This document shows positions 1 through 64,000 of a stretch of DNA of 64,000 bases, piece after piece; position 1 is the first letter of the stretch, and every line of letters starts with the position of its first letter. A program made the translations under genes and the position numbers. This DNA is from Candidatus Omnitrophota bacterium. GTDB lineage: Bacteria; Omnitrophota; JACPQZ01. The stretch covers positions 1-64,000 of the forward strand of contig JACPQZ010000045.1 in NCBI GenBank assembly GCA_016190205.1, written 5' to 3'. The notes under the pieces were generated by a model. It had not been told where the DNA came from and made no database searches. It saw only the letters and a list, made by a program, of their open reading frames with translations.

Positions 1-1
1 C

Positions 2-637
2 TACGCCTTCGGCTCGCTCCTTGAAAAAACCGGCTCCTCGGACACCTCTTTCCGCTTCACGGGCCGGGACTGGGATGCCGAAAGCGGCCTCTACCACCTG
101 CGGGCCAGGGCGTATGACGCCCGGGTGGGGCGGTTTCTTCAGCAAGACCCCTGGCCGAGGACGCCGGGGGATCCCAGGCTCATGGCACTGCGGTACCTTT
201 CTGGGCTGGCTGATGCGAAACACCCATTGCCAGGCGCAGCACCGATTATGCTGTCAACCGATCTATTTGAAGACATCTTCACTGCCCAGTTCCAATTTTT
301 CCTCAACCCTTTGGCGTTGAATCACTATTCCTATGTTTATAATAGTCCTTTGCTCTTCAAAGATCCACTCGGGTTAGAGAGAAGCCGAGGACGCGGTTTT
401 GAAGACGCTGCCGAAATCTTCGCGCGATGGAGAGCGGCTGAGGCTATCTCATTAACGGGAATCGGTTTTGAAGCCGGCGCCATCGCTCTTCATAGAATTC
501 CTCACCCTGCGGCACAGCTACTCGCCTTTATCTTAGACCTAGCAGCTGTTGGAATGGAAGCGACAGCTGTTGACATAGCTCCTGGCATGGATTTGCCCAT
601 CGTTCCAGATGGCGATCCTGGTGACAGAAACCGGTAG
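2..637 (+). CDS. Rhs-family protein, C-terminal part with tip domain A (5' end outside window)
   Basis: The frame is open from the left edge. It reads the end of an Rhs/YD-repeat core (FRFTGRDWDAESGLYHLRAR, then GRFLQQDP), a linker of about 60 residues (WPRTPGDPR, LRYLSGL) and the closing NPLALNHYSYVYNSPLL..DPLGL motif. After DPLG comes a tip of about 85 residues that I do not recognise; it contains ARWRAAEAISLTGIGFEAGA and is rich in Ala, Leu and Ile. In Rhs proteins the part after DPxG is normally a variable effector, often toxic. The core is almost identical to pieces at 2248-2470, 3816-4030 and 5349-5513, and part of the tip recurs at 5519-5670. A toxic role is inferred from family architecture only. 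Confidence 0.8.
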   Translation, partial: YAFGSLLEKTGSSDTSFRFTGRDWDAESGLYHLRARAYDARVGRFLQQDPWPRTPGDPRLMALRYLSGLADAKHPLPGAAPIMLSTDLFEDIFTAQFQFFLNPLALNHYSYVYNSPLLFKDPLGLERSRGRGFEDAAEIFARWRAAEAISLTGIGFEAGAIALHRIPHPAAQLLAFILDLAAVGMEATAVDIAPGMDLPIVPDGDPGDRNR

Positions 638-642
638 GGTTT

Positions 643-1023
643 ATGCAATATAAAACACCAAGTTATATTATGAAATATATGCTGGTGACCACTATTGTTG
701 GTGTCGTGGTCATTAGCCTTGGTTTTCGAATTTCTGTCGCAACCTCCGTTTACCTATTAATTTTTTGCCTTTCGATCAACAGTCTCCCACTGCTATGGTT
801 GTTTAAACACCATAAAGAAATAACTTCCACAAAAGATTTTTTTCGACAACTGCGCCAGACCTTCACGCCCGGACGTGTTGTTGCACTTATAACAGTTTTC
901 TTTTCTATCCCACTTGCGGGCGTTTTGTTGAGAAGCATTACTGCTCTCCCAGATAACATCCTGTCACCGATAGTGTTACTTTCGTTTGTTGCAGCATTAT
1001 ATTGCATTTTTCTCAGGAAATAG
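643..1023 (+). CDS. Small multi-pass membrane protein, putative partner of Rhs tip A
   Basis: A 126-residue protein starting five bases after the Rhs stop, so probably co-translated. I see about four hydrophobic segments: YMLVTTIVGVVVISLGF, the stretch around VYLLIFCLSINSLPLLWLF, VVALITVFFSIPLAGVLL and the C-terminal SPIVLLSFVAALYCIF. The protein ends in the basic tail LRK. No family is recognised. A small gene directly behind an Rhs tip is often the immunity protein, and a membrane immunity protein would suit a membrane-active tip; this is inference from position. The start could also be the second Met, at residue 10. The region is more AT-rich than the Rhs core, as expected for exchangeable tip and immunity DNA. 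Confidence 0.6.
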   Translation: MQYKTPSYIMKYMLVTTIVGVVVISLGFRISVATSVYLLIFCLSINSLPLLWLFKHHKEITSTKDFFRQLRQTFTPGRVVALITVFFSIPLAGVLLRSITALPDNILSPIVLLSFVAALYCIFLRK

Positions 1024-1040
1024 CCGTCAGTGTAAGTATA

Positions 1041-1067
1041 AGCGGTATAAGCGGTATAAGCGGTACC
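1041..1067. repeat. Three tandem 9-bp units (AGCGGTATA)
   Basis: Two exact copies of AGCGGTATA are followed by the variant AGCGGTACC. They abut the outer left end of the transposase-bearing element, and the final GGTACC is also the outermost part of that element's inverted repeat. They may be a slippage product at the insertion point. Confidence 0.6.
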
Positions 1068-1773
1068 TGTTCTAAACGTGCCAGGTTCACATCGTCTCAA
1101 GTGCTTCCCCCACCCAATCCTCATACGGGTCATGCAGTTTCAAAAACTCCTGATAGCGCTGTTGTCGTTCCAAGTGAGTGGAGCCTAACTCGGCATAGTA
1201 AAGATTCTCAGTTAAGACAGGATCCGGCCTTCCTAACCCATAGTAGCGAGCGCTGGACCAGGGGTAGTCCGTGGGCTGGGTGACGAGGTGAGCCTTAAGA
1301 GGATTGCGCTCGATATACCGGCCGCAATGGAGGTAGTAGCTTTCCGCCTCGATCCGGGGGCTTTTGTAACGCCCTTGAAAGAGATGGCCCATCACGTGGT
1401 ACTTTTTCTTGTACCATCTTACATATCCGAGCTGCACCGCATGCATGAACCGGACGAGGTCCGGCGCCTTCCGGATCTGCATCAAGAGGTGGTAGTGATT
1501 GCCCATGAGGCAGTAGTGAAAGATATCCGTCTTTAAGTGATCCCGGGCTTGAGTTAAGAGGGTATGGAATTGCTCAAAGTCCTCGGGGTCTTTGAAGATC
1601 TGCGTCCGGTTGTTGCCCCGGTTAAAGATATGGTAGACTCCTTCATCGGTTAATTCACGGCTCTTTCGTGGCATCGGGTATCCTCCTTTAAAGGGGGACA
1701 GTGACCCCCACCCATATAGATGCCGAAATGAGCTTCGCGATTGCATGAACCTGGCACTTTTGTAGACGGTACC
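1062..1773. mobile_element. REP-associated transposase element with inverted ends
   Basis: The ends are GTGCCAGGTTCA (1078-1089) and its exact reverse complement TGAACCTGGCAC (1746-1757). Outside each lies a partly matching stretch ending in GGTACC (1062-1067 and 1768-1773), so the imperfect inverted repeat spans about 28 bp. The only gene inside is a minus-strand Y1-type (HUH) transposase. Rhs core sequence resumes just to the right, whereas to the left there is only the end of the membrane-protein unit. The element has therefore either inserted in the Rhs array or been picked up in a rearrangement. Confidence 0.65.
1087..1674 (-). CDS. REP-associated tyrosine transposase (RayT/TnpA-REP, Y1_Tnp family)
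   Basis: A 195-residue HUH single-strand transposase. The ATG at 1674 is chosen because AAAGGAGG lies eight bases upstream and the family N-terminus MPRKSRE..GVYHIFNRGNN follows. The metal-binding H-x-H is H60-Y-H62 in CLMGNHYHLLM; Y114 and Y120 near CGRYIERNP are candidates for the catalytic tyrosine. GHLFQGRYKS and YPWSSARYY are also typical of the family. RayTs are linked to REP palindromes and are usually single-copy, domesticated genes. The gene lies inside inverted ends at 1078-1089 and 1746-1757. Length and all key motifs look intact, so it is probably functional. Confidence 0.9.
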   Translation of the reverse strand: MPRKSRELTDEGVYHIFNRGNNRTQIFKDPEDFEQFHTLLTQARDHLKTDIFHYCLMGNHYHLLMQIRKAPDLVRFMHAVQLGYVRWYKKKYHVMGHLFQGRYKSPRIEAESYYLHCGRYIERNPLKAHLVTQPTDYPWSSARYYGLGRPDPVLTENLYYAELGSTHLERQQRYQEFLKLHDPYEDWVGEALETM

Positions 1774-2871
1774 GTAACTTCTCCCAAACCTCAAGCCCTG
1801 CCCGTGGCCGATTCCCTTGCTCCCTTGGTGCAAGGTACCGACTATGACGAGGTGCTTGAGTGGAATCCGGGGACAGGCGAGTATCAACCTGCTGCAAACC
1901 TGGTGCCCGGCCAGGCCTACTGGCTCCATACCCTACGCCCCACGGACCTGGTCCTTACGCCTCCCGCCCAGCACGCGATTACGTACTCCTACAACGGGGA
2001 CGGGCTGCGAGTAGCCAAGACGGTGCAGGGCGTGACTACCCGGTACCTCCACGATGGCTTGGAGGTCCTGGGGGAGATCAATGGAGTGGGAACGCTTATC
2101 CAAAGCTACGTCCACGGCCCCCGGCTGGATGAAGTCCTGGCCTCCCGGGAGGCTTCAACCGGAAAGACCCTCAACCCCTTGATCGACCCCCTGGGCTCGG
2201 TGATCGCCCTGGTGGACGAAAGCCAAACCGTCCAGGCCACTTTCACCTACTACGCCTTCGGCTCGCTCCTTGAAAAAACCGGCTCCTCGGACACCTCTTT
2301 CCGCTTCACGGGCCGGGACTGGGATGCCGAAAGCGGCCTCTACCACCTGCGGGCCAGGGGCTATGACGCCCGGGTGGGGCGGTTTCTCCAGCAAGACCCC
2401 TGGCCGCGCACTCCCGCTGACCCCCGTTTGATCGCGTTACGTTACCTGGCCGGCCTGACAGCTGCCCGGCATCCGGTGCCGGGGGCAGCACGAGGCGCCT
2501 TACCAGCAAAGCACACAACCGCTCTTTCCATTGCCCAGACCGGTTTCCTCCTCAACCCCCTGGGCCTAAACGCATACCCCTATGTCACCAATAATCCTCT
2601 GAGATGGCTCGATCCGTTTGGCCTAGAGGGTAGTGCAAATACTCCGGGAGATAACGGGGACAAAGGTTATTATGCTAGTGAAGATGGAGGATTTGGAGAA
2701 GGTCACCCTGGGAGCGGAGGCGACTACGGTGGTGAGGGTGGAGGATTTGGGGGAGGGCCTGGAGGGCATGCCGGCGGAGGTGATTACGGTGGCGGGGGCG
2801 GAGGATTTGGAGAAGGTCACCCTGGGAGCGGAGGCGGCTACAGCGGTGGAGGTGGAGGATTTGGAGTATAA
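1741..2871 (+). CDS. Rhs protein 3' fragment with glycine-rich tail (5' truncated)
   Basis: The frame encodes up to 376 residues against well over 1,000 for a complete Rhs protein. The only in-frame start (TTG 1741) lies inside the transposase element's terminal repeat, so the native N-terminus is gone. Residues 20-75 (DEVLEWNPGTGEYQPA...LVPGQAYWL) resemble a secreted-protein GYW-type motif. Then come the YD-repeat core (ITYSYNGDGLRVAKT, GRFLQQDP), the inserted linker and the closing motif LNAYPYVTNNPLRWLDPFG. The tip is an unusual Gly tail of near-repeats (GGFGEGHPGSGGDYGG). A DUF922 gene starts 12 bp later. It may be silent unless joined to an upstream core by recombination. Confidence 0.7.
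   Translation: MHEPGTFVDGTVTSPKPQALPVADSLAPLVQGTDYDEVLEWNPGTGEYQPAANLVPGQAYWLHTLRPTDLVLTPPAQHAITYSYNGDGLRVAKTVQGVTTRYLHDGLEVLGEINGVGTLIQSYVHGPRLDEVLASREASTGKTLNPLIDPLGSVIALVDESQTVQATFTYYAFGSLLEKTGSSDTSFRFTGRDWDAESGLYHLRARGYDARVGRFLQQDPWPRTPADPRLIALRYLAGLTAARHPVPGAARGALPAKHTTALSIAQTGFLLNPLGLNAYPYVTNNPLRWLDPFGLEGSANTPGDNGDKGYYASEDGGFGEGHPGSGGDYGGEGGGFGGGPGGHAGGGDYGGGGGGFGEGHPGSGGGYSGGGGGFGV
2689..2856 (+). repeat. Glycine-coding imperfect tandem repeats
   Basis: Two nearly identical 44-bp stretches, 2689-2732 and 2813-2856, encode GGFGEGHPGSGGDYGG-like units. A more diverged Gly/His-rich unit lies between them. Together they form the whole tip of the Rhs fragment, so this tip looks like a low-complexity spacer or adhesive tail and not an enzyme. 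Confidence 0.7.
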
Positions 2872-2883
2872 TACCGAATAGAT

Positions 2884-3633
2884 ATGTGGTGCCCACGCTG
2901 CCAAAAGCCAGTCATCTATTATGCTGAGCAATCTCAAGGTATGAAGGTGATCTATTGTCAGGAATGCCTTTACTCATTGTTTGCTGAACCCCTTGAGGCT
3001 GTTGAAGAATCCGCCCCTGACAAAAGTGGGTTAGAGTACATCTACTATAAAATACAAGGCGCTTCATTTAGCGAGTTAAAACAAGACATTTTCGATCGCC
3101 GGGGGCCTTTAACGTCCAATGGGCAGAGAGTCTCCTTCTACACGTGCTTCCATCTTCGGTGGAAATACGATTCCACGTATACATTGAAGCTTCAAGACAG
3201 CGATGACACAGTGGTTCTTGCTGTCGCATTCAAAAATATCGTTATTTCCATATCCCACAAGACGACCGCACCAGTTCTTGGCGATGCCGTAAAACTGCCT
3301 TCCCGAGATCTAGATTTGTGGCAGAGATATTTTGACAAGCTAAAACAACACGAGCTTGATCACGTTAGCATTTCCTCGGATTCGAAGACATTAGAGGTTC
3401 TGAAAACAGAGGTCGCCTCGATAAAGGAGGTTAAATTTGGATTTAACAATCTGCCCCCAAGGAGCAAGTCTCTGGCGGGAGATATTATCGCTTTAGCAGT
3501 TAACACTGTTGGTAACAAGTACACCTCACTGATCCAGAAGCGATATGAATTGTTTGATGAGCTGACGAAAAACGGTGAGGAAGATTACAATAAAGATGAG
3601 GTTATAAGGAAAGTGTTCGAAGCGACTATATAG
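2884..3633 (+). CDS. DUF922-like putative zinc metalloprotease with N-terminal Cys motif
   Basis: A 249-residue protein. The N-terminus carries CPRC and, 22 residues on, CQEC, which looks like a zinc ribbon. Residues 50-165 follow the DUF922 pattern as I recall it: YYKIQGASFSEL, RRGPLTSNGQR, a beta-rich stretch with TCFHLRWKYD, and H156-E157-L-D-H160, an HExxH zinc-peptidase motif. No signal peptide is seen, whereas many DUF922 proteins are secreted. It sits 12 bp after an Rhs fragment. It could be a processing protease, an effector in its own right or a partner of the tail. HExxH is visible, but activity and function are inferred. Confidence 0.6.
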   Translation: MWCPRCQKPVIYYAEQSQGMKVIYCQECLYSLFAEPLEAVEESAPDKSGLEYIYYKIQGASFSELKQDIFDRRGPLTSNGQRVSFYTCFHLRWKYDSTYTLKLQDSDDTVVLAVAFKNIVISISHKTTAPVLGDAVKLPSRDLDLWQRYFDKLKQHELDHVSISSDSKTLEVLKTEVASIKEVKFGFNNLPPRSKSLAGDIIALAVNTVGNKYTSLIQKRYELFDELTKNGEEDYNKDEVIRKVFEATI

Positions 3634-3634
3634 A

Positions 3635-3670
3635 GTGCCGGGCACCCAGGGGACAGGTCACTCTTCACAC
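3635..3670. repeat. Probable transposase-associated palindrome remnant
   Basis: This short stretch between the DUF922 stop and the next Rhs piece contains the palindrome GTGCCGGGCAC followed by GGGGACAGGTCACT. The latter resembles GGGGACAGTGACC just upstream of the RayT gene at 1694-1706. It marks the exact junction where Rhs homology resumes (about 3672). Confidence 0.35.
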
Positions 3671-3671
3671 T

Positions 3672-4613
3672 TACGTCCACGGCCCCCGGCTGGATGAGGT
3701 CCTGGCCTCCCGGGAGGCTTCAACCGGGGAAACCCTCTACCCCTTGACCGACCCCCTGGGTTCGGTGATCGCCCTGGTGGACGAAAGCCAAACCGTCCAG
3801 GCCACTTTCACCTACTACGCCTTCGGCTCGCTCCTTGAAAAAACCGGCTCCGCCGACACCTCCTTCCGCTTCACGGGCCGGGACTGGGATCTCGAAAGCG
3901 GCCTCTATCACTTGCGGGCCAGGGGCTATGACGCCCGGGTGGGGAGGTTTCTCCAGCAGGACCCCTGGCCGAGGACGCCGGGGGATCCGAGGATGATCGG
4001 CTTACGTTACCTGGCCGGCCTGGCCCAAGCCCGGCACCCGGTGCCGGGGACATCGCACTTATTATTACCGGCTAGCTTGCCTTTGGTGAATGTCCACATG
4101 CAAAGAGCTTTCTTACAACGCCCCCTGGGGCTCAATTCATATCCTTTGGTCTACAATAACCCACTTAATGCTGTCGATCCTTTAGGAACAAATGGAATCG
4201 TGGTAGTAGGGGGAGGGAGTGCAGAGGCGGGGGTGGGGCCAGGGTATAGCGCGGGCGCTTACCAAAGTGGCGGTATAGGTTTTATTGGCCGTAATGTTAG
4301 GACGGCTGGGCTTTTCGGGTCTTCGGGAAGCTTTTTGAGCAATGCCCTAAGTGGCTCAGCAGGTGCGTTTGGGGGTGTGTCAGTGGGCCTTGGCTACACC
4401 ACAGCTAACTCTGTATCAGATCTAGGGGGAGCTGGCACAACGTACACACTCAACGCCTCTGCAGGGGTCTACGGCCTGACTATTCAGGTGACGGTTGGTA
4501 ATAACGGCGTAACGACGGTGACTGTATCTCCGGTCGGTATGGGTTTTGGAGTCAGCTACAGCGAAGTGCGCATCGAAACAAGCACGGTATCTTTATTTGA
4601 AAGGAAAAAATAA
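3672..4613 (+). CDS. Orphan Rhs 3' fragment with glycine-rich tip B
   Basis: Homology to the previous Rhs fragment starts abruptly at codon TAC 3672 (YVHGPRLDEVLASREAS). The first usable start is TTG 3744, giving 289 residues. It has the same core (FRFTGRDWDLESGLYHLRAR, GRFLQQDP), the same inserted linker and LNSYPLVYNNPLNAVDPLG. The tip of about 140 residues is rich in Gly, Ser, Ala, Val and Thr (SAGAYQSGGIGFIGR; VSVGLGYTTANS; VTVGNNGVTTVTVSP). It looks like a beta-stranded, possibly membrane-inserting domain; I do not recognise it. A membrane-protein gene starts 3 bp after the stop. This is probably a donor cassette lacking its own expression signals. Confidence 0.7.
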   Translation, partial: YVHGPRLDEVLASREASTGETLYPLTDPLGSVIALVDESQTVQATFTYYAFGSLLEKTGSADTSFRFTGRDWDLESGLYHLRARGYDARVGRFLQQDPWPRTPGDPRMIGLRYLAGLAQARHPVPGTSHLLLPASLPLVNVHMQRAFLQRPLGLNSYPLVYNNPLNAVDPLGTNGIVVVGGGSAEAGVGPGYSAGAYQSGGIGFIGRNVRTAGLFGSSGSFLSNALSGSAGAFGGVSVGLGYTTANSVSDLGGAGTTYTLNASAGVYGLTIQVTVGNNGVTTVTVSPVGMGFGVSYSEVRIETSTVSLFERKK

Positions 4614-4616
4614 AAC

Positions 4617-5309
4617 GTGGTTGAAAATTTTCCTCGATCTACCTTCATCTTTATTGTGTCGGTCGTCGGTTGTATCGTCTGGTTTTACCAATTATTGCGC
4701 GGACAGGGAACTTTTCGCTATTATGACCGCTTTAGGACCTTGTACAAGATCGAACAAGGGCAAGTAAGGATTTGCATATTACTCAAGTTTTGCATACAAA
4801 GAATCAATATATCTGACATCCAGGAAATCAAGTATTTTTCAGCGGTCCCGAACAAATTCGCAACTTGGCTTGATGCGGACCACTTGGAAAATGGGTTGTG
4901 GAGGCCCGTTGTCTACATCAAGGCGCTGGTAGGCAAGAGACGAAAACCCCGAATCTTTCTCATGACCCCTGTCGCCTTGGACATTGATGATTTCATTGAG
5001 ACCGTGAGAGAGCAAAAGCAAACCGGCAACTTCACCAATCCGGGTTGTTACAAAGCCACTTTGCCGTATCGGGAGGATATGCAACGAATTGCAGACAGAA
5101 ACGGCATATTTAAAACGATAGCTTTTCTTGTGCCGTATGGTGCAACGAGTTTAGAATTACTTTTGGCCATGTTTGCGCTAGCGGCTAGGGGAGAGATAGT
5201 CTGGTTATTGATTCCTTTCTTTTTTCTCATATCCTTTGGATCCAACTTCATAGAACTGTCTTTACAATGGCACTATCTTTTGGGAAAAAGACGTCTTGGC
5301 CATTCTTAG
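4617..5309 (+). CDS. Membrane protein, putative partner of Rhs tip B
   Basis: A 230-residue protein with a GTG start 3 bp after the Rhs stop. One hydrophobic segment sits at residues 9-26 (FIFIVSVVGCIVWFYQLL), a soluble domain of about 140 residues follows, and two membrane segments lie near the C-terminus (IAFLVPYGATSLELLLAMFALAA and IVWLLIPFFFLISFGSNF). It ends in the basic tail LLGKRRLGHS. No family is recognised. Its tight linkage to the tip suggests immunity, by the same reasoning as the gene at 643. It is AT-richer than the Rhs core, consistent with a separately acquired tip and immunity module. Confidence 0.55.
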   Translation: MVENFPRSTFIFIVSVVGCIVWFYQLLRGQGTFRYYDRFRTLYKIEQGQVRICILLKFCIQRINISDIQEIKYFSAVPNKFATWLDADHLENGLWRPVVYIKALVGKRRKPRIFLMTPVALDIDDFIETVREQKQTGNFTNPGCYKATLPYREDMQRIADRNGIFKTIAFLVPYGATSLELLLAMFALAARGEIVWLLIPFFFLISFGSNFIELSLQWHYLLGKRRLGHS

Positions 5310-5348
5310 CATACAGTAAAAACGAGGGCGGTTCTACGTTCTCCGACG

Positions 5349-5699
5349 CCGCCTTCGGCTCGCTCCTTGAAAAAACCGGCTCCGCCGACACCTCCTTCCG
5401 CTTCACGAGCCGGGACTGGGATGCCGAAAGCGGCCTCTACCACCTGCGGGCCAGGGGCTATGACGCCCGGGTGGGGCGGTTTCTCCAGCAAGACCCCTGG
5501 CCGAGGACGCAGAATTGGAGATGCCGTCGAAATCTATGCGCGATGGAGAGCGGCTGAGGCTATCTCATTAACGGGAATCGGTTTTGAGGCTGGTGCAATC
5601 GCGCTACATAGAATTCCTCACCCCACGGCGCAGCTACTCGCCTTTTTCCTAGACGTAGCAGCTGTTGGATCGGGAAATAGCCGCAGTGTTAATATTTAA
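5349..5699 (+). pseudogene. Broken Rhs core joined to a second copy of tip A
   Basis: 5349-5513 repeats the Rhs core (FGSLLEKTGSADTSFRFTSRDWDAESG...GRFLQQDPWPRT). The join then drops the linker and the DPLG motif and enters tip A: 5519-5670 matches the tip of the gene at 2-637 (ARWRAAEAISLTGIGFEAGA). Core and tip are in different frames; the core frame stops at 5557 and the tip frame runs to 5699. This is an internal deletion plus frameshift of an Rhs-tip A gene, which shows that cassettes in this array recombine and decay. Confidence 0.8.
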
Positions 5700-5763
5700 A
5701 CTGCCAAGTGCATACTGATAAGCACTGGGCATCCGGTTACCGCGGAGACAGGGCTTGTCTTAG

Positions 5764-5940
5764 TACTGCTTGGGGGCAGGGCTTGAATTGTTTGCGGCCG
5801 ATCTCGTCACCGGAGGCAAAGTGATCGGCCTGGCTCCTTACGCCAATGCCCGCACGCGAGAACCTATCATTCTACGAAGCGGCAAGACTCTCCCGCGGAT
5901 TCCATCACCTTACACCGACCCGCGTGGATGGAGGATATGA
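5764..5940 (+). pseudogene. Remnant of a further Rhs-type tip (3' end only)
   Basis: After an in-frame TAG (5761-5763) a frame of 58 codons reads GLELFAADLVTGGKVIG, LAPYANARTREPIILRSG and LPRIPSPYTDPRGW before a TGA at 5938-5940. It has no start and no core. Its layout loosely resembles the end of tip A. The TGA overlaps an ATG (5937) of the signal peptidase gene, so the two may once have been translationally coupled. Low certainty. Confidence 0.4.
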
Positions 5941-6779
5941 AGCATAAAGAACCTTTATTGGCTGTCTTGCTGTCCGTGATTTTGCCAGGATTAGGGCAAA
6001 TCTATGCAAGTAAGATGGGCCGTGGTGTAGTTCTTATGAGTATCAGCACAATCATTCCCACTGCGCTCATCGCGTATATCCTTCATCCCGACACTAGGTT
6101 TCACGTCTTTCAATTTCTTCTTATCCCGATTGCTATTGGGTTTGCTTTCATGGTTCCCATCGATGCTTATCGATCAGCCAAATCTTGGAATATGGGTCAC
6201 AATCTTGAGCGGAAGATAACAACAGCAAAGAAGACAATTATGATCCTCAGCATATTATTCGTCCTTTTCATTTTCAATCCGATGGAAATCGTAGCGCTCG
6301 CCGTTACATACCACATAAGAGCCAATATTGCTCAGCCGTACAAAATGGCATCCGATAGCATGTGTCCTGCTTTGATGAAGGGAGACAGGTTTTTCGTTAA
6401 TAAGGCCATTTACCGCCGGTTGGAACCGCAACGTGGGGATATTGTCGTCTTCGATTATCCCGTCGACCCGAAAAGAACCTTTATCGAAAGACTTGTTGGC
6501 TTGCCTGGGGAAACTGTTGAGCTAAGAGACGGTCGTGTGGTGGTCAATGGCGTTGTCAAAACAGAGGGCAGCCTAAGCCAGTTTTATTACTACAATCAGG
6601 CGCCCTACGCTGATGAAGGACAGTTTACAACTGTTCCAGCCGATAGTTATTTCGTATTGGGGGACAACAGTGGCAACAGCATGGACAGCAGGTCCTGGGG
6701 TTTTGTTCCGAAAAAGAACCTAACGGGAAAGGCGTACAAGATTTATTGGCCGCTGGATCGGTCGGGGCCATTAGAATAA
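5928..6779 (+). CDS. lepB: Signal peptidase I-like membrane protease with catalytic-Lys position changed to Glu
   Basis: Up to 283 residues. The N-terminal 130 residues hold about four hydrophobic segments, opening with the TM2-like motif LPGLGQIYASKMGRG. The S26 protease domain follows: S144 in ASDSMCPAL (nucleophile position), RRLEPQRGDIVVFDYP, then TFIERLVGLPGE and GDNSGNSMDSRSWGFVP (box E). In LepB the residue before R in the YIKR box is the general-base lysine; here it is Glu187 (codon GAA). Either activity is lost, another base serves, or the codon differs by one base from AAA. The start may be ATG 5928 or ATG 5937; the latter overlaps the upstream TGA. The next gene is unrelated. Confidence 0.8.
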   Translation: MEDMKHKEPLLAVLLSVILPGLGQIYASKMGRGVVLMSISTIIPTALIAYILHPDTRFHVFQFLLIPIAIGFAFMVPIDAYRSAKSWNMGHNLERKITTAKKTIMILSILFVLFIFNPMEIVALAVTYHIRANIAQPYKMASDSMCPALMKGDRFFVNKAIYRRLEPQRGDIVVFDYPVDPKRTFIERLVGLPGETVELRDGRVVVNGVVKTEGSLSQFYYYNQAPYADEGQFTTVPADSYFVLGDNSGNSMDSRSWGFVPKKNLTGKAYKIYWPLDRSGPLE

Positions 6780-6855
6780 GGAATGCGCTGTTCCAGGTAC
6801 GCCGGTGCCGAGTTCAGTCTCCACCGAAAACACACCTTTTACGTAAGGAGTATTC

Positions 6856-6963
6856 ATGGCCCAAGCTTATTGGACAACAGGCAGAAAAACAAGGCGGCGT
6901 GGGCGCGCCTGGGCTTCCGCGCTTGGGTTTGGGGTAGGTTATGATATAATCGTATCGCTATGA
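6856..6963 (+). CDS. Possible 35-aa basic small protein
   Basis: The ATG at 6856 follows TAAGGAGTATTC, a good ribosome-binding site at proper distance. The frame reads MAQAYWTTGRKTRRRGRA, then a hydrophobic Gly-rich end. Its TGA overlaps the ATG of the next gene (ATGA at 6960-6963), which suggests coupling. There is no homology I can name. The competing reading is that the end of this stretch (TATAAT around 6944-6949) is a -10 box for the next gene. Confidence 0.4.
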   Translation: MAQAYWTTGRKTRRRGRAWASALGFGVGYDIIVSL

Positions 6964-7187
6964 AGTCTCGATCAATAGATCAGATACGACGGCGGTTTCA
7001 TCACGAATGGTTGTTGATTGCCGTAGACGAGATGGATCGGGCAACTACGACTCCTAAGCGCGGCCGTCTCTTGGCTCACAGCCCCAACCGTGATGAGGTG
7101 TATCAAGCCATGCTCCGCCACAAGAAACTGACCCTCGTGACCTATTCAGATGATCGGCTCCCCGCCGGCTACGCCGTAGCTTTCTAA
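6960..7187 (+). CDS. Small protein paired with retropepsin-like gene (putative antitoxin-type partner)
   Basis: A 75-residue protein containing FHHEWLLIAVDEMDRATTTP, RGRLLAHSPNRDEVY and a C-terminal RLPAGYAVAF. Small proteins with this EWLLI...GRLLAHS pattern are, to my recollection, found directly upstream of bacterial aspartyl-protease genes, as here (gap of three bases to the GTG at 7191). The pattern is close in style to DUF5678 proteins (compare the gene at 8894). The molecular role of such pairs is unproven; a toxin-antitoxin-like behaviour is inference. No DNA-binding motif is evident. Confidence 0.6.
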   Translation: MKSRSIDQIRRRFHHEWLLIAVDEMDRATTTPKRGRLLAHSPNRDEVYQAMLRHKKLTLVTYSDDRLPAGYAVAF

Positions 7188-7190
7188 ACA

Positions 7191-7583
7191 GTGCCACGTT
7201 CCGTACGTCTACAACCGCTTTCCTTACTGATTGCTCACGTCCTGCTCAAGGGGCCAAGCAGCCTCAAGATTATTCGCATGGTGGTGGATACAGGTGCAAC
7301 CACTACGATTATCCCTCCGCAAATAGCGGTCGCCATTGGGTGCGATCCTGCGAAGAGAAGCGGGCGCACCGCAATCATTACAGCCAGCGGATTAGAGTAT
7401 CTTCCCGTTGTCACCATCCCACTGGTCGAGTGCCTTGGGTATCGTGTCCGCTCGCTTAAAGCGGCTTGCCACGATCTGCCGCCACAAAGTATGGTAGACG
7501 GTCTCCTTGGACTTGACTTTTTGAGTCATGTGCCGTCTTTTCGCCGATTTCACAATGAAATTCACCGCCTCACTCAAGAGTAA
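7191..7583 (+). CDS. Retropepsin-like aspartyl protease domain protein
   Basis: A 130-residue protein with GTG start. MVVDTGATTTIIPP carries the catalytic D33-T-G-A, and MVDGLLGLDFL matches the downstream hydrophobic-Gly-(L/I)-D-F-L element of retroviral-type aspartyl proteases. The size is right for a single-domain protease that works as a homodimer. There is no signal peptide or membrane segment. It is coupled with the small gene just upstream and followed 43 bp later by an Rhs 3' fragment. The family call is strong; the substrate is unknown. Confidence 0.8.
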   Translation: MPRSVRLQPLSLLIAHVLLKGPSSLKIIRMVVDTGATTTIIPPQIAVAIGCDPAKRSGRTAIITASGLEYLPVVTIPLVECLGYRVRSLKAACHDLPPQSMVDGLLGLDFLSHVPSFRRFHNEIHRLTQE

Positions 7584-7626
7584 CAGTTACATTCCCTTAA
7601 CCTAGTCTTCTGGAGCCGCCCGCTCC

Positions 7627-7758
7627 GACCCCCAAGACTTAAACCGCTACGCTTACGCCCGCAATAACCGCTCAACCTGCACCGACCCCACCGGGTATGG
7701 GTGGTTTAAGAAGCTCTTCAATATGGGGGTGTTCAATCGGGACGTGCGATTAAGCTGA
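7627..7758 (+). pseudogene. Rhs family-2 3' fragment (1st copy)
   Basis: The frame reads DPQDLNRYAYARNN, then TCTDPTGYGWFKKLFN and a short tail to TGA 7756-7758. This is the closing core motif of a second Rhs family, different from the one at 1-5.7 kb. Nothing upstream continues the core and there is no start codon. Related pieces lie at 8350-8508 and 9112-9231. Confidence 0.75.
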
Positions 7759-7759
7759 T

Positions 7760-7966
7760 CTAAGCAGTTTTTGACGCGATGACTTTTTTTGCGGCATTTA
7801 GAACGGTGAGTCCCACGATTCGGCCTTTGCGTAGGCGCACGACAACACCCTCATCGGTTACATCGCTGTCGTCTGCCGGGCGGGGTCTACCGAATGAAAT
7901 ATAGAGGACGTCGGCTGCCGGGTCGTAGGATAACTTGGTTTGCTTGATTAGGGACGTTTTTGCCAT
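7760..7966 (-). CDS. DUF2283 family protein, likely antitoxin partner
   Basis: A 68-residue protein. LSYDPAADVLYISFG, VTDEGVVVRLRKGRIVGLTVLNA is the standard DUF2283 layout, including the D-x-LYI.F motif and a hydrophobic core strand. These small proteins commonly sit beside RelE/PBECR-type nuclease genes; here the 5' end overlaps the upstream toxin-like gene by 19 bp, so the two are co-transcribed on the minus strand. An antitoxin role is inferred from that pairing. Its stop is one base from the end of an Rhs fragment on the other strand. Confidence 0.8.
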   Translation of the reverse strand: MAKTSLIKQTKLSYDPAADVLYISFGRPRPADDSDVTDEGVVVRLRKGRIVGLTVLNAAKKVIASKTA

Positions 7967-8292
7967 TGAAGAGGCCTCCGTAATAGTTTACCATATCTTG
8001 AAATAAAGAATGCGGTGATTACAAAGCCTAAGGGATCCGCTGCGCGGTACACGACACAAAGATATTTTGGGCTTTGAGGAGCCCCCTCACACCATCTCAG
8101 GCTCAAAAATTCTCCTTCCCATCCTTCGACGATAAAGTCCGGATCCTCTACAGCTAAGCGGAGCTCGCTAACGTATCCCGAAGCTATGCTAAATTCCGGA
8201 TGACTCACCAAAATTTTGCTGTGCCAAGCAGCTTCGGAAAGCCTTACTTGTTGCCCCAAGGGTGTCTTGGCAATCCAGAGGTTAGTAGTCAC
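7948..8292 (-). CDS. PBECR-like nuclease-fold toxin candidate
   Basis: A 114-residue protein with the family signature as I recall it for the phage Barnase/EndoU/ColicinE5-RelE-like superfamily: KILVSHPEFS (HPE motif), LAVEDPDFIVEG, KYLCVVYRAAD and GFVITAFFISR at the C-terminal third. These are RNase or nuclease folds frequently found as toxins. The gene precedes DUF2283 in the same operon, with a 19-bp overlap. No experimental function can be stated; assignment to a specific PBECR subfamily would need a profile search. Confidence 0.65.
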   Translation of the reverse strand: MTTNLWIAKTPLGQQVRLSEAAWHSKILVSHPEFSIASGYVSELRLAVEDPDFIVEGWEGEFLSLRWCEGAPQSPKYLCVVYRAADPLGFVITAFFISRYGKLLRRPLQWQKRP

Positions 8293-8349
8293 AGGCTCAC
8301 CCTAGCACGGGAGAATACAATCGTCAAGGATCGCCAGCGTGACCCTTAA

Positions 8350-8508
8350 CTCGCCCGCTACTACGACCCCTCCCTCGGCCGCTTCCTCACCGCAGACCCC
8401 ACCGTCCAGCACCCTGAAGACCCCCAAGACTTAAACCGCTACGCCTTTGCGAGAAATAACCCCTTAACCTACACCGACCCCACTGGCTACGGGTGGATCG
8501 TGATATAA
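8350..8508 (+). pseudogene. Rhs family-2 3' fragment (2nd copy)
   Basis: LARYYDPSLGRFLTADPTVQ, then HPEDPQDLNRYAFARNNPLT and YTDPTGYGW end at TAA 8506-8508. An in-frame TAA directly precedes it (8347-8349), so it has no start. It is the longest of the three family-2 pieces and separates the DUF2283/PBECR pair from the DUF2442/DUF5678 pair. Confidence 0.8.
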
Positions 8509-8557
8509 TAATCGGGTCCGAAGACCATCGGACTTGGTTTAAGGAAATGCCCAGATA

Positions 8558-8836
8558 ATGTTCAAGCCCGTAGAAATCAAGGCGTTGCCGAAATATAAGT
8601 TGTGGATTCGATTTGAGGATGGAGTAAACGGGGAAGTGGACCTCTCACACCTTGTCGGCAAGGGTGTGTTTTCTGTTTGGAAAGATGAGATCACTTTCAA
8701 AAAGGTCCGCATCGGCGAAAGGGGAGAGCTTGTTTGGGGAGCCGATATAGCGTTATGTCCCGACTCTAGTTATATACAAATCAGCGGCAGATTGCCAGAA
8801 CAAGTTTTTCCAAATCTTCAAAAGCGCAGTGCCTGA
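8558..8836 (+). CDS. DUF2442 family protein
   Basis: A 92-residue protein. PKYKLWIRFEDGVNGEVDLS, then a hydrophobic FSVWKD and GELVWGADIALCPDSSY match DUF2442. This small family is often encoded next to DUF4160 or RelE-like genes and is widely assumed to be an antitoxin or transcription-linked protein. No DUF4160 partner is present; the next gene is DUF5678-like. Whether these two form a pair or are two orphaned leftovers is unclear. The segment lies between Rhs family-2 fragments. Confidence 0.75.
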   Translation: MFKPVEIKALPKYKLWIRFEDGVNGEVDLSHLVGKGVFSVWKDEITFKKVRIGERGELVWGADIALCPDSSYIQISGRLPEQVFPNLQKRSA

Positions 8837-8893
8837 AATAAGCCGATTTTACGGTATCGTCATAAAGATGTTTTTTGAGGAGAGCACTGCCCG

Positions 8894-9085
8894 ATGAAGC
8901 CGTTAGATATGACCCATATAACCTGGAAATACCGGGGAATCTTCGTAGTCTTGAGTCCAGATCGAAAAAGGGTTATTGCGAAAGGTCATACCCTGAAGGA
9001 AGCGCTGGATAGCGCAAAGAAGAAAGGCTGTAAAAATTCCATTTGTGCCAAGATCCCCGAGGAAAATAAGACTTACCTTCTGTGA
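8894..9085 (+). CDS. DUF5678 family small protein
   Basis: A 63-residue protein with the ribosome-binding site GAGGAG ten bases upstream of ATG. WKYRGIFVVLSPDRKRVIAKG, TLKEALDSAKKKGCKNS and the closing KIPEENKTYLL fit DUF5678. Proteins of this family are often upstream of aspartyl-protease-like genes, but here the downstream DNA is an Rhs fragment, so a partner may have been lost. Function unknown. Confidence 0.65.
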   Translation: MKPLDMTHITWKYRGIFVVLSPDRKRVIAKGHTLKEALDSAKKKGCKNSICAKIPEENKTYLL

Positions 9086-9111
9086 AAGCCTTCCGCTTCC
9101 CGTACGTCCGT

Positions 9112-9231
9112 TTTGCCATCACCGCCGACCCCACCGTCCAGCACCCTTCCGATCCCCAGGACTTAAACCGCTACGCCTACGCCCGCAATAACCCCTTAAC
9201 CTACACCGACCCCACCTGGTATGGTGGCTGA
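9112..9231 (+). pseudogene. Rhs family-2 3' fragment (3rd copy, frameshifted)
   Basis: ITADPTVQHPSDPQDLNRYA, then YARNNPLTYTDPTWYGG stop. Compared with the copy at 7627, one G is missing after GGTATGG. The WFKKLF tail of the first copy is still visible at DNA level but is out of frame (GAAGAAACTATTCAAGG). It abuts the AbiE-type module. Confidence 0.7.
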
Positions 9232-9266
9232 AGAAACTATTCAAGGAGAGGTTACAGGGCTTGTCC

Positions 9267-9296
9267 TTGACAAATGGGCTTAAATTATGTCATAAT
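9267..9296 (+). promoter_or_regulatory. Sigma-70-type promoter of the AbiE-like operon
   Basis: -35 TTGACA at 9267-9272, 18-bp spacer, -10 CATAAT at 9291-9296. The -10 lies inside a perfect inverted repeat (separate entry). Its position puts transcription start near 9303, so translation from an ATG at 9274 is excluded. Confidence 0.65.
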
Positions 9297-9304
9297 ATAT
9301 GACA
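9288..9304. promoter_or_regulatory. Operator-like inverted repeat over the AbiE promoter
   Basis: TGTCATA-ATA-TATGACA is a perfect 7-bp inverted repeat around a 3-bp centre, covering the -10 box and probable start of transcription. AbiEi antitoxins of known systems repress their own operon by binding inverted repeats in the promoter, so this is the natural candidate site. Confidence 0.6.
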
Positions 9305-9813
9305 TGGAAATGAAATGGAATCTGCTTGGGGTGGGGCCCTGTCTCCAAACGCTCGTATACGAAAGCGGCGGTGAGCAAAAAAAGGTGTCCGTCCGTCCCA
9401 TCTATACGGTGGTGGATGTGTGCCACCGCCTGCGTAAGTCGCGGCGTCAGGTCTACCGCTACATGCGCAGCGGACGATTGAAGCCCTGTGCGCAGATTTT
9501 GGGCCAGTGGCTTTTTTCAAAGAGGGAACTTGAGCATTTTGAGCAGGGCCGTATGCCCGTGTGGTTAAAATCCCTCTTCTGGGATGCCCGCATTTCAGAT
9601 CTCTCCGTGGGCCATCACAGCGATTTTATCCTGGCGAGGGCTTTTGAATACGGGGATCGCAAGGCCCTGCGCTGGGTATTCCGCACTTATCCTATCAGCA
9701 CCATTACCCGTTTCCTCGATGGCCGGGGAAGGGACGTGCTTTCCACGCGGACGTGGCATTTCTGGGCTCTCCAAACAGACCTGCACAGGCGGCGCAGCAA
9801 GGTGAGAAAATGA
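9304..9813 (+). CDS. AbiEi-like antitoxin/regulator (winged or Mer-type HTH plus C-terminal domain)
   Basis: About 169 residues from ATG 9304 (alternatives ATG 9310 and GTG 9385). An N-terminal helix-turn-helix is seen in YTVVDVCHRLRKSRRQVYRY followed by MRSGRLKP, as in excisionase-like folds. The C-terminal half (LFWDARISDLSVGHHSDFIL, YGDRKALRWVFRTYP, LSTRTWHFWAL) matches a domain common in genes preceding nucleotidyltransferase toxins. Stop and next start overlap (ATGA at 9810-9813), giving the usual antitoxin-first coupled operon. Repression of its own promoter through the inverted repeat at 9288 is likely. I infer the antitoxin role from the pairing. Confidence 0.7.
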   Translation: MEMKWNLLGVGPCLQTLVYESGGEQKKVSVRPIYTVVDVCHRLRKSRRQVYRYMRSGRLKPCAQILGQWLFSKRELEHFEQGRMPVWLKSLFWDARISDLSVGHHSDFILARAFEYGDRKALRWVFRTYPISTITRFLDGRGRDVLSTRTWHFWALQTDLHRRRSKVRK

Positions 9814-10505
9814 AACGTGGCATCCACGCAGTACCTGAGTCTCTACAGGTTCTGATCGAGCAGATGGCTCACGCAGGTTTGATGCGGGACTTTTACTTAG
9901 CCGGAGGTACAGGCCTGGCCCTCTTGTTAAACCACCGCCGGTCTATTGATATTGATTTATTCTCTGGGACGAACCGTCTTGACTTTGACGGCCGCCGGGA
10001 TCTTTTCTCGCGTTTAAGGCGTCTATCCGGGTGGGCGCTGATTGAAGCGAAAGACGGGACCGTGCACGGCCGTTTGAAAAAGGTGCGGACGAGCTTCTTT
10101 TGGTATCCCGAGCCGCTCTTGAAACCTACAGTTAAAAGGGGAGGCGTCCGGATCGCCTCCGTGACCGATATCGGTCTCATGAAATTAGCCGCTATTATTG
10201 GGCGCGGATCCCGGAAGGATTTCGTCGATCTTTATGCGATCTGCCGAGAGTTACCCTTATCCCGCCTGCTTAAGCTGGGCGGGAAGAAGTTTAAACACTC
10301 CGGGGATTTTCCCTTACAGGCCTTGAAAGCCCTTGTTTACTTTGAAGACGCCGAGAAAGATCCACCCGCCATTACGCCACAACCTCTCTCCTGGACAAAC
10401 GTCAAGGCATTCTTCATCCGTGAGGTGCGTACCTTGACCCGGCAATCCATTTCGGGTATCAAGCCCTTCAAGAGATCTCAAAAAACCTTCACGCGCTATC
10501 CGTGA
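9810..10505 (+). CDS. AbiEii/AbiGii-type nucleotidyltransferase toxin
   Basis: 231 residues from ATG 9810, which overlaps the upstream TGA and has GGTGAG just before it. FYLAGGTGLALLLNHRRSID and IDLF give the GG-T...H-R-S-x-D-x-D-L-F nucleotidyltransferase signature of the AbiEii family (PF08843), with the metal-binding Asp pair in IDIDLF. SVTDIGLMKLAAIIGRGSRK and DFVDLYAI are the conserved second half. Family members transfer nucleotides to tRNA 3' ends or otherwise stop growth, giving phage defence. Length and motifs are intact. It forms a type IV-like toxin-antitoxin operon with the gene upstream. Confidence 0.85.
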   Translation: MKRGIHAVPESLQVLIEQMAHAGLMRDFYLAGGTGLALLLNHRRSIDIDLFSGTNRLDFDGRRDLFSRLRRLSGWALIEAKDGTVHGRLKKVRTSFFWYPEPLLKPTVKRGGVRIASVTDIGLMKLAAIIGRGSRKDFVDLYAICRELPLSRLLKLGGKKFKHSGDFPLQALKALVYFEDAEKDPPAITPQPLSWTNVKAFFIREVRTLTRQSISGIKPFKRSQKTFTRYP

Positions 10506-10539
10506 CTGTCCGGGACTGTCCAGGGTATCGGCGATAACT

Positions 10540-10568
10540 TTGACACGCGGGTAGTTTCGTGGTAGTCT
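10540..10568 (+). promoter_or_regulatory. Promoter of the small secreted protein gene
   Basis: TTGACA at 10540-10545, 17-bp spacer, TAGTCT at 10563-10568. The leader of about 80 nt down to ATG 10656 is GC-rich and ends in the strong ribosome-binding site TAAGGAGGAAAG. Just upstream, 10504-10521 carries the direct repeat GACTGTCC-GG-GACTGTCC. Confidence 0.5.
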
Positions 10569-10655
10569 ACCGCTTCATGTCCCGAGGCGGGGTGGGGGCC
10601 GTCCGAACGGGCGTGAAAACGGCCTCAAACGAGGCATTTAAGGAGGAAAGATAGC

Positions 10656-11057
10656 ATGAGTAAGTTTGCAGTGTTAGTGGCAGTTGCGCTATTGTGCGCA
10701 GGGTCCTTGGCGCACGCGGCTGCTATTCAGGATTTGGATGGAATGACGTTTGCAGGCGAGCTGGGTGAAGAAGGGCAGACCGAAGGTCAAGCCGACACGT
10801 TCATTTTCGAAAACGGCCTCTTTGAATCCACAGCATGCACACCCTTTGGTTTTAGCGAGGCTCCTTACACCAGCGCGGCCCAGGGCGACGATATTGCGTT
10901 CAATGCCCAGACTGCAAGCCCGACAGACGGCAACATGGTCTGGCAGGGCACGGTGGACGGCGATGAGGTGGAAGGCACGGTGATCTGGACCAAGGCTGGA
11001 CAGGCCACGAACTACTGGTTCCGCGGCGAGATTGAAGAGGAAAGCGCTTCGCAGTAA
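10656..11057 (+). CDS. Small secreted protein of unknown function
   Basis: 133 residues with a clear Sec signal peptide (KFAVLVAVALLCAGSLAHAA, cleavage after AHA or AHAA). The mature part is acidic and beta-like: GMTFAGELGEEGQTEGQADT, FIFENGLFESTACTPFGFSE and MVWQGTVDGDEVEGTVIW. A single Cys remains after cleavage. The pattern suggests a compact periplasmic or outer-membrane-associated domain; I do not recognise a named family. It has its own promoter and a strong terminator, so it is a single-gene unit between the island and the rib operon. Confidence 0.75.
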   Translation: MSKFAVLVAVALLCAGSLAHAAAIQDLDGMTFAGELGEEGQTEGQADTFIFENGLFESTACTPFGFSEAPYTSAAQGDDIAFNAQTASPTDGNMVWQGTVDGDEVEGTVIWTKAGQATNYWFRGEIEEESASQ

Positions 11058-11086
11058 GACGTTACGGAAGCATAACATTTGTTAGC

Positions 11087-11117
11087 AAAAATGCCCAGTT
11101 GACAGCTGGGCATTTTT
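11087..11117 (+). terminator. Rho-independent terminator
   Basis: The stem AAAAATGCCCAG pairs with CTGGGCATTTTT around a short loop, with the T-run forming the 3' arm. It lies 30 bp after the secreted-protein stop. The loop contains TTGACA, which doubles as the -35 box of the next promoter. Confidence 0.85.
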
Positions 11118-11127
11118 CTGTCATAAT
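11099..11127 (+). promoter_or_regulatory. Probable rib operon promoter overlapping the terminator
   Basis: TTGACA at 11099-11104 (inside the terminator loop), exactly 17 bp, then CATAAT at 11122-11127. About 50 nt remain to ribBA. No FMN riboswitch can fit in that leader. Confidence 0.65.
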
Positions 11128-11179
11128 ACAATGATTCTGCTCGCTTTAAACAGTTTCGTAGACCCCACATAGAAGCCAT

Positions 11180-12367
11180 ATGTTTAATACAATGCAAGAG
11201 GTATTGGAAGCCGTCAAGGCCGGTGAGCTTGTGATCGTGATCGACGACGAAGATCGCGAAAACGAGGGCGACTTGATCTGCGCGGCCGCGAAGGTTACCC
11301 CGGAGCTTATCAACAAGATGACCACTATCGGGAGGGGCTTGATCTGTGTTCCTTTGGAAGGCAGGCGCTGTGATGAGCTGGGCCTAAGCCCCATGGTCCA
11401 TGACTCTGCCGACAGCATGCGGACTGCCTACACGGTGAGCGTCGACAGCGCGGCGGGGATCACCACCGGCATCAGCGCCTTTGACCGGGCACATACGATT
11501 TTAAGACTCATCGATCCCGCTGCCGGCAAAGAGGATCTGACCTCGCCCGGGCACGTCTTCCCCCTTAGGGCCAAACCCGGCGGGGTGCTCGAGCGGGCCG
11601 GGCATACCGAGGCCGCGGTGGATTTGGCACGGCTTGCGGGTCTTTACCCCGCGGGGGTAATCTGCGAGGTTTTAAATCCCGATGGCCGTATGGCGCGCAC
11701 TCCGGATCTCGTAAAGCTCGCCCGCCGGGAAGGCTTTAAAATTTGCACGATCGCAGACCTCATCCGCTACCGGCGCCTCAAAGAAAAGCTCGTGCGCCTG
11801 GCAGTCAAAACCATTCTTCCGAATAAATACGGCACCTGGCAGCTTTATGACTACGAATCCATTTTAGACGGGAAACACCACCTCGCCCTCGTTTTAGGCG
11901 AGATTGGTTCCGAGCCGGTCCTCGTGCGGGCGCACTCGGAATGCCTGACGGGAGATGTCCTGGGCTCGGCGCGCTGTGACTGCGGGGAACAGCTCGAGGC
12001 CTCCATGCAGCAGATTCGGGACGAAGGGCGCGGGGTAGTGCTTTATATGAGGCAGGAAGGAAGGGGCATTGGTCTAGCGCACAAGCTCAAGGCCTATGCC
12101 CTGCAAGACGAAGGCCTGGACACCGTGGAGGCCAATGAGCGCCTGGGTCTCGCCGCCGACTTGCGCGACTATGGGCTTGGGGCGCAGATTTTGGTCGACT
12201 TAGGTATCAAAGAGATCCGGCTTCTTACCAACAACCCCAAGAAGGTGGTGGGGCTGGAAGCCTATGGGCTGGCCATTAAAGAACGCGTGCCTATTCGCAT
12301 CGCTCCCAATCCGCACAACGAGCGCTACTTGAGGACCAAGAAGGAGAAATTGGGACACGATGCCTGA
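11180..12367 (+). CDS. ribBA: Bifunctional 3,4-dihydroxy-2-butanone 4-phosphate synthase / GTP cyclohydrolase II
   Basis: 395 residues, normal for a RibBA fusion. The RibB half (1 to about 200) shows [10 protein letters not shown] at 22-31 (substrate and Mg2+ binding) and AFDRAHTI. The RibA half shows [19 protein letters not shown] with the three zinc cysteines and [16 protein letters not shown] for GTP binding and chemistry. It supplies both branches of riboflavin synthesis: the C4 unit from ribulose 5-phosphate and the pyrimidine from GTP. It is first of a compact operon with overlapping junctions (8 bp with ribH). The start is ATG 11180; Met5 is an alternative, and no strong ribosome-binding site is seen. 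Confidence 0.97.
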
Positions 12368-12902
12368 AGCGATTGAGGCTAAAATGGAAGCCCGGGGCCG
12401 TTCCTTCGCCATTGTGGTGAGCCGTTTTAACGAATATATCACCCAGCACCTTTTGGAAGGTGCCATCAAAGAGCTGTCTCAATACGGGGTTCGCGATTCG
12501 GACATTGCCGTCACATGGGTACCGGGTGCTTTTGAGATCCCGCTCACTGTTTTAAATCTCGCCGAAACCAGGCGTTATTCCGCCGTTATCGCGCTGGGCG
12601 CCATTATCCGCGGCTCTACTCCGCATTTCGAATATCTCTCACAAGCCGTCAGCCGGGGGCTGGCGGAGGTCCAGGTGCGCACCCAGACTCCCGTTGCCTT
12701 TGGCGTGATTACCACAGATACCCTCGAGCAGGCCATCGAGCGGGCGGGCACCAAGCACGGGAACAAGGGGCGCGAGGCCGCGCGCGTCGCCATAGAGATG
12801 GCGGGCCTTGCAGAGGCGATTAAGGCGGGCGGGGCTTCCAGCCCTTCGACTCCGCTCAAGGCTGATGGTGAGCGCAGTCGAACCACCAGCCGCACGGCAT
12901 GA
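12360..12902 (+). CDS. ribH: 6,7-dimethyl-8-ribityllumazine synthase with C-terminal extension
   Basis: It condenses the ribityl-pyrimidine with dihydroxybutanone phosphate to lumazine. Seen: [42 protein letters not shown] and [17 protein letters not shown], all family motifs. Length is 180 against about 155 usual. The extra C-terminal residues ([19 protein letters not shown]) come from a 38-bp palindrome inserted in the coding end (12845-12882). Lumazine synthase C-termini tolerate tails, so function is probably kept. It overlaps ribBA by 8 bp and nusB by 4 bp (ATGA). Confidence 0.96.
12845..12882. repeat. REP-like palindrome inside the 3' end of ribH
   Basis: TTCGACTCCGCTCA, a 10-nt loop (AGGCTGATGG), then TGAGCGCAGTCGAA: a 14-bp inverted repeat with one mismatch. 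This kind of palindrome resembles dispersed intergenic repeats seen in other bacterial genomes. Here it is read through in frame and extends the protein. Confidence 0.75.
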
Positions 12903-13327
12903 GGAAGAGGACACGTGCACGGGAGCTCGCGCTCCAGATCCTCTATCAAATGGACATCCGGCAGGGTGACGTGAATGAAATCCTCGCCGATTTCTGGGCG
13001 CACAACGAAGTTCCCAAGGACGTGCACGATTTTAGCGAAAAACTCGCACAGGGAGTTCTCACCCATCAGAAGCTCATCGACAAGATCATCCGCGACTACG
13101 CCGAAAACTGGTCACTCAACCGGATGGCGGTGATTGATCGCAACATCATCCGGATGGCCGCCTTCGAGCTCCTTTATATGGACGACATACCGCCTAAGGT
13201 TTCCATTAATGAGGCGGTCGACCTGGCCAAGAAATTCGGGGACGAGCAATCGGGGTCTTTTGTGAACGGAATTCTGGACAAGATTTTTACGGCCGAGGTC
13301 AAGGGTGCCAAACAACGGGGGGGCTGA
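12899..13327 (+). CDS. nusB: Transcription antitermination factor NusB
   Basis: 142 residues of the standard NusB fold: TRARELALQILYQMDI at the N-terminus, WSLNRMAVIDRNIIRMAAFE and PPKVSINEAVDLAKKFGDEQ, then SGSFVNGILDKI at the C-terminus. NusB with NusE (S10) binds boxA RNA for rRNA antitermination. The ribH-nusB order is widely conserved. Start and ribH stop overlap as ATGA; the 3' end overlaps the PHP gene by 23 bp. Confidence 0.96.
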   Translation: MRKRTRARELALQILYQMDIRQGDVNEILADFWAHNEVPKDVHDFSEKLAQGVLTHQKLIDKIIRDYAENWSLNRMAVIDRNIIRMAAFELLYMDDIPPKVSINEAVDLAKKFGDEQSGSFVNGILDKIFTAEVKGAKQRGG

Positions 13328-14129
13328 CTTACACTGCCACACCTTGTATTCGGACGGCACCTTTAGCCCGGCTCAGGTCTTCGAGCGCGCGCGGGACGAG
13401 GGTCTTGAGGCCGTAGCCATCACCGATCATGACTCGACGGAGGGGCTTTACGAGGCGGATCAAGCGGCCCGGCACTTAGGTCTTGGGCTCATCGCGGGGG
13501 TCGAGATCACAGGCTACGAAGACGGCAGTGAGGTGCACATCCTGGGTCTATTCGTAGACGCGCGGCACAAGCCGCTGGGAAAAAAACTGTTAGAGAGGCG
13601 GACGGCCCGCGTCGAGCGTCTGAAAAAAATGATTCAAAAACTCCGGGAAGAGGGCCACGAAGTGGCGGTCCCGGATGTCCTGGATTTTGTGGGCCCGGGC
13701 GCCGTAGGAAGGCTCCACCTGGCGCGCTTTTTGGTAGAGAAGGGGATTGTCAAAGACGTCACCGCGGCCTTTAAAAGGTTTCTGGCGACCGGGGCCGCGT
13801 GCTATGTCCCCAACGCCGGTTTTCCGGCCGAAGACGCGATCAGGCTTATTCATGAGGCGGGGGGGATTTCCATTCTGGCGCATCCGGGCTTAAATCACCG
13901 GGACGATTTGATCGCACCTCTAAAAGAGATGGGTTTGATGGGGATAGAAGTCTATCATACGGGGCACGACTCAAGGACCGAGGCGCGATATCTAAAGCTC
14001 GCGAGGCAGCTGGGGCTCGCCGTAAGTGCCGGCTCCGACTGCCATGGGCTGGCCAAGGGCAGGCCCGTTTTGGGGACCAAGCGCATCTCCATGCACGAAC
14101 TGGAAAACTTAAGGGCTCACTGTGGCTAG
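13305..14129 (+). CDS. PHP-domain phosphoesterase (RNase AM/TrpH-like)
   Basis: 274 residues, GTG start inside nusB. PHP motifs: ADLHCHTLYSDGTFSP (HxH), AITDHDSTEG, then VEITGYEDGSEVHILGLF, LAHPGLN and the C-terminal SAGSDCHG. This is the COG0613 type; E. coli YciV (RNase AM) shortens rRNA 5' ends by a 3',5'-nucleotide diphosphatase/exonuclease activity. The insert between about 95 and 170 is the usual cap domain. Placement behind nusB fits a role in RNA processing, but the substrate here is inferred. Confidence 0.88.
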   Translation: MPNNGGADLHCHTLYSDGTFSPAQVFERARDEGLEAVAITDHDSTEGLYEADQAARHLGLGLIAGVEITGYEDGSEVHILGLFVDARHKPLGKKLLERRTARVERLKKMIQKLREEGHEVAVPDVLDFVGPGAVGRLHLARFLVEKGIVKDVTAAFKRFLATGAACYVPNAGFPAEDAIRLIHEAGGISILAHPGLNHRDDLIAPLKEMGLMGIEVYHTGHDSRTEARYLKLARQLGLAVSAGSDCHGLAKGRPVLGTKRISMHELENLRAHCG

Positions 14130-15306
14130 ATTAAAACACGCGTCATTTGAAGAAGATTTCTTATTTATGCAAAAGTCCCTGGGGCTTGCTCGGAAAAGCC
14201 TGGGGCACACGAGTCCCAATCCGGCCGTCGGCGCCCTCGTAGCCCGCGGCGGACGTGTGCTCGGGCAGGGTTACCACAAGGCCGCAGGCGAGGCCCACGC
14301 GGAGCGGGAGGCCCTCGCGGCCGCGGGCAAGAAGGCCCAGGGGGGCACGCTCTATGTGACCTTGGAGCCCTGTTCCTCGTGGGGGCGCACCCCTCCCTGT
14401 ACAGATGCCATCATTGAGGCGGGCATTCGCAGGGTCGTATATGCGGCGCGCGATCCGAATCCCCAAAACCGCGGGAAGGCGGCGGCCATCTTGAAGAAGC
14501 GCGGGATTCAAGTGACAGAGGGCGTTTGCGAAGCAGAGGCCGTACTCCTCATAGAAGCGTTTGTTAAATTTATTAAAACAGGGAGGCCCTTTGTTATTAT
14601 AAAGGTCGCCCAGAGCCTGGACGGACGCCTCGCTACCCGCACCGGAGACTCCAAATGGATCTCAGATGAGGAGGCCCGCCGTTATGGGCATATATTAAGG
14701 AGCCGGGCCGACGCGGTTCTGGTGGGCGTTAACACCGTTTTAAAAGACAATCCCCGCCTTAACGCGCGCTTAAACGAGGAGTCCGGGCCCCATCCGCGGC
14801 GCATCATTTTGGATTCCACGCTTCGCATCCCGCTCAACGCGGCCGTGGTTTCAGGCGAGTTTGCCAAAACCACGATCGTCGCGACCACCAAGCAAGCCTC
14901 TTTTGAAAAGGCCCGCACGCTGATAGAACACGGCGTCAAGGTCCTGACCATCGATTCGGATAACGGCAAGATTGATCTCAAAGCCCTCCTGGGGGTCTTG
15001 GGGGCGCTTGAGATCACACACATCTTGGTAGAGGGCGGGCCCGAAGTCATCACCTCGTTTCTGGAAGAGGGCCTGGCAGACAAGGTGGTGGTAATCCTTG
15101 CTCCCATCCTTATCGGCGGCCAAGGTGCGCCGCACCTTTGGCAGGGACAGGGTGTAGAGCGCGTCGATGAGGCCGTGCATCTTCAATCCGTCCGGCAGCA
15201 CATGATCGGGCGTGACCTGGTGATCGAGGGCTATCCTGTGTATCCTTCGCTAAAACCCCGCAGGGCGGGCTCCCCCTCGCCCGGGGCAAGGAAGGCTCAT
15301 GTTTAG
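14122..15306 (+). CDS. ribD: Bifunctional diaminohydroxyphosphoribosylaminopyrimidine deaminase / uracil reductase
   Basis: 394 residues. The deaminase half has HTSPNPAVGALVA, GEAHAEREAL (HAE, zinc and proton shuttle) and EPCSSWGRTPPCTDAI (PCxxxGRTPPC zinc ligands). The reductase half begins near 150 (VIIKVAQSLDGRLATRTGDS) and contains ADAVLVGVNTVLKDNPRL and ILVEGGPEVITSF. It performs the second and third steps of the GTP branch. The C-terminal tail (RRAGSPSPGARKAH) is low complexity. GTG 14122 overlaps the PHP stop; ATG 14167 is a later option. The ribE ATG overlaps its stop by 8 bp. Confidence 0.95.
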   Translation: MARLKHASFEEDFLFMQKSLGLARKSLGHTSPNPAVGALVARGGRVLGQGYHKAAGEAHAEREALAAAGKKAQGGTLYVTLEPCSSWGRTPPCTDAIIEAGIRRVVYAARDPNPQNRGKAAAILKKRGIQVTEGVCEAEAVLLIEAFVKFIKTGRPFVIIKVAQSLDGRLATRTGDSKWISDEEARRYGHILRSRADAVLVGVNTVLKDNPRLNARLNEESGPHPRRIILDSTLRIPLNAAVVSGEFAKTTIVATTKQASFEKARTLIEHGVKVLTIDSDNGKIDLKALLGVLGALEITHILVEGGPEVITSFLEEGLADKVVVILAPILIGGQGAPHLWQGQGVERVDEAVHLQSVRQHMIGRDLVIEGYPVYPSLKPRRAGSPSPGARKAHV

Positions 15307-15955
15307 CGGAATCGTCCGGACGGTCGGCACTGTGGATTCCCTGATGCGGATAGGAAGGTCGGGCGCGGAGTTGGCTGTTAAGGTCTACGGAACGAACCCT
15401 TTTCCGGAGCTTGAGTGCGGGGAGAGCATTGCTGTGAATGGAGCATGCCTTACGGTTGCGGCCATCAAAGGCGAAGTCCTCCATTTGGACTTGATGGCGC
15501 CAACCCTTGAAAAGACCAACTTGGGCTGTCTTAACCCGGGGGACCTCGTCAATCTGGAACCGGCGCTTCGGGTGGGGGACCCCCTGGGCGGGCATTTCGT
15601 CAGCGGCCACATCGACGGAACGAGTGAGATACGCGAGATCCGGAAAGAAGGGGAAACGACCTACCTGGATTTGACGGCCGGGGGCCAACTGCTGGACGGC
15701 CTTATCCCGCAGGGCTCCGTGGCCATTGATGGGGTGAGTCTGACGGTGGCCTCCCTTGAGCCGGAAGGGTTTACCGTGGGCCTTATTCCTTTCACTCTTG
15801 CCCGAACCACTCTATCTTTCAAGAAGGCCGGAGAAGTGCTCAATATCGAACTCGACATGATCGGCAAATACCTTCGGCAGTTCGCCGCCCGCCAGTCTTC
15901 CGGAACCAGTCCCATCACCCCCGAGTTTTTGAAGGAACACGGTTTTCTAACATGA
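15299..15955 (+). CDS. ribE: Riboflavin synthase alpha chain
   Basis: 218 residues with two lumazine-binding barrels of about 95 residues each: MFSGIVRTVGTV, CLTVAAI, GGHFVSGHIDG in the first and GSVAIDGVSLTVASLEPEGF, VGLIPFTLARTTL in the second. It dismutates two lumazines to riboflavin, completing a full riboflavin set with ribBA, ribH and ribD in this operon. A C-terminal tail (PITPEFLKEHGFLT) is typical of the family. It is the last operon gene before hppA, which has its own strong ribosome-binding site 27 bp on. Confidence 0.96.
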   Translation: MFSGIVRTVGTVDSLMRIGRSGAELAVKVYGTNPFPELECGESIAVNGACLTVAAIKGEVLHLDLMAPTLEKTNLGCLNPGDLVNLEPALRVGDPLGGHFVSGHIDGTSEIREIRKEGETTYLDLTAGGQLLDGLIPQGSVAIDGVSLTVASLEPEGFTVGLIPFTLARTTLSFKKAGEVLNIELDMIGKYLRQFAARQSSGTSPITPEFLKEHGFLT

Positions 15956-15982
15956 CTTTTTAACAGGAGGAACAAACCGTCC

Positions 15983-17959
15983 ATGTGGATACCTCTGTAT
16001 TCAAGCCTCATCGCCCTGGGAACTTTGGTTATACTCGCCCTGATTGTTCTAAGACAGGACCCCGGCAACCGCACCATGCAGGATATCTCCCGCCGCATCG
16101 AGAGGGGGGCGATGGCCTTTCTGAGGCGGGAATACGGAACCATTTGTATAGCCGCGCTCATCGTTTTCACGCTGCTCCTTTTTGTCAAGGTTCAGACGGC
16201 TGTCGCCTTCATATTGGGGTCGAGCGCGAGCGGGCTCGCAGGTTTCATCGGCATGTGGATGGCGACCAAGAGCAATGCCCGCACAACCCAGGCGGCCACA
16301 CGGTCGACGGACCAGGCCCTGTTCGTTGCCTTTACGGGGGGGTCGGTTATGGGGATGGCGGTGGTGGGGCTCGCCCTCCTTGGGATTTACATAGTATTCA
16401 CCCGCCTGAACCCTGAGAGCCTCACCGGCTACGCCCTGGGCGCCTCCTTCATTGCCCTTTTTGCACGTGTAGGCGGGGGGATCTACACCAAATCCGCCGA
16501 CATGGGCGCGGACTTGGTGGGAAAGGTGGAAAAAGATCTTCCTGAAGATGATCCGCGCAACCCCGCTGCGATCGCCGACAACGTGGGCGACAACGTGGGC
16601 GACGTGGCCGGGCTTGGGGCCGATATCCTGGAATCTTTTGTGGGCTCGGTAGTCGCGGGCATCATCCTCATGGTAGGCATCAGCATGGAGCTCATGCGGA
16701 TTCCGCTTATGATTGCAGGTGCGGGAATCATCGCGTCCATCATCGGGATTTTTGCGGTTCAGGTCATGCGGGGTATCTCGGCTCAAAAGCAGCTTATGAC
16801 CGGATCCCTCTTGGCTACGGTGCTAACGGCGGTGGCCTCTTATTTTATTTTCCGTAACTTTGGCGTGGAGTTTATGGGGTTTAAGGGCATTTATGGACCT
16901 TATATCGCCCTCATGACGGGTCTCGTTTCCGGAGTGGTCGTAGGCTTCACGAGTGAGTTCTACACCTCGAACCGCTACGCCCCGACGCGGAAACTTGCGG
17001 AGAGTTGTCAATCAGGTGCGATGGTGGCTGTCGTAAATGGTCTCGCCGTAGGGATGGCCTCCACGGCCATCCCTATTGTTACGATCGGCGTATCCATTCT
17101 CGTTTCGTATCACTACTCCGGCCTTTACGGGGTGGCCATGGCGGCCCTGGGGATGCTGGCCGTAACGGGATTTACCGTCTCCATGGATGCCTACGGTCCT
17201 ATCGCGGACAATGCCGCCGGAATCAGCGAGATGAGCAAGCTGGATAAGGAGGTACGGACCAGAGTGAGCGCACTGGACGCAGTCGGAAACACGACCGCCG
17301 CCATAGGAAAAGGCTTCGCTATCGGAAGCGCTGCCTTCGCCACATTGGGCCTATTTGCCGCCTATACCCAGACAGCCCGGCTCGGAACGATCGACGTCTT
17401 AAACCCGGTGGTCATCGTGGGAATTTGCATCGGGGCCATGCTGCCCTATCTTATCAGCTCGGTCCTCTTCGCAGGCGTCTCGGGCGGCGCATACGAGATG
17501 GTTAAAGAAGTCCAGCGGCAGTTTAAGGAAAGGCCCGGAATCCTGAAAGGCGGCGAAGAGCCCGATTCGGACCGGTGCATTGATATCAGCACGCGGGCGG
17601 CTTTGAAATCCATGCTCAAACCCGGTCTTATCGTGGTCATGTCCCCGGTCATCATGGGTTTTGTCTTAGGGTCGGCGGCCCTGGCAGGCTTCCTTTTGGG
17701 CGCCCTCTCCACAGGCATCCCGCTCGCGCTGCAGATGGGTAATTCGGGCGGCTCCATGGATAATGCCAAGAAATACATCGAGGAGGGCCATTTCGGGGGC
17801 AAGGGCTCCGACGCGCATCACGCGGCCGTCGTGGGGGACTGCGTGGGGGACCCCTTGAAAGACACCGTAGGCCCGTCCATCAACATACTGCTTAAACTCA
17901 TGAGTATCATCTCCCTCGTCCTCGCGGCGCACTTTCCGGCCAATGGACTGTTTCATTAA
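15983..17959 (+). CDS. hppA: Membrane-bound ion-translocating pyrophosphatase, K+-dependent type
   Basis: 658 residues, about 16 membrane helices. Signature motifs: GGGIYTKSADMGADLVGKVE then DDPRNPAAIADNVGDNVGDV (PPi and Mg2+ site), DAYGPIADNAAGISEM and the C-terminal GSDAHHAAVVGDCVGDPLKD. The residue after GNTT is Ala439 (GNTTAAIGKG); Ala here marks the K+-requiring class, Lys the K+-independent class. It couples PPi hydrolysis to H+ or Na+ export; I cannot tell the ion. AGGAGG lies 12 bases before ATG. With the PPi-type phosphofructokinase at 49389 it suggests pyrophosphate is used as an energy currency. Confidence 0.97.
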   Translation: MWIPLYSSLIALGTLVILALIVLRQDPGNRTMQDISRRIERGAMAFLRREYGTICIAALIVFTLLLFVKVQTAVAFILGSSASGLAGFIGMWMATKSNARTTQAATRSTDQALFVAFTGGSVMGMAVVGLALLGIYIVFTRLNPESLTGYALGASFIALFARVGGGIYTKSADMGADLVGKVEKDLPEDDPRNPAAIADNVGDNVGDVAGLGADILESFVGSVVAGIILMVGISMELMRIPLMIAGAGIIASIIGIFAVQVMRGISAQKQLMTGSLLATVLTAVASYFIFRNFGVEFMGFKGIYGPYIALMTGLVSGVVVGFTSEFYTSNRYAPTRKLAESCQSGAMVAVVNGLAVGMASTAIPIVTIGVSILVSYHYSGLYGVAMAALGMLAVTGFTVSMDAYGPIADNAAGISEMSKLDKEVRTRVSALDAVGNTTAAIGKGFAIGSAAFATLGLFAAYTQTARLGTIDVLNPVVIVGICIGAMLPYLISSVLFAGVSGGAYEMVKEVQRQFKERPGILKGGEEPDSDRCIDISTRAALKSMLKPGLIVVMSPVIMGFVLGSAALAGFLLGALSTGIPLALQMGNSGGSMDNAKKYIEEGHFGGKGSDAHHAAVVGDCVGDPLKDTVGPSINILLKLMSIISLVLAAHFPANGLFH

Positions 17960-17971
17960 CCGTCTCATTCC

Positions 17972-18604
17972 ATGCTCTTATTGTTAGCACGTCACGGAGA
18001 GACCGACTGGCTTCCTGAATACAGGTATCAGGGCTCTACGGATGTTCCCCTCAATGAAAAGGGGAGGCATCAGACCCAATGTCTTGTGCGGCATCTCGCC
18101 TCGTTTGCCCCCGCCGCAGTTTACACATCGCCCAAATCTCGGACGCGCGACGCGGCCCAGGGACTTGCAAGCCTGGCAGGCATCCCGTTAAAAATCGACG
18201 AGCGGCTTGTCGAGCGGCACTTTGGGGAGTGGGAAGGTTTGACCTGGGATGAGATTCAGGCCCGCTATCCGCAGGAGGTGGGCCGTTACCGGGACGGAGC
18301 GGCGGAATTTTCTCCACAAGGGGGAGAGACGCTTAAGCAAGTCTTGTCTCGCTGGCAGTCCTTCTTAAAAGATCTCATTGCCGGGCATCAGGAAGAGACC
18401 GTGGCTGTCATGTCTCACGGAGGATTCATCCGTGTGGCTATCCTGGATGTGCTGCGGTCGCCCCTGACCACCTTTCACAAAATACAGCAGGACCCGGGTG
18501 CCGTAAACGTCATCCGGGGGGACGAGGCTTTCCTGCGCGTCATGCTCTTAAACTCAACCGGCCACTTGGTGGAAAACGGCGTCTCATGGCGGAGCCAGTT
18601 TTAA
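17972..18604 (+). CDS. Histidine phosphatase family protein (phosphoglycerate mutase-like)
   Basis: 210 residues. LLARHGETDWLPEYRYQGST carries the RHG phospho-histidine; SHGGFIRVAIL is the second active-site His, and the Glu in VERHFGEWEGLTWDEI is the usual acid. This layout fits the CobC/GpmB/PhoE group; substrates include alpha-ribazole phosphate and small phosphomonoesters. No cobalamin gene is nearby, so substrate is open. It starts 12 bp after hppA and overlaps the next gene by 19 bp. Confidence 0.9.
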   Translation: MLLLLARHGETDWLPEYRYQGSTDVPLNEKGRHQTQCLVRHLASFAPAAVYTSPKSRTRDAAQGLASLAGIPLKIDERLVERHFGEWEGLTWDEIQARYPQEVGRYRDGAAEFSPQGGETLKQVLSRWQSFLKDLIAGHQEETVAVMSHGGFIRVAILDVLRSPLTTFHKIQQDPGAVNVIRGDEAFLRVMLLNSTGHLVENGVSWRSQF

Positions 18605-18909
18605 AACCGTACCGAAAGCAGATCCTCGTCTGCACGGGCCCCCGTTGTGCCCCGGACACGTCCCCCGAACTCTATCAGTATCTTAAGAAAAGGCTGATCG
18701 AGAAAGGTCTCTACCATGAGGACGATAAGCGCGTAGCGCGCGTCCAGTGTAACTGTTTTGGGGTTTGTACGGGAGGGCCGATTCTCGCCGTTCAACCCGA
18801 TGGGATCTGGTATCACGGTGTCACGAAAGAAAAGCTCGAAGAAATTCTGGCGCGCCACATTGAACAGGGGGAACCGGTAGAAAAATACATATTTCATCGA
18901 GCTAGCTAA
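18586..18909 (+). CDS. Thioredoxin-like [2Fe-2S] ferredoxin
   Basis: 107 residues. ILVCTGPRCAPDTSPELYQY and VQCNCFGVCTGGPILAVQPD supply C16, C21, C55/C57 and C61, the spacing of thioredoxin-fold [2Fe-2S] ferredoxins. GIWYHGVT and the downstream helix complete the fold. These small proteins act as electron carriers or as subunits related to NuoE. The ATG overlaps the phosphatase gene by 19 bp. Partner unknown. Confidence 0.88.
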   Translation: MAEPVLKPYRKQILVCTGPRCAPDTSPELYQYLKKRLIEKGLYHEDDKRVARVQCNCFGVCTGGPILAVQPDGIWYHGVTKEKLEEILARHIEQGEPVEKYIFHRAS

Positions 18910-19001
18910 CGTAACCTATTGTAAATACAGATGATAAAACATAGCAAAAGTTTGCTAAAAGCCAACGCAGAGGGCATACTTGTTTGGAAGGAGACCCTGC
19001 T

Positions 19002-19109
19002 ATGCGAAAGGCTTTGTTGTATCTTCTGCTACTCATCGGCTTTAGATTTAGTGCCAGGAAGGTGATTCGCACCCTCGGTGATAACTTTCCGGTTTTCCCC
19101 AAGCTCTAG
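19002..19109 (+). CDS. Possible 35-aa membrane peptide
   Basis: The ATG at 19002 is preceded by TGGAAGGAGACCCTGCT, a strong ribosome-binding site about eight bases away. The peptide begins MRKALLYLLLLIGFRFSARK and then has VIRTLGDNFPVFPKL. It could be a one-helix membrane or leader peptide. No homology known to me. The upstream 18910-19001 is AT-rich and holds no clear gene. Confidence 0.4.
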   Translation: MRKALLYLLLLIGFRFSARKVIRTLGDNFPVFPKL

Positions 19110-19123
19110 ATTCTCGGTTAACA

Positions 19124-19152
19124 TTGAGAGTATAAGGAAAGCCTAATATAAT
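19124..19152 (+). promoter_or_regulatory. Promoter upstream of zinc-ribbon membrane protein
   Basis: -35 TTGAGA at 19124-19129, 17-bp spacer, consensus -10 TATAAT at 19147-19152. Transcription would start near 19159, inside the hairpin that follows. Confidence 0.65.
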
Positions 19153-19180
19153 ATCCCCCGAGTCTAAGGGGGATTTGTTT
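19153..19180 (+). terminator. Hairpin with T-rich tail right after the promoter
   Basis: ATCCCCC and GGGGGAT pair around an 8-nt loop, followed by TTGTTTTG. Seven strong pairs and a T-rich tail look terminator-like. Because it starts just after the -10 box, it could terminate read-through from upstream or control the new transcript. Confidence 0.5.
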
Positions 19181-19214
19181 TGCCTGCTTTCTTCTCCTTA
19201 AGTGAGGTGCGTTC

Positions 19215-19949
19215 ATGAAAAAATGCCCGTTTTGCGCTGAAGATATCCAGGACGCGGCTTTAGTTTGTAAACACTGCGGCAGAGACTTGAACCGCACGAC
19301 TACAGGCACAGGGCGGGGACTCCAGGCCGTGCTTTATGCAGGGGTCCTGGCCGCATTTCTCTCGTTCTTTTTGCCTTTGGCCTCGTTCCGCCTGCCGGTA
19401 GTGGGGCCCCTTCCAGTTACAGCCTTCGGTATCATCCGCGAGCTTGTTTCCGCACGGGGGACTCCACCGCACGAGGACACGAGGGCAAGTCGCGAGACAC
19501 AGAAAAAAGGCGAGGGGGCGGGGATCCGGGACATCAAGGACATGCTGGCGCGCGAGGTGCGCGGCATCCCCAAGCGCACGGCTCATCCCAAATACCTCCT
19601 CATTCCGCCGAGTTTGATCGCGGGGGCGGTAGCCCATGCACTCATACCGCTTTTACTCATTTCCATTCTCTTGCGCGCCGATCGCCTGACCCAGACCCTG
19701 GCCCTGTGCGCGTGCCTTTTCACGGGCTTTCTCTGGGTGGGAATTTTCTTGATAGGAGACTTGCTTCAACTTTCCCTAGACACAGCCCTGGGGGAGCTCA
19801 AGGAGCAGCCCCTCTTCGGCCTGGCGCAGGTCTTTACGCAGAAAATAACTGTTGAGCCCGGGGCGGCCCTCAAAGTGCTCCTCGGGGCCACGGCCTTCAT
19901 CCTTGTGGGGAGCTGGGTCAGGCGCCGGTTTTTAGCCTCCCGCTCGTGA
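19215..19949 (+). CDS. Zinc-ribbon membrane protein of unknown function
   Basis: 244 residues. The first 25 residues form a double CxxC ribbon ([20 protein letters not shown]). Membrane segments follow at about 36-60 ([20 protein letters not shown]), 135-155 ([20 protein letters not shown]), 160-185 ([20 protein letters not shown]) and 215-235. A charged loop (residues 75-120) separates the first two. Zinc-ribbon-anchored membrane proteins are common but diverse; I cannot assign a function. It has its own promoter and a GTGAGG site before ATG. Confidence 0.75.
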
Positions 19950-19976
19950 GTTCGCCGCTCAAGCTTCTTCTATTCC

Positions 19977-20324
19977 ATGTCACCTATAGCCCTCTCGCTC
20001 GTTGAGCGCGGCTGGCAGGGGCCGCGCGAGCATGCCTTGAAGCTGGCCGCGAGCGGAACCCCTGTGCTCCTCCTGGTCAAAGGGTATGTGGGAAATGAAA
20101 TCCGCGACCTGATTCAAAAATACGATGGCATCCGCGTCGTATTTGTCCATCACGCGCTCTTTCGCCTGGCCGCGTGGGGGCGTGTTGCCTGGTACTCTTT
20201 CACGGGCCGGCTTAAGATATTAACGGTAACGCGGGAGCGCGCCCTCCGCGAATTCACTCTGTGGTGCCGGCTTTTTCGCGTCGAGACCCACTTCATCCGA
20301 AATGAAAATCGCGTTCGTTTTTGA
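19977..20324 (+). CDS. Hypothetical protein at head of glycosyltransferase cluster
   Basis: 115 residues: LSLVERGWQGPREHALKLAA, TPVLLLVKGYVGNEIRDLIQ, then IRVVFVHHALFRLAAWGRVA. The beginning looks like an alpha/beta nucleotide-sugar-like half domain without catalytic residues that I can identify. It overlaps the next gene by 23 bp and starts 27 bp after the zinc-ribbon gene, so it belongs to the glycosyltransferase transcription unit. Role unknown. Confidence 0.6.
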   Translation: MSPIALSLVERGWQGPREHALKLAASGTPVLLLVKGYVGNEIRDLIQKYDGIRVVFVHHALFRLAAWGRVAWYSFTGRLKILTVTRERALREFTLWCRLFRVETHFIRNENRVRF

Positions 20325-21129
20325 CTGGTATCACCGTGACACGGTAGGCAGCTATCTCTTGCGCGCGGCGAAGGCCCTGGGACATGAGGCGGAGCACTTC
20401 TGGCTAAGGAATGCACGGCAAATCCCGCCTGGATTCGATCTTTACCTGCGCGTCGATTTCGGCGACTATACGGAGAAGGACCTTGCCACTTCTCTAAACC
20501 CCGCCGCATTCTACGCGATTGATTCGCACATTCCCAAATCATGGCAAAAGATACTGCGCCTTGCCCCGCGGTATGGAATGGTCTTTTGCGCCCAACGCTG
20601 GGCGGCGGAGCGTCTTCCGAACGGGCGCTGGCTTCCCCTAGGCTGTGACGCGGAACTTCACGCCGGCGAGCCCGCAGAACCCGAATACGACGTGGCCTTC
20701 GTGGGGAGCGACGGGGGGGTGCCGCGGAAATTCATCCTCCAGGCCCTGCGCGAGCGCTATCCCAAAAGCCGGATCGGTCCGGCCCCCCACACCGAGATCG
20801 CTTCTTTATACAACCGCGCGCGAGTGGTCTTTAATTACTCCATCGCAGATGATGTGAATATGCGCGTATTTGAGGCCCTGGCCGCCGGCGCGTGCCTGGT
20901 CACGAACGCGCTCTCACATGACGACCTGAAATGCCTGGGGCTCAAAGAAGAAGAACACCTCGTTTTGTATCGCAGCCCCCGGGAGATTTTTGCTAAGATC
21001 GATGACCTCCTGGCCCAGCCGGAGCGCCGATTAAAGATCGGACGGGCGGGACAGGAGGTTGTCATGAACAAACACACATACGTCCAGAGGATCGAGGAGA
21101 TCGTAAGAATTGCCTGCGCCCCCTTGTGA
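20302..21129 (+). CDS. CgeB-like glycosyltransferase (GT-B fold)
   Basis: 275 residues. The C-terminal half has the acceptor-independent GT-B pattern: YDVAFVGSDGGVPRKFILQ, IASLYNRARVVFNYSIADDV, NMRVFEALAAGACLVTNA and a final helix with YVQRIEEI. This fits the PF13524 (Glyco_trans_1_2) family, often found with spore-coat CgeB-like and surface-polysaccharide genes. Donor sugar unknown. It is the first of three consecutive glycosyltransferases whose ends overlap, suggesting joint synthesis of one glycan. Confidence 0.82.
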   Translation: MKIAFVFDWYHRDTVGSYLLRAAKALGHEAEHFWLRNARQIPPGFDLYLRVDFGDYTEKDLATSLNPAAFYAIDSHIPKSWQKILRLAPRYGMVFCAQRWAAERLPNGRWLPLGCDAELHAGEPAEPEYDVAFVGSDGGVPRKFILQALRERYPKSRIGPAPHTEIASLYNRARVVFNYSIADDVNMRVFEALAAGACLVTNALSHDDLKCLGLKEEEHLVLYRSPREIFAKIDDLLAQPERRLKIGRAGQEVVMNKHTYVQRIEEIVRIACAPL

Positions 21130-22243
21130 CCTCATCCTGTTGAGCTGGAATAAGCTTGAGCTGACGCGCAAGTGTCTCGAAAGCCTTTTCCAGGAGACGG
21201 ACACCCCGGCCAAGCTCATTATCGTGGACAACGCGAGCGAGCCGCCCGTGCGGGCGTTCCTGGCCTCCGTCAAGCCCCGGGGCGCCATCGTGGACGTGGA
21301 GCTCATTCAGAACGAGAGAAACTCAGGCTATTCGGGAGGCATGAACGCCGGGCTCAAGCGCTCCGGGGCACCCCTCCTGTGCCTGCTGAACAACGATCTT
21401 GTTTTCACGCAGGGCTGGCTCGGCGAACTGATTGCCGTGGCGGAGTCAAATCCTCAAATCGGAATCGTAAACCCCTCCAGCAACTCGGTGGGAATCCTGC
21501 CCCCTTCAGGCATGGCCCTGCCGCAGTTTGGCCGGACCCTGTCCGGCCTCAAAGGAATTTTCACTGAAGTGGGCATGTGCATCGGATTCTGCATGCTCAT
21601 CAAGCGAAAGGTGCTCGACGCAGTCGGATTTTTGACCGAGGAGAACGAGGGATTCTTCTTCGAAGACGAAGATTACTCCGTGCGCGCGCAGCAGGCGGGA
21701 TTTCAGTGCGTGGTTGCGGAAGGCGCGTATGTTTACCATGATGAGCACAAAACCTTCAGACCCGGACGCGAACGGGACATTCTTTTTACGCGCAACCGGA
21801 AAAAGTGCAACGAGAAATGGGGCCGCAGGGTACGCATCGCCTGGCCGCGGTTTCAGGCCCCGCCGGGCGCGGATGAACTGAGGCACTGGTTTTCCAAACT
21901 CATTTACTGGGCGAGGAGGCGCGCTTTCGTCAGCACGTTTTATCCGGGTGGACACCCGGCAGGTCACCTGACAGGTCACAAAGAGCTGTTCCGTTCGCTC
22001 GGACTTGTCCCGCACGGGGATGTCCAATGGAACCCAATCCCCCGGAGACTCGCGCCCTGGTTTGCCTTCTTTAGAATTCTCAAGCGCAGGAAGAAACCCT
22101 ATGATATCATTGTGGCCCCCTCCGCCCGGTGGGGCCGGTGCATGCAAATCTTTAAGTTCATCCATGGGGCCGACGTGGTCCAGGAAGGGGATGAACGACT
22201 TCTGGAAACCCGTTGGAAGGCACGGAGAGCGATCGCCTCTTAA
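21110..22243 (+). CDS. Family 2 glycosyltransferase with C-terminal extension
   Basis: 377 residues from TTG 21110. The GT-A domain spans about 1-235: LILLSWNKLELTRKCLESLF, LIIVDNASEPP, NSGYSGGMNAGLKRSGAPLL with LLNNDLVF (DxD-like NND) and FFFEDEDYSVRAQQAGF. This is the rhamnosyl-transferase-like GT2 group. The last 120 residues, including FSKLIYWARRRAF and ILKRRKKPYDIIVAPSARWG, are not part of the catalytic domain and are unassigned. It overlaps its neighbours by 20 bp upstream; the next ATG is 3 bp downstream. Confidence 0.85.
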   Translation: MPAPPCDLILLSWNKLELTRKCLESLFQETDTPAKLIIVDNASEPPVRAFLASVKPRGAIVDVELIQNERNSGYSGGMNAGLKRSGAPLLCLLNNDLVFTQGWLGELIAVAESNPQIGIVNPSSNSVGILPPSGMALPQFGRTLSGLKGIFTEVGMCIGFCMLIKRKVLDAVGFLTEENEGFFFEDEDYSVRAQQAGFQCVVAEGAYVYHDEHKTFRPGRERDILFTRNRKKCNEKWGRRVRIAWPRFQAPPGADELRHWFSKLIYWARRRAFVSTFYPGGHPAGHLTGHKELFRSLGLVPHGDVQWNPIPRRLAPWFAFFRILKRRKKPYDIIVAPSARWGRCMQIFKFIHGADVVQEGDERLLETRWKARRAIAS

Positions 22244-22245
22244 AC

Positions 22246-23385
22246 ATGACACAACCGCTTCGGATCGCCATTAACTGCAGGCCTTTCTTAAGAAAAGACT
22301 TTACGGGCATCGGACGCTATACGCACGATCTCGTCCACACCCTCCTAAAGATAGACGAAAAAAACAGGTACTTGTGGCACGTCCCCATCCGCTTGTTTGA
22401 CAGGCGGCGTAAATTCCCGCGCCCCGTAAGCGGCCAGGTCACCTTGAAACGCGACTGGAGGGGGCTGGGGGTCGAACGGATGTTTCAGGACGTGGATATC
22501 TATCACGCGCCCAGTCCTGAAGAAGTAAACTGCCGGCGGGCTAAGGTGGTGGTCACCGTGCACGACCTCATCTTCAAAGTCCTTCCGGTGGTTCATACGG
22601 ACGACGCCATCCAGGAGAGCGAGAAAAAGCTATCCTCATCCCTTGAACGGGCCGACCGAGTCATCTGCGTCTCCGACACCACCCGTGCGGATCTCTTGAA
22701 ATACTATCCGGTTCCGCCGCAGAAAGTGGAGCGTGTCTATAACGGGATAGACGAGGGAATTTTTTACCGGATGGGCACCGCCGATCTGGACCGGGCCCGG
22801 CACACCCTGGAAAAACGCGGGATTAAAGACCCGTATCTTTTGTTCGTCAGCACCATCGAGCCCCGCAAAAACCTAAAAACCCTGCTCAAGGCCCTGGCCC
22901 TCCTCAAAGAGAGAGGCCGTTTCAGCGGCCAGCTCGTCGTCTGCGGGATGCGCGGCTGGATGACTGAAGACACGGAAGACGTTGTGGAAAAGCTCGGGCT
23001 GAAGGCGTGCGTCATCTTCACGGGCCATATGGCCGGCGCGGACCTGCGCCAGTTCTACAATCTGGCACGGGCCCTGATTTATCCGTCTTTTTACGAGGGC
23101 TTCGGTCTTCCTATCGTCGAAGCGTTTGCCTGCGGGACGCCGGTCATTACCTCGCATAATTCCTCCTGCAAGGAAATCGCAGGCCCTGCGGCTCTTACCG
23201 TGGACCCTCTCGACGAGGACGAGCTCGCCCAGGCCATCCATCGCATCCTCAATGACAAGGCCTGCGCTCAAGGCCTGGTTCAAGAAGGGCTCATGAGGGC
23301 CCAACGCTTCACCCTCACCACTTGCGCACGGGAGGCCCTCCAGGTTTACGAGCACTTGGGCGCTTCATTGAGTTGCAATAAGTAG
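22246..23385 (+). CDS. Family 4 (GT1-superfamily) glycosyltransferase
   Basis: 379 residues from ATG 22246, two bases after the previous stop. RIAINCRPFLRKDFTGIGRY is the N-terminal glycine-loop region; VTVHDLIFKVLPVVH, LFVSTIEPRKNLKTLLKALA and YPSFYEGFGLPIVEAFACGT (the E-x7-E signature) are typical of GT4 mannosyl- or glucosyltransferases. It likely adds a sugar in the same surface glycan as the two upstream enzymes. Donor and acceptor cannot be read from the sequence. Confidence 0.9.
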   Translation: MTQPLRIAINCRPFLRKDFTGIGRYTHDLVHTLLKIDEKNRYLWHVPIRLFDRRRKFPRPVSGQVTLKRDWRGLGVERMFQDVDIYHAPSPEEVNCRRAKVVVTVHDLIFKVLPVVHTDDAIQESEKKLSSSLERADRVICVSDTTRADLLKYYPVPPQKVERVYNGIDEGIFYRMGTADLDRARHTLEKRGIKDPYLLFVSTIEPRKNLKTLLKALALLKERGRFSGQLVVCGMRGWMTEDTEDVVEKLGLKACVIFTGHMAGADLRQFYNLARALIYPSFYEGFGLPIVEAFACGTPVITSHNSSCKEIAGPAALTVDPLDEDELAQAIHRILNDKACAQGLVQEGLMRAQRFTLTTCAREALQVYEHLGASLSCNK

Positions 23386-23613
23386 CCTTCCGTACCCTCC
23401 AGGCGCCGCGCATCTAAGAAAATATAAATTTTTATGGCCGCCCCAAATGTGCGATTTTGTGACACCCTCCAGCACAGGTATGTGCGCCATTTATAGAAAG
23501 AAAGCTTTTAATTGTTGCATGTATGCTACACACAAGTCGTGTTTTATAAATTTGCATCTTTTTGGGAGGGGAGGGCATACTTGGAGTAGAAATTCGAAAG
23601 GGGGGGAGAGCCC
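23386..23613. other. AT-rich intergenic region before the receiver gene
   Basis: No gene is seen in these 228 bp. The part 23420-23560 is clearly more AT-rich than its surroundings (AAATATAAATTTTTATGG, GTGTTTTATAAATTTGC), as in a promoter region, but I see no clean -35/-10 pair. A purine-rich ribosome-binding stretch ends it (GAAAGGGGGGGAGAG before ATG 23614). Confidence 0.5.
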
Positions 23614-23982
23614 ATGATTAAGATGCTGGTCGTAGATGACGAAATCGAGATCTGCGATTTCCTCAAAAACTTTTTTAGCGAGAAGCAGTATGAAGTGGTC
23701 ACTGCCCTGAATGGACAGGACGCCATCAAGAAGATCCAGGACATTAACCCGGAACTTATGCTCCTCGACGTGCGCATGCCCGGTCTTTCCGGGATCGAGG
23801 TCTTGAGAAAGGTCCGAGACCATAACAAGAGCGTAAAGATCATCATGGTGACGGCCGTAGAGAACCAGGACCTCATGCGCCTGGCCCGGGAGCTGGGGGC
23901 AAACGATTACATCACGAAGCCCTTCAGCTTGGACTACCTGGAAAACAACGTGATGGAAAAGGTCGCAGGGCTCGCAGCTTAA
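23614..23982 (+). CDS. Single-domain response regulator (CheY-like receiver)
   Basis: 122 residues forming only a receiver domain: MLVVDDEIEICDFL with the acidic pair, LMLLDVRMPGLSG with the phospho-acceptor Asp, MVTAVENQD (Thr switch) and NDYITKPFS with the conserved Lys-Pro. There is no output domain. It lies 16 bp upstream of the GAF/HD-GYP gene, so the two probably act together, the receiver controlling the phosphodiesterase. No histidine kinase lies in the window. Confidence 0.93.
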   Translation: MIKMLVVDDEIEICDFLKNFFSEKQYEVVTALNGQDAIKKIQDINPELMLLDVRMPGLSGIEVLRKVRDHNKSVKIIMVTAVENQDLMRLARELGANDYITKPFSLDYLENNVMEKVAGLAA

Positions 23983-23998
23983 GGCAAGGAACGAGAAC

Positions 23999-25336
23999 AT
24001 GCCCGCATATCTCATTTGGTTTACGGGGGCAGGTCTGGCCGCCCTGGCCGGCCTGGGGGTCTGGAACACCGTTCAGGCGCAAGCGGCCAAGACCCGCAGG
24101 GATCACCAGGACGCCGCCGACCGTTACAAGCACAGCCTCTCCTTGGCAAGCGAGGGCATGGTTCAGATTTCGGATCCCGTGCAACTCGCGAAACTCATCG
24201 CCCGCTACATCCAATCCCACTTTGACGTAGACCACGTGGATATTCTGCTCAAAGATCCGCAAAAAGGCTCGTTTGTCTTTAAGGCGACGAGGGGTGAGGG
24301 CCGCGTTCCTCAAGGGCTTGTCAAGATGGATAAGGCCAGCATCTTCGTGCGCTGGTTTTCACACACCGGCAACGCCGGGCGCGAAGACTCCCGTCACCTC
24401 ACGTTTGCGGAGGTGCGCTCCTGGGCACAGGACGAGGCCAGGCGCCGCGAAAACCCTGAGGGGTTCCGGGTGATTCAGGAGCTTTACCAGGAAATGAGGC
24501 GCTTTCATGCCTCGGTCGTCACGCCCAGCCTTTTCAAAAATGAACTGATGGCGATCCTCCTCTTGGGAACAAAGACATCCCGCGCAGCCTATGTGCCGGA
24601 GGATCTCACGCTGCTCGCGACCCTGGCCAATGACGTTGCGATCACAGTCCGAAACTCTATGCTCTTTGTCAACTTGAAGCGCACGAACCGCAGGCTGGAA
24701 AGCCGTGTCAGGCAGGTGGAGAATTTGCGCCAAAAAGAGCGGGAGAACATGCTGCAGGCCGTGAAATCCTTGGCAGAGACGGTGGATGCCAAGGATCAAT
24801 ATACCGGGGGGCACTTGGACAGCGTGGCGGAAATAGGGATGCGCTTCGGCGAGGTGGCCTTCGAAAAACTAGGCCTGCCGCTGGACGAAAAAAGACGGGA
24901 TATGCTCCTCACCGCCCTCCAGCTTCATGACGTGGGCAAGGTGGGCATCCCCGATGCGATTCTGACCAAACCGGGAAAACTCACGCCGGAAGAGTGGGTG
25001 ATCATGAGGGAACACGCCAATATCGGTGCGCGGATCCTGGCCCCCTTAGAATACTTTAAAGACGCGGCCTATGTTATCCAGCACCATCATGAGAACTGGG
25101 ACGGCACCGGGTATCCGCACCACTTAAGGGGGGAGGAGATCCCCCTGGAGGCCCGCCTCGTGGCCATCGTGGACGCGTTCCACGCCATGACCTCGGACCG
25201 CCCCTACCGGAAGGGGCTGGGTGCGGAAGAGGCCGTCCGCAGGCTGCGCGCCGCATCCGGGGTGCAGTTTGATCCCATCCTCACGGACATCTTCATCGAG
25301 ATGGTGCAAGCCCACGTTCTGGACATCGCCGCCTGA
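23999..25336 (+). CDS. Membrane GAF / HD-GYP cyclic-di-GMP phosphodiesterase
   Basis: 445 residues. An N-terminal hydrophobic segment (YLIWFTGAGLAALAGLGVW), a GAF domain about 50-230 (VDHVDILLKDPQKGSFVFKA; MAILLLGTKT), a short coiled coil (RRLESRVRQVENLRQKEREN), then HD-GYP about 245-435: H310-D311 in LHDVGKVG, HHHENWDGTGYPHHL and VDAFHAMTSDRPYRKG. HD-GYP enzymes linearise or hydrolyse cyclic di-GMP. A paralogue with the same plan is at 38848, also beside a receiver gene. Its GAF domain suggests ligand control. Confidence 0.92.
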   Translation: MPAYLIWFTGAGLAALAGLGVWNTVQAQAAKTRRDHQDAADRYKHSLSLASEGMVQISDPVQLAKLIARYIQSHFDVDHVDILLKDPQKGSFVFKATRGEGRVPQGLVKMDKASIFVRWFSHTGNAGREDSRHLTFAEVRSWAQDEARRRENPEGFRVIQELYQEMRRFHASVVTPSLFKNELMAILLLGTKTSRAAYVPEDLTLLATLANDVAITVRNSMLFVNLKRTNRRLESRVRQVENLRQKERENMLQAVKSLAETVDAKDQYTGGHLDSVAEIGMRFGEVAFEKLGLPLDEKRRDMLLTALQLHDVGKVGIPDAILTKPGKLTPEEWVIMREHANIGARILAPLEYFKDAAYVIQHHHENWDGTGYPHHLRGEEIPLEARLVAIVDAFHAMTSDRPYRKGLGAEEAVRRLRAASGVQFDPILTDIFIEMVQAHVLDIAA

Positions 25337-25358
25337 TCGCTTGGAAATGAACACGATA

Positions 25359-25390
25359 CTTACTGCGTACAGCGTTCTGCGTACTGCGCC
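25359..25390. repeat. Word-repeat element, single arm (word TACTGCGTAC)
   Basis: TACTGCGTACAGCGTTCTGC then GTACTGCGCC, repeating TACTGCG/TACAGCG words, in the 59 bp between two converging gene ends. The same words build the much larger element at 27728. Confidence 0.55.
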
Positions 25391-25395
25391 AAGAC

Positions 25396-25878
25396 TCACA
25401 GACTCAAAATACCCCAGACATGCAACACCTTTGCAGGAATGTGCCCCCTGTTCAGGAAGAGCAAAGCCCTCTCGCCTTTAAAGCTCAAGGAATTTCCCTT
25501 TAGAAGCCGATACACGCCGCGACCCAACTTGACCCTGACTTCTCCCTCCAGACACCAGACGAGGCGCTCGGTCCCTCTCCCGGTCTTTTGGATCTCGCCC
25601 TCTTCTCCAGGGGCCAGAGGCACGCACTCATGGTGCAAACGGTATACGGGTCCTTTGGAACAGGATGGAACCCTTTGTCCAGCGAATTCCTGGTACAAAT
25701 CGCCCAGCCCCAGCCTTAAGGCCCGCGCAATCTTGACGTGGGATTCCAAAGTCCCTGTCATGCGCTGGTTTTCAAGCCGGGAAAGCGTGGCCAGGTCCAC
25801 CCGCGCCTTTCGGGAAAGCTCCTGAAGCGTCATCCCCATCTGCTTCCTGACCTTGCGGATCCTATGACCTATTTTCAC
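25396..25878 (-). CDS. XRE-family regulator with cupin domain
   Basis: 160 residues from GTG 25878, chosen because CGGGAG lies upstream and the promoter at 25909-25937 would exclude the earlier GTG at 25908. HTH: IGHRIRKVRKQMGMTLQELS, KARVDLATLSRLENQRM. A small cupin barrel follows (LVWCLEGEVRVKLGRGVYRL, LLKGNSLSFKGERALLFLNR). HTH-cupin proteins are usually repressors sensing a small ligand. A perfect palindrome in its own promoter suggests autoregulation. Convergent with the HD-GYP gene. Confidence 0.85.
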   Translation of the reverse strand: MKIGHRIRKVRKQMGMTLQELSRKARVDLATLSRLENQRMTGTLESHVKIARALRLGLGDLYQEFAGQRVPSCSKGPVYRLHHECVPLAPGEEGEIQKTGRGTERLVWCLEGEVRVKLGRGVYRLLKGNSLSFKGERALLFLNRGHIPAKVLHVWGILSL

Positions 25879-25908
25879 GATAGAGGGCTCCCGGTAAAGA
25901 AACACCAC

Positions 25909-25937
25909 AATATATACCGTCTAGACGATTTAGTCAA
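25909..25937 (-). promoter_or_regulatory. Promoter of the XRE-cupin gene with palindromic spacer
   Basis: Read on the minus strand: TTGACT (25937-25932), 17-bp spacer, TATATT (25914-25909). The spacer contains the perfect palindrome CGTCTAGACG (25918-25927), a likely operator for the XRE protein itself. Confidence 0.6.
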
Positions 25938-26077
25938 AGAGCAAACTAATTTACAGAATCAGCAAATATCTGTTGATTCAAAAGCCATGCTCCTGTTAAG
26001 ATACCCGTCGCCTTCCCTGATGTGCAGCCCTAGTTAATCGACTGTCCGCAGTTTAACTCCCCAAGAGGTACCTTAAG

Positions 26078-27721
26078 ATGAGAATCCCAATCCATTTAAA
26101 GATTTCCCTGGCCATGCTGCTCGCCGGGTCCCTGGCCAGGCCCTCCGGTCTTGCGGCGGGTCCCGCGTGGGAAGATAGAACAGAAGGGCTTTTTCAAGCC
26201 GACACGACCGCCGTGGCTATAGGATCGGACGAAAACCCCGCCGTTTACGCCGCCACCGCAGACGGCTCCCTGTACCAAACGACAGGCGCAGGGCCTTGGA
26301 GGCGTGTAGCCTTGGAAATACCTGCCGGGACCCGCGTTTATAAACTCAAGCTCGACCCCGCGCTGCCCGGAACACTCTATGCTGCAACCGGACATGGCCT
26401 TTATGCCGTTACGGAAAACCGGGCTCGTCAAGTCTTTGCGGGACCGCCCGGCGAGGATGCGGTTACCGCGGTAGCATTAAACCATGCGGGTGAGACAAGG
26501 CGCATCTACGCGGGGACCTCCCGGGGGCTCTACATCCTTGATTCCGATGAGCGTATGTGGAGAAGGAGCGGAGGCGAGTTGGGCGAAAGGCCCATCGGGG
26601 ATATCGCCGTGCACCCCCTCAATCCCAGGACCGTGCTCGTCGCCACGGACCATGAACTGTGGAGGAGCGTGGATCGGGGACTTCATTGGGAGAAGAGGTT
26701 TGCCATGACGCAGGACCACGAGCGGGAGGAAACTCGCGCTGATGCGGCAGACGAAGCGGCGGCGGATGCCGATGCGCTTCAGCCCCGGATTCACACCATC
26801 CTCTTCTGGACCTCGGACCCCGACCGGGTCTACCTGGGCACAGAAAAAGGCGTATTCTTCTCTCAAGACCTGGGCGAAACCTGGGAACATATCCCCGAAC
26901 AAGGGCTCCTCGACCGCAACGTAAAGACTTTAACGACACTGCCGCAGAGCGATGACCGGATGCTGGCCGGTACGGAGGCGGGAGTTTTTGCAGGAGATGC
27001 CAGGCTGGGTTCCTGGAGGGAATTTTACAAGGGGATGACGGCGCGCGACATACGAGGTCTTGCGGTGACCCGGATAGGTCCAACCCGCGTCTGGGCCGCC
27101 ACCGAGAACGGTGTCTTCCTATATGATCCGGAGACCGATCTTGAGCGGCTGAATCTCTATCACGAGATAAAACCGGTCCAGCTCGGCCTGGGTGCGGACG
27201 AGCTTTTGGATGCCTTTTCGTTTGAACCCGAAATCCAAGAGGTGCAGGAGGCTGCCATCCGGTATGCGGAGGTACACCCCGATAAAATCCTCCATTGGCG
27301 CCGGAGGGCTCGCCTGGCGGCCTTCATGCCGGAGCTGGGGCTGGGCTGGGACCGGACGCGCACCGTTGAGATCGACCGCGGCGGGACCAACGACCCGGAC
27401 ACCTTTATTCTGGGTCCGGAGGAGAAGGGGGTTGACGTGAGCTTTAGCTGGGACATAGCCAAGCTCATCTGGAACGACGACGAGACATCCATCGACACGC
27501 GCTCAAAACTTATGGTCCAGCTGCGCGACGACATCCTGGATGAGGTCAACCGCGTCTATTTCGAGCGCCGGAGGATTCAGACGGAGGTCTACTTAAGTCC
27601 TGCCCAGGATGTCCAGGAGGAGGTGGACCGGCGCCTGCGCGTGGAAGAGCTTACCGCACAGTTGGACGGCTTAACAGGGGGCTATTTCACCGGCACTGTA
27701 GAAAGAAATGTGAGAAATTAA
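26078..27721 (+). CDS. Secreted beta-propeller protein (Ycf48/sortilin-like repeats)
   Basis: 547 residues with a signal peptide (LKISLAMLLAGSLARPSGLA). Residues 30-355 hold about six BNR/sortilin-type repeats, each giving a blade with a Y-x-G-T-x-x-G-(L/V)-(Y/F) turn: YAATGHGLYAVTE, YAGTSRGLYILDSDERMWRR, YLGTEKGVFFSQDLGETWEH, LAGTEAGVFAGD, WAATENGVFLYDP. The C-terminal 190 residues are helical (ADELLDAFSFEPEIQEVQEA) with an acidic, beta-like middle. The propeller probably binds a protein or glycan outside the cytoplasm. No catalytic residues recognised. Confidence 0.8.
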   Translation: MRIPIHLKISLAMLLAGSLARPSGLAAGPAWEDRTEGLFQADTTAVAIGSDENPAVYAATADGSLYQTTGAGPWRRVALEIPAGTRVYKLKLDPALPGTLYAATGHGLYAVTENRARQVFAGPPGEDAVTAVALNHAGETRRIYAGTSRGLYILDSDERMWRRSGGELGERPIGDIAVHPLNPRTVLVATDHELWRSVDRGLHWEKRFAMTQDHEREETRADAADEAAADADALQPRIHTILFWTSDPDRVYLGTEKGVFFSQDLGETWEHIPEQGLLDRNVKTLTTLPQSDDRMLAGTEAGVFAGDARLGSWREFYKGMTARDIRGLAVTRIGPTRVWAATENGVFLYDPETDLERLNLYHEIKPVQLGLGADELLDAFSFEPEIQEVQEAAIRYAEVHPDKILHWRRRARLAAFMPELGLGWDRTRTVEIDRGGTNDPDTFILGPEEKGVDVSFSWDIAKLIWNDDETSIDTRSKLMVQLRDDILDEVNRVYFERRRIQTEVYLSPAQDVQEEVDRRLRVEELTAQLDGLTGGYFTGTVERNVRN

Positions 27722-27727
27722 ACGATC

Positions 27728-28004
27728 GTACAGCGTACTGCGTACTGCGTACAGCGTGGAACGTGAAGCGTGGAGCGGATAGCATTTAGCGAATAGCGTT
27801 TAGCGGATAGCGTGTAGCGTATAGAATAACCCCCCCTTTTTTCCTATACGCTCTCCGCTCTACGCTATACGCTAATCGTTGCACGCCTAACGCTGTAAGA
27901 ATCCTGCTCGCCCCGACGTGACGCAGTACGCACGACGCAGTACGCTGTACGAATCTTGCTCGCCCCGACGTGACGCTGTACGCACGACGCAGTACGCAGT
28001 ACGA
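27728..28004. repeat. Large word-repeat palindromic element with 52-bp tandem duplication
   Basis: The whole 316-bp gap before the VKOR gene is filled by repeated words. Outer arms: GTACAGCGTACTGCGTACTG on the left, with complementary GCAGTACGCTGTACG words on the right. Inner arms: AGCGGATAGC, AGCGTGTAGCGTATAG against CTATACGCTCTCCGCTC, TACGCTATACGCT, around a C7-T6 centre. At 27900-27951 and 27952-28003 two 52-bp units are almost identical (AATCCTGCTCGCCCCGACGT ...). No gene is seen. Confidence 0.8.
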
Positions 28005-28037
28005 GCATTGATGATCTCCGTATGTTAAAATACGCGC

Positions 28038-29243
28038 ATGCGGCAGAAATTATTCTGTCTGTGGGTGGTGACCGCGGCCATCGCCTGCGCTGGGCTGGCG
28101 GCATATCTCACCGCCCACTATTATTTTGTCCTCAAGGGCACCCTCTTCACCGGAGGCCCCTGTTCGGACCGCGGAATCTTCGACTGCAGTTCCGTTGCCT
28201 TTAGTGAGGCCGGCTCCCTCTGGGGTCTGCCCATCGCGCTCTATGGGCTGATGCTGTACTTAGGGGTTGCCATCCTGGGACTCCTGGCCCTCGGTTCCGG
28301 GGAAGACTTAAGGCGCGCGGCCCTGTCCCTCGTATGCGCGGTCGCCGCCTGCATGACCGTTTACGATGCGTACCTATTGTGGGTCATGTTCTTTAAGATC
28401 AAGGCGATCTGCATATTTTGCTTAGCGACCCACGCGTTAAATCTCGCCCTGCTGATTTCCCTTTTGGTCTTCCTCCGGCCTGTCCGTCTCGGACGATTTC
28501 TGAGCGACGGAATCGGCCTCTTCCGGTTCCGAATAGGGGCGGGGGGAATGGGCCTTGCCTGGCTTATCACTGGCTTTGCATTGGCCATGCTTACCCTGGG
28601 CGTGGGCGGAGGAATCCTGACCCGAGGGCTCATACTGGGAGACACAGATGAGATGCGGGCTTTCTTCGAACACCAGCTTAAACAGCAGACCCCCGTAGTG
28701 ACCGCGAAGGGGGACAATCCCAGCAAGGGGGCAACTCAACCGCGGATCGAGATCGTCAAATTCAGCGACTTCGAATGCCCTTCCTGCAGGCGCGCCTCGC
28801 GTTACTTAAAACTCGTCCAGGCCCGCTATCCGAACGAGGTATCCATCACCTACAAGAATTTCCCCCTCGATTCATCCTGCAACGCGTTTGTCAGGAACCG
28901 CGTCCATCTGCGGGCCTGCCGTCTGGCGCTCATGGGAGAGTGCGCCTTCAAGCAAAACCGCTTTTGGGAGTATCATGACACGGTATTTAGACTGGGGGCG
29001 GATTCCCCGGTTGACAAAATAGAAGGGGAACTGAAAAAGGCAGGATTAAATGTGATAGAGCTTAAGTCATGCGCTGAAGGCCGCGAGGCCTGGCAAGCCC
29101 TTCAGTCAGACGTCCAGGAGGCCGCGGCGCTTGCGGTTGACACGACGCCCACACTCATTATTAATGGATATCATTTTCAAGGAGACCTCCCTCCCTGGTC
29201 TCTGGAAATACTCATGCAACTTTTGCTGGAAAAAAAGACCTAG
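28038..29243 (+). CDS. VKOR / DsbA-like thioredoxin fusion (oxidative folding)
   Basis: 401 residues. The N-terminal half is a VKOR domain with about five membrane helices, the loop cysteines C42 and C50 (GGPCSDRGIFDCSS) and the active-site C125-I-F-C128. After two more hydrophobic segments, residues 235-400 form a Thioredoxin_4/DsbA-like domain with C247-P-S-C250 (FSDFECPSCRRA) and the cis-Pro region VDTTPTLIINGYHF. In such fusions the DsbA part oxidises exported proteins and is reoxidised by VKOR, which passes electrons to quinone. Extra cysteines (IDSSC, RACRLALMGEC) are typical. The stop almost abuts the converging YIP1 gene. Confidence 0.93.
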   Translation: MRQKLFCLWVVTAAIACAGLAAYLTAHYYFVLKGTLFTGGPCSDRGIFDCSSVAFSEAGSLWGLPIALYGLMLYLGVAILGLLALGSGEDLRRAALSLVCAVAACMTVYDAYLLWVMFFKIKAICIFCLATHALNLALLISLLVFLRPVRLGRFLSDGIGLFRFRIGAGGMGLAWLITGFALAMLTLGVGGGILTRGLILGDTDEMRAFFEHQLKQQTPVVTAKGDNPSKGATQPRIEIVKFSDFECPSCRRASRYLKLVQARYPNEVSITYKNFPLDSSCNAFVRNRVHLRACRLALMGECAFKQNRFWEYHDTVFRLGADSPVDKIEGELKKAGLNVIELKSCAEGREAWQALQSDVQEAAALAVDTTPTLIINGYHFQGDLPPWSLEILMQLLLEKKT

Positions 29244-29244
29244 G

Positions 29245-29796
29245 CTAAGAAGCGCCTCTCATGGTTTGAGCCGCCCCGAAGAAAAGCCCGCCCATCAGGG
29301 CCGCAAGTCCCACGATGATGGCTACCATAATAAGCCACCCGATGACGACCACCGCGACAGCGCGTCCGGTGCTCGTGTAGTCCAAGGTTTGCCGGACGGC
29401 AACCACCATGCTGACGATCATCCAGATAGTGGCCGCGAGTCCCACAAGGACCCGAAGTGGCGGGATGACCCCCAGCACCCGTATGACTCCCGGTGAGCTG
29501 GCAAATCCTAAGGTGCGGAGCATCTCACTGAAGTTTGCTTTTGTCTGCGGGGTGGCAAGGAAGCGAGTGCCTACAAAATAAGTAAGGAAGGCCCAGACAA
29601 ACCACCCGATGAGGGCGCCGACTGCGCTCGTTAAGATTCCCACTACGCCCAGGGTGCTAAACATCCCAATACCAGCCGCGGCGCTTGATATAAGCACGGC
29701 GAGCATCGCCTGTCCCATCGCGGATGTATCCTGTTCTACTTCCTCATAAAGCTGAACATCGAGTCTCGCAGCACGCAGCATGCGCTGGATGAGCAC
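29245..29796 (-). CDS. YIP1-family membrane protein
   Basis: 183 residues, GTG start with AGGGAGG upstream. Five hydrophobic segments in the YIP1 arrangement: AMLAVLISSAAAGIGMFSTL, ALIGWFVWAFLTYFVGTRFL, a GFASSPGVIRVLGVIPPLRV loop, LAATIWMIVSMVVAVRQTLD and VVVIGWLIMVAIIVGLAALM. Bacterial YIP1 proteins have no established function. Same strand as the DCC1 gene 83 bp upstream, possibly one unit. Confidence 0.85.
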   Translation of the reverse strand: MLIQRMLRAARLDVQLYEEVEQDTSAMGQAMLAVLISSAAAGIGMFSTLGVVGILTSAVGALIGWFVWAFLTYFVGTRFLATPQTKANFSEMLRTLGFASSPGVIRVLGVIPPLRVLVGLAATIWMIVSMVVAVRQTLDYTSTGRAVAVVVIGWLIMVAIIVGLAALMGGLFFGAAQTMRGAS

Positions 29797-29879
29797 TGTC
29801 CACCTCCCTTTGGTTTGACCGGTTCCTGCGGATACCCATTATAACCGAACGGCTGGAGAAAAAGGAAGCATCAGGCATA

Positions 29880-30266
29880 TCATTTTTTCGGTTGGTGAAC
29901 GCCGCATGTTCCCTCCGGGCACTCCTTCGCGTTGAGCCTGTAACGGTTCCGGGCCACCAGGCGGTAGGCCCCGTTTGAAATCTGCCTGACTGCCGGCAGA
30001 TAGTATGCCCAGACCAAAAACCTTAGCAGGGCGTGGTCATGGATTGCCCGCACGACCGCTTCCATCCCGCCCGATATACGGCCATCAGGCTCAACCAGCT
30101 TGAGCTCCCGCATGCATTCTTCAAAGGTAAGCTTCGGAAACCGGTCCAAAGCGCCCTTTTCCTGAAAGGAGACCAGTTCGATCCCAGGTCCCGCGAGCCG
30201 GGAGATTTTCCCGGCCTGGGCGCGGCAAAAGGGGCAGTGTCCGTCATAAAGCAAAAATCCTTTCAA
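29880..30266 (-). CDS. DCC1-like thiol-disulfide oxidoreductase (DUF393)
   Basis: 128 residues from TTG with AAGGAGG upstream. The family motif is D-x-x-C-x-x-C near the N-terminus, seen as LLYDGHCPFCRAQA. ELVSFQEKGALDRFP, then GGMEAVVRAIH and a C-terminal ARNRYRL match DUF393. A thioredoxin-like redox role is assumed for the family. It is close to the VKOR-DsbA gene, though on the opposite strand. Confidence 0.87.
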   Translation of the reverse strand: MKGFLLYDGHCPFCRAQAGKISRLAGPGIELVSFQEKGALDRFPKLTFEECMRELKLVEPDGRISGGMEAVVRAIHDHALLRFLVWAYYLPAVRQISNGAYRLVARNRYRLNAKECPEGTCGVHQPKK

Positions 30267-30334
30267 ATCACCCTCCTTGTGAGAACGCCTTTATTCTATC
30301 ATAGGGAGATGCTAGAATAATTCGCGGAGGATCC

Positions 30335-31348
30335 GTGAAACTCAAACAAAAGTATCGTTACGAATTGGATCCCTTGAACCGGCTGGTCATACGATCACCG
30401 CGGGCCCCGGGCTCGCCTTTAAGACCGGTGCACATCGTAGACGGGACTTATGAGATCGGCCCGGGCAATACGCTCGCCTGGCAAGCCAGCACCCGTGAGG
30501 GCACGCCGCTTCATAGGGTGATTTTCACAGGGACCTGGTCTCTCACCCGGCGCCATGAGCTCGCGCTCACCTTGGAACGCTCTAAAACACAAGTCTTCGG
30601 CGACACCCTGGTCTTTAAAGGGGAGGTGGGGGAACCGGAGGCACAGGGCCTCGCGTTTACCGCGCGAGGGGGAATAGCCCCAGGCGGGCAAAAAAAGCAG
30701 GTACTCCGGCTTGAGGGAACCTGGCAGGCCGATCCGCGCAACCGGCTGGTTTTTCTCGCGCAAAGGGGAGGGGAGCGGGGCCCGCATCCCATCACCCTGG
30801 AAGGGACCTGGGAAATAGGAGCCGGACACCAAATTCTTTACCGTTATGAGACTTCTAAAGCCGGGCGTCGGGAAGAGAGGACGATCCAGTTTGCGGGAAG
30901 CTGGTCCCTCACCCAAGAGAACCGCCTCGACTATCTGCTCGAAAAATCCGGCCGCTCCGCATTCCGCTTCCGCGCAAAGCTTGAACATGCCCCGCTGATG
31001 GCCCATGTCCACACCATCCCCTTTGCGGTCTCGATCGAGCTCAAAAACGGGCGGAGGGTCAGAAGACGAGTGTCGCTTACCGGCCAGTGGAAGGTGAGGC
31101 CGGCATTTGACGTCACTTTTGAGCTGGACTATGGGGGCGGCCGTATAGAGACCCTGCGCTTTGCGAGCTCCATACGCCTGAACACGAAGGATCAAATCGT
31201 TTTGGAACTAAAGGCCCAACGCGGCGAGCCCGTTGGGATAGAGCTTGCTTTTCTGCGCCGGTTTTGGCGGGATGCGGAGTTCTTCGTTAAACTGCGGCGG
31301 GAAGCAGACAACACCGCAGTCGAAGCAGGGGCAAGGGTACCTTTTTAA
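30335..31348 (+). CDS. Beta-strand repeat protein of unknown function
   Basis: 337 residues, GTG with CGGAGG eight bases upstream. No signal peptide or membrane helix. At least five imperfect units of about 55 residues, each centred on a G-(T/S)-W-x-(L/I/V) strand and an N-x-(L/I)-x(Y/F) strand: FTGTWSLTRRHELALTLERS, LEGTWQADPRNRLVFLAQRG, LEGTWEIGAGHQILYRYETS, FAGSWSLTQENRLDYLLEKS, LTGQWKVRPAFDVTFELDY. Alternating hydrophobics suggest a large beta sheet, barrel or solenoid. I do not recognise the family. Confidence 0.7.
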   Translation: MKLKQKYRYELDPLNRLVIRSPRAPGSPLRPVHIVDGTYEIGPGNTLAWQASTREGTPLHRVIFTGTWSLTRRHELALTLERSKTQVFGDTLVFKGEVGEPEAQGLAFTARGGIAPGGQKKQVLRLEGTWQADPRNRLVFLAQRGGERGPHPITLEGTWEIGAGHQILYRYETSKAGRREERTIQFAGSWSLTQENRLDYLLEKSGRSAFRFRAKLEHAPLMAHVHTIPFAVSIELKNGRRVRRRVSLTGQWKVRPAFDVTFELDYGGGRIETLRFASSIRLNTKDQIVLELKAQRGEPVGIELAFLRRFWRDAEFFVKLRREADNTAVEAGARVPF

Positions 31349-31353
31349 ATAAG

Positions 31354-31527
31354 TAACCAGATACCAGTAACCAGTTACCAGATAGATACCAGAAACCAGA
31401 TGCCAGGGCCATGCGTTTAGCAAATTGTTTTTCAGGTGTTAACCTTTCTTCAGCTTCTTGCTTTGACCTTTTTCTGGTTTCTGGTATCTGGTATCTTCTG
31501 GTTTCTGGTCACTGGTTTCTGGTATCT
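31354..31527. repeat. Word-repeat palindromic element (word CTGGTATCTGG)
   Basis: The left arm 31354-31406 repeats TAACCAG, ATACCAG, GAAACCAG. The right arm 31484-31527 repeats CTGGTTT and CTGGTATC. The two arms are complementary and enclose about 77 bp. It lies between the beta-repeat gene and a small zinc-finger gene. Confidence 0.8.
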
Positions 31528-31542
31528 TTAGTAATGAGGTGA

Positions 31543-31689
31543 ATGATGCACCCGAGCGAAAATGAACTTAAGGACTATTTTGAAGGAAGGCTCAAGGGCG
31601 AACCCTTTCGCAGGGTGGACGACCATATTCAATCTTGTCCGGATTGCCAGGACACCCTGGCCTCCCTCCAACAGCTTCCGCCGGACTAA
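31543..31689 (+). CDS. 48-aa zinc-finger (zf-HC2-like) anti-sigma-type protein
   Basis: ATG 31543 with GAGGTGA just upstream; a second ATG follows directly. The protein has HPSENELKDYFEGRLKGEPF, then DDHIQSCPDCQDTL. H28, C32 and C35 give the H-x3-C-x2-C pattern of zf-HC2 anti-sigma domains (or the matching head of a zinc-binding regulator). There is no membrane segment, so it is shorter than usual anti-sigma factors. No sigma-factor gene is adjacent; the beta-glycosidase gene begins 8 bp after its stop. Confidence 0.65.
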   Translation: MMHPSENELKDYFEGRLKGEPFRRVDDHIQSCPDCQDTLASLQQLPPD

Positions 31690-31697
31690 GAAGACCA

Positions 31698-32924
31698 GTG
31701 CCTTTTCCGCCGGACTTTCTCTGGGGATCAGCCACTTCCGCCCACCAGGTTGAGGGCAATAATACCTCTTCAGACTGGTGGGCGTGGGAGCAGGAAGGGC
31801 GTGTCCCCTTCAAATCCGGCCTGGCCTGCGATCATTTCAATCGCTACGACGAGGATTTTGATCTCGCCCGCGACTTCGGCCAAAACGCCCACCGCTTTTC
31901 CATCGAATGGGCCCGGATAGAACCGCAGGAAGGCTGTTTTTCCGACGAGGCCATCCGGCACTATACGCAGGTGATCGCCTCTTTAAGGAGGCGGGGGCTG
32001 GAACCCTTCGTCACCCTTCACCACTTTACCAATCCCAAATGGTTTCAGGAGAGGGGCGGCTGGGTACACCGCCGCGCGCCCTTTTTTTTCAAACGCTACG
32101 CGGCGCAGATGGCTCAGTCCTTCAAAGGCCAAGTCCGCTTCTGGATCACGATCAACGAGCCTCTCGTCTACGTTTACCAGTCTTATCTTGCCCGCATATG
32201 GCCTGCCGATCAAGTGGGCATACGTGCCGCCTTGTCCGCGCTATTCCATTTTGAAGAGGCACACAGGGCCGCCTTTGATCTATTACATCAGGTTCAAATG
32301 AAAGGCGGGGGAGGGGAATCCGTTCAGGTGGGCGTCGCGCAAGCCATCCGGCTTTCATCCCCTTGCAAAGAAAGTTGGCTTCCGGACCGTGCGGCCTCGT
32401 ATTTGAGGGATTATGCCTTTAATACGCTTTTTTTGGACCGTCTCACGCGCCGACGAGCACTTGACTTTATCGGGATCAATTATTACACCCGGGACTTCGT
32501 TCATTGGGGGGGGAAGGGGCTGCTCTCCTTGTTCGGGGAGGTTTGTCCCAATGCCCATGCGCACACCCGCACGCCGCGCAGCGCCTTGGGCTGGGAAGTA
32601 TACCCCGAAGGTCTATATAAAACTCTTTTGCGGCTCAAGAAATACCACCTGCCTCTCTACGTCACTGAAAACGGATTCGCAACCGACGACGACGCCGAGC
32701 GCGAGGAGTTTATTAAGGACCACCTGACTTCAGTGCGCAGGGCACTGGAGGCAGGGACTCCGGTCAAAGGGTATTTCTACTGGTCTCTATTGGATAACTT
32801 TGAATGGGCGGAGGGGACACGCCCTCGTTTCGGCTTGGTGGAAGTGGATTTTCAGTCCTTAAGGCGCGCGGCGCGCCCCAGTGCGCGACGGCTTAGGGAG
32901 ATTATATTGACAGAAATTGGATGA
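31698..32924 (+). CDS. bglA: Family 1 glycoside hydrolase (beta-glucosidase type)
   Basis: 408 residues from GTG 31698, the point at which the GH1 start FPPDFLWGSATSAHQVEG fits; an earlier TTG lies inside the small gene upstream. Acid/base Glu154 (ITINEPLVY), nucleophile Glu324 (LYVTENGF), and WSLLDNFEWAEGTRPRFGLV at the C-terminus. It cleaves terminal beta-glucosides or galactosides; there is no signal peptide, so it acts in the cytoplasm on imported oligosaccharides. Slightly shorter than the usual ~445 residues. Probably co-transcribed with the 48-aa zinc-finger gene. Confidence 0.92.
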   Translation: MPFPPDFLWGSATSAHQVEGNNTSSDWWAWEQEGRVPFKSGLACDHFNRYDEDFDLARDFGQNAHRFSIEWARIEPQEGCFSDEAIRHYTQVIASLRRRGLEPFVTLHHFTNPKWFQERGGWVHRRAPFFFKRYAAQMAQSFKGQVRFWITINEPLVYVYQSYLARIWPADQVGIRAALSALFHFEEAHRAAFDLLHQVQMKGGGGESVQVGVAQAIRLSSPCKESWLPDRAASYLRDYAFNTLFLDRLTRRRALDFIGINYYTRDFVHWGGKGLLSLFGEVCPNAHAHTRTPRSALGWEVYPEGLYKTLLRLKKYHLPLYVTENGFATDDDAEREEFIKDHLTSVRRALEAGTPVKGYFYWSLLDNFEWAEGTRPRFGLVEVDFQSLRRAARPSARRLREIILTEIG

Positions 32925-32935
32925 TGCGATATACT
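32907..32935 (+). promoter_or_regulatory. Promoter of the ferredoxin-rhodanese unit
   Basis: Consensus TTGACA at 32907-32912, exactly 17 bp, TATACT at 32930-32935. It overlaps the last codons of the glycosidase gene. The leader of about 45 nt ends in GGAGGGGG before ATG 32987. Confidence 0.8.
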
Positions 32936-32986
32936 AGGTTTCAGCTCTGGACTATGATTGTAACTTCAATAAATGGAGGGGGTTAG

Positions 32987-33298
32987 ATGGCCTACGTTAT
33001 TACAGATAAATGCCTGGGCGAGCGCTACGCCACCTGTGTCGCAAGCTGCCCGGTGGAATGCATTCATCCCGGCGAATACCAGGGGCAGGTATTTATGGTG
33101 ATTCATCCGGAGACCTGCATCGATTGCGGCGCGTGCCTTCCGGAATGCCCCATCGGCGCCATCGTTGAGAACACCGATCAGTCCCCGGATTGGGCCAAGG
33201 TAAACGCAGAGCTCGCTTCCACTTGGAAGGACAACCCGCCCGTGCCGGAGCGGCCCCGCAACGATCCCCCTAAGAAACCGACGAACAAACTGGTCTAA
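32987..33298 (+). CDS. fdxA: Ferredoxin with two iron-sulfur clusters
   Basis: 103 residues. Eight cysteines: C9, C17, C21, C25 (CVASCPVECIHP) and C44, C47, C50, C54 (TCIDCGACLPECPIGAI). The second half is a normal [4Fe-4S] motif; the first has the longer CX7C spacing of 7-iron or Alvin-type ferredoxins. A proline-rich tail (PPVPERPRNDPPKKPTNKLV) is unusual. Electron carrier in the cytoplasm. Driven by a consensus promoter; a rhodanese gene follows 24 bp on. Confidence 0.92.
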   Translation: MAYVITDKCLGERYATCVASCPVECIHPGEYQGQVFMVIHPETCIDCGACLPECPIGAIVENTDQSPDWAKVNAELASTWKDNPPVPERPRNDPPKKPTNKLV

Positions 33299-33322
33299 CC
33301 CTAAAACAAAGAGGACGTTCCC

Positions 33323-33856
33323 TTGAGCCTTCCAGAGCTAACGAAGATGATGACGATGGAAAAGGTTCTTGAGCTTTATCCGGCTGCGCAACGAGCCCTT
33401 TTTCAGAAATACCACATCGGGGGCTGTTCCAGCTGCGGTTTTAGTCCGCAGGACACCCTCGAGACGGTCTGCCAAAACCATGACCAGAATCCCGAGGAGG
33501 TCATCGAGCATCTCAAGAAAAGTTATGAACTGGACGAGGAGCTTCAGATTGCGCCGGTTCAGGCGCGGGATCGCTTGACTGCTGGGAACGGGGCGCGGTT
33601 CATCGACGTCCGGGACGAGCATGAGCACGCGCTTGCCCGGATCGAGGGTTCGAAACTCGCTACACAGGAGCTCGTTGAGGAGATGATGCGGAGCTGGCCC
33701 AAGGACACCCTGATCATTGTTTACTGCCATTATGGAAACCGGAGTCTGGATGCCGCGGCCTACCTCATTGGGCATGGCTTTAAGAACGTGAAGAGCCTGA
33801 AGGGCGGGATCGATGCCTGGTCCCGGGAGGTGGATCCCAAGGTGCCGCGCTACTAG
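33323..33856 (+). CDS. DUF1858/ScdA-N-like plus rhodanese domain protein
   Basis: 177 residues from TTG. The N-terminal part (MEKVLELYPAAQRALFQKYH, IGGCSSCGF) has the CSSC pair of the DUF1858/ScdA_N-type hydrophobic domain, which has been linked to iron-sulfur or redox proteins. The C-terminal rhodanese domain (ARFIDVRDEHEHALARIEGS) has the active-site C135 in IIVYCHYGNRS. It could deliver sulfur or sense persulfide. The coupling with a ferredoxin gene supports iron-sulfur or redox metabolism. Confidence 0.85.
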   Translation: MSLPELTKMMTMEKVLELYPAAQRALFQKYHIGGCSSCGFSPQDTLETVCQNHDQNPEEVIEHLKKSYELDEELQIAPVQARDRLTAGNGARFIDVRDEHEHALARIEGSKLATQELVEEMMRSWPKDTLIIVYCHYGNRSLDAAAYLIGHGFKNVKSLKGGIDAWSREVDPKVPRY

Positions 33857-33874
33857 AAATCACGCGCCCTCACT

Positions 33875-34015
33875 AAAATCCAAGTACCCACTCGCAAATA
33901 AGCACCAAATTCCAAGCACCAAAACCCAAACAAATTCCAAACCCTGGTGTTTAGGTCATTGGGATTTAGGATTGGGAGCTTGTTTGGGATTTGTGATTTG
34001 TTATTTGGGATTTTT
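33875..34015. repeat. Word-repeat palindromic element (word CCAAATTCCAA)
   Basis: Left half: AAATCCAAGTACCC, AAGCACCAAATTCCAAGCAC, CCCAAACAAATTCCAAACCC. Right half: GGTGTTTAGGTCATTGGGAT, TTGGGAGCTTGTTTGGGATT, TTGTTATTTGGGATTTTT. The halves are complementary. It lies between two converging genes; the minus-strand gene's stop codon (34001-34003) falls within the right half. Confidence 0.75.
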
Positions 34016-34258
34016 CTGAAGGCCCCTGCCGCCCACCCACTGGCCCAGAACTGCGGTAGCAATGAGAATCGGGATAGCCCAATAGGGGCAATGGGAAAGT
34101 ATCCTGAAGGCGATAACCAGGGGAACGGGCAGGTGGATGTAAAGCCACCACTGAAACGAGAATTTTTTGGCGCGCGCACGCAGCCGTCCGAACGGAAGAT
34201 TGAGGATGAAGGTAAATACCATAAGTCCTGCTACGAGCCATAGGGAATGCGTGTGCAT
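34001..34258 (-). CDS. Small multi-pass membrane protein, conserved hypothetical
   Basis: 85 residues with three hydrophobic segments: LWLVAGLMVFTFILNLPFG, WWLYIHLPVPLVIAFRI and WAIPILIATAVLGQWVGG. The conserved-looking loop GRLRARAKKFSFQWWLYIHL and the internal prolines argue for a real protein; the frames on the other strand are not convincing. Its 3' end runs into a word-repeat element, so the last residues (GLQKNPK) may not be native. Function unknown. Divergent from the TPR gene at 34377. Confidence 0.65.
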   Translation of the reverse strand: MHTHSLWLVAGLMVFTFILNLPFGRLRARAKKFSFQWWLYIHLPVPLVIAFRILSHCPYWAIPILIATAVLGQWVGGRGLQKNPK

Positions 34259-34281
34259 GTGATCTCCTGTTTTGGCAGACT

Positions 34282-34305
34282 GGCAGACACCCTAGGGTGT
34301 CTGCC
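34282..34305. promoter_or_regulatory. Perfect 24-bp palindrome between divergent genes
   Basis: GGCAGACACCCT is immediately followed by its exact reverse complement with no spacer. It lies between the minus-strand membrane gene (start 34258) and the plus-strand TPR gene (start 34377). It could be an operator for a dimeric regulator or a REP-like insertion; a spacer-less palindrome is a poor terminator. Confidence 0.6.
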
Positions 34306-34376
34306 TACTGATTTTGCCGGCGACTGCCATTTGCGAGCCGCCTCGAAATCGTGTTATTATACCCCAAATCCCATCT

Positions 34377-34760
34377 ATGGAAGAAAAGGAAGCGCACTAT
34401 CACAGGGGAGTGACCCTTTACGGTCAGGAGGACATCAACGGGGCCCTGGCAGAGTACGAGAGGGCCTTGGAGATGGATCCTCACTATGTGGACGCCCTTT
34501 TGGGGGCGGCCGTAGCCTGCGATCGCACAGGCCGGTTGGATCACGCGGTGGCATTCACGCTCCGGGCCGTGCGGATCGACCCTGAAAATCTCCTGGCGCA
34601 CACCTCACTCTCCCTGTTTTTTCAGAAGCTGGGGATGACACGGTCGGCTGAAGAGACGCAATCTGTAGCGCGGATTCTTGCCTGGAAGGAGGAGGCGCGC
34701 GTCAAGCGCGAGTCTCCACCCCAAGACACCAGCGGCGAGAGTCCGTTCAACATACTTTAG
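34377..34760 (+). CDS. TPR protein
   Basis: 127 residues from ATG 34377. Two to three TPR helices: AHYHRGVTLYGQEDINGALA, EYERALEMDPHYVDALLGAA and RTGRLDHAVAFTLRAVRIDP, then a looser third with LSLFFQKLGMTRSAEE. No signal peptide. TPRs mediate protein contacts. A weak promoter (TTGCGA, 18 bp, TATTAT at 34355-34360) lies just upstream. It precedes the MIP18-ferredoxin-Acs genes by 9 bp and may be co-transcribed with them. Confidence 0.82.
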   Translation: MEEKEAHYHRGVTLYGQEDINGALAEYERALEMDPHYVDALLGAAVACDRTGRLDHAVAFTLRAVRIDPENLLAHTSLSLFFQKLGMTRSAEETQSVARILAWKEEARVKRESPPQDTSGESPFNIL

Positions 34761-34769
34761 AAGGTAAAA

Positions 34770-35069
34770 ATGGCTACCGAAGACGAAGTGATAGGTGCGT
34801 TAAAAACCGTTTATGATCCCGAGATCCCGGTAAATATCTATGACTTGGGTCTCATTTACCATGTCGGGATCGAGGGAGGCTCGGTCACCATCGACATGAC
34901 GCTCACCTCGGCCCACTGTCCAGCAGCCCAAAGTCTTCCCGACCTTGTACGACAGAAGGTCAGCCGCCTCAACGGGGTCTTAAATACGGATGTCAACCTG
35001 GTATGGGACCCGCCCTGGACCCAGGAACGGATCAGCTTGGAAGGAAGAATGCGCCTGGGGATCGACTGA
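34770..35069 (+). CDS. MIP18/DUF59 family iron-sulfur assembly protein (SufT/PaaD-like)
   Basis: 99 residues. DEVIGALKTVYDPEIPVNIY, DLGLIYHVGI and MTLTSAHCPAAQSLPDLVRQ follow the DUF59 pattern (D-P-E-I..n-I..L-G-L-(I/V); T....CP). Ends VNLVWDPPWTQERIS. Family members help to mature iron-sulfur proteins, and the conserved Cys in AHCP is thought to be reactive. It directly precedes a ferredoxin gene (ATG 5 bp after its stop), consistent with such a role. Confidence 0.9.
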   Translation: MATEDEVIGALKTVYDPEIPVNIYDLGLIYHVGIEGGSVTIDMTLTSAHCPAAQSLPDLVRQKVSRLNGVLNTDVNLVWDPPWTQERISLEGRMRLGID

Positions 35070-35074
35070 AATCC

Positions 35075-35296
35075 ATGCCTCGGCTCCAGTGTAAGATCTT
35101 GAAAGAGCGCTGTGCCGGTTCAGGAGTCTGCGTGTCGGTTGCGCCGTATGTCTTTTCGCTGGATGAGGACGGCAAGGCGGCCGTCGCCGATCTGAACGGG
35201 GCAGATGAAGACACGCTCATCGAGGCCAGCCAGGGTTGTCCCACCTCTGCCATCCTGCTGATTGACACGGAAACCGGGGAAGCCGTATGCCCGTAG
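35075..35296 (+). CDS. Single-cluster ferredoxin
   Basis: 73 residues from ATG 35075. [20 protein letters not shown] and [15 protein letters not shown] hold the cluster cysteines (C-x5-C and a distant GCP), the layout of small 3Fe/4Fe ferredoxins related to cytochrome P450 partners. The protein overlaps the acs start by 10 bp. The pairing with Acs and a MIP18 protein is unusual; the redox partner cannot be seen here. Confidence 0.85.
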
Positions 35297-37233
35297 AACT
35301 CGAATCTCTGCTCATGGAATCGCGTGTCTTTGATTCTCCCCAAGCCTTCCGCGAGCACGCAACCATCCGCGACGCGAACATCTGGAAAGAGTCAGACCGC
35401 GAGTTCGAGGACTTCTGGGCCCGCTGGGCGACGGAACTGTCCTGGTTTAGGAAATGGGACCGCGTCTTGGATTGGAAGGCACCCAACGCCCGCTGGTTTG
35501 TGGGGGGACGGCTCAACGCGAGCGTCAATTGCCTGGACCGGCACCTCACCACGCCGCGGCGCACGAAGGCCGCCCTCATCTGGGAAGGGGAGCCCGGGGA
35601 GCGCCGGACCCTGACGTACTGGGACCTCTACAGGCAAGTCCTACGTTTCGCCAATGCCCTGAAGGCTCTCGGCGTCAAACGGCAGGACCGCGTGGCGATT
35701 TATCTCCCCATGGTACCGGAACTCGTGGTCGCTATGCTCGCCTGCGCGCGCATCGGCGCGGTCCACAGCGTCGTCTTTGCAGGTTTCAGCGCGGAGGCCC
35801 TCAAAGACCGTATCCAGGACTCAAGCGCGTGCCTTCTCATCACGGCGGACGCTTCTTACCGCCGGGGGAGGCTCATCCCCCTCAAGCGTTTTGCCGATGA
35901 GGCCGTGGCTCAATGCCCTTCGATCCGCCGCGTCGTAGTGTTTAAGCGGAGCGGCATGGAGATCGAATTTAGCGCCAAACGCGATCTTTGGTGGCACGAG
36001 CTCATGCGCGAGACGGCCTGCGAATGCCCCCCCGAAGAGATGGATGCGGAAGACACGCTTTACATCCTATATACCTCGGGCACCACCGGAAAGCCCAAAG
36101 GCATCGTGCACACCACGGGCGGATACCTGACAGGGGTGACCGCCACCACGCAGTGGGTCTTTGATCTCAAGGAGAATGATGTCTACTGGTGTACCGCCGA
36201 CATCGGCTGGGTGACCGGTCACAGTTACGTCGTGTACGGCCCGCTGGCGTGCGGCGCCACCGTCGTCATGTACGAAGGCGCTCCGGACTGGCCTGACCGC
36301 GGACGTTTTTGGAAAATGGTCGAGGAACACGGGGTATCCGTTTTTTACACCGCCCCGACCGCCATCCGTTCTTTCATGAAGTGGGGGGCCGAGTGGCCCG
36401 AGCGGCACGACCTTTCTTCCTTAAGGCTTTTGGGGACCGTGGGCGAGCCCATTAACCCCGAGGCCTGGGTGTGGTATTACAAAGCAATCGGCCGGGAGCA
36501 GTGTCCCATCGTCGACACCTGGTGGCAGACTGAAACCGGCATGATTATGATCACACCTCTGCCGGGCATCACCCGCATGAAGCCTGGTTCCGTCACCCGC
36601 CCTTTTCCGGGCATTCGGGCGGAGCTATTGAACGTGAAAGGCGAGCGCGTGGAGGAGGGGGGAGGGTATCTTGCCATCACGCGCCCGTGGCCGGCCATGC
36701 TGCGCTCGATCTACGGCGATCACGACCGTTATGTCAAGGAGTATTGGTCCAAATGGAAGGGCGACATCTATTTTCCCGGCGACGGGGCCAAACGCGACCG
36801 TGACGGTGATTTCTGGATTCTGGGAAGGGTGGACGACGTCTTAAACGTGGCGGGCCACCGCATCGGAACGATGGAGGTGGAAAGCGCCCTGGTAGACCAC
36901 CCTCGAGTGGCAGAGGCGGCCGTGGTCACCCGTCCGCATGATGTCAAGGGCGAGGCCATCGTGGCATTCGTAACCTTAAAAGAGGGGGGCGAGCACAATG
37001 ACCACCTCTCCGGGGAAATCAGGGAACACGTGGCCAAAAAGATAGGGGCCTTTGCGCGGCCCGAGGAGGTGATCTTTTCACACGATCTCCCCAAGACGCG
37101 GTCGGGTAAAATCATGCGCAGGCTCTTGAGAGATATTGCGGCGGGAAAGGTGCTCGGCGACACGACCACCCTGGCTGATCCTGTCGTGGTGGCAGAACTT
37201 AAGGAACGCTATGAGGCACAGTATGGAGCATAA
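35287..37233 (+). CDS. acs: Acetyl-CoA synthetase (AMP-forming)
   Basis: 648 residues, full length. [19 protein letters not shown] at the N-terminus, [20 protein letters not shown] (P-loop A3), [10 protein letters not shown] (A5), [20 protein letters not shown] with [16 protein letters not shown] (hinge) and [14 protein letters not shown] containing the acetylatable, catalytic lysine. It makes acetyl-CoA from acetate, CoA and ATP. Overlaps the ferredoxin stop; an ACT-domain regulator follows 10 bp later. Confidence 0.95.
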
Positions 37234-37243
37234 GGGAGGAGCG

Positions 37244-37636
37244 ATGAACATTAGAAGGCAACTGTCCATCTTCGTGGAGAACCGGCCGGGGATGCTCGCG
37301 CGCGTCTGCGAAACCATGGCAAAGAAAAACGTCAACATCCTGGCCCTGGCCATTCAGGACAGCATCGACCATGCCGTCATCCGGATGGTCGTGGACAAGG
37401 CCACCGACGCCGCCCACATCCTGGGGGAGGCGGGGCTTTTGGTGATTGAGAAGGACATCCTCTTCGCAGAAGTCGAAAACCGCCCCGGCATACTGAGCGA
37501 AATTGCCGAGCGGTGCCGGGACGCCAAGCTCAACATTGAATATGCCTATTGCACGGCAACCGAGAAACAAAAGACAGGATGTGTTATTATAAGCGTATCC
37601 GATCCTGAGCAAGCACTTAAAGTGATCAAACTCTAG
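37244..37636 (+). CDS. Tandem ACT-domain protein
   Basis: 130 residues from ATG 37244 (GGGAGGAGCG before it). Two ACT domains: RRQLSIFVENRPGMLARVCE and ILFAEVENRPGILSEIAERC, each with the N-(R/K)-P-G-x-L ligand loop. Stand-alone ACT pairs bind amino acids and often regulate a neighbouring enzyme. Behind acs, it may sense an amino acid for acetate or acetyl-CoA use; this is inference. A terminator follows the next gene. Confidence 0.88.
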   Translation: MNIRRQLSIFVENRPGMLARVCETMAKKNVNILALAIQDSIDHAVIRMVVDKATDAAHILGEAGLLVIEKDILFAEVENRPGILSEIAERCRDAKLNIEYAYCTATEKQKTGCVIISVSDPEQALKVIKL

Positions 37637-37647
37637 GGAGGGGGTCA

Positions 37648-38040
37648 ATGAACAAGAGACATGTCTGGATCGTCAAGGTGATGGCGGTCGTTCTCATCGC
37701 GGCCCTGGCTGTTTTGGCGGGCCCGAGCGACGCCCGAGCCGGAAAATTTAGCGCCGAAAAATCTTTGGATAAATTCGGCCGCGGCTTGAGCAATACGGCC
37801 TTCGGCTGGATGGAAATACCGAACCAGGTGGAAAAGACGTGGGTTGATAAAGGCGCCGGTCCCGCGTGGACGCTGGGCGTGGTCGAGGGGCTTGGCTGGG
37901 GAGTGGCCAGAACTGCGATTGGAGTCTATGAGGTGTTCAGCGCGCCATTTTCCGGGAAGGAAAATTACGAGCCCATTCTCACAGATCCGGTCTCGTTCCT
38001 AACGCCCCCCGCTGAGAAGGACATCGCCCGGGACATCTAG
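37648..38040 (+). CDS. TIGR04073-like exosortase-system-associated protein
   Basis: 130 residues, signal peptide VMAVVLIAALAVLAGPSDARA. The mature part contains KFGRGLSNTAFGWMEIPNQV, GLGWGVARTAIGVYEVFSAP and YEPILTDPVSFLTP, which match my recollection of TIGR04073 (RGL.N...GW.EIP..., GvyEv..aP, y.Pil.p). Homologues occur mainly in Verrucomicrobia, Planctomycetes and relatives. No exosortase or PEP-CTERM gene lies in the window. Strong ribosome-binding site (GGGAGGGGG); followed by a terminator. Confidence 0.75.
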   Translation: MNKRHVWIVKVMAVVLIAALAVLAGPSDARAGKFSAEKSLDKFGRGLSNTAFGWMEIPNQVEKTWVDKGAGPAWTLGVVEGLGWGVARTAIGVYEVFSAPFSGKENYEPILTDPVSFLTPPAEKDIARDI

Positions 38041-38060
38041 ATAATAGCGGCATTCAAAAC

Positions 38061-38092
38061 AAAAGCCCTCTGGGAACTATCAGAGGGCTTTT
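38061..38092 (+). terminator. Strong Rho-independent terminator
   Basis: AAAAGCCCTCTG pairs with CAGAGGGCTTTT around an 8-nt loop. It lies 20 bp after the TIGR04073-like stop. The A-run on the 5' side makes it work in both directions, serving the converging regulator gene too. Confidence 0.9.
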
Positions 38093-38107
38093 GTCGTCAA
38101 ATCACGA

Positions 38108-38170
38108 AGTCCACAGTCCACGGTCGACAGTAGACTCTCATCTCTTGCCGTGGACTGTGGTCTGTGGACT
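38108..38170. repeat. Word-repeat palindromic element (word AGTCCACAGTCC)
   Basis: AGTCCACAGTCCACGG (38108-38123) pairs with CCGTGGACTGTGG (38148-38160), extended by TCTGTGGACT. It lies just after the terminator, between converging genes. Confidence 0.8.
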
Positions 38171-38184
38171 ACTTTAATGTGTGC

Positions 38185-38730
38185 CTAAAACTTGATCTCG
38201 AGCTTTCGAAGCCAGCGATTGAGGGCGTAGCGGGAAATACCCAGGACCTCGGCCGCCTTCTGCTGGTTCCAGCTGCAATGGTTGAGGGCCTTCACGATGA
38301 GTTTGCGATAAATTTGATCCCTCGCCTCATCTAGATTAAGCCCGGTGAGGGTAAGCCGGGTGACATCAGAATCACCCGCCGCGCGGTTGACCGCCCGCAC
38401 GAGCACCTCATTGCTAAACGGTTTGGCAACCACGTCAAAGGCCCCGAGTGAAGAGTAATATGTCGAATCGGGCCCATCCGCAAAGGCGCTCACGATGATA
38501 ACCGGAAGATCCGGGTATTTCTTCTTAATGAGCTGGATGACTTCGGTTCCTTCCATCTTGGGCATGCGGATATCCAGAAGAACACAGCCGTAGCTTTTTC
38601 GTTCGAGGAAGGAAACGGCCTTCGGACTCTCCTGACAGTGGTCCGAAGCATACCCCGCGTGCTCCAGGACTTGCCTTACGGTGTCTGCAACCCCCTCGTC
38701 ATCGTCTACAATTAGAACCGGTTTTGTCAT
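38185..38730 (-). CDS. Response regulator, receiver plus Fis-type HTH
   Basis: 181 residues from ATG 38730. The receiver (PVLIVDDDEGVADTVRQVLE, CVLLDIRMPKMEGTE, DVVAKPF) is followed by a linker and a C-terminal Fis-like helix-turn-helix (NQQKAAEVLGISRYALNRWL). No AAA+ domain is present, so this is a PrrA/ActR-like two-domain regulator. It is divergent from the HD-GYP gene at 38848, with a shared 117-bp promoter region, and may control that gene. Confidence 0.9.
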   Translation of the reverse strand: MTKPVLIVDDDEGVADTVRQVLEHAGYASDHCQESPKAVSFLERKSYGCVLLDIRMPKMEGTEVIQLIKKKYPDLPVIIVSAFADGPDSTYYSSLGAFDVVAKPFSNEVLVRAVNRAAGDSDVTRLTLTGLNLDEARDQIYRKLIVKALNHCSWNQQKAAEVLGISRYALNRWLRKLEIKF

Positions 38731-38737
38731 GTTGTCT

Positions 38738-38743
38738 ATTATA
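38738..38743 (-). promoter_or_regulatory. -10 box immediately upstream of regulator start
   Basis: On the minus strand TATAAT lies only seven bases before ATG 38730, with no clear -35 hexamer (T-rich). If used, the mRNA would be leaderless or nearly so; no ribosome-binding site is visible. Confidence 0.45.
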
Positions 38744-38847
38744 GTCTTTTGCAGAAAATAAAAAAAGCGGATCATCGCCCTTTGTGGTAATATTTTATAT
38801 TGAGCGTATATAGCTCATTCTGTTTAGAAAATGGGAAAAAACTGTTA

Positions 38848-40173
38848 ATGATTACAGATCAATGGGTTACTACAGGAAGCCTTCTCGTTTTAACGGCTAT
38901 CTGCTTGTACTTGCTTTGGGCGCTCAATACCCGCTCTGCCAAGACCAGCACCCAATCGGGCCGGACTTCTGACCCTCGCCTTATCGTAGTAGAAGCGGCC
39001 AAACGTATGGTCGAGATAACTGATCACGATGTCCTCCTGCGTCTCATTGCGAGGTACATGGAAGAGGCGGTGAACGTTTCGCAGATTGGACTTTTTTTCT
39101 GGGATGACGAGGTAGAAAAGTACCGCTTGACTGTTCAGCGAGGCCGTTTCAAAGCCCCGAAAGACCACGATCAGTTTGGTCTTGAAAACCCGCTGGTCGA
39201 CTGGTTTCAGCACAGGCAGTCGGTCTTATTTCCGGATCAGCGCTCACTCCTCTACGCAGACCTCATCAAGACCATGCGGGAAGACCTTTCCTTTCACGAA
39301 GGACGCGGGAACCTCGCGACCCTAAGGCTGGTCAAAAACGAAATGGACTCCTATCAATGCCAGTATATGATTCCCTGCTACTACAAGCACAGGCTCTTGG
39401 CCATCGTCATGCTGGGCGCCAAGCAGGACGGAACCCGGTACACGCAGGAGGAGCTCGACGCGCTCGAAACGCTTTCCAACATCGCAGCGATGGGGATCCG
39501 CAACAGCCAGCTTGTGGAAAAGCATCGCCGGACGAACGAAGAACTCAAAAAGGGGATCGAGGAAGTCGAGACCTTAAGGAAACGCGACATGGATCAGTTC
39601 TATCAGACCATTGTCACGCTGGCTGAGGCCGTCAATGCCAAAGATCAATATACGCATTCCCACCTGGAAGAGGTCGAGGCGCTGGGACAAAAGGTGGCCG
39701 AGCGCATCTATCAGATCAAAGGGGTCCCCTTTGATTATGCCAAGCGCCACATCCTGTCCACTGCCCTAAAATTGCACGACCTCGGGAAGGTGGGCACTCC
39801 GGACCATATCCTCAAGAAGAAGGGGAGCCTGACCAACGAGGAATGGGTCACCATGCGCCTGCACCCCGAAGTGGGAGCCCGCATCCTTTCCCCGATACCT
39901 ACCTTGCGCGAAGTGGCATACATCATCCGGCACCACCACGAAAATTATGATGGGAGCGGGTATCCGGGACACCTCAAGGGAGAGGAGATCCCTCTGGAGG
40001 CGCGGATCATTTCTGTTGTGGATACGTACCACGCCATCGTATCTACCCGTCCCTACCGAAAGGGTCAGCCCATGGAAATTGCGATTGAGGTCCTGCGCTC
40101 CATGGCAGGCAAGCAGTTCGACCCTGAAGTAGTGGATGTCTTCGTTGACGTCGTGAAAAACCAGGCCGCCTAG
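38848..40173 (+). CDS. Membrane GAF / HD-GYP cyclic-di-GMP phosphodiesterase (paralogue)
   Basis: 441 residues from ATG 38848 (a TTG start at 38800 would add 16). Membrane segment at about 8-24 (GSLLVLTAICLYLLWAL), GAF-like domain 50-230 (VSQIGLFFWDDEVEKYRLTV; LLAIVMLGAKQDGT), coiled coil, HD-GYP 245-440 with H310-D311 (LHDLGKVG), HHHENYDGSGYPGHL and STRPYRKG. It parallels the 23999 protein almost residue by residue in plan, and likewise sits next to a receiver gene. Divergent promoters suggest coupling to the Fis-type regulator. Confidence 0.92.
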   Translation: MITDQWVTTGSLLVLTAICLYLLWALNTRSAKTSTQSGRTSDPRLIVVEAAKRMVEITDHDVLLRLIARYMEEAVNVSQIGLFFWDDEVEKYRLTVQRGRFKAPKDHDQFGLENPLVDWFQHRQSVLFPDQRSLLYADLIKTMREDLSFHEGRGNLATLRLVKNEMDSYQCQYMIPCYYKHRLLAIVMLGAKQDGTRYTQEELDALETLSNIAAMGIRNSQLVEKHRRTNEELKKGIEEVETLRKRDMDQFYQTIVTLAEAVNAKDQYTHSHLEEVEALGQKVAERIYQIKGVPFDYAKRHILSTALKLHDLGKVGTPDHILKKKGSLTNEEWVTMRLHPEVGARILSPIPTLREVAYIIRHHHENYDGSGYPGHLKGEEIPLEARIISVVDTYHAIVSTRPYRKGQPMEIAIEVLRSMAGKQFDPEVVDVFVDVVKNQAA

Positions 40174-40177
40174 CCGT

Positions 40178-41116
40178 ATGATTTTCATGCGCCTAACCAT
40201 CGTGTCACTTGCCCTTGTGCTCACCGCGTGCGGCTGCGCAACTGCCTCCCGCCGGGGTGACGGCACGATGACGCTCGAGCCCGTCCGCTGGCATCATCAG
40301 GAGTTTCTGCTGGGAATCCGCTCCCTGACACCCCACGGGGCCGCGGAAATCCATGGCCTGCGCGTAGGGGATCTCATCCTGTCCGTGGACGGAGAGCCGG
40401 TGGGCGACAGGGAGGCCCTCGAGCGCAGGGTCCGGGAGGGACAGGGGCCCATCGAGCTTAACGTTTTATCCAGTGGAGTGGAGTGGTCGCATTCTCTGCC
40501 CGAGCAGTTCCGGACAACGGGGTTGGGAGTGGATGCCCAACCTAGTTACCGAACGGTTACAGAAAAAGGTGTCCCTCTAGCCATTGCAGAAGGGCGATTA
40601 GTCGTCGTGAGCGCATGGGCGCGCCAAAGTAAAGATCTCATGTTTGTCGACCTCCGCGTCGAAAATCTTAGCGACTCTACGATCGAGGTGACCCCGCGTG
40701 CGTTTACGCTTTTGGACAGCGGGCGGAAAGTCGTGCGGCCCTACCACCCCCGCGATCTGGCAGGATCCTACCTGAGTGGAGCGGAGCTTGCCCTGGATGA
40801 GGCGGATATCCACATGGGCGGGGCCGCCGGACGCAGACATTCCGTGAAGATCTCTTCCTTAGACCCCATCTCGGGGCTTATCTCCGCCCTCCTGGCCCTG
40901 CCTTTTCAAACAGCCGAAGCCTCCATCCGCGAGGCCCGTAAGGCCCAGGTGAAGGCAGAGGCCATTGTTGACAGGGCCTATGCGTTCGGCCCCCTTCCCG
41001 CGCGAGCCTCCCAGGAGGGGCTCCTTTTCTATCCCCACACGGACGAACTGCCCATAACACTTACCGTAACTATCGGGGAAGATCACCTCAATCTTGTTTT
41101 TATGGAACCGGCCTAA
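40178..41116 (+). CDS. PDZ-domain lipoprotein
   Basis: 312 residues starting 4 bp after the HD-GYP stop. A lipobox is seen (VSLALVLTACGCATA, LTAC). A PDZ-like domain follows at about 40-110 (FLLGIRSLTPHGAAEIHGLR, VGDLILSVDGEPV). The rest (TVTEKGVPLAIAEGRLVVVS; LRVENLSDSTIEVTPRAFTL) resembles DUF4352/immunoglobulin-like ligand-binding folds. No catalytic triad, so it is probably a periplasmic binding or scaffold lipoprotein. Met4 is an alternative start. Confidence 0.78.
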   Translation: MIFMRLTIVSLALVLTACGCATASRRGDGTMTLEPVRWHHQEFLLGIRSLTPHGAAEIHGLRVGDLILSVDGEPVGDREALERRVREGQGPIELNVLSSGVEWSHSLPEQFRTTGLGVDAQPSYRTVTEKGVPLAIAEGRLVVVSAWARQSKDLMFVDLRVENLSDSTIEVTPRAFTLLDSGRKVVRPYHPRDLAGSYLSGAELALDEADIHMGGAAGRRHSVKISSLDPISGLISALLALPFQTAEASIREARKAQVKAEAIVDRAYAFGPLPARASQEGLLFYPHTDELPITLTVTIGEDHLNLVFMEPA

Positions 41117-41121
41117 CCCAT

Positions 41122-41784
41122 ATGTCCCGCGCCGAAGACCTGCCCTTTGACCCCAGCCGTTTTTCCGGCAAGGTGCCCCTCTTTCCCTTGCCTGACGCCG
41201 TGCTCCTGCCGGGCCAGGAAATGAAACTCTGTGTCTTCGAACTGCGTTACCGGGCCATGATCCAAACGGCACTCACCGGCGAACTCCTGGTCGGAATGGC
41301 CCTGTTAAAACCGGGGTGGGAGCCGCATTACCTCGAGTCGCCGGATATCTATCCCGTCATCTGCGTGGGATGGATACGTTCTCATGAGCGCCTGGATGAC
41401 GGACGCTTTAACCTGGTTTTAACGGGGCAGGAGCGGGCTAAGGTGGAGAGCGAGACGCAGAAAATTCCTTACCGCGTAGCCGAGGTCACCCTACTCAAAG
41501 ACGAGGACCCTCACTCCGCTGATGTGGAAAAAGACCGGAAATGGCTTATCCAGTGGATCGAGAAACGACTGCCACCTGATTCCTCGCTCAAGGATCTTTT
41601 CCGGAACCGCTGGTCCAAGCTCCCGCTCGGGCGCCTCGCGGACGCCGTCTCCGCCTCTCTTAAGGTCACGCCTGCGGTCAAATACAGCCTCCTGGAGGCT
41701 ACAGCCGTAAACGAGCGCATTCAAAGGCTCCGCCCCCTGCTCAAGGGCATGAAAATGACGAGCGACGTCTGGAAAAAACCATGA
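41122..41784 (+). CDS. Lon N-terminal (substrate-binding) domain protein
   Basis: 220 residues, starting 5 bp after the PDZ gene. VPLFPLPDAVLLPGQEMKLC, VFELRYRAMIQTALTG and GWIRSHERLDDGRFNLVLTG match the LON substrate-binding (PUA-like plus helical) domain. No AAA+ or protease part is present. Stand-alone Lon-N proteins are common and of uncertain role. The C-terminal helices (SLKDLFRNRWSKLPLGRLAD) complete the domain. Confidence 0.87.
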   Translation: MSRAEDLPFDPSRFSGKVPLFPLPDAVLLPGQEMKLCVFELRYRAMIQTALTGELLVGMALLKPGWEPHYLESPDIYPVICVGWIRSHERLDDGRFNLVLTGQERAKVESETQKIPYRVAEVTLLKDEDPHSADVEKDRKWLIQWIEKRLPPDSSLKDLFRNRWSKLPLGRLADAVSASLKVTPAVKYSLLEATAVNERIQRLRPLLKGMKMTSDVWKKP

Positions 41785-41866
41785 AGCTTGAGCGCCTTGA
41801 CCCATCCAGAAGGGCTATGATATACTTTCAGTTACGAAGGGTTTGACGAAAAAGAAAGGGTCAATC

Positions 41867-42586
41867 ATGAATAAAGGATCTATAGGAGTTGTCGTAACTA
41901 TAGCCTGCGGTCTTATTATCCCTTATGCGCAGCAGGTTCAGGCAGAAGATACTGCAGCGACGAAAGTTCTCAAACAGGGCCTCGTGGGCGCCGGGGTAGG
42001 CGCCATCAGCGCCGAGGCCTCGGGCGGGAAGGCCGGGAAGGGGGCGCTCGTGGGCGCCGGGACGAACGTTATTGGAAGTGCGCTTCTGGACGCCTTGAGC
42101 GGCAGCAGCGCCCCTCCAGCACCCGCACCTCCTCCTAGACCCCGTTATTATGAACAGCCACAACCCCAATACCAGGACCCGTATTACGAAGAAGAGTACT
42201 ATGAGCCGGCGCCTCCTCCGCCGCCGCCTGCTCCACGGCGCGTGATCCGAAGGACGGCGCCTGCCCCTCAACCTGCTCAAAACCAATCCACAAAAATCCT
42301 CAAACAGGGCCTTGTGGGCGCCGGGGTAGGCGCCATCAGCGCCGAGGCCTCGGGCGGGAAGGCCGGGAAGGGGGCGCTCGTGGGCGCCGGGACGAACGTC
42401 CTCGGGAGCGCGCTCTTGGATTTTTTCAGCAATAGCTCCAGCCAGAACACACAGCAATACTACGAAGAGCCTGCCCAGCAGGAATACTATTACGAAGAAG
42501 AACAGCAGTACTACGACGACCAGGGCACGACTTCAGAAACCAGTCCCACGCGCCGGACTCGCCGCGTGATCCGACAGGGGTACTGA
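41867..42586 (+). CDS. Secreted glycine-zipper protein with internal duplication
   Basis: 239 residues from ATG 41867 (AAGGG upstream). A signal-like N-terminus (GVVVTIACGLIIPYAQQVQA) is followed by two copies of a 44-residue unit: LKQGLVGAGVGAISAEASGG, KAGKGALVGAGTNV, GSALLD. Between and after them come Pro/Tyr/Gln/Glu-rich stretches (PQPQYQDPYYEEEYYEPAPP, PAQQEYYYEEEQQYYDD) and basic RRVIR motifs. Gly-zipper units insert into or associate with membranes. The two units are nearly identical at DNA level. Function unknown. Confidence 0.75.
   Translation: MNKGSIGVVVTIACGLIIPYAQQVQAEDTAATKVLKQGLVGAGVGAISAEASGGKAGKGALVGAGTNVIGSALLDALSGSSAPPAPAPPPRPRYYEQPQPQYQDPYYEEEYYEPAPPPPPPAPRRVIRRTAPAPQPAQNQSTKILKQGLVGAGVGAISAEASGGKAGKGALVGAGTNVLGSALLDFFSNSSSQNTQQYYEEPAQQEYYYEEEQQYYDDQGTTSETSPTRRTRRVIRQGY
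41960..42421 (+). repeat. Two 132-bp intragenic direct repeats
   Basis: Copies at 41960-42091 and 42290-42421 differ at only a few positions, mostly silent. They encode the glycine-zipper unit twice within one gene. The near identity points to recent duplication or gene conversion. Confidence 0.85.
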
Positions 42587-42605
42587 CCTCGGGGTAACAC
42601 CTCTT

Positions 42606-42710
42606 GTCGCTGGCCGCTGGTCGCTAGTCGCTGGCAAGCAAGAACCCCATCAGTTTAAAGACCGTTTCATTATGCTAGCGACCAGCGACTAGCGACTAGT
42701 TACTAGCGAC
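42606..42710. repeat. Word-repeat palindromic element (word GCTGGTCGCTAGTC)
   Basis: The left arm 42606-42634 contains GCTGGTCGCTAGTCGCTGG; the right arm 42675-42710 contains CTAGCGACCAGCGACTAGCG. The arms are complementary over about 20 bp with a 40-bp loop. It follows the glycine-zipper gene and precedes a terminator. Confidence 0.8.
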
Positions 42711-42736
42711 GGGCGGTGATAATAATCCGGCCAACC

Positions 42737-42772
42737 ACCCACCCAGGCCAGTAAGCCTGGGTGGGTTTTTTT
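42737..42772 (+). terminator. Rho-independent terminator
   Basis: ACCCACCCAGGC pairs with GCCTGGGTGGGT around CAGTAA, followed by seven T. It ends the unit from the glycine-zipper gene, after the word-repeat element. Confidence 0.9.
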
Positions 42773-42841
42773 ACGAAGCTCCCTTGACCTCATGCCTCCT
42801 CGAAGTCTATACTGCACTTAAATCGAGGAGGCCAAAAAAAC

Positions 42842-43129
42842 ATGTTGGATGGATCGCGCACCAACCGGATTTTGCTGATTGTCATCCTCGCGCTCATACT
42901 GGCCGATTTTCTGAAGACCCAATCATGCTCGAACGAGGCATGGGCACAGAACCTCCTGTCTCCCCACTTGAGTTTGGCGGTAGAAGGGGGGGCTTTTTTT
43001 ATCTTGAGCCCGGAGGATAAGATGATTTATGCCTATGACCGTCGGCAGGGAAAGCTCGGGCGGATTTACCACATTACGGAGCTCGCGCAGGATTTTACGA
43101 TAAAGACGGGGGGATGGAAGTCTAACTGA
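42842..43129 (+). CDS. Short membrane-anchored or secreted protein
   Basis: 95 residues. A hydrophobic stretch (RILLIVILALILADFL) serves as anchor or signal; the rest is LSLAVEGGAFFILSPEDKMI, YAYDRRQGKLGRIYHITELA. GAGGAGG lies 11 bases upstream of the ATG. Its stop overlaps the tonB-like ATG (TGATG). It probably functions with that gene, perhaps as an accessory of a TonB/ExbBD-type complex. No family recognised. Confidence 0.65.
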   Translation: MLDGSRTNRILLIVILALILADFLKTQSCSNEAWAQNLLSPHLSLAVEGGAFFILSPEDKMIYAYDRRQGKLGRIYHITELAQDFTIKTGGWKSN

Positions 43130-43770
43130 TGCTTGAAGACAAGGTCTTACGCGGGGCCCTCATCGTCTCGCTCGTCACCCACGGGGGGCTTTTCGCAACC
43201 GGTCACCCCTTGTGGGGCTTTACCACGGTTAAAGAACTCCATGACCCCGAGATCATCTACTTTGCCCCTCCCTCCCCGCAGACCACGGTTATCATAACGA
43301 AACAAGTCCCGGAGGCTTCTTCCCAGGGGCTTGCCCAGTACCCCGTGAAGACCCCCGTCGAGCGGACACGGCCCGCCCCGAAAAAACCCAAGGCGGAAGT
43401 AAAATCACAATCCAAAGTTGAGAAGCCGCCCGCCGTCATCGAAATTCCAATCCCGGACGATCTTCCCTCCCAGTTCGTTCCTATTTTCGTGGATTACTAC
43501 AAGGCGGTCCGGGCGCGCATCCTGCGCTACCTGGACTATCCCAACTCGGCGCGCACGCAAAAGATCGGAGGGGATGTGTGGCTGGCATTTGACCTGGATC
43601 GTCAGGGCAGATTGAGGGCGCTCAAACTGCAAAGGAGCGGGATCCACGAGCTCCTCAACGGAGCAGCTCTACAGAGCATCCGGGCCGCCTCTCCGTTTCC
43701 TGCCTTTCCATCCAACCTGCCTCAAGAGCGGATCACCTTCAATGTCCAAATTGAGTTTCAACTTGACTAG
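43129..43770 (+). CDS. tonB: TonB-family energy transducer
   Basis: 213 residues. N-terminal membrane segment (GALIVSLVTHGGLFATGH), a Pro/Lys-rich periplasmic linker (KTPVERTRPAPKKPKAEVKS) and a C-terminal TonB domain: YPNSARTQKIGGDVWLAFDL, GIHELLNGAALQSIRAASPF, ERITFNVQIEFQL. TonB proteins pass proton-motive force from ExbB/ExbD to outer-membrane receptors; those partners are not in the window. The presence of TonB implies an outer membrane. Confidence 0.85.
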   Translation: MLEDKVLRGALIVSLVTHGGLFATGHPLWGFTTVKELHDPEIIYFAPPSPQTTVIITKQVPEASSQGLAQYPVKTPVERTRPAPKKPKAEVKSQSKVEKPPAVIEIPIPDDLPSQFVPIFVDYYKAVRARILRYLDYPNSARTQKIGGDVWLAFDLDRQGRLRALKLQRSGIHELLNGAALQSIRAASPFPAFPSNLPQERITFNVQIEFQLD

Positions 43771-43816
43771 AATGCACAAGCATGATACAACTAACTTAAC
43801 GACATAAAGTTAGGGG

Positions 43817-44014
43817 GTGTTAGAAGGATTGCCAAAGGTAACGCTGCGCGAGGGTGAGTCCCTGGACAAGGCCCTGCGCCGGCTCAAAAAAAAGATAGAA
43901 CGTGAGGGCATTTTAAAGACCCTCAAGGCCCGCAAACACTACGAAAAACCGAGCGTGCGCAAGCGCAGAAAAATGCGCGCGGCTCGAAAGAAGCAGACCA
44001 GATTCATAGGTTAG
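43817..44014 (+). CDS. rpsU: 30S ribosomal protein S21
   Basis: 65 residues, strongly basic: VTLREGESLDKALRRLKKKI, EREGILKTLKARKHYEKPSV, RKRRKMRAARKKQTRFIG. The pattern V-x-x-x-E-x-(L/F)-(D/E)-x-A-L-(R/K)-R-(L/F)-K-(R/K)-x-(V/I)-E is that of S21. GTG 43817 or TTG 43829 may be the start; AGAAGGA lies just before the second. Binds 16S rRNA and aids translation initiation. The gpmI GTG follows in 3 bp. Confidence 0.93.
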   Translation: MLEGLPKVTLREGESLDKALRRLKKKIEREGILKTLKARKHYEKPSVRKRRKMRAARKKQTRFIG

Positions 44015-44017
44015 CGT

Positions 44018-45493
44018 GTGCTTGCCCTTATCATATTGGATGGTTGGGGCACCTCCCATGAAAGGGAGGGGAATGCCCCGGCCCTGGCGCGCACACCCAC
44101 CCTTCTCCACCTCTCCAAGCACTACCTCTACGGTCACCTCACCGCATCCGGACCCGCAGTAGGCCTCAAGGGAGTCGAACCAGCGAGCTCCGAGCTGGGA
44201 CACACCACTTTAGGCGCGGGCCGTGTGCTCCAAGATCCCTGGCAGTTCAAAAAGCGTTTTCAAGATGGCGCCCTCCTTAAATCCAGAACCTTAAGCTCTG
44301 CCCTCCAACATGTCATAAAAAATGGGGGCCAGCTCCATCTTATGGGCTTGACGGAGCCGGGAGAGGCGCCCGGTCAAATCCTCAAGTCGCTCATCGAGTG
44401 GGCAGGGCGCTCCAAAGTAAAAGCAACACATCTCCATATGGTCTTGGACGGGCATGACTCCGGGCCTTTTGAAGGAAGAAGATACCTTAAAGAGCTCAAG
44501 CGTTACCTGGATGGGATGGCAGGAGTGCATCTATCCTCTTGCACGGGGCGGGCCCATTTTCTCAATCCTTCCGGCCAGGCGGGTTTGACCCGCTTACTCG
44601 TCGAAGCCTTAACTCAAGAAAAAGGGGTGAGGGCCGAAGACCCCGAGACTTACCTGGAGGGATGTTACCGCAGGGGTCTTGCAGACGACGAAATCAAACC
44701 CACCTGTTTGAGCGGTACAAAGGGTGAAGGCGTTCGCATCCGCGAGTCTGACGCCTTGATCCTTTTCTCCCCTGGAAAGACTCTAGAGGTATCACACCTG
44801 GCCAAGGCCCTGCCCGGGAAAATTCGTATCGTGCACCTCTTTAAGGACGAAACACCTTTGAAAACAGGCTGGGCCTTTGAACTTGAGCCCCTTGCGACAA
44901 ATCTGGGGGAGCTGGTATCCGAGGCGAAGCTCTCCCAGATACGTTTGGCAGAAACTTTAAAATCCCGCCAGGTGTCCTTTTATCTAAACGGAGGCCGGGC
45001 AAATCCGTATCCTAGAGAGGACCGGGTGTTTATTCCCTCACAGGACCATGTGCGGCATGAGCGCAATCCCGCCCTCTCGGCCCACGCCGTGACCCGCGCA
45101 GCTCTCAAGGCGATCCGCTTACGACGATATGAACTCGTCGTCTTAAACTATGCCAATGGTGACATCGTGGGCCACACGGGAGATCTGAAGGCGGCGATTC
45201 AGGCGGTCGAAACCGTGGATGCGTGCCTGGCAAAGGTGCTCGCGTGCTTAAGCGCTGCAGGAGGGGACGTTGTCATAACCTCCGACCACGGAAATTGCGA
45301 ATGCATGCGCACCCGAGACGGAAGGCCGTTCCGCGCCCACACATCTAATGATGTCCCATTTTATATTGCCTCCTTTCGCAGAAATCTCCGCCTGCAAAGG
45401 AACCAAGGCTCTTTAACGGACATAGCCCCAACCGTACTCGAACTCCTGGGAATGCCCAAGCCAGGGGTTATGACGGGGTCGTCGTTAATCTAG
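44018..45493 (+). CDS. gpmI: 2,3-bisphosphoglycerate-independent phosphoglycerate mutase
   Basis: 491 residues, GTG start. ALIILDGWGTSHEREGNAPA (metal Asp), SSELGHTTLGAGRVLQDPWQ (catalytic Ser in SELGH), HMVLDGHDSGPFEGRRYLKE, VLNYANGDIVGHTGD and ITSDHGNCE (metal His/Asp). It interconverts 3- and 2-phosphoglycerate with a Mn2+-phosphoserine mechanism. The stretch between VGLKGVEP and SELGH departs from the usual VGLPxGQMGNSEVGH, and the protein is about 20 residues shorter than typical, but the catalytic residues are there. Confidence 0.93.
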   Translation: MLALIILDGWGTSHEREGNAPALARTPTLLHLSKHYLYGHLTASGPAVGLKGVEPASSELGHTTLGAGRVLQDPWQFKKRFQDGALLKSRTLSSALQHVIKNGGQLHLMGLTEPGEAPGQILKSLIEWAGRSKVKATHLHMVLDGHDSGPFEGRRYLKELKRYLDGMAGVHLSSCTGRAHFLNPSGQAGLTRLLVEALTQEKGVRAEDPETYLEGCYRRGLADDEIKPTCLSGTKGEGVRIRESDALILFSPGKTLEVSHLAKALPGKIRIVHLFKDETPLKTGWAFELEPLATNLGELVSEAKLSQIRLAETLKSRQVSFYLNGGRANPYPREDRVFIPSQDHVRHERNPALSAHAVTRAALKAIRLRRYELVVLNYANGDIVGHTGDLKAAIQAVETVDACLAKVLACLSAAGGDVVITSDHGNCECMRTRDGRPFRAHTSNDVPFYIASFRRNLRLQRNQGSLTDIAPTVLELLGMPKPGVMTGSSLI

Positions 45494-45528
45494 CGCCGCC
45501 CGAGTCATTAGGCGAAAAGATCGAGAGG

Positions 45529-45651
45529 AGACTACAGACTGAAGACTTAACGAAAACCACCTCTTTTAATCTGAAGTTTGTTTTTTTGCGATGCACGAAG
45601 CACGAAGCACGATTCAGTCTGTAGTCTGTGGTCTGTAGTCTTCAGTCTTAA
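45529..45651. repeat. Word-repeat palindromic element (word AGTCTGTAGTCTGTGG)
   Basis: Left arm GACTACAGACTGAAGACTTAA spans 45529-45549 and the complementary right arm CAGTCTGTAGTC...TTCAGTCTTAA spans 45615-45651. The loop contains CACGAAGCACGAAGCACGA. The right arm ends one base before the Memo-family ATG (45653), so the start region lies in the structure. Confidence 0.8.
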
Positions 45652-45652
45652 C

Positions 45653-46474
45653 ATGGTCACGCACGCCCAACATACCAGAACGCCCGCAGTAGCGGGCCAA
45701 TTCTATCCCAGCGATCCCAAAGAGCTTTCTGAAACGGTAGAAAAGCTCCTTCCTAAAAAGGCGAGCGCCGTTCCGCGCAAGGCGGTTATCGTCCCGCATG
45801 CAGGGTATATCTATTCCGGCAAGATTGCGGGTAACGTGTATGCGCGCACGGCGGTTCCAAGCCTTTCCATACTCGTAGGACCCAACCATACGGGCAGAGG
45901 GGCGAGTTTGAGTTTATACCCGGGCGGGTCTTGGATGACCCCGTTAGGAGCCATGCGGGTCAATCAAGATTTCGTGCAAGCCATCCGAAGAGAGTTCGAT
46001 GCCTTCAGTCTGGATACCCTGGCACACACCTATGAACACAGCCTGGAGGTCCAGCTTCCCTTCCTAAAACATATCAGCGCGCAGTCAACCATCGTGCCCA
46101 TTATCGTGGGTACGGACCATGTTCCATCCCTCCTAAAAGCGGGTTCAGCGCTGGGGAGGGTTATCCGGGACTGGAAGCAGCCCTCATTACTCATTTGTTC
46201 CACGGATATGACACATTATGAGCCTTTAGTGACAGCCCAGCGAAAAGACAAAATGGCCATTCAGGCGCTCACTTCCCTGGATCCGAAGGAGCTGGCCCTT
46301 GTCGTGGCGGAGAACGCTATATCCATGTGCGGATGGGCCCCTGCCGTCATGATCTTGGCCGCCTGCCGTACCCTGGGTGCCACGAAGGCCGAGTTCATAG
46401 CCTACGGGACAAGCGCGGATACAACTGGAGATCGTTCCAGCGTCGTGGGTTATGCGGGGATGGCATTCGGCTAG
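45653..46474 (+). CDS. Memo-family protein (AmmeMemoRadiSam system protein B)
   Basis: 273 residues from ATG 45653; an earlier in-frame ATG lies in the repeat. RTPAVAGQFYPSDPKELSET, VPHAGYIYSGKIAGNVYART, VGPNHTGRG, YEHSLEVQLPFLKHI and SDTMTHYE-like CSTDMTHYE are the Memo metal-binding landmarks (His, Cys/Asp, His). In many bacteria it is encoded with an AMMECR1 protein and a radical-SAM enzyme; neither is adjacent here. Exact function is unproven. There is no ribosome-binding site beyond the repeat arm. Confidence 0.9.
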   Translation: MVTHAQHTRTPAVAGQFYPSDPKELSETVEKLLPKKASAVPRKAVIVPHAGYIYSGKIAGNVYARTAVPSLSILVGPNHTGRGASLSLYPGGSWMTPLGAMRVNQDFVQAIRREFDAFSLDTLAHTYEHSLEVQLPFLKHISAQSTIVPIIVGTDHVPSLLKAGSALGRVIRDWKQPSLLICSTDMTHYEPLVTAQRKDKMAIQALTSLDPKELALVVAENAISMCGWAPAVMILAACRTLGATKAEFIAYGTSADTTGDRSSVVGYAGMAFG

Positions 46475-46528
46475 GTATTTCCGAAACAATTGTTGTACTC
46501 GTAAACCAAAAAAACCAACTAAAACCAC

Positions 46529-46557
46529 TTGACAGACTATAATCCCGGATGTTAAAT
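46529..46557 (+). promoter_or_regulatory. Consensus-like promoter before a terminator
   Basis: TTGACA at 46529-46534, 17-bp spacer, TTAAAT at 46552-46557. A second -10-like TATAAT lies at 46539-46544. Transcription would begin near 46564 and reach a strong terminator about 80 nt later. Confidence 0.65.
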
Positions 46558-46563
46558 TAAAAA

Positions 46564-46642
46564 CCAACAGAGACTACGGTCTCTACTCACCTAGAGGTTC
46601 CTAGTATAACCACTCCCACTTATACTGGGAACCTCGTTTTTT
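46564..46642 (+). ncRNA. Candidate ~80-nt small RNA or attenuated leader
   Basis: Between the promoter and the Trm112-like gene there are two hairpins. The first is AGAGAC-TACG-GTCTCT (46569-46584), a stem closed by C-G over the extra-stable UACG tetraloop. The second is GAGGTTCCTAGTATAA pairing with TTATACTGGGAACCTC (46594-46635) with one mismatch, followed by T-rich GTTTTTTT. Promoter, structured body and terminator within 115 bp suit a small RNA, or a leader that limits expression of the gene starting 36 bp on. No known RNA family is recognised. Confidence 0.5.
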
Positions 46643-46677
46643 TATCCATATTTCATAATGGGCAAGGCAACACAGAG

Positions 46678-46842
46678 ATGATTGACGAAAAGCTTCTGGC
46701 TATTCTGGCTTGCCCCGTTTGCAAGAAGAAGGTTCGTTGGAATCAGGAAAGACTTGTTTGTGAATCCTGCGGCCGCCGCTACCCTGTAAGAGATGGTATT
46801 CCGATCATGCTCGTTGAGGAAGCGGACTTGGCCCAGCAATAA
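46678..46842 (+). CDS. Trm112/YcaR (UPF0434) family zinc-finger protein
   Basis: 54 residues. MIDEKLLAILACPVCKKKVR, then LVCESCGRRYPVRDGIPIML. C12, C15, C28 and C31 form the zinc site; DGIPIML is the family's closing strand. Bacterial homologues (YcaR) often sit beside lpxK-kdsB; eukaryotic and archaeal Trm112 activates methyltransferases. Here it sits before accBC, with the candidate small RNA on its 5' side. Function in bacteria is uncertain. Confidence 0.88.
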   Translation: MIDEKLLAILACPVCKKKVRWNQERLVCESCGRRYPVRDGIPIMLVEEADLAQQ

Positions 46843-46964
46843 GGCCCCCACCTTTCCACGCTCTGTATCATCGATCCTATCCAAACTCCTGCCGTTTGCT
46901 TTTACGCGCTACATCTAGTAACATATACGTCACATATGCTTAGGATAAAAACCGGGGGACGGGT

Positions 46965-47411
46965 GTGAATCTCAAAGAAATCAAGGAAATGATTAACCTC
47001 ATGAATGAGAGCGGGCTCTCTGAACTCGAGCTCGAGCGGGACGGCCTCAGAATAAAGCTTCGCAAAGGGTCGGCGCCGGAGGTGAGCATGGGCCTTGCGC
47101 CTCTTCCTCCTGGGGGCACACTGTCCGCTGGAGCGCAGGCGGGGGAGCCAAGCCAGCCGGAGGCGGAGGAAGGCGTGCTGGAGGTGAAGGCGCCTATGGT
47201 CGGTACTTTCTACCGGGCCCCTGCGCCTGATGCCCCGCCCTATGCAGAGGAAGGTCAGAGGATAGAAAAGGGTCAAGTGCTGTGTATCATCGAAGCCATG
47301 AAGCTCATGAATGAAATCAAGTCGGAGCTGTCAGGAACCATCAAGGACATCCTGGTCCGCAACGGAGACCCCGTCGAGTTCGATCAGACCCTCTTCCGAA
47401 TTAAGACTTAA
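46965..47411 (+). CDS. accB: Biotin carboxyl carrier protein of acetyl-CoA carboxylase
   Basis: 148 residues, GTG start. [20 protein letters not shown] is the N-terminal helix typical of AccB; a flexible Ala/Pro linker follows, then the biotinyl domain [20 protein letters not shown] and [11 protein letters not shown] with the biotinylated Lys113. It carries the carboxyl group between biotin carboxylase (next gene, 5 bp on) and the carboxyltransferase, whose accA/accD genes are not in the window. Confidence 0.95.
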
Positions 47412-47416
47412 AGCCC

Positions 47417-48772
47417 ATGTTCAATAAAATTCTAATCGCAAACCGCGGCGAGGTCGCCGTACGCATTATCCGAGCATGCCGCGAGCTGGGCATCCGGACG
47501 GTGGCCGTCTTTTCCAAGGCCGACCGCGAGAGCCTGCACGTGCGCCTCGCTGACCAGGCGATCTGCGTCGGGGACTCCGCCAGCCAGGAGAGCTACCTCA
47601 ATATACCGGCGATCATCAGCGCCGCCGAAATCACGGATGTGGAGGCCATCCATCCCGGCTACGGCTTTTTGGCAGAAAACTCTCACTTTGCGGAAGTCTG
47701 CCAGTCCTGTCAGATAACGTTCATCGGCCCCCGGCCGGAAGCCATCCGGCTCATGGGAGACAAGGCCGAGGCGCTCAAGCTCATGAAAAAAAATGGCATC
47801 CCCACGGTACCCGGAAGCGATGGCATCATTAAGGACTCTGATGAGGCCCTCAAGGTAGCCCGGCGGGTCAAATACCCGGTCATCGTAAAAGCGGCTGGCG
47901 GAGGAGGGGGCAAGGGCATGCGCACCGCCCATAACGACGGGCACCTCGTCAGCGCTTTCATGACGGCGCAGGCAGAGGCCGAAAAGGCCTTCTCCAACCC
48001 GGCCGTCTACATCGAAAAATACATCGAAGAACCCCGTCACGTCGAGGTTCAGATCCTCGCCGATAATTATGGTGCGACCGTTCACCTGGGGGAGCGGGAC
48101 TGCACCATCCAGCGCAATCACCAGAAGCTCATTGAAGAGGCGCCTTCCCCGATACTCGGGGGAAAGCTGAGAAGAAGGATAGGAGAGGTGGCCCTCAAAT
48201 GCGCTCGTCTCGCGCACTACAACAACGCGGGCACCATCGAATTTCTGGTGGACAAGGACCGCAACTTTTACTTCATGGAAATGAATACCCGGATCCAGGT
48301 GGAGCACCCGGTCACGGAGCTCGTGACCGGGATTGACATCGTCAAGGAACAGATCAGGATCGCTTCGGGGGAGAGGCTGCGCTTCCGTCAGGAAAATATC
48401 CGCTTCCACGGCTGGGCCATCGAGTGCCGGATCAATGCCGAAGATCCGGATAAAGGTTTTACTCCGTCGCCCGGTTACATCAAAACGTACCGGCCGCCCG
48501 GGGGCCCGCGCGTCCGTCTGGATACCCACATTTATCCCAACTACCTGGTGCCCCCATTCTATGACTCCATGATCGCGAAACTTATTGTGCACGGAAACGA
48601 CCGCCAGGAGGCCATCAACATCATGAAGAGGGCCTTGGATGAGTTTGAGATCGGTCCCGTCAAGACCACCATCCCGCTCCACCAAAAAATATTCCGCAAT
48701 CCGGCGTTTTTGCGCGGGCAGGTCTCCACGCATTTTATCGAGACCTTTTTTTCAAATGGTAATAAAATATGA
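47417..48772 (+). CDS. accC: Biotin carboxylase subunit of acetyl-CoA carboxylase
   Basis: 451 residues, full length. [20 protein letters not shown] (N-lobe), [33 protein letters not shown] (ATP glycine-rich loop), [20 protein letters not shown], and [19 protein letters not shown] (metal and bicarbonate site). It carboxylates biotin on AccB with ATP and HCO3-. The first committed step of fatty-acid synthesis depends on it. The stop overlaps the next ATG (ATGA). Confidence 0.97.
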
Positions 48773-48783
48773 GGGGCCGACGC

Positions 48784-49380
48784 ATGCGATGGGTGGATGA
48801 AATCTTGGTAGGGTTTTACGCTTTAACCCTGCTCGTGATGGGTCTTGTCATCCTGGGGATTACCATGGGATTTATCCCTGCCTCCCTGGCAGAATTTTGG
48901 CTATCCAGGATCCAGGGCGACCCCTTGACGCGCTGGCAGTTTCTGGCTGGAGGTGCGCTCATGACCCTCTTGGCGCTTGCGACCGTCGCCCTGGTAAGAC
49001 AACGGTCGCACATCGAGCGTCATCTCGTCTTCCGGAACGAAGAGGGCCAGATTGAGGTGAGCATCCACGCCCTGGAAGAGGTGGTCCGGAATGCAGGACG
49101 GGACTTCCTGGATATCAAGTCCATCCAACCCGTGCTTTTGATCCATAAAAACAGTGCGGTCGTCAAGGCCGACCTGGAACTCTATGCAGGGGCCCACATC
49201 AACTTTACGGCAGAACGGCTTCAGTCTCGCATCAAGGATCAGTTTGAGCAGTTGCTGGGAAGAGACGTGAAGGTAGCCATTGACGTGGTCGTAAGACACG
49301 TGGACCGGAAGGGGACGTCCCCTCGGCCCCGTGACGCAGACCGAAGCATGCATTTCGGCTCGACACCCGGCACCGGTTGA
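48784..49380 (+). CDS. amaP: AmaP-like (Asp23-associated) membrane protein
   Basis: 198 residues from ATG 48784 (GAGGGG upstream; ATG 48769 overlapping the accC stop is possible). Two membrane segments, about 8-30 (LVGFYALTLLVMGLVILGIT) and 53-75 (LAGGALMTLLALATVALVRQ). The cytosolic part (IEVSIHALEEVVRNAGRDFL, VKADLELYAGAHINFTAERL) matches DUF322/Asp23-like alkaline-shock domains and AmaP. In Gram-positives AmaP anchors Asp23 to the membrane. The tail (RKGTSPRPRDADRSMHF) is low complexity. Asp23 itself is not in the window. Confidence 0.8.
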   Translation: MRWVDEILVGFYALTLLVMGLVILGITMGFIPASLAEFWLSRIQGDPLTRWQFLAGGALMTLLALATVALVRQRSHIERHLVFRNEEGQIEVSIHALEEVVRNAGRDFLDIKSIQPVLLIHKNSAVVKADLELYAGAHINFTAERLQSRIKDQFEQLLGRDVKVAIDVVVRHVDRKGTSPRPRDADRSMHFGSTPGTG

Positions 49381-49388
49381 GGAAGGAA

Positions 49389-50444
49389 ATGGATAACATG
49401 AATCCAAGCAATACAGATGTGAAACGTATCGGCGTCTTGACCGGGGGGGGTGACTGCCCCGGTCTAAATCCAGTGATCCGGGCCGTGGTACGGCGTGCGA
49501 TCCGGGCCGGAATCGAGGTCATGGGCATCCGGGACGGCTGGAAGGGGCTGGTGTCTGATACGATCGTCCCCTTGGATATTAATTCGGTCTCCGGCATCTT
49601 GTCGCGAGGGGGGACGATCTTGGGCACTTCACGGACAAACATTTATAAGAACCCGGCCGATTCCGTTAAGGCCAAAGAAACAATGGCCAAACATAAACTG
49701 GATGCCCTGATCGCCATTGGAGGGGAGGACACCTTGGGCGTGGCGCAGAGGCTGTACGAGGAGGGGATCCGGGTGGTGGGGGTTCCCAAAACGATCGACA
49801 ACGATCTCTCCTGCACCGACTATACCTTTGGCTTCGACTCGGCGATCAATATCGCCATGGAGGCGATCGACCGCCTGCACACCACAGCCGAAAGTCACAA
49901 CCGCGTCATCGTCGTAGAACTCATGGGACGGCATACGGGCTGGATTGCCATGCATGCCGGTATCGCCGGCGGGGCGGACGCCATCCTGATACCCGATGTG
50001 GAAAACGATATCGACCTGGTGGTCGCAGAGCTTAAAAAACGGCACGCGCGGGGCAAACGTTTCAGCATCGTTGCGATTGCAGAAGGCGTCAAGCTTAAAA
50101 ACACGGTGGTGACCCAGGATGCACGCGTAGATGACTTCGGCCACGTCCGGCTGGGCGGGGTGGGACAAACGCTGGCCGCGGAGATTGAAAGGCGCACCGG
50201 ATACGAAACGCGTACGGTCGTGTTGGGACACCTTCAGCGCGGAGGTTCGCCGACCGCCTTTGACCGGATCCTGGGCACCCGCTTTGGCATTCGGGCCGTA
50301 GAACTCGTTTTGGAAGGCGGATTCGGAAAAATGGTCTGCCTTCGCGGCAATACGATTGAAACCGTCGAAATCAAGAAGGCGATCGCCCAGCCCAAGACCG
50401 TAGACGGCGAATGGGTTAAGATTGCCAGCGTGTTTTATGGCTGA
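49389..50444 (+). CDS. pfkA: Phosphofructokinase, pyrophosphate-dependent type by signature
   Basis: 351 residues from ATG 49389 (AGGAAGG before it). VLTGGGDCPGLNPVIRAVVR, GGEDTLGVAQRLYEEG, VPKTIDNDLSCTDYTFGFDS and MGRHTGWIAMHAGIAGGADA are the PfkA core. Asp114 in GGED stands where ATP-enzymes have Gly, and Lys134 in PKTIDND where they have Gly; Asp plus Lys is the pattern of PPi-using enzymes. It would phosphorylate fructose 6-phosphate reversibly with PPi. This fits the membrane pyrophosphatase at 15983. Next gene overlaps by 8 bp. Confidence 0.93.
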   Translation: MDNMNPSNTDVKRIGVLTGGGDCPGLNPVIRAVVRRAIRAGIEVMGIRDGWKGLVSDTIVPLDINSVSGILSRGGTILGTSRTNIYKNPADSVKAKETMAKHKLDALIAIGGEDTLGVAQRLYEEGIRVVGVPKTIDNDLSCTDYTFGFDSAINIAMEAIDRLHTTAESHNRVIVVELMGRHTGWIAMHAGIAGGADAILIPDVENDIDLVVAELKKRHARGKRFSIVAIAEGVKLKNTVVTQDARVDDFGHVRLGGVGQTLAAEIERRTGYETRTVVLGHLQRGGSPTAFDRILGTRFGIRAVELVLEGGFGKMVCLRGNTIETVEIKKAIAQPKTVDGEWVKIASVFYG

Positions 50445-51036
50445 AACAAAGTCCCGCCCGGCATACAACCTGAAAGGCCGTCTTAAGGAAGTTGTCTCGG
50501 AGAGCATTCGCGTCAAGCAGGCCACCCTGACCACGCAAAGCGGGCAGATCGCCCAGATTGCGGAACTCGCCATCCAGTCCCTTCGAAAGGGCGGAAAAAT
50601 CCTGATCTGCGGAAATGGGGGAAGCGCCTCACAGGCGCAGCACCTGGCCGCTGAAATTATCTGCCGCTATAAGAAAAATAGAAAGTCCCTGCCCGCCCTT
50701 GCCCTGAACACCGATACGGCGGTCATGACCGCCGTGGCGAACGATTTTTCATACGAAGACGTCTTTGCAAAACAGATTGAGGGTCTGGCCGCTCCGGACG
50801 ATCTCGTCTGGGTGTTGTCCACAAGCGGCAATTCTCCCAATGTGGTCCGCGCTGTTCAAGCGGCGAGGAAGGTGGGCTGCCAGATCGTTGGATTTACGGG
50901 CGAATCGGGGGGCCGCCTCAAAGACCTCGTAGAATACCTGGTCAGGGTCCCGTCGCGCGAGACCGATCGCATCCAGGAAACCCACATCACGATCGGGCAT
51001 GCCGTTTGCGAGGCGATCGAGGAAACCCTGGGATAA
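50437..51036 (+). CDS. gmhA: Sedoheptulose 7-phosphate isomerase
   Basis: 199 residues from ATG 50437, inside the end of pfkA. SIS domain: ILICGNGGSASQAQHLAAEI, LNTDTAVMTAVANDFSYEDV, LSTSGNSPNVVRAVQAARKV, and DRIQETHITIGHAVCEAIE with the Gln/His metal and catalytic residues of GmhA. It makes heptose 7-phosphate, the first step to ADP-heptose for LPS inner core. HldC-type adenylyltransferase follows, so the heptose pathway is clustered here. Confidence 0.93.
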   Translation: MAETKSRPAYNLKGRLKEVVSESIRVKQATLTTQSGQIAQIAELAIQSLRKGGKILICGNGGSASQAQHLAAEIICRYKKNRKSLPALALNTDTAVMTAVANDFSYEDVFAKQIEGLAAPDDLVWVLSTSGNSPNVVRAVQAARKVGCQIVGFTGESGGRLKDLVEYLVRVPSRETDRIQETHITIGHAVCEAIEETLG

Positions 51037-51037
51037 C

Positions 51038-51517
51038 GTGGGAACCAAACGCAAGGGTCTCAAGGCGGTCAGGGCCCTCGCCCGCAGGCTCCGTCAAAAG
51101 GGAAGGCGGATCGTCTTCACCAACGGGTGTTTTGATCTCATCCACCCGGGTCACATCCAAATCCTGACGCGCGCCCACGCCCTGGGTGACTACCTGATCG
51201 TAGGACTCAATTCGGACAAATCCGTAAGGCGTCTGAAAGGGCCATCCCGGCCCTTCATCAGCCAGCAGGGCCGCTCCCAGATGCTCGAGGCCCTGGAGTG
51301 CGTGGATTGTGTCGTGATATTTGACGCGCCCACGCCGGAGGCCTTGATCCGCGCGATCCACCCCGACGTGCTCGTCAAGGGCGCGGATTGGACGAAGGGT
51401 GAGATCGCCGGCGGAGATTTCGTGGCATCCTATGGCGGGAAGATCGCCCGGGTGCCTCTCGTAAAGGGACAATCCAGCACGCGGCTCATCAGGCTTCTTA
51501 AAAATAATGTTACTTAA
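51038..51517 (+). CDS. hldC: Heptose 1-phosphate adenylyltransferase domain protein (HldC/RfaE2-like)
   Basis: 159 residues from GTG 51038, one base after the gmhA stop. Cytidylyltransferase fold: RIVFTNGCFDLIHPGHIQIL (HxGH), LIVGLNSDKSVRRLKGPSRP, VLVKGADWTKGEIAGGDFV and KGQSSTRLIRLL. This is the C-terminal half of HldE as a separate protein. It adds AMP to heptose 1-phosphate. No HldA-type kinase domain is fused; a PfkB-family kinase lies two genes on and is a candidate, as HldA is also of that family. Confidence 0.9.
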   Translation: MGTKRKGLKAVRALARRLRQKGRRIVFTNGCFDLIHPGHIQILTRAHALGDYLIVGLNSDKSVRRLKGPSRPFISQQGRSQMLEALECVDCVVIFDAPTPEALIRAIHPDVLVKGADWTKGEIAGGDFVASYGGKIARVPLVKGQSSTRLIRLLKNNVT

Positions 51518-52163
51518 GAACGAGGTCATCCTTTTTCCCCCGGAAAACCCCCTTTATCCCATTCTAAGTCTTCCTTCAGACGATGTCGAAAGCTACGTCA
51601 ACGCCTTTGATGCCCTGGTCCGCGCCGGCGTAGCCATCGTACAGCTGCGGGCCAAGGGACTGCGGCCGGGAGACCTGGAACAGCTGGCAGGACGCCTGGT
51701 AAAAAGGGCCCGGGCGGCACGCATCCGCCTCATCTTAAACGATGAGGTTGAACTCGCGGCACGCATCCGGGCGGACGGGGTCCATGTGGGTCAGAAGGAC
51801 GCCTCGGTAAAAACAGTGAGAGGATTAGGAATCCCTCTCGTAGGAGTTTCCACTCACTCGGTCGAGGAAGCGAGAAATGCCCAGTCGCAGGGAGCCGACT
51901 ACATCGGGGTGGGCTGTCTTTTCCCGAGTCCAACGGAGCCCCACCGCAAGCCCCTGGGGCTCGCAACCCTGCGCAGGATACGCGCGCAGGTTCACATCCC
52001 GATCGTGGCCGTAGGCGGGATCTCGCATGACAACATCTGGGAATGCGTTCAGGCGGGGGCGGATGCCGTTTCCTCAATCAGCGCCGTTTTTGGCGGCGGG
52101 GATTTTGAGTCCAATTGCCGGAACCTTATGGCCAGGATCCACGCAGAGGTTCTAAACACGTGA
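51507..52163 (+). CDS. thiE: Thiamine-phosphate synthase
   Basis: 218 residues, ATG inside the end of hldC. TIM barrel: VAIVQLRAKGLRPGDLEQLA, ARAARIRLILNDEVELAARI, ADGVHVGQKD, VGVSTHSVEEARNAQSQGAD and GVGCLFPSPTEPHRKPLGL with VAVGGISHDNI (phosphate-binding loop). It couples the pyrimidine and thiazole of thiamine. The T in TPTKT-like loops reads SPTEPHRKP here, a mild change. No other thi gene is nearby. Confidence 0.9.
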   Translation: MLLKNEVILFPPENPLYPILSLPSDDVESYVNAFDALVRAGVAIVQLRAKGLRPGDLEQLAGRLVKRARAARIRLILNDEVELAARIRADGVHVGQKDASVKTVRGLGIPLVGVSTHSVEEARNAQSQGADYIGVGCLFPSPTEPHRKPLGLATLRRIRAQVHIPIVAVGGISHDNIWECVQAGADAVSSISAVFGGGDFESNCRNLMARIHAEVLNT

Positions 52164-53062
52164 GTCCTGTGCTCGTGCTGGGCACGGTGGCCATTGATTC
52201 TGTGGAGACACCTTTCGGCCGGAAAAAGGCGGTGCTGGGGGGATCGGCGAGCTATGCCGCGTACAGCGCCAGTTTCTTCGCACCCGTCCGGCTGGTCGCC
52301 TGCGTAGGCTCTGATTTTCCAGAGCGCTACACCCGGGTCCTGCGTGAACGGCCCATCGACACGGCAGGTCTTGAAAGGGTGCCCCATGAACGCACGTTCC
52401 GCTGGCGCGGCCGTTATGGGGCGGATCTCGGAGAGGCCACTACGCTTGCCACGCACCTCAACGTGCTTGAGCGCTTTAACCCCAACATTCCTCTGGATTA
52501 TCTGGACACCCCCTGCGTTTTTCTTGCAAATATTGATCCGGTTATACAAGAGCGCGTCTTGAACCATCTGAAGCCGCGGTGGGTGGTTCTGGACTCCATG
52601 AATTACTGGATACAGCATAAGAGGAAGGATCTCTTGCGCGTGGCGAAACGAGCTGATCTGGTTGTCTTGAACGACGCAGAGGCCCGGGGGCTTGCCCAGG
52701 AGGCGAGTCTGGTTCATGCGGCACGACGCCTAAAGAAATTCGGCTTGAAGCGTCTGATCATTAAAAAGGGCGAGCACGGCGCGCTCCTCTTTGAAGACGA
52801 CAAGTTTTTTCTAGCTCCGGCTTATCCGCAGCCCGCGACGGTAGATCCTACGGGGTGCGGTGACGCCTTTGCCGGCGGGCTCACGGGATTCCTGGCATCT
52901 CAGAAAAAGATTACCCGGCGGCTTTTGAGACGTTCCGTTATAGCCGGAAGTGTGATGGCCTCTTTCACGATCGAGGATTTCGGACTCAAGCGGCTGCGCA
53001 GACTCACGCATGCGGAAATCCGAAACCGCCTGACTGAATTTCACGACCTCATCCGTTGCTAA
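52160..53062 (+). CDS. PfkB-family sugar kinase
   Basis: 300 residues from GTG 52160 (GTGA overlap with the thiE stop). LGTVAIDSVETPFGRKKAVL, GGSASYAAYSASFFAPVRLV (glycine pair), VVLNDAEARGLAQE, IIKKGEHGALLFED and the C-terminal signature VDPTGCGDAFAGGLTGFLAS (catalytic Asp). The substrate is unknown: similar proteins are annotated simply as sugar kinases. Proximity to gmhA and hldC allows a heptose-kinase role, but a different sugar or nucleoside is equally possible. Confidence 0.88.
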   Translation: MSPVLVLGTVAIDSVETPFGRKKAVLGGSASYAAYSASFFAPVRLVACVGSDFPERYTRVLRERPIDTAGLERVPHERTFRWRGRYGADLGEATTLATHLNVLERFNPNIPLDYLDTPCVFLANIDPVIQERVLNHLKPRWVVLDSMNYWIQHKRKDLLRVAKRADLVVLNDAEARGLAQEASLVHAARRLKKFGLKRLIIKKGEHGALLFEDDKFFLAPAYPQPATVDPTGCGDAFAGGLTGFLASQKKITRRLLRRSVIAGSVMASFTIEDFGLKRLRRLTHAEIRNRLTEFHDLIRC

Positions 53063-53074
53063 TACTCGCGGCGT

Positions 53075-53155
53075 ATTTGTTCGTCGTTCGTTGATCGGTT
53101 ATCGGTCATCGCAAACTTTTTCTTGCAATAACCGATTACCGAACACCGATAATCG
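53075..53155. repeat. Word-repeat palindromic element (word ATCGGTTATCGG), copy 1
   Basis: GATCGGTTATCGGTCATCG on the left and CGATTACCGAACACCGATAA on the right are complementary around AAACTTTTTCTTGCAATAACC. The first 45 bp (ATTTGTTCGTCGTTCGTTGA ...) recur at 53666 with a few changes, so this is a family member present twice, on either side of the tRNA-Gly region. Confidence 0.8.
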
Positions 53156-53287
53156 AAGTTGCACGTAAAGCGTACACGTGAGGCGCGCAAAATAACAACA
53201 TATAGCGTCTATTGCGCAGCGCAGTCTAGGTATAGTGTCAGAATCATGTTACGAAATGTGCCCGTAGAAATAATTTGTTTTTGAAGT

Positions 53288-53293
53288 TATAAT
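53288..53293 (+). promoter_or_regulatory. TATAAT box upstream of tRNA-Gly
   Basis: TATAAT lies 54 bp before the tRNA; no good -35 hexamer (TAGAAA at the expected distance). Between them is more word-like repeat DNA (ACGCAACACGCACGACGCGG, TACGCACTACGAAGTAC). Likely tRNA promoter, weak evidence. Confidence 0.4.
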
Positions 53294-53347
53294 ACGCAAC
53301 ACGCACGACGCGGTACGCACTACGAAGTACTGTGCCTAAGTCATGAT

Positions 53348-53419
53348 GCGGGTGTAATTCAGCGGCAGAATGCAAGCTTCCCAAGCTTGACGTTGTGGGT
53401 TCGACTCCCATCACCCGCT
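53348..53419 (+). tRNA. tRNA-Gly, anticodon CCC
   Basis: Cloverleaf: acceptor GCGGGTG / CACCCGC, D-arm with ATTCAGCGGCAGAAT, anticodon stem CAAGC / GCTTG with loop TTCCCAA (anticodon CCC, for GGG), T-arm GTGGG TTCGACT CCCAT, discriminator T. CCA is not encoded. The 3' 25 nt (53397-53421, ending three bases past the acceptor) are copied exactly at 53625-53649, and 19 nt are copied inverted at 53437-53455. Confidence 0.95.
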
Positions 53420-53649
53420 GTATTTATCCGCGTAACGTGATGGGAGTCGAACCCAGGGAAAAGGGTTCGGGGAAAACGGGAGTTTTCCCCGAGGCACGGC
53501 GCATCTCAGGTGAGGGGGGAATCTAAGGGGGGTGCGCAGCACGAGTGAATAATGGATGATCGCAAGCACCCCCCTTAGGGAGCATCGGCGTTTCAAATTT
53601 GATGGATCAAAGAGCCGATGCGACGGGTTCGACTCCCATCACCCGCTGT
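53397..53649. mobile_element. tRNA-Gly-flanked mini-element with serial hairpins
   Basis: Two exact 25-bp direct repeats of the tRNA-Gly 3' end (53397-53421 and 53625-53649) enclose about 200 bp, like an attL/attR pair. Inside are an inverted copy of the same tRNA end (53437-53455), a perfect 10-bp stem with tetraloop (CGGGGAAAAC / GTTTTCCCCG, 53468-53491), a 13-bp perfect inverted repeat (CTAAGGGGGGTGC 53523-53535 / GCACCCCCCTTAG 53566-53578) and an 8-bp one (GCATCGGC 53582-53589 / GCCGATGC 53614-53621). No protein gene is present. It may be a decayed integrative element or a structured non-coding unit. Confidence 0.6.
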
Positions 53650-53665
53650 TGACATGTCGGGGTAG

Positions 53666-53742
53666 ATTTGTTCGTCGCTCGGGGATCGGTTATCGGGGAT
53701 CGCAAACCCCGGATGATTGCGATGACCGATCACCGATAACCG
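53666..53742. repeat. Word-repeat palindromic element (word ATCGGTTATCGG), copy 2
   Basis: GGGGATCGGTTATCGGGGAT on the left pairs with ATGACCGATCACCGATAACC on the right; the loop holds CGCAAACCCCGGATGATTGC. It shares its first 45 bp with copy 1 at 53075. Lies just before the NlpD-like gene. Confidence 0.8.
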
Positions 53743-53758
53743 TACTGGTGAGTCAATA

Positions 53759-54406
53759 ATGACAAAGATTGTTTCAGTCATTCTGGTCTTATTCGTTACG
53801 GGCTGCGCAGGCAACCAGATCATTGCCCCCATCGCCACGCAAGCCGGGTTTTATCACCGCGTCGAAAAGGGACAGACGCTGTGGGCCATCTCACGTCAGT
53901 ACGGTCTGACCGTCGAAGAGCTGATTGAAGCCAACAAGATTTCGGAGGCCTCCCGCATCGAATCAGGACAGCTTTTGTTCATACCCAGGGAGAAATCCAA
54001 GATCCGGAGCACCCCTTCGGAGGCCCCCGCGAATCATTCGTTCGTTTGGCCCGTACAGGGCCGCGTGATCTCGGGGTTCGGTACCCGACAGGAAGGAATA
54101 ACGAACAAGGGCATACACATCGCCGCCAATGACGGGACCAATATTGTGGCGGCCTTGGACGGGACCGTCTCGTTCGCGCAAGAATCTGTGCGCGGGTTTG
54201 GTCACATGATCATCATCGACCACATGAATAATTACCAAACGGTGTACGCACATAACCGGCAAAATCTTGTTAAAGAAGGGATGCGCGTCAGGAGAAGTGA
54301 TGTGATTGCCAAGGTGGGATCCACGGGCCGCGCCACGCTCCCTTATTTACATTTTGAAATCCGCAAAGATCACAAACCCAAAAACCCTTTCTACTACTTG
54401 CCTTAA
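53759..54406 (+). CDS. nlpD: LysM / degenerate LytM lipoprotein (NlpD-like)
   Basis: 215 residues. Lipobox VILVLFVTGCAG; LysM at about 33-76 (YHRVEKGQTLWAISRQYGLT, IESGQLLFIP); LytM/M23 domain 95-215. The peptidase zinc residues are missing: where active enzymes have H-x(3)-D the protein has NKGIHIAAN, and YLHFEIR replaces HLHFE. E. coli NlpD is degenerate in the same way (NKGIDIAG), so it is probably an activator of cell-wall amidases at division. The YAHN motif and GSTGRATLPYLHFEIRKDHK, NPFYYLP tail match NlpD. Envelope protein. Confidence 0.88.
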   Translation: MTKIVSVILVLFVTGCAGNQIIAPIATQAGFYHRVEKGQTLWAISRQYGLTVEELIEANKISEASRIESGQLLFIPREKSKIRSTPSEAPANHSFVWPVQGRVISGFGTRQEGITNKGIHIAANDGTNIVAALDGTVSFAQESVRGFGHMIIIDHMNNYQTVYAHNRQNLVKEGMRVRRSDVIAKVGSTGRATLPYLHFEIRKDHKPKNPFYYLP

Positions 54407-54416
54407 GTTCTAGGAC

Positions 54417-56060
54417 ATGCAGTCTGAATCCATGCCGGTCGACGGCGTCCCCGTTCGGGGTGCCGTTGTCCAGCGACTTTTGCAGCGCGTTCAAGGCCTT
54501 TTGTCCGGCTTCCGTCAGAATGTGGCCATCCTGGGTCACGAGGGCTCTGGAAAAAGCCTGCTTCTTAACGATCTGGCGCGGGGGCTCAACGGGAGAGGGC
54601 CGATCCTGCTTTGCCTCGAGATCTATCCGGAAAACTTCCGGACTTTCACAGAACGCTTTCTCTCACACCTCATCATCCGAGGCCTGGCCCAAAAGGGAGG
54701 CATTCCCTCACAGGGGTCGCTGAAGGCCTTGCTTGAGCAAGCCAGACACCGCTTGCCTGAGACAGCATCATGCGCTCAAAAGGTGCTGGGACTTCTCCCG
54801 CGAAATCCCGACGCGGCCTTCCAACTAGCCCTGGATCTGCCCATGCTGCTCGCGGCTGAGACCGGAGCACCCCTGCTGGTTCAACTCGATGAATTTGACA
54901 GACTTGGGAATTTTCACCTGCGCGATCCGTTCGCCTCTTTCGGCCGCAAGATACAGCTTCAGAAAAGCGTCATGTACCTTGTCACGAGCTCCCGGCCTCA
55001 TCGCGCCCGGCTCATCCTCAAGGAAAAGCTCAACCTTCTCTTCGGTCACTTTGAGGTCATGGAGCTCGCAGGCCTGGATCCGGACTCCGCTCGCGAGCTC
55101 ATGACTGCCGAGGCAGGCGCGGGCCCAGTTCCCGCAACCGAAGCAAACTTTCTCATAGCACTTACATCGGGGCACCCGTTTTATCTCAAGCACATCGCAC
55201 GCACCTGGGGGCTCGTGGCTTCGACTTCGCTCACCACTCGCCCCGCGCCTGCACTGGACCGCGGCAGTCTTATGGAGGCTTTGGAAAAGGAACTGGTTGA
55301 GAAAGACGGATGTCTCCATTCCTTATTCAGGCGCCACGTAGACGAGATGTATGCTATGCGGTCTCACAGGTGTCACATCTCGGTCCTCTCGTCCCTCGCG
55401 CAAGGCAATCGCACATGCGCCCACATCTCGCACGACTTAGGGCTCACCCGAAAAGAGGCCTCAAAGCAGCTCACGCGCCTTCACGACATGGATCTCGTCC
55501 TGCGCAGCGGCCAGCTCTATGCCGTCAAGGATTCGCTGTTTGCCTATTGGCTTAAAACGGTTTGGTGCCCCACGCTGGTGCAAGGGGACGCCTGCTCCCA
55601 CGAGGTGAGACGCCTCTTCCGTACTTCGCTTGAGTCCGATCTGGATGCCTTTATCCGGGCCGGGCAGCAAGGCATCCGTGAACGGGTGGCGGCGCTCTTC
55701 CGCAAATTCGAAAATGATCTGGTGGAAATCGGGGCCCGCAAGGTCCGGCTGCCCCTATTTGAGGAGGTATGCCCCCGCTCCACCGGACTGGACGGCGCAC
55801 TCCCGCTTACGGCACGCAGGGGGAGTGCCTACTGGGTGGGGCATATCACAAACGGCCATACCAGCGAGGCAGAAATCACGCACTTTGCACGTGAGCTCAA
55901 AAAAAGCCGCTTGCCGGTCAAGCGCAAGATTATAATCAGTCAAAGACCTCTGGATATTAATGCCCGGCTCGTGGCCAAGGAAGCAAAGATTTGGACATGG
56001 GACCTCGATGAAATCAATTTGTTGCTAAATCTCTACGGACAACCTAAAATCATAGTGTAA
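54417..56060 (+). CDS. AAA/STAND-type ATPase with winged helix and C-terminal domain
   Basis: 547 residues. Walker A in AILGHEGSGKSLLLNDLARG, Walker B in LLVQLDEFDR, and VTSSRPHRAR (sensor region). A winged-helix part follows at about 310-375 (HISVLSSLAQGNRTCAHISH, DLGLTRKEASKQLTRLHDMD). The C-terminal 150 residues (VAALFRKFENDLVEIGARKV; AYWVGHITNGHTSEAEITHF; KIIISQRPLDINARLVAKEA) could be a nuclease-like or DUF234-type domain. This plan resembles the archaeal-type ATPase (PF01637) group. Role unknown; it precedes HIT and dGTPase genes. Confidence 0.78.
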   Translation: MQSESMPVDGVPVRGAVVQRLLQRVQGLLSGFRQNVAILGHEGSGKSLLLNDLARGLNGRGPILLCLEIYPENFRTFTERFLSHLIIRGLAQKGGIPSQGSLKALLEQARHRLPETASCAQKVLGLLPRNPDAAFQLALDLPMLLAAETGAPLLVQLDEFDRLGNFHLRDPFASFGRKIQLQKSVMYLVTSSRPHRARLILKEKLNLLFGHFEVMELAGLDPDSARELMTAEAGAGPVPATEANFLIALTSGHPFYLKHIARTWGLVASTSLTTRPAPALDRGSLMEALEKELVEKDGCLHSLFRRHVDEMYAMRSHRCHISVLSSLAQGNRTCAHISHDLGLTRKEASKQLTRLHDMDLVLRSGQLYAVKDSLFAYWLKTVWCPTLVQGDACSHEVRRLFRTSLESDLDAFIRAGQQGIRERVAALFRKFENDLVEIGARKVRLPLFEEVCPRSTGLDGALPLTARRGSAYWVGHITNGHTSEAEITHFARELKKSRLPVKRKIIISQRPLDINARLVAKEAKIWTWDLDEINLLLNLYGQPKIIV

Positions 56061-56063
56061 ACG

Positions 56064-56543
56064 ATGACGGATATACTCTGGGCCCCCTGGCGCGAACGCT
56101 ACGTCCGCATGTATAAAAAATACAAAGGCTGTCTTTTCTGCAAGGCACCCGCCCGGCACAAGGACCCTGCAAATCTCATCGTCAAGCGCAGCCGGCACGC
56201 GTTTGCCATGTTAAATAAATACCCGTACAATTCTGGGCACCTTCTGGTCTCGCCGTACCGCCACCAAAAAGATTTGAGACCCTTGAGCGCCGAGGAACGT
56301 CTGGACCTGGTTGAGCTCTTATGCGAGATGCAAGAGCTCTTGATCCGCACCCTTCGTCCCCAGAGCTTTAATGTCGGCATAAACATCGGCGGTCTTGCCG
56401 GCGCAGGTTTTAGGGACCACCTGCACTTTCACATTGTTCCGCGCTGGAAGGCAGATTGCAATTTTATGTCTATTGTTGGAAACGCCAGGGTCATTCCGGG
56501 CTCACTCAACGGACTCTACAAAAAGCTCAAACGGGCGCTGTGA
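56064..56543 (+). CDS. HIT-family (histidine triad) nucleotide hydrolase/transferase
   Basis: 159 residues, 3 bp after the ATPase. N-terminal LWAPWRERYVR and CLFCKAP, then NSGHLLVSPYRHQKDL and the triad GFRDHLHFHIVPRWKADCNF (H-x-H-x-H). The CxxC near residue 30 and the WAPWR start are typical of the Ap4A-phosphorylase-like HIT branch. It would act on dinucleoside polyphosphates such as Ap4A. Substrate is inferred. Confidence 0.92.
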   Translation: MTDILWAPWRERYVRMYKKYKGCLFCKAPARHKDPANLIVKRSRHAFAMLNKYPYNSGHLLVSPYRHQKDLRPLSAEERLDLVELLCEMQELLIRTLRPQSFNVGINIGGLAGAGFRDHLHFHIVPRWKADCNFMSIVGNARVIPGSLNGLYKKLKRAL

Positions 56544-56546
56544 AAA

Positions 56547-57707
56547 ATGCTGACCCGGGAAGATCTGGAGCAACGAGAGACGGCTGCACTCGCCCCCTAT
56601 GCCTGCCGGGCCCGGGAGGGCCGGGGGAGGAAGCATCCGGAGAGTGAGCACCCTTATCGGACCTCATACCAGCGGGACCGGGACCGCATTATCCACTCGA
56701 CCGCGTTCCGGCGTTTGGAATACAAGACCCAGGTATTTGTCAACCATGAGGGTGATCATTACCGCACCCGCCTGACGCATTCGCTCGAAGCAGCCCAGAT
56801 CGGCCGCACGATCGCGCGTGCCCTGGGTCTCAACGAAGACCTGGTGGAGGCTGTAATCCTCGCGCACGATTTGGGACACGGGCCCTTTGGGCACGCCGGA
56901 CAGGACGCCCTGCATGCCCTGATGCGGCAGCATGGCGGATTCGAGCATAACCTGCAAACCTTGCGTATCATCGATCTCCTGGAAACCCGCTACCAGGCAT
57001 TTCCCGGTCTGAACCTCACCTTTGAGGTCCGCGAAGGAATCCTCAAACACCTTTTCCAATACAGCCGGCAGATCCAAAAAGGATTGAGCGAATTTGGCCA
57101 TTCATCCTCGCCGTCACTGGAAGCCCAGGTGGCCAATATCGCGGACGAGATCGCCTATGATAGCCATGATCTTGACGACGGTTTTCGCTCAGGCCTGTTG
57201 TCAGACGAAGTGCTCAAAGGTATCCCACTTTGGAGACGGGTCACGCAGGGCGGGCACGTGAAAAAAACCAAGGGCCCTGACAAGACATTCATCAGTTCTG
57301 CTGTCCGAAGACTCATCGACCTGCAGGTCACAAATCTTTTGACAGCTTCAGCGAAGCGGATCCGAGCCTTCCGGATCCGGACACCCCAAGACGTACGGCG
57401 CATGAAATCCCCCCTCATTGGCTTTTCGCGGGAGCTTGTCAAAGAAAAGGTCCTGCTCAAAAAGGGCCTTTGGGAGCACCTGTACATGCACTATCGGGTC
57501 GCGAGAATGAGCGAGAAGGGCAAGCGGGTTATTCGCGGCCTCTTCAACGTGTACTTAAAAGACCGCGACCAGATCCCTCCCCAAAACCGCAAGAGGGAAA
57601 ACCAGGACGGCCTGCACCGCATCATTTGCGATTACATCGCCGGCATGACTGACCGCTTCGCATTGGATGAGTATCGGAGGCTGTTTGACCCCTTTGAAAA
57701 GGTCTAG
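56547..57707 (+). CDS. dgt: Deoxyguanosinetriphosphate triphosphohydrolase-like protein
   Basis: 386 residues, three bases after HIT. HD fold: TSYQRDRDRIIHSTAFRRLE, YKTQVFVNHEGDHYRTRLTH, SLEAAQIGRTIARAL, ILAHDLGHGPFGHAGQDALH (HD pair) and QVANIADEIAYDSHDLDDGF. This is the dGTPase family 2 length. It splits dNTPs into nucleoside and tripolyphosphate and can limit dNTP pools or act in phage defence. The pairing with HIT suggests nucleotide clean-up. Confidence 0.93.
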   Translation: MLTREDLEQRETAALAPYACRAREGRGRKHPESEHPYRTSYQRDRDRIIHSTAFRRLEYKTQVFVNHEGDHYRTRLTHSLEAAQIGRTIARALGLNEDLVEAVILAHDLGHGPFGHAGQDALHALMRQHGGFEHNLQTLRIIDLLETRYQAFPGLNLTFEVREGILKHLFQYSRQIQKGLSEFGHSSSPSLEAQVANIADEIAYDSHDLDDGFRSGLLSDEVLKGIPLWRRVTQGGHVKKTKGPDKTFISSAVRRLIDLQVTNLLTASAKRIRAFRIRTPQDVRRMKSPLIGFSRELVKEKVLLKKGLWEHLYMHYRVARMSEKGKRVIRGLFNVYLKDRDQIPPQNRKRENQDGLHRIICDYIAGMTDRFALDEYRRLFDPFEKV

Positions 57708-57763
57708 ACCAAAATAGACCATTGACGAAAACTACATCCAGGAATACAATAACTTCATAAGCT

Positions 57764-57946
57764 ATGGAATTAGTTACTGCAGACGAGATGCTGAAAGAGG
57801 CGGAGGAACGCCTCCTCCTCTTGGAGCAAAAAGCAGCCGAACTGGAAGAGTCTCACGGGCCAGGTTGGATCGGAATCCTCCTCATTATCGCGAATACCTT
57901 CATGGGGTCGGCCTTCATCCTGCTCCTCCTGCAGACCTCCCTTTAG
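57764..57946 (+). CDS. Small one-helix membrane protein
   Basis: 60 residues: an acidic amphipathic helix (DEMLKEAEERLLLLEQKAAE), then GWIGILLIIANTFMGSAFIL as a membrane segment. ATG 57764 has no clear ribosome-binding site (CAATAACTTCATAAGCT upstream). It precedes the AsmA-like gene by 16 bp, and may be its small partner. No family recognised. Confidence 0.55.
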   Translation: MELVTADEMLKEAEERLLLLEQKAAELEESHGPGWIGILLIIANTFMGSAFILLLLQTSL

Positions 57947-57962
57947 AAGATTCTCGATTAAC

Positions 57963-58643
57963 ATGCTGAAGGGGGTCTGCGCCGGCTTTCTGGTTGCGAC
58001 TGGCGTGGGGTTGGTGTGCCTTAAACCTATTTCACACCCTCTCCTGGATCAGTTATTAACAAGAAAACTCGGTCAAGCCCTAGGGGCCGATATCCAGGCC
58101 AAGGATCTTGCGGTCGGGCCCCTCTACGGAATTTCAGCCCGCGATATATCCATCCGCCGCGAAGACGTTTTCTACGCCCAGGCCGCCAGCCTGTATACGA
58201 GGCCCCGTCTGGTCCTCATGAATATCCGCCCCCACATCCGGCTGGATCTTGAGCTCGAGGATCTGGTCATCGGCCAGGACTATATGTCCACTCTGCTTGC
58301 CACGCAGACTCTGAACCGTGTGCCCTTCAGCAAATCTCGCGCGCAGGTCGAGATCCGGCCCTTCGGCTTGGAGGTGAACCAGATGACGGCCGAGGGCTCC
58401 TCCTGCCTGCTGGAAGCGAAAGGGGCTTACGACTATAACGGAAGGCTGAACTTCGACATTAAGTTTTTCATGGGTCCAGCACTCGCAGCCGAGATCCCTG
58501 CACCGCTTAAACAAGAAATGCTGCGCGTGGACCCTTCGGGTCGTGTGCTGTTTACGTTGCGGGTAGCGGGCACACGAGATCTTCCGTCCATAGAATTTGT
58601 GAGTGACAGGCACCGTTTCAAGGCCCAAACGAGGAAATTATGA
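57963..58643 (+). CDS. AsmA-like / DUF748-type envelope protein
   Basis: 226 residues. N-terminal hydrophobic anchor (LKGVCAGFLVATGVGLVCL), then IQAKDLAVGPLYGISARDIS, RPRLVLMNIRPHIRLDLELE and LDLELEDLVIGQDY, a beta-rich series of the kind seen in AsmA/DUF748 proteins. Such proteins span the periplasm and are linked to lipid or outer-membrane protein transport. This copy is short. The stop overlaps the next ATG by 4 bp. Confidence 0.7.
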   Translation: MLKGVCAGFLVATGVGLVCLKPISHPLLDQLLTRKLGQALGADIQAKDLAVGPLYGISARDISIRREDVFYAQAASLYTRPRLVLMNIRPHIRLDLELEDLVIGQDYMSTLLATQTLNRVPFSKSRAQVEIRPFGLEVNQMTAEGSSCLLEAKGAYDYNGRLNFDIKFFMGPALAAEIPAPLKQEMLRVDPSGRVLFTLRVAGTRDLPSIEFVSDRHRFKAQTRKL

Positions 58644-59869
58644 CTACCTACTCCTATTCCCGCTTAACCACTTACGAAAACTGTGCCTTGAGATATAAGT
58701 ACCGGTATATTGATGGAATCAAAAAGGACGCTGTCGGGATTGAGGCCTACCTGGGCAATACGGTTCATCTGACTCTGCAGAAGCTGTACCAAGACCTCAT
58801 GCGCGAGAAGACAAACAGCTTAGGAGATCTCATCACCTTCTTTAATGAACTCTGGTCTAAAAACTGGACACCCAATATCTTTCTGGTCAACAAAAAATAT
58901 ACTGAAGACAACTACCGCCGGACCGGGGAGCGGTGCCTGAGGGACTACTACAAGCGCTATGCCCCTTTCGGCCAGAGCACCACCCTGGGGCTGGAGGAGC
59001 GGATCCAGATTGATCTGGGGCAGGGGCATTACCGGATGGTTGGCTACATTGACCGGCTGGCGCGCGCGCCGGATGGGACGCTTGAAATACATGACTATAA
59101 GACTTCAGGACGCCTCCCCGATCAGGAAACAATCAACGCAGACCGTCAGCTCGCGCTCTATCAGATCGCGATTCAGCAACGCTGGCCGGACACGCGCAAG
59201 GTGAAGCTTATATGGCACTTCCTGCTCTTTGATATGGAGCTTGCCTCCACACGTGACGCCCGCCAACTCGCAGGCTTGAGCCAGGATCTGATTCGGCTCA
59301 TCCAGGAGGTCGAGCAGGCCAAAACCTTCGCGCCTCGGGAAAGCCCGCTCTGCGACTGGTGCGAGTATGCCCCCGATTGCCCCATCCAAAAGCACCGGTT
59401 TAAGGTGGATGGTCTTCCCGTCAACCGCTATCTGACCGAAGAAGGGGTGGTGCTTGTCAATAAATACATGCAGATCCTAACCGAAAGGCGCGCAAGGGGA
59501 AAGGAATACGACGACGAGCTGGAAAAGGTCAGGGCAGCCATCCTTAGCTTTGCGGAGCGCGAGGGGACCCAAGTCCTCAAGGGATTGGATTACAAGCTCC
59601 GTATCGACACGGAGTCCAGGCTGGTTCTGCCGGACATGGCGGATCCCAAACGTGCGGAGCTTGAAGCGCTCCTCAACAAGGCAGGCAAGTGGGAGGAGGT
59701 CGCGGCCCTGTCCCCAAGCCGCCTCCAGGAAGCACTGCAAAAGACCTCATGGGACCCGGCCCTTGCTCAACGTATCAAAGGCCTGTGTTCGGAAGCCTGT
59801 TTCCCCCGCCTCTATCCCTCCAAAATTAAGGATGCGGAGAGACTTTTCGAAGCACTCACCGAAGAATAG
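58640..59869 (+). CDS. RecB-like PD-(D/E)XK nuclease with iron-sulfur cysteines
   Basis: 409 residues, overlapping the previous stop. SYSRLTTYENCALRYKYRYI gives the first Cys (C14); MVGYIDRLARAPDGTLEIHD, YKTSGRLPDQETINADRQLA is the PD-(D/E)XK core with Asp, Glu, Lys. CDWCEYAPDCPIQKH adds three cysteines, so the four form a likely [4Fe-4S] site as in AddB or Cas4. The C-terminal 120 residues are helical. It could work in recombination or DNA repair. No CRISPR locus is present, so Cas4 is unlikely. Confidence 0.82.
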   Translation: MTTYSYSRLTTYENCALRYKYRYIDGIKKDAVGIEAYLGNTVHLTLQKLYQDLMREKTNSLGDLITFFNELWSKNWTPNIFLVNKKYTEDNYRRTGERCLRDYYKRYAPFGQSTTLGLEERIQIDLGQGHYRMVGYIDRLARAPDGTLEIHDYKTSGRLPDQETINADRQLALYQIAIQQRWPDTRKVKLIWHFLLFDMELASTRDARQLAGLSQDLIRLIQEVEQAKTFAPRESPLCDWCEYAPDCPIQKHRFKVDGLPVNRYLTEEGVVLVNKYMQILTERRARGKEYDDELEKVRAAILSFAEREGTQVLKGLDYKLRIDTESRLVLPDMADPKRAELEALLNKAGKWEEVAALSPSRLQEALQKTSWDPALAQRIKGLCSEACFPRLYPSKIKDAERLFEALTEE

Positions 59870-59891
59870 TATTCCCCCCACGCGATTCATC

Positions 59892-59921
59892 TTGATGTCA
59901 GAGCGCCTTAAATGTTATAAT
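59892..59921 (+). promoter_or_regulatory. Promoter of the SPOR-TPR unit
   Basis: TTGATG at 59892-59897, 18-bp spacer, TATAAT at 59916-59921 with an extended TG element (TGTTATAAT). It lies 30 bp before the SPOR ATG, with a GGTGGGAGAAAGG ribosome-binding region. Confidence 0.75.
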
Positions 59922-59950
59922 CCGTCTAACTAACGGGTGGGAGAAAGGTT

Positions 59951-60598
59951 ATGACAGAGGAGCGGGGGGGGGTCCAAAGAGAGCTTTTTCCGAAGCTCGA
60001 AGGCGGCCACGAGGCCAGCACCTTTAGAAGCCGGTTTAACGTGAGGCCTGCGGGCAAGGTTTCTTTTTCCATCTCCTATGAAAATTTGGTTTTTGTCGGT
60101 ATCCTTTTCATCATGACATTCGTGCTTTCGTTTTCCCTTGGCGTGGAAAAGGGTAAAGGGCGGGTCACGCAAGTTGCTTTTCGAGACGAGCCCGTTCCTC
60201 AAGGGCTTGCGCCCGCGCAGGACGTTATCGGTGAACCCGCGCCGAAGCCCGCTGCGGTGGCTCAAAAGACCGTGAGTGCTGCTGCGGTCGAAAACAAAAC
60301 AGAAACTCCCGTCCCGGTTGTACCCGCAACAGAAAAGTCCGCCTTCGCCGCGCCGGCAGTCAAACCGCGGGAGGCGGGGTATACCATTCAGCTCATTACC
60401 TTCGCACAGCAGGACTCAGCCAACAAACAGGTTGAGCAGTTGAAGAAAGACGGCTATAAACCTTACCTGAAAACCAGCGGCAAATATTTCGTTATCTGTG
60501 AAGGAGATTATCCCGACTCAAGCACGGCCAAGCTCACACTGGCACAGTTTAAGAAATCCAAATCTTATCAAGACGCATTTTTGAAAAAGCTTCGTTAA
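59951..60598 (+). CDS. SPOR-domain membrane protein
   Basis: 215 residues. A cytosolic N-terminus of about 45 residues, one membrane segment at about 46-65 (LVFVGILFIMTFVLSFSLGV), an Ala/Pro-rich linker (PAPKPAAVAQKTVSAAAVEN), then a C-terminal SPOR domain (GYTIQLITFAQQDSANKQVE, YFVICEGDYPDSSTAKLTL). SPOR domains bind denuded peptidoglycan at division sites. Promoter just upstream; the TPR gene follows 10 bp on. Confidence 0.88.
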   Translation: MTEERGGVQRELFPKLEGGHEASTFRSRFNVRPAGKVSFSISYENLVFVGILFIMTFVLSFSLGVEKGKGRVTQVAFRDEPVPQGLAPAQDVIGEPAPKPAAVAQKTVSAAAVENKTETPVPVVPATEKSAFAAPAVKPREAGYTIQLITFAQQDSANKQVEQLKKDGYKPYLKTSGKYFVICEGDYPDSSTAKLTLAQFKKSKSYQDAFLKKLR

Positions 60599-60608
60599 GG
60601 GTCCTCCC

Positions 60609-61559
60609 ATGCTGGGAATCGTCTTACCATGTATTTTGAGTTTTATCCTCTTTGCCGTCATGCCCCTTCCCAGCGCTGCAACTGAAGCCGAGGCTTTCCG
60701 AAAGCCGCGCGAGTATCCTGCCGCCCACATCCCGGACCCCGAGCCTGCGGCGAGCGTGGAGCGGGAAAATCTGAACCGGCGCGACGTTCGTATCCCGAAG
60801 GGATTTCCCGCCGCACAGAAGGAGAATAACCCTGATCAGGGCTCCCCGGGCGAAAATCAGGAAATGCTGGACCCCTGGCAGGCGGCCACCCTGAAAAATA
60901 ATCTCGGCAACAAGCTGGAGGATGAAGGAGATCTAAAGGGGGCCGAGCAGGCTTACCAAGAAGCTATAGACATCGCCCCGGATTCGCCCCTCGCTTATTC
61001 GAACTTGGGCAATCTGTACTCTAAAAAGGGGGATATCGCACAAGCCGTCGCCCTTTATAAGAAGGCGCTTCGGCTGGACCCCACGGCCACCTTTGCGCAT
61101 ATCAACCTGGGCAATGCCTATTACGAGCTCAATGACTGGACCCACGCTATCAAGGAATACAAGATCGCACTGGTTCTGGATCCCGAGTCACTCGTCGCAC
61201 ACAACAATCTAGGCGATGCCTATATCAAAAAGGGCCTTCCCAACCACGCCCTGAGGCATCTCAAGAAGGCCGTCGAGATGGATCCAGGTTTTGCGGCCGC
61301 CCACGACAATTTGGGTGATGCCTACCGCGCCAAGGGCGAGTTCGACGAGGCTGCGGCGGCCTATGAGCGCGCTCAACAACTCAGGCCAGCCTATGGCCCC
61401 TATTATCTCAAGCTGGCGCGCCTCCTGCACGCGCGGGGAGAGGCGGATAAGGCCAGAACTTTTTTCAGAAAAGGTATTGACCTTCTGAGCATGCCTTCGG
61501 ACCGCCAGGCGGCATTCCAGGAATATCACAAACTATTTGGAAGGGTATCCAAATCATGA
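60609..61559 (+). CDS. Secreted TPR protein
   Basis: 316 residues with a signal sequence (IVLPCILSFILFAVMPLPSA). About five or six TPR units between residues 95 and 300: LKNNLGNKLEDEGDLKGAEQ, AYSNLGNLYSKKGDIAQAVA, AHINLGNAYYELNDWTHAIK, AHNNLGDAYIKKGLPNHALR, AHDNLGDAYRAKGEFDEAAA. The region before is charged and low complexity. It probably acts in the periplasm as an interaction scaffold. Overlaps the small basic protein gene (ATGA). Confidence 0.87.
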   Translation: MLGIVLPCILSFILFAVMPLPSAATEAEAFRKPREYPAAHIPDPEPAASVERENLNRRDVRIPKGFPAAQKENNPDQGSPGENQEMLDPWQAATLKNNLGNKLEDEGDLKGAEQAYQEAIDIAPDSPLAYSNLGNLYSKKGDIAQAVALYKKALRLDPTATFAHINLGNAYYELNDWTHAIKEYKIALVLDPESLVAHNNLGDAYIKKGLPNHALRHLKKAVEMDPGFAAAHDNLGDAYRAKGEFDEAAAAYERAQQLRPAYGPYYLKLARLLHARGEADKARTFFRKGIDLLSMPSDRQAAFQEYHKLFGRVSKS

Positions 61560-61837
61560 GTCAACATCGCAGTTATAGAGGCGGTGCACAGCATGCCAGG
61601 CACCGGAGTGTGCTCAAGCGCGGCGAACGCATCAAGAGCCTTGAGAAAGAAGGGAAATGGAGTCCGGAACGATCGGTCTTCTCCCTTCCCAAAGTTAAAA
61701 CCGTAAGGTTTAGGGTCAAGAAGGAAAAGGCGGCTGCGAAACCTGCTCCAGGCGAGGCCCCAGCGGAGAAACCTGCTCCAGGCGCCCAGCCGAAGCAAGA
61801 GAAAAAATCGGATAAGACCCCGTCTGGCACAAAGTAA
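61556..61837 (+). CDS. Small basic protein (TIGR04137-like, PVC-group family)
   Basis: 93 residues. The first 45 (MSQHRSYRGGAQHARHRSVL, KRGERIKSLEKEGKWSPERS, VFSLPKVK) match my recollection of the small basic protein family of Verrucomicrobia, Planctomycetes, Chlamydiae and relatives (S-x-H-x-S-(L/Y)-x-G...R-x-V-L-x-R-x-E-R-(I/V)). The Pro/Ala/Lys-rich tail (AAAKPAPGEAPAEKPAPGAQ) is lineage-specific. Function unknown. It is a useful taxonomic marker here. Confidence 0.8.
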   Translation: MSQHRSYRGGAQHARHRSVLKRGERIKSLEKEGKWSPERSVFSLPKVKTVRFRVKKEKAAAKPAPGEAPAEKPAPGAQPKQEKKSDKTPSGTK

Positions 61838-61841
61838 TACG

Positions 61842-62342
61842 ATGATTCACGCCCTTGCGGGCTTGTTGTTCGTACCCCTTCTCATCTGTGTGCTGCCGGA
61901 TGATGCCGGTGCGGCTCAATTTCCTTTTTCGGCTCGTCCCATACGGGATCATGTCCGCGTGCGGGCCGACAGTACCTTGTACAGTCCTATATTGGGCGAA
62001 CTCATGGCAGATGCCCCGATTCGTGTCGTCGCAGAGCGCTGGGATTGGTACAAGATCAGCCTACCGTCAGAAATCCCTGCCTATGTCCATTCATCCTTTC
62101 TGAAGCAGATTTCGCCCACCTTAGCTCAAGTCACCGCCTCCGGAGTAAATGCACGGGCGTACGCGTCGCGCGAGGCCCCTGTGGTGGGAACCCTCTCTCA
62201 TGAGGACCGGGTGGAGTACTCCGTCCAGGAGGGCGAATGGATCAAAATCAAATCCCTGCCCAAGTTCAGCGGTTACGTTCACTCGCAGTTCGTGGTGCCC
62301 ATCCCGACTGCTGGAGGAGACCTTGAACATCCGCAGCGTTAA
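61842..62342 (+). CDS. Secreted protein with two SH3-like domains
   Basis: 166 residues, 4 bp after the previous gene. Signal peptide (ALAGLLFVPLLICVLPDDAG) and two bacterial SH3b-like units: HVRVRADSTLYSPILGELMA with WDWYKISLPSEIPAYVHSSF, and GVNARAYASREAPVVGTLSH with GEWIKIKSLPKFSGYVHSQF. Bacterial SH3 domains bind peptidoglycan. Belongs to the SPOR/TPR envelope operon. The 3' end overlaps the acetyltransferase start by 20 bp. Confidence 0.85.
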   Translation: MIHALAGLLFVPLLICVLPDDAGAAQFPFSARPIRDHVRVRADSTLYSPILGELMADAPIRVVAERWDWYKISLPSEIPAYVHSSFLKQISPTLAQVTASGVNARAYASREAPVVGTLSHEDRVEYSVQEGEWIKIKSLPKFSGYVHSQFVVPIPTAGGDLEHPQR

Positions 62343-62793
62343 GAAAAAGGATTCCGCCCAGGTCATCAAGCTCATTCAGGACGTGGTGAACGCGGAATTT
62401 GCCCCTCAAGAGAAGGAGGCCTATCCCATGGACGACGTGCTGGATCTGCCCGCAAGTTACCAGGGCAGGCGCGATGCCTTTTTCGTCATGAGCGACGGCC
62501 CGCAAACAATCGTCGGGACCTGTGGAGTCAAGAATGAAGGCAACGGCGTCGGCCTCATCCGGCGTGTCTTCGTCAGGCCCTCCCACAGGCGCGAGGGGGT
62601 GGCCGAGCGCCTCGTGCGGCACTCCATACAGTTCGCAAAGAATCAGGGTTACCGAGTGCTCCAGGTCAGAACCACAAGCGCCATGAAAGCGGCGATCGCA
62701 CTGCTTTACAAAGTCGGCTTCCAGGAGCGCGCCACCTTAGAGGTTGGAAGGCTCAAAATGCTTAAACTCACGTACAACTGTAAGGAGGACTGA
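62323..62793 (+). CDS. GNAT-family N-acetyltransferase
   Basis: 156 residues from TTG 62323, chosen because GGAGGAG lies five bases upstream and the domain start (NIRSVKKKDSAQVIKLIQDV) fits. IRRVFVRPSHRREGVAERLV is the acetyl-CoA pyrophosphate loop (R/Q-x-x-G-x-G/A variant: RREGVAER), with FQERATLEVGRLKMLKLTY closing the fold. Substrate unknown. It is translated from inside the SH3 gene's 3' end. Confidence 0.87.
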   Translation: MNIRSVKKKDSAQVIKLIQDVVNAEFAPQEKEAYPMDDVLDLPASYQGRRDAFFVMSDGPQTIVGTCGVKNEGNGVGLIRRVFVRPSHRREGVAERLVRHSIQFAKNQGYRVLQVRTTSAMKAAIALLYKVGFQERATLEVGRLKMLKLTYNCKED

Positions 62794-62794
62794 A

Positions 62795-63220
62795 ATGCTG
62801 CTTGTTCCAGAAATCAAACCGTATAAAGATACCCGGCCTGTCCGGGCTATGACTGAACAGGAAATCCAGGAGAAACTGTACGGCAGGAAGGTGAATGTCC
62901 TGTCAGGCGTTCATCCGCAGTTGGCCCAGGCTAAAACCCGTATCGCTGATCTGGAGGGAGCACTCCGCGAACACGAGGCGCGCGAGAGGGGGCTTGAGAC
63001 ACGCATGGAGGCACTCGAGCAGGAGAAACGCGAGTTCGCGAAAAAAGCCGCCCGCGCCGAGCGGGAGCGCGATCGCCTGGACCGCAGATTGGAAGAGCTG
63101 GCAGCGCAGGCCCCTGAACGCGAACCCCGGAAGCAGCCGGCCGCGGACCTGGCGCAAGGCGCGTGGAAGAAGCTCAAGTCGTCGCTCGCACGGCTTAAGA
63201 AACCGACGGCTACACAGTAG
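62795..63220 (+). CDS. Coiled-coil protein of unknown function
   Basis: 141 residues from ATG 62795, one base after the acetyltransferase stop; TAAGGAGGACTGAA upstream. LLVPEIKPYKDTRPVRAMTE at the start, then a heptad-rich helix at about 47-105 (AQAKTRIADLEGALREHEAR, ETRMEALEQEKREFAKKAAR) and a basic tail (KKLKSSLARLKKPTATQ). No family recognised. Confidence 0.7.
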   Translation: MLLVPEIKPYKDTRPVRAMTEQEIQEKLYGRKVNVLSGVHPQLAQAKTRIADLEGALREHEARERGLETRMEALEQEKREFAKKAARAERERDRLDRRLEELAAQAPEREPRKQPAADLAQGAWKKLKSSLARLKKPTATQ

Positions 63221-63232
63221 CATGTGAGATAC

Positions 63233-64000
63233 CTTCTCTCCATTGATCAGGGGACGACCGGGACACGAGCCCTGATCGTGGATATCAAGGGCCGACTCGC
63301 CGCGCAAGCTTACACCGAGTTCCCCCAATATTTTCCCCGCCCCGGCTGGGTGGAGCACGATCCACAAGAGATCTGGAACTCCACCCGGACCGTCATCCGG
63401 CAGGCACTCCTCAAAGGCCGCGTCCGCCCACAAACAATCGCAGGAATCGGGATCACCAACCAGCGCGAGACAACCGTTCTCTGGTCACGCCAAAGCGGGA
63501 AACCTCTCGGCCGCGCCATCGTGTGGCAGTGCAGGCGCTCTGCGGGCATCGTGACCTCTCTGAAGGCCCGCGGGGCGGAACCCCTATTCAGGCGCAAGAC
63601 CGGCCTTGTGCTGGATGCGTATTTTTCCGCAACCAAGATCCGCTGGGCACTCGATCATTGGGGCGGTGCGGCGCGATCAAGCCGCCGCAGGGATCTCGTC
63701 TTTGGAACCATTGACAGTTGGCTGATCTGGAAACTCTCGGGGGGGAAGGCGCATGTCACAGATCCCACCAACGCCTCACGCACCCTTCTCTACAACATCT
63801 ACCGCCGCGAGTGGGATTCCGACCTCTGCAAGATTTTAAGAATTCCCAAGTCCTGCCTTGCCCGCGTGCTTCCCTCCGCCGGCGTCTTTGCGAAAACCGG
63901 AAACGTGCGGGAGCTCTGCCCAGGCATCCCGATCACGGGCGTGGCCGGGGATCAGCAGGCATCCCTTTTTGGGCATGGATGCGTCCGGACGGGTGAGATG
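63233..64000 (+). CDS. glpK: Glycerol kinase (3' end outside window)
   Basis: 256 codons visible from GTG 63233. LLSIDQGTTGTRALIVDIKG (phosphate-1 loop), FPRPGWVEHDPQEIWNSTRT, IGITNQRETTVLWSRQSGKP, IVWQCRR (FGGY substrate loop), FGTIDSWLIWKLSGGKAHVT, DPTNASRTLLYNI, and GVAGDQQASLFGHGC. These are the FGGY-kinase motifs specific to GlpK, including the glycerol-binding Arg-Glu (QRE) and Asp (GDQQA). Phosphorylates glycerol with ATP. Continues beyond the window edge. Confidence 0.95.

Follow-up and report, generated by a model that had tools for sequence, protein, structure and literature searches.

Several gene gaps of one bacterial genome carry a short word repeated in tandem, in most cases followed by a spacer and the complementary words, and the word differs from gap to gap. 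This raises the question of what could produce a common architecture with changing sequence. The window considered here is a stretch of 64,000 nt from a Candidatus Omnitrophota bacterium (contig JACPQZ010000045.1), in which a preliminary description had listed nine intergenic places of this design. All nine are present, far above chance (Table 1); the array directly upstream of tRNA-Gly and the GCACGAA array nested in the AGTCTGT element had been overlooked. A search of the window against Rfam returned tRNA as the sole match.

Table 1. Heptad arrays and elements located in the window.
Feature	Position	Arms	Remarks
Single heptad array, TACTGCG (GCGTnnn)	25354–25393		No partner arm; lag-7 scan, TRF; heptad-only matches elsewhere
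Compound element, outer TACTGCG arms	27717–28007	27726–27757 / 27921–27952	Further copy to 28007
Inner part of compound element, TAGCGnn		27790–27829 / 27839–27878	Around C7T6 loop
ACCAGnn element	31346–31532	31346–31400 / 31458–31532	
CCAAATT element	33905–34008	33905–33945 / 33968–34008	Inverted repeat, 73% over 41 nt
Array at CCAAATT site	33978–34018		Lag-7 scan
AGTCCAC element	38108–38170	38108–38128 / 38150–38170	Inverted repeat; weak matches elsewhere
GTCGCTG element	42597–42721	42603–42634 / 42675–42721	Inverted repeats; fold z -7.0
AGTCTGT element	45529–45655	45529–45547 / 45613–45648	Inverted repeat, TRF, lag-7 scan
GCACGAA array nested in AGTCTGT element	45589–45612		Absent from the preliminary description
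First ATCGGTT element	53072–53157	53081–53102 / 53128–53149	Inverted repeat
AATACGC array, directly upstream of tRNA-Gly	53290–53330		Lag-7 scan; matches L012/L014 heptads
Second ATCGGTT element	53666–53742		Lag-7 scan, sequence match to 53072–53157

One hidden rule is common to all the words: the period is exactly 7. It holds in every array of the nine sites, and the word lengths of 7 to 12 given earlier resolve into steps of 7, the longer words being one unit plus part of a second. A lag scan (28-bp windows, at least 19 self-matches) found 15 merged arrays at lag 7 in the window and none at lags 2, 4, 5, 6, 8, 10 or 11. The gene gaps of the window (7,692 bases) hold 14 arrays as against 0 in dinucleotide shuffles, and the 34,564 bases of gaps in a 403-kb contig sample of the genome hold 118 at lag 7, as against 0 in shuffles and with none at lags 4, 5, 6, 8, 9, 10 or 11. 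An excess over shuffled intergenic sequence and an occurrence in the rest of the genome are thus both borne out. The genome was covered by this sample and by targeted genome-wide searches; the sample contigs were chosen by TACTGCG matches and are biased to that word, while the window itself was not so chosen. A 50-kb stretch of E. coli K-12 gave no arrays at lag 7, and unrelated genomes with such words gave, after masking of the seed arrays, 165 at lag 7, 27 at lag 8 and 7 at lag 5. Most arrays (150 of 172) lie outside called genes, and heptad elements make up about one quarter of the sampled intergenic DNA of the Omnitrophota genome.

Within the unit, a fixed core of 4–5 bases is followed by 2–3 variable bases. 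In a unit that lies between two exact ACCAG cores, the core bases are kept at 0.88–0.99 and the next two at 0.46–0.59, and the variable phases are contiguous (-0.004 versus -0.171 expected, SE 0.024). The arms have a common register that includes an AGAT interruption, with a core match of 95% and a variable match of 37%. The vocabulary is wide: the 168 arrays compared in the sampled genome use 68 different canonical words. A universal vocabulary was considered and rejected: this genome and Chloroflexaceae have 5 words in common versus 3.1 by letter shuffling, most other pairs are also near chance, and pairs with mixed phyla show a modest excess (8 versus 3.0 for this genome, 7 versus 1.8 for Chloroflexaceae). 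Some arrays are plain single runs, for example AAGCGGG x4.

The words are not private to their sites, as had first been supposed. The exact TACTGCG doublet occurs at 64 places in the genome, the TACTGCG element has 69 genome-wide matches and the ACCAG element belongs to a family with 75, and at least four of the nine sites (27728, 31354, 42606 and 53075/53666) are copied elsewhere with matches beyond single words. The compound element shares 87.7% identity over 220 bp with L012 15943–16157 in the opposite orientation, the ACCAG element 91.8% over 170 bp with L025 4274–4443, and the GTCGCTG element 78% over 83 bp with a stretch of L014; the first ATCGGTT element matches the second at 77% over 77 bp and L012 9584–9626 at 93% over 43 bp. 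The CCAAATT element (33875 site) is without a second copy among the sampled contigs. Copy families in the 403-kb sample have 18, 9, 4 and 3 members, with identity of up to 95.7% inside unrelated flanks, and their non-heptad inner linkers are conserved. The view that architecture is kept and sequence is not, unlike in REP repeats, accordingly holds for the common design and the changing words, and fails for the several sites that belong to dispersed families with conserved linkers. Nesting and arm inversion are visible in the alignments, several elements being nested imperfect palindromes, and 42 of 172 arrays have an inverted partner of the same word within 250 bp, versus 8 when words are dealt randomly. 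In tandem gene gaps the elements are mostly added DNA: gaps with arrays have a median of 164 bp, or 34 bp once the cluster is removed.

The best reading, to which we give a probability of about one half, is that slippage arrays with a 7-nt step turn into non-autonomous, dispersed imperfect palindromes. DNA synthesis with strand slippage or template realignment would duplicate a short stretch with an offset of 7 nt. Since only the 4–5-nt core would be needed to re-anneal, the other 2–3 positions could drift and the word could change during turnover. Some arrays may then gain an inverted copy, either through a fold-back template switch or by insertion, and so turn into modules that can form hairpins. 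Where such modules insert in or beside each other, nested A-B-C-loop-C'-B'-A' elements would result, and recombination between arms would invert the middle. Whole modules are probably copied to new intergenic sites, with the mode of dispersal conjectural. The elements would then be extra DNA that the gene gaps tolerate, as opposed to a dedicated signal of gene ends. The slippage or template-switch origin suggested in the preliminary description remains the leading idea, with slippage itself, and the reason for the number 7, as the parts that we infer. Against it, simple slippage alone allows units of 5, 6 or 8, yet these are absent, and the split into core and variable bases is also expected of protein-binding arrays. 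The repair genes MutS and SbcD gave no match in the Omnitrophota genome while controls were detected, a permissive background that counts for slippage. Both are also absent from many members of the phylum that have no ACCAG arrays, and their loss is therefore not the explanation of the burst.

Bursts of the same kind, each private to one species, are found in unrelated phyla. One Chloroflexaceae genome holds 219 TACTGCG doublets and 25 relatives hold none; a comparison of orthologous gaps there had a glycosyltransferase as its query, and the relatives were too distant. A difference in word at one locus between relatives, the kind of comparison that the preliminary description had called for, is seen at a single Glycomyces gene gap. 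In seven congeners this gap is 5–40 bp long and array-free; one species has a gap of 104 bp that carries (GCGTACT)n, and in a second species it measures 179 bp and the array is (GTACGTT)n, the 7-base period being kept. Homology of the two arrays through a common TGTACAATGC was rejected, the flank sharing not being significant. A broader, tentative proposal is that a 7-base ruler, either a common enzyme or replication itself, writes intergenic arrays with a free word, so that a gap can be rewritten with its period kept and arrays seed mobile palindromes in species-private bursts; we regard this as possible but doubtful.

The elements might instead be transposon-like, with the heptad core as the binding site of a transposase or partner protein, the 2–3 variable bases as spacers and one word per protein. 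Subterminal repeat arrays are a trait of MITEs or CACTA-type elements, and the conserved linkers, the core/variable contrast, the common register of the arms and the four Y1-type transposase genes of the genome all fit this explanation. However, one sampled genome has over 60 words, for which many specificities would be needed; many of the arrays stand alone with no paired arm; and no autonomous copy was found in the sample, in which inverted same-word array pairs 0.5–5 kb apart are not in excess (4 versus 9 direct). Inspection by eye of copies and their flanks showed no target-site duplications, although the ends of arrays are ragged. The Y1 gene of the window is flanked by inverted GTGCCAGGTT (1078) and AACCTGGCAC (1748) and not by heptads, for which reason it was rejected as the mobiliser; of the other three, that at L218 alone has a heptad array nearby (within about 100 bp). 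Among the genomes tested, Y1 transposases are present in 8 of the 9 that bear arrays and in 6 of the remaining 11. No mobilising enzyme was identified for the heptad elements, and spread by phage was rejected, the TACTGCG triple being confined to 4 contigs out of 2.9 million viral ones. A transposon-like origin thus appears unlikely.

A role as gene-end RNA structures, that is, post-stop hairpins that end transcription or shield mRNA 3' ends and in which only the fold is selected, was the other suggestion of the preliminary description, and we consider it improbable. Clusters do have more stable folds than shuffled sequence (median z of -3.2 at 60–120 bp and -5.3 above 120 bp; -9.6 for the compound element and -9.4 for the ACCAG element). 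A T-run follows the right arm in many ACCAG copies and is present in one orientation, and placement within 20 bp of a stop reaches 80% versus 59% at random, a milder bias. The reported start within about 150 bp of a stop is true in 94%, but random placement in the same gaps gives 92%. Placement tracks the stop-to-start gap and not a fixed offset. Of 73 clusters, 66 lie between same-strand genes; divergent promoter gaps hold few, and a cluster may directly adjoin the start codon that follows. The ACCAG element occupies the gap from a stop (31348) to the next start (about 31543). Moreover, 35 of 96 clusters have no fold excess, and the arms do not covary (variable-base match 0.358 within a hairpin versus 0.434 between hairpins, sd 0.019). 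Arm-duplex energies across loci were of no use as a test, since longer foreign arms come out ahead. Two elements have a separate terminator next to them, namely an intrinsic hairpin at 42737–42766 after the GTCGCTG element and a terminator-like hairpin at about 38063–38093, identified by eye, directly before the AGTCCAC element. There is little sign that the elements themselves act as terminators.

A hypothetical dedicated enzyme with a 7-nt step, for example a reverse transcriptase or a specialised polymerase, could write and rewrite arrays in place, in keeping with a strict period of 7 in phyla whose vocabularies are mostly independent, the private bursts and the different homogeneous words at one gap of two Glycomyces species; nothing connects the arrays with an enzyme, and we think this explanation has little chance of being correct. 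Least probable of all is plain microsatellite noise, in which isolated heptanucleotide repeats show neither dispersal nor architecture: simple single runs exist and no intergenic tandem unit is commoner in prokaryotes than the heptamer (PMC6344855), but dispersal already disfavours it, the copies having non-heptad linkers in common, as does the excess of inverted same-word partners.

Although the preliminary description had no name for the class, intergenic heptamer repeats have been published as widespread and unexplained (PMC6344855, PMC4679880, PMC4692102), and the elements have both of the features of that class, an exact 7-bp tandem unit and an intergenic location. One dominant word per genome, a trait of the described cases and not part of the class definition, is absent here. 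Heptamers are reported to exceed all other intergenic tandem repeats of prokaryotes in abundance, and their prime-number periodicity is called unexplained (SPADE survey, Nucleic Acids Res 2019, PMC6344855); the survey counts arrays, while this genome adds many degenerate words, dispersed nested palindromes and the core/variable rule. The TAACTGA repeats of Beggiatoaceae, Cyanobacteria and Bacteroidetes are likewise intergenic heptamers with strain indels of 7 and a patchy spread across phyla, but have one favoured word, single-base variants that are rarely repeated and almost no inverted pairs, and in BOGUAY lie mostly directly before start codons, unlike the elements here (MacGregor, 2015, PMC4679880). 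The GGGAATC and GGGGA(C/T)T repeats of Xanthomonas and Nostoc are intergenic degenerate heptads (GGGANTN), of which some form convergent inverted pairs; few lie between divergent genes, and their sequence varies between relatives. They have one G-rich, quadruplex-capable word per lineage, whereas most words here are not G-rich (Rehm, 2015, PMC4692102). The heptanucleotide elements of Geobacter metallireducens are multicopy intergenic families of four or five tandem heptads with some inverted pairs, but form few families of fixed consensus and include octanucleotide families (PMC2700814).

The RAYT-mobilised REP, BIME and REPIN palindromes are similar as mosaic, non-autonomous, dispersed imperfect palindromes in gene gaps of genomes with a Y1-type transposase. 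REPs, however, keep a fixed sequence of 20–40 nt and are not tandem heptads, and the conserved palindrome that flanks a RAYT gene is missing here. The STRR repeats of cyanobacteria, to which PMC4692102 refers, are reportedly tandem heptamers as well, described in Calothrix. The abundance of intergenic heptamers is thus already known, but the publications cited do not present them as multi-word nested palindromes, and this genome is an extreme, many-worded, mobile form of the seven-base repeats. Its strict period with free vocabulary, core/variable rule and palindromic derivatives, joined by the Chloroflexaceae burst and the orthologous Glycomyces site with two words, offer handles on the unexplained number 7 (PMC6344855); the array-bearing Glycomyces strain NRRL B-16210 is not a MAG, which makes strain-level sampling possible in the genus with the word swap.

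The nine intergenic places of the preliminary description, reported from 25359 to 53742 as word repeats with differing words, are present in the window as described and their shared design is real; the common rule it missed is a period of exactly 7 in every array. With arrays called as 28-bp windows with at least 19 matches at a given offset (lag), the window holds 15 at lag 7 and 0 at lags 2, 4, 5, 6, 8, 10 and 11. A 403-kb sample of the source genome, made up of the window and 20 stretches on contigs picked by TACTGCG hits, contains 172 arrays at lag 7 as opposed to 0-2 at lags 2, 4, 5, 8, 10 and 11. A home-made gene finder based on codons places 150 of the 172 outside coding sequence, and array clusters make up 25% of gap bases. 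Counting only gene gaps of 40 bp or more, there are 118 lag-7 arrays and none at lags 4, 5, 6, 8, 9, 10 and 11; dinucleotide shuffles give 0, confirming the excess over shuffled intergenic sequence. No lag-7 array was found in 50 kb of E. coli.

The units consist of a fixed core and variable bases (ACCAGnn, TCGTGnn, TCGGTnn, GCGTnnn), and variable phases are adjacent more often than expected by chance. For ACCAG, scored on units lying between two exact cores and themselves not selected, conservation is 0.88-0.99 at core positions and 0.46-0.59 at the two remaining ones. The favoured reading is growth by 7-nt slippage or realignment together with dispersal of palindromic modules. The period, the core rule, dispersal, nesting, added DNA and patchy bursts are observed here, whereas slippage, the cause of period 7 and the mode of dispersal are inferred. 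The core rule would be accounted for equally well if the heptads were binding sites of a putative protein. No match to a MutS_V domain or SbcD was found in the source genome (93% complete), and most phylum members tested also lack both. As to the cause of period 7, a proposal quoted in PMC4692102 would tie heptamers to the stretch of DNA that the polymerase holds.

Inverted same-word partners lie within 250 bp of 42 of the 172 arrays, versus 8 when words are dealt randomly. Folding is far more stable than in shuffles for clusters above 120 bp (median z -5.3), and short single arrays show no such advantage. In 18 ACCAG hairpins the register is equal in both arms, AGAT interruption included, and the arms match at 95% of core and 37% of variable bases. 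Two arm types occur, one of each in 17 of the 18, and either type may come first. For the variable bases, the match between the two arms of one hairpin is 0.358, below the 0.434 (sd 0.019) between arms of equal type taken from different hairpins, and pairing is therefore not kept by compensating change. Inversion through recombination between arms, swapping segments and keeping them different, could explain these differences.

Within the sample, clusters form families of 18, 9, 4, 3 and fewer members, with conserved non-heptad linkers and unrelated flanks. Across the whole genome, the ACCAG element has 75 matches and the TACTGCG element 69; element numbers are lower, since a single hairpin may be counted twice, once per strand. 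The largest copies are nested in the order TCGTG - ACCAG - CGAA - loop - CGAA' - ACCAG' - TCGTG', and centres inside the same ACCAG arms differ, being for example another heptad module or a GGCGGATCCGCC hairpin. The latter module lies inside several ACCAG elements (sampled stretches L164, L166, L167 and L170). Tandem gaps with arrays have a median of 164 bp, or 34 bp once the cluster is removed, compared with 81 bp for array-free tandem gaps of at least 20 bp; the elements are thus mostly added DNA. Clusters number 66 in tandem, 5 in convergent and 2 in divergent gaps, these contexts holding 71%, 18% and 11% of gap bases. Each word's arrays are split about equally between strands relative to transcription, as expected because both arms are counted.

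Features and coordinates in the window and in L218, another sampled stretch (elements and clusters by start; L012, L010, L014 and L025 are further sampled stretches)
Stretch	Position	Strand	Feature	Detail
Window	1036-1757		Y1-type transposase region	inverted GTGCCAGGTT / AACCTGGCAC pair flanks gene; 9-bp tandem repeat GTATAAGCG x3.3 adjoins
Window	1087-1674	minus	Y1-type transposase gene	Pfam Y1_Tnp
Window	27717		Cluster of 27728	fold z about -9.5
Window	27728		TACTGCG element	87.7% identity to L012 over 220 bp
Window	27890-28004		52-bp direct repeat	2.2 copies, 93%; includes a linker that contains CTGCTCGCCCCGACGTGACG and is set between TACTGCG heptads
Window	31346		Cluster of 31354	fold z about -9.5
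Window	31354		ACCAG element	91.8% identity to L025 over 170 bp
Window	38108		Element	terminator-like hairpin upstream (by eye)
Window	42606		Element	78% to L014 over 83 bp; separate terminator adjoins
Window	53075, 53666		ATCGGTT sites	both group with copies in L012, L010 and elsewhere
Window	53348-53419		tRNA-Gly(CCC)	
Window	53437-53455		Inverted repeat of tRNA 3' end	19 bp
Window	53625-53642		Direct repeat of tRNA 3' end	18 of the 19 bp
L218	2291-2351		ACGTCCG/ACGTCCC array	beside Y1-type gene
L218	3935-4055		ACGTCCG/ACGTCCC array	about 1.7 kb past Y1-type gene

Among the compared genomes, of which the nearest belong to the same phylum and none is closer, the arrays occur in patchy bursts. 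Of 193 phylum genomes, 22 carry ACCAGnn x4; a few are heavily loaded, among them the source genome (71) and genomes G056 (56), G016 (19) and G191 (13). GCGTACW x3 occurs in more than 100 stretches, with record titles naming Chloroflexi, Gemmatimonadaceae, Bacteroidetes, Planctomycetota, Glycomyces, Omnitrophota and others. After masking of these arrays, a further 165 lag-7 arrays remain on their contigs, versus 27 at lag 8 and 7 at lag 5; lags 6 and 9 give 44-46, as is expected of coding DNA. GCGTACW doublets number 219 in one Chloroflexaceae genome and 0 in 25 relatives, the reversed-pattern control being zero in most of the genomes compared; 102 kb from the relatives gave 2 arrays at lag 7 versus 4 at lag 8. 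A second extreme case is a Chloroflexaceae MAG stretch (L254, G193:C298), in which 20 kb hold 18 lag-7 arrays built from roughly a dozen different words. Only four viral contigs contain a TACTGCG triple.

A comparison of one locus between congeners, of the kind that the preliminary description proposed for strains as a way to see words replaced, gives different words in one Glycomyces gap, GCGTACT versus GTACGTT. In Glycomyces sp. NRRL B-16210 a (GCGTACT)n array lies within a 104-bp gap; the orthologous gap is 5-40 bp without an array in seven congeners and 179 bp with (GTACGTT) x6 in one further congener. Congener status is based on the list of relatives and on flanking genes that are 75-89% identical at the DNA level. 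Flank homology between the two inserts is not significant. Coincidence of two arrays in one gap is unlikely, since the surrounding 100 kb hold only 1 and 2 strict lag-7 arrays in the two species.

Of the four Y1-type transposase genes in the genome, only the one in L218 has a heptad array that near. The tRNA-Gly(CCC) 3'-end copies in the window resemble att-like tRNA 3' duplications. Many-word nested palindromes appear to be a new form, no description having been found in the literature searched, the coverage of which was incomplete. Intergenic heptamers themselves are already known: they are reported to be the most abundant intergenic tandem repeats across a wide range of species, without a functional clue (SPADE, PMC6344855), and have been described as one-word cases (MacGregor, PMC4679880; Rehm, PMC4692102) and as heptad families in Geobacter (PMC2700814).
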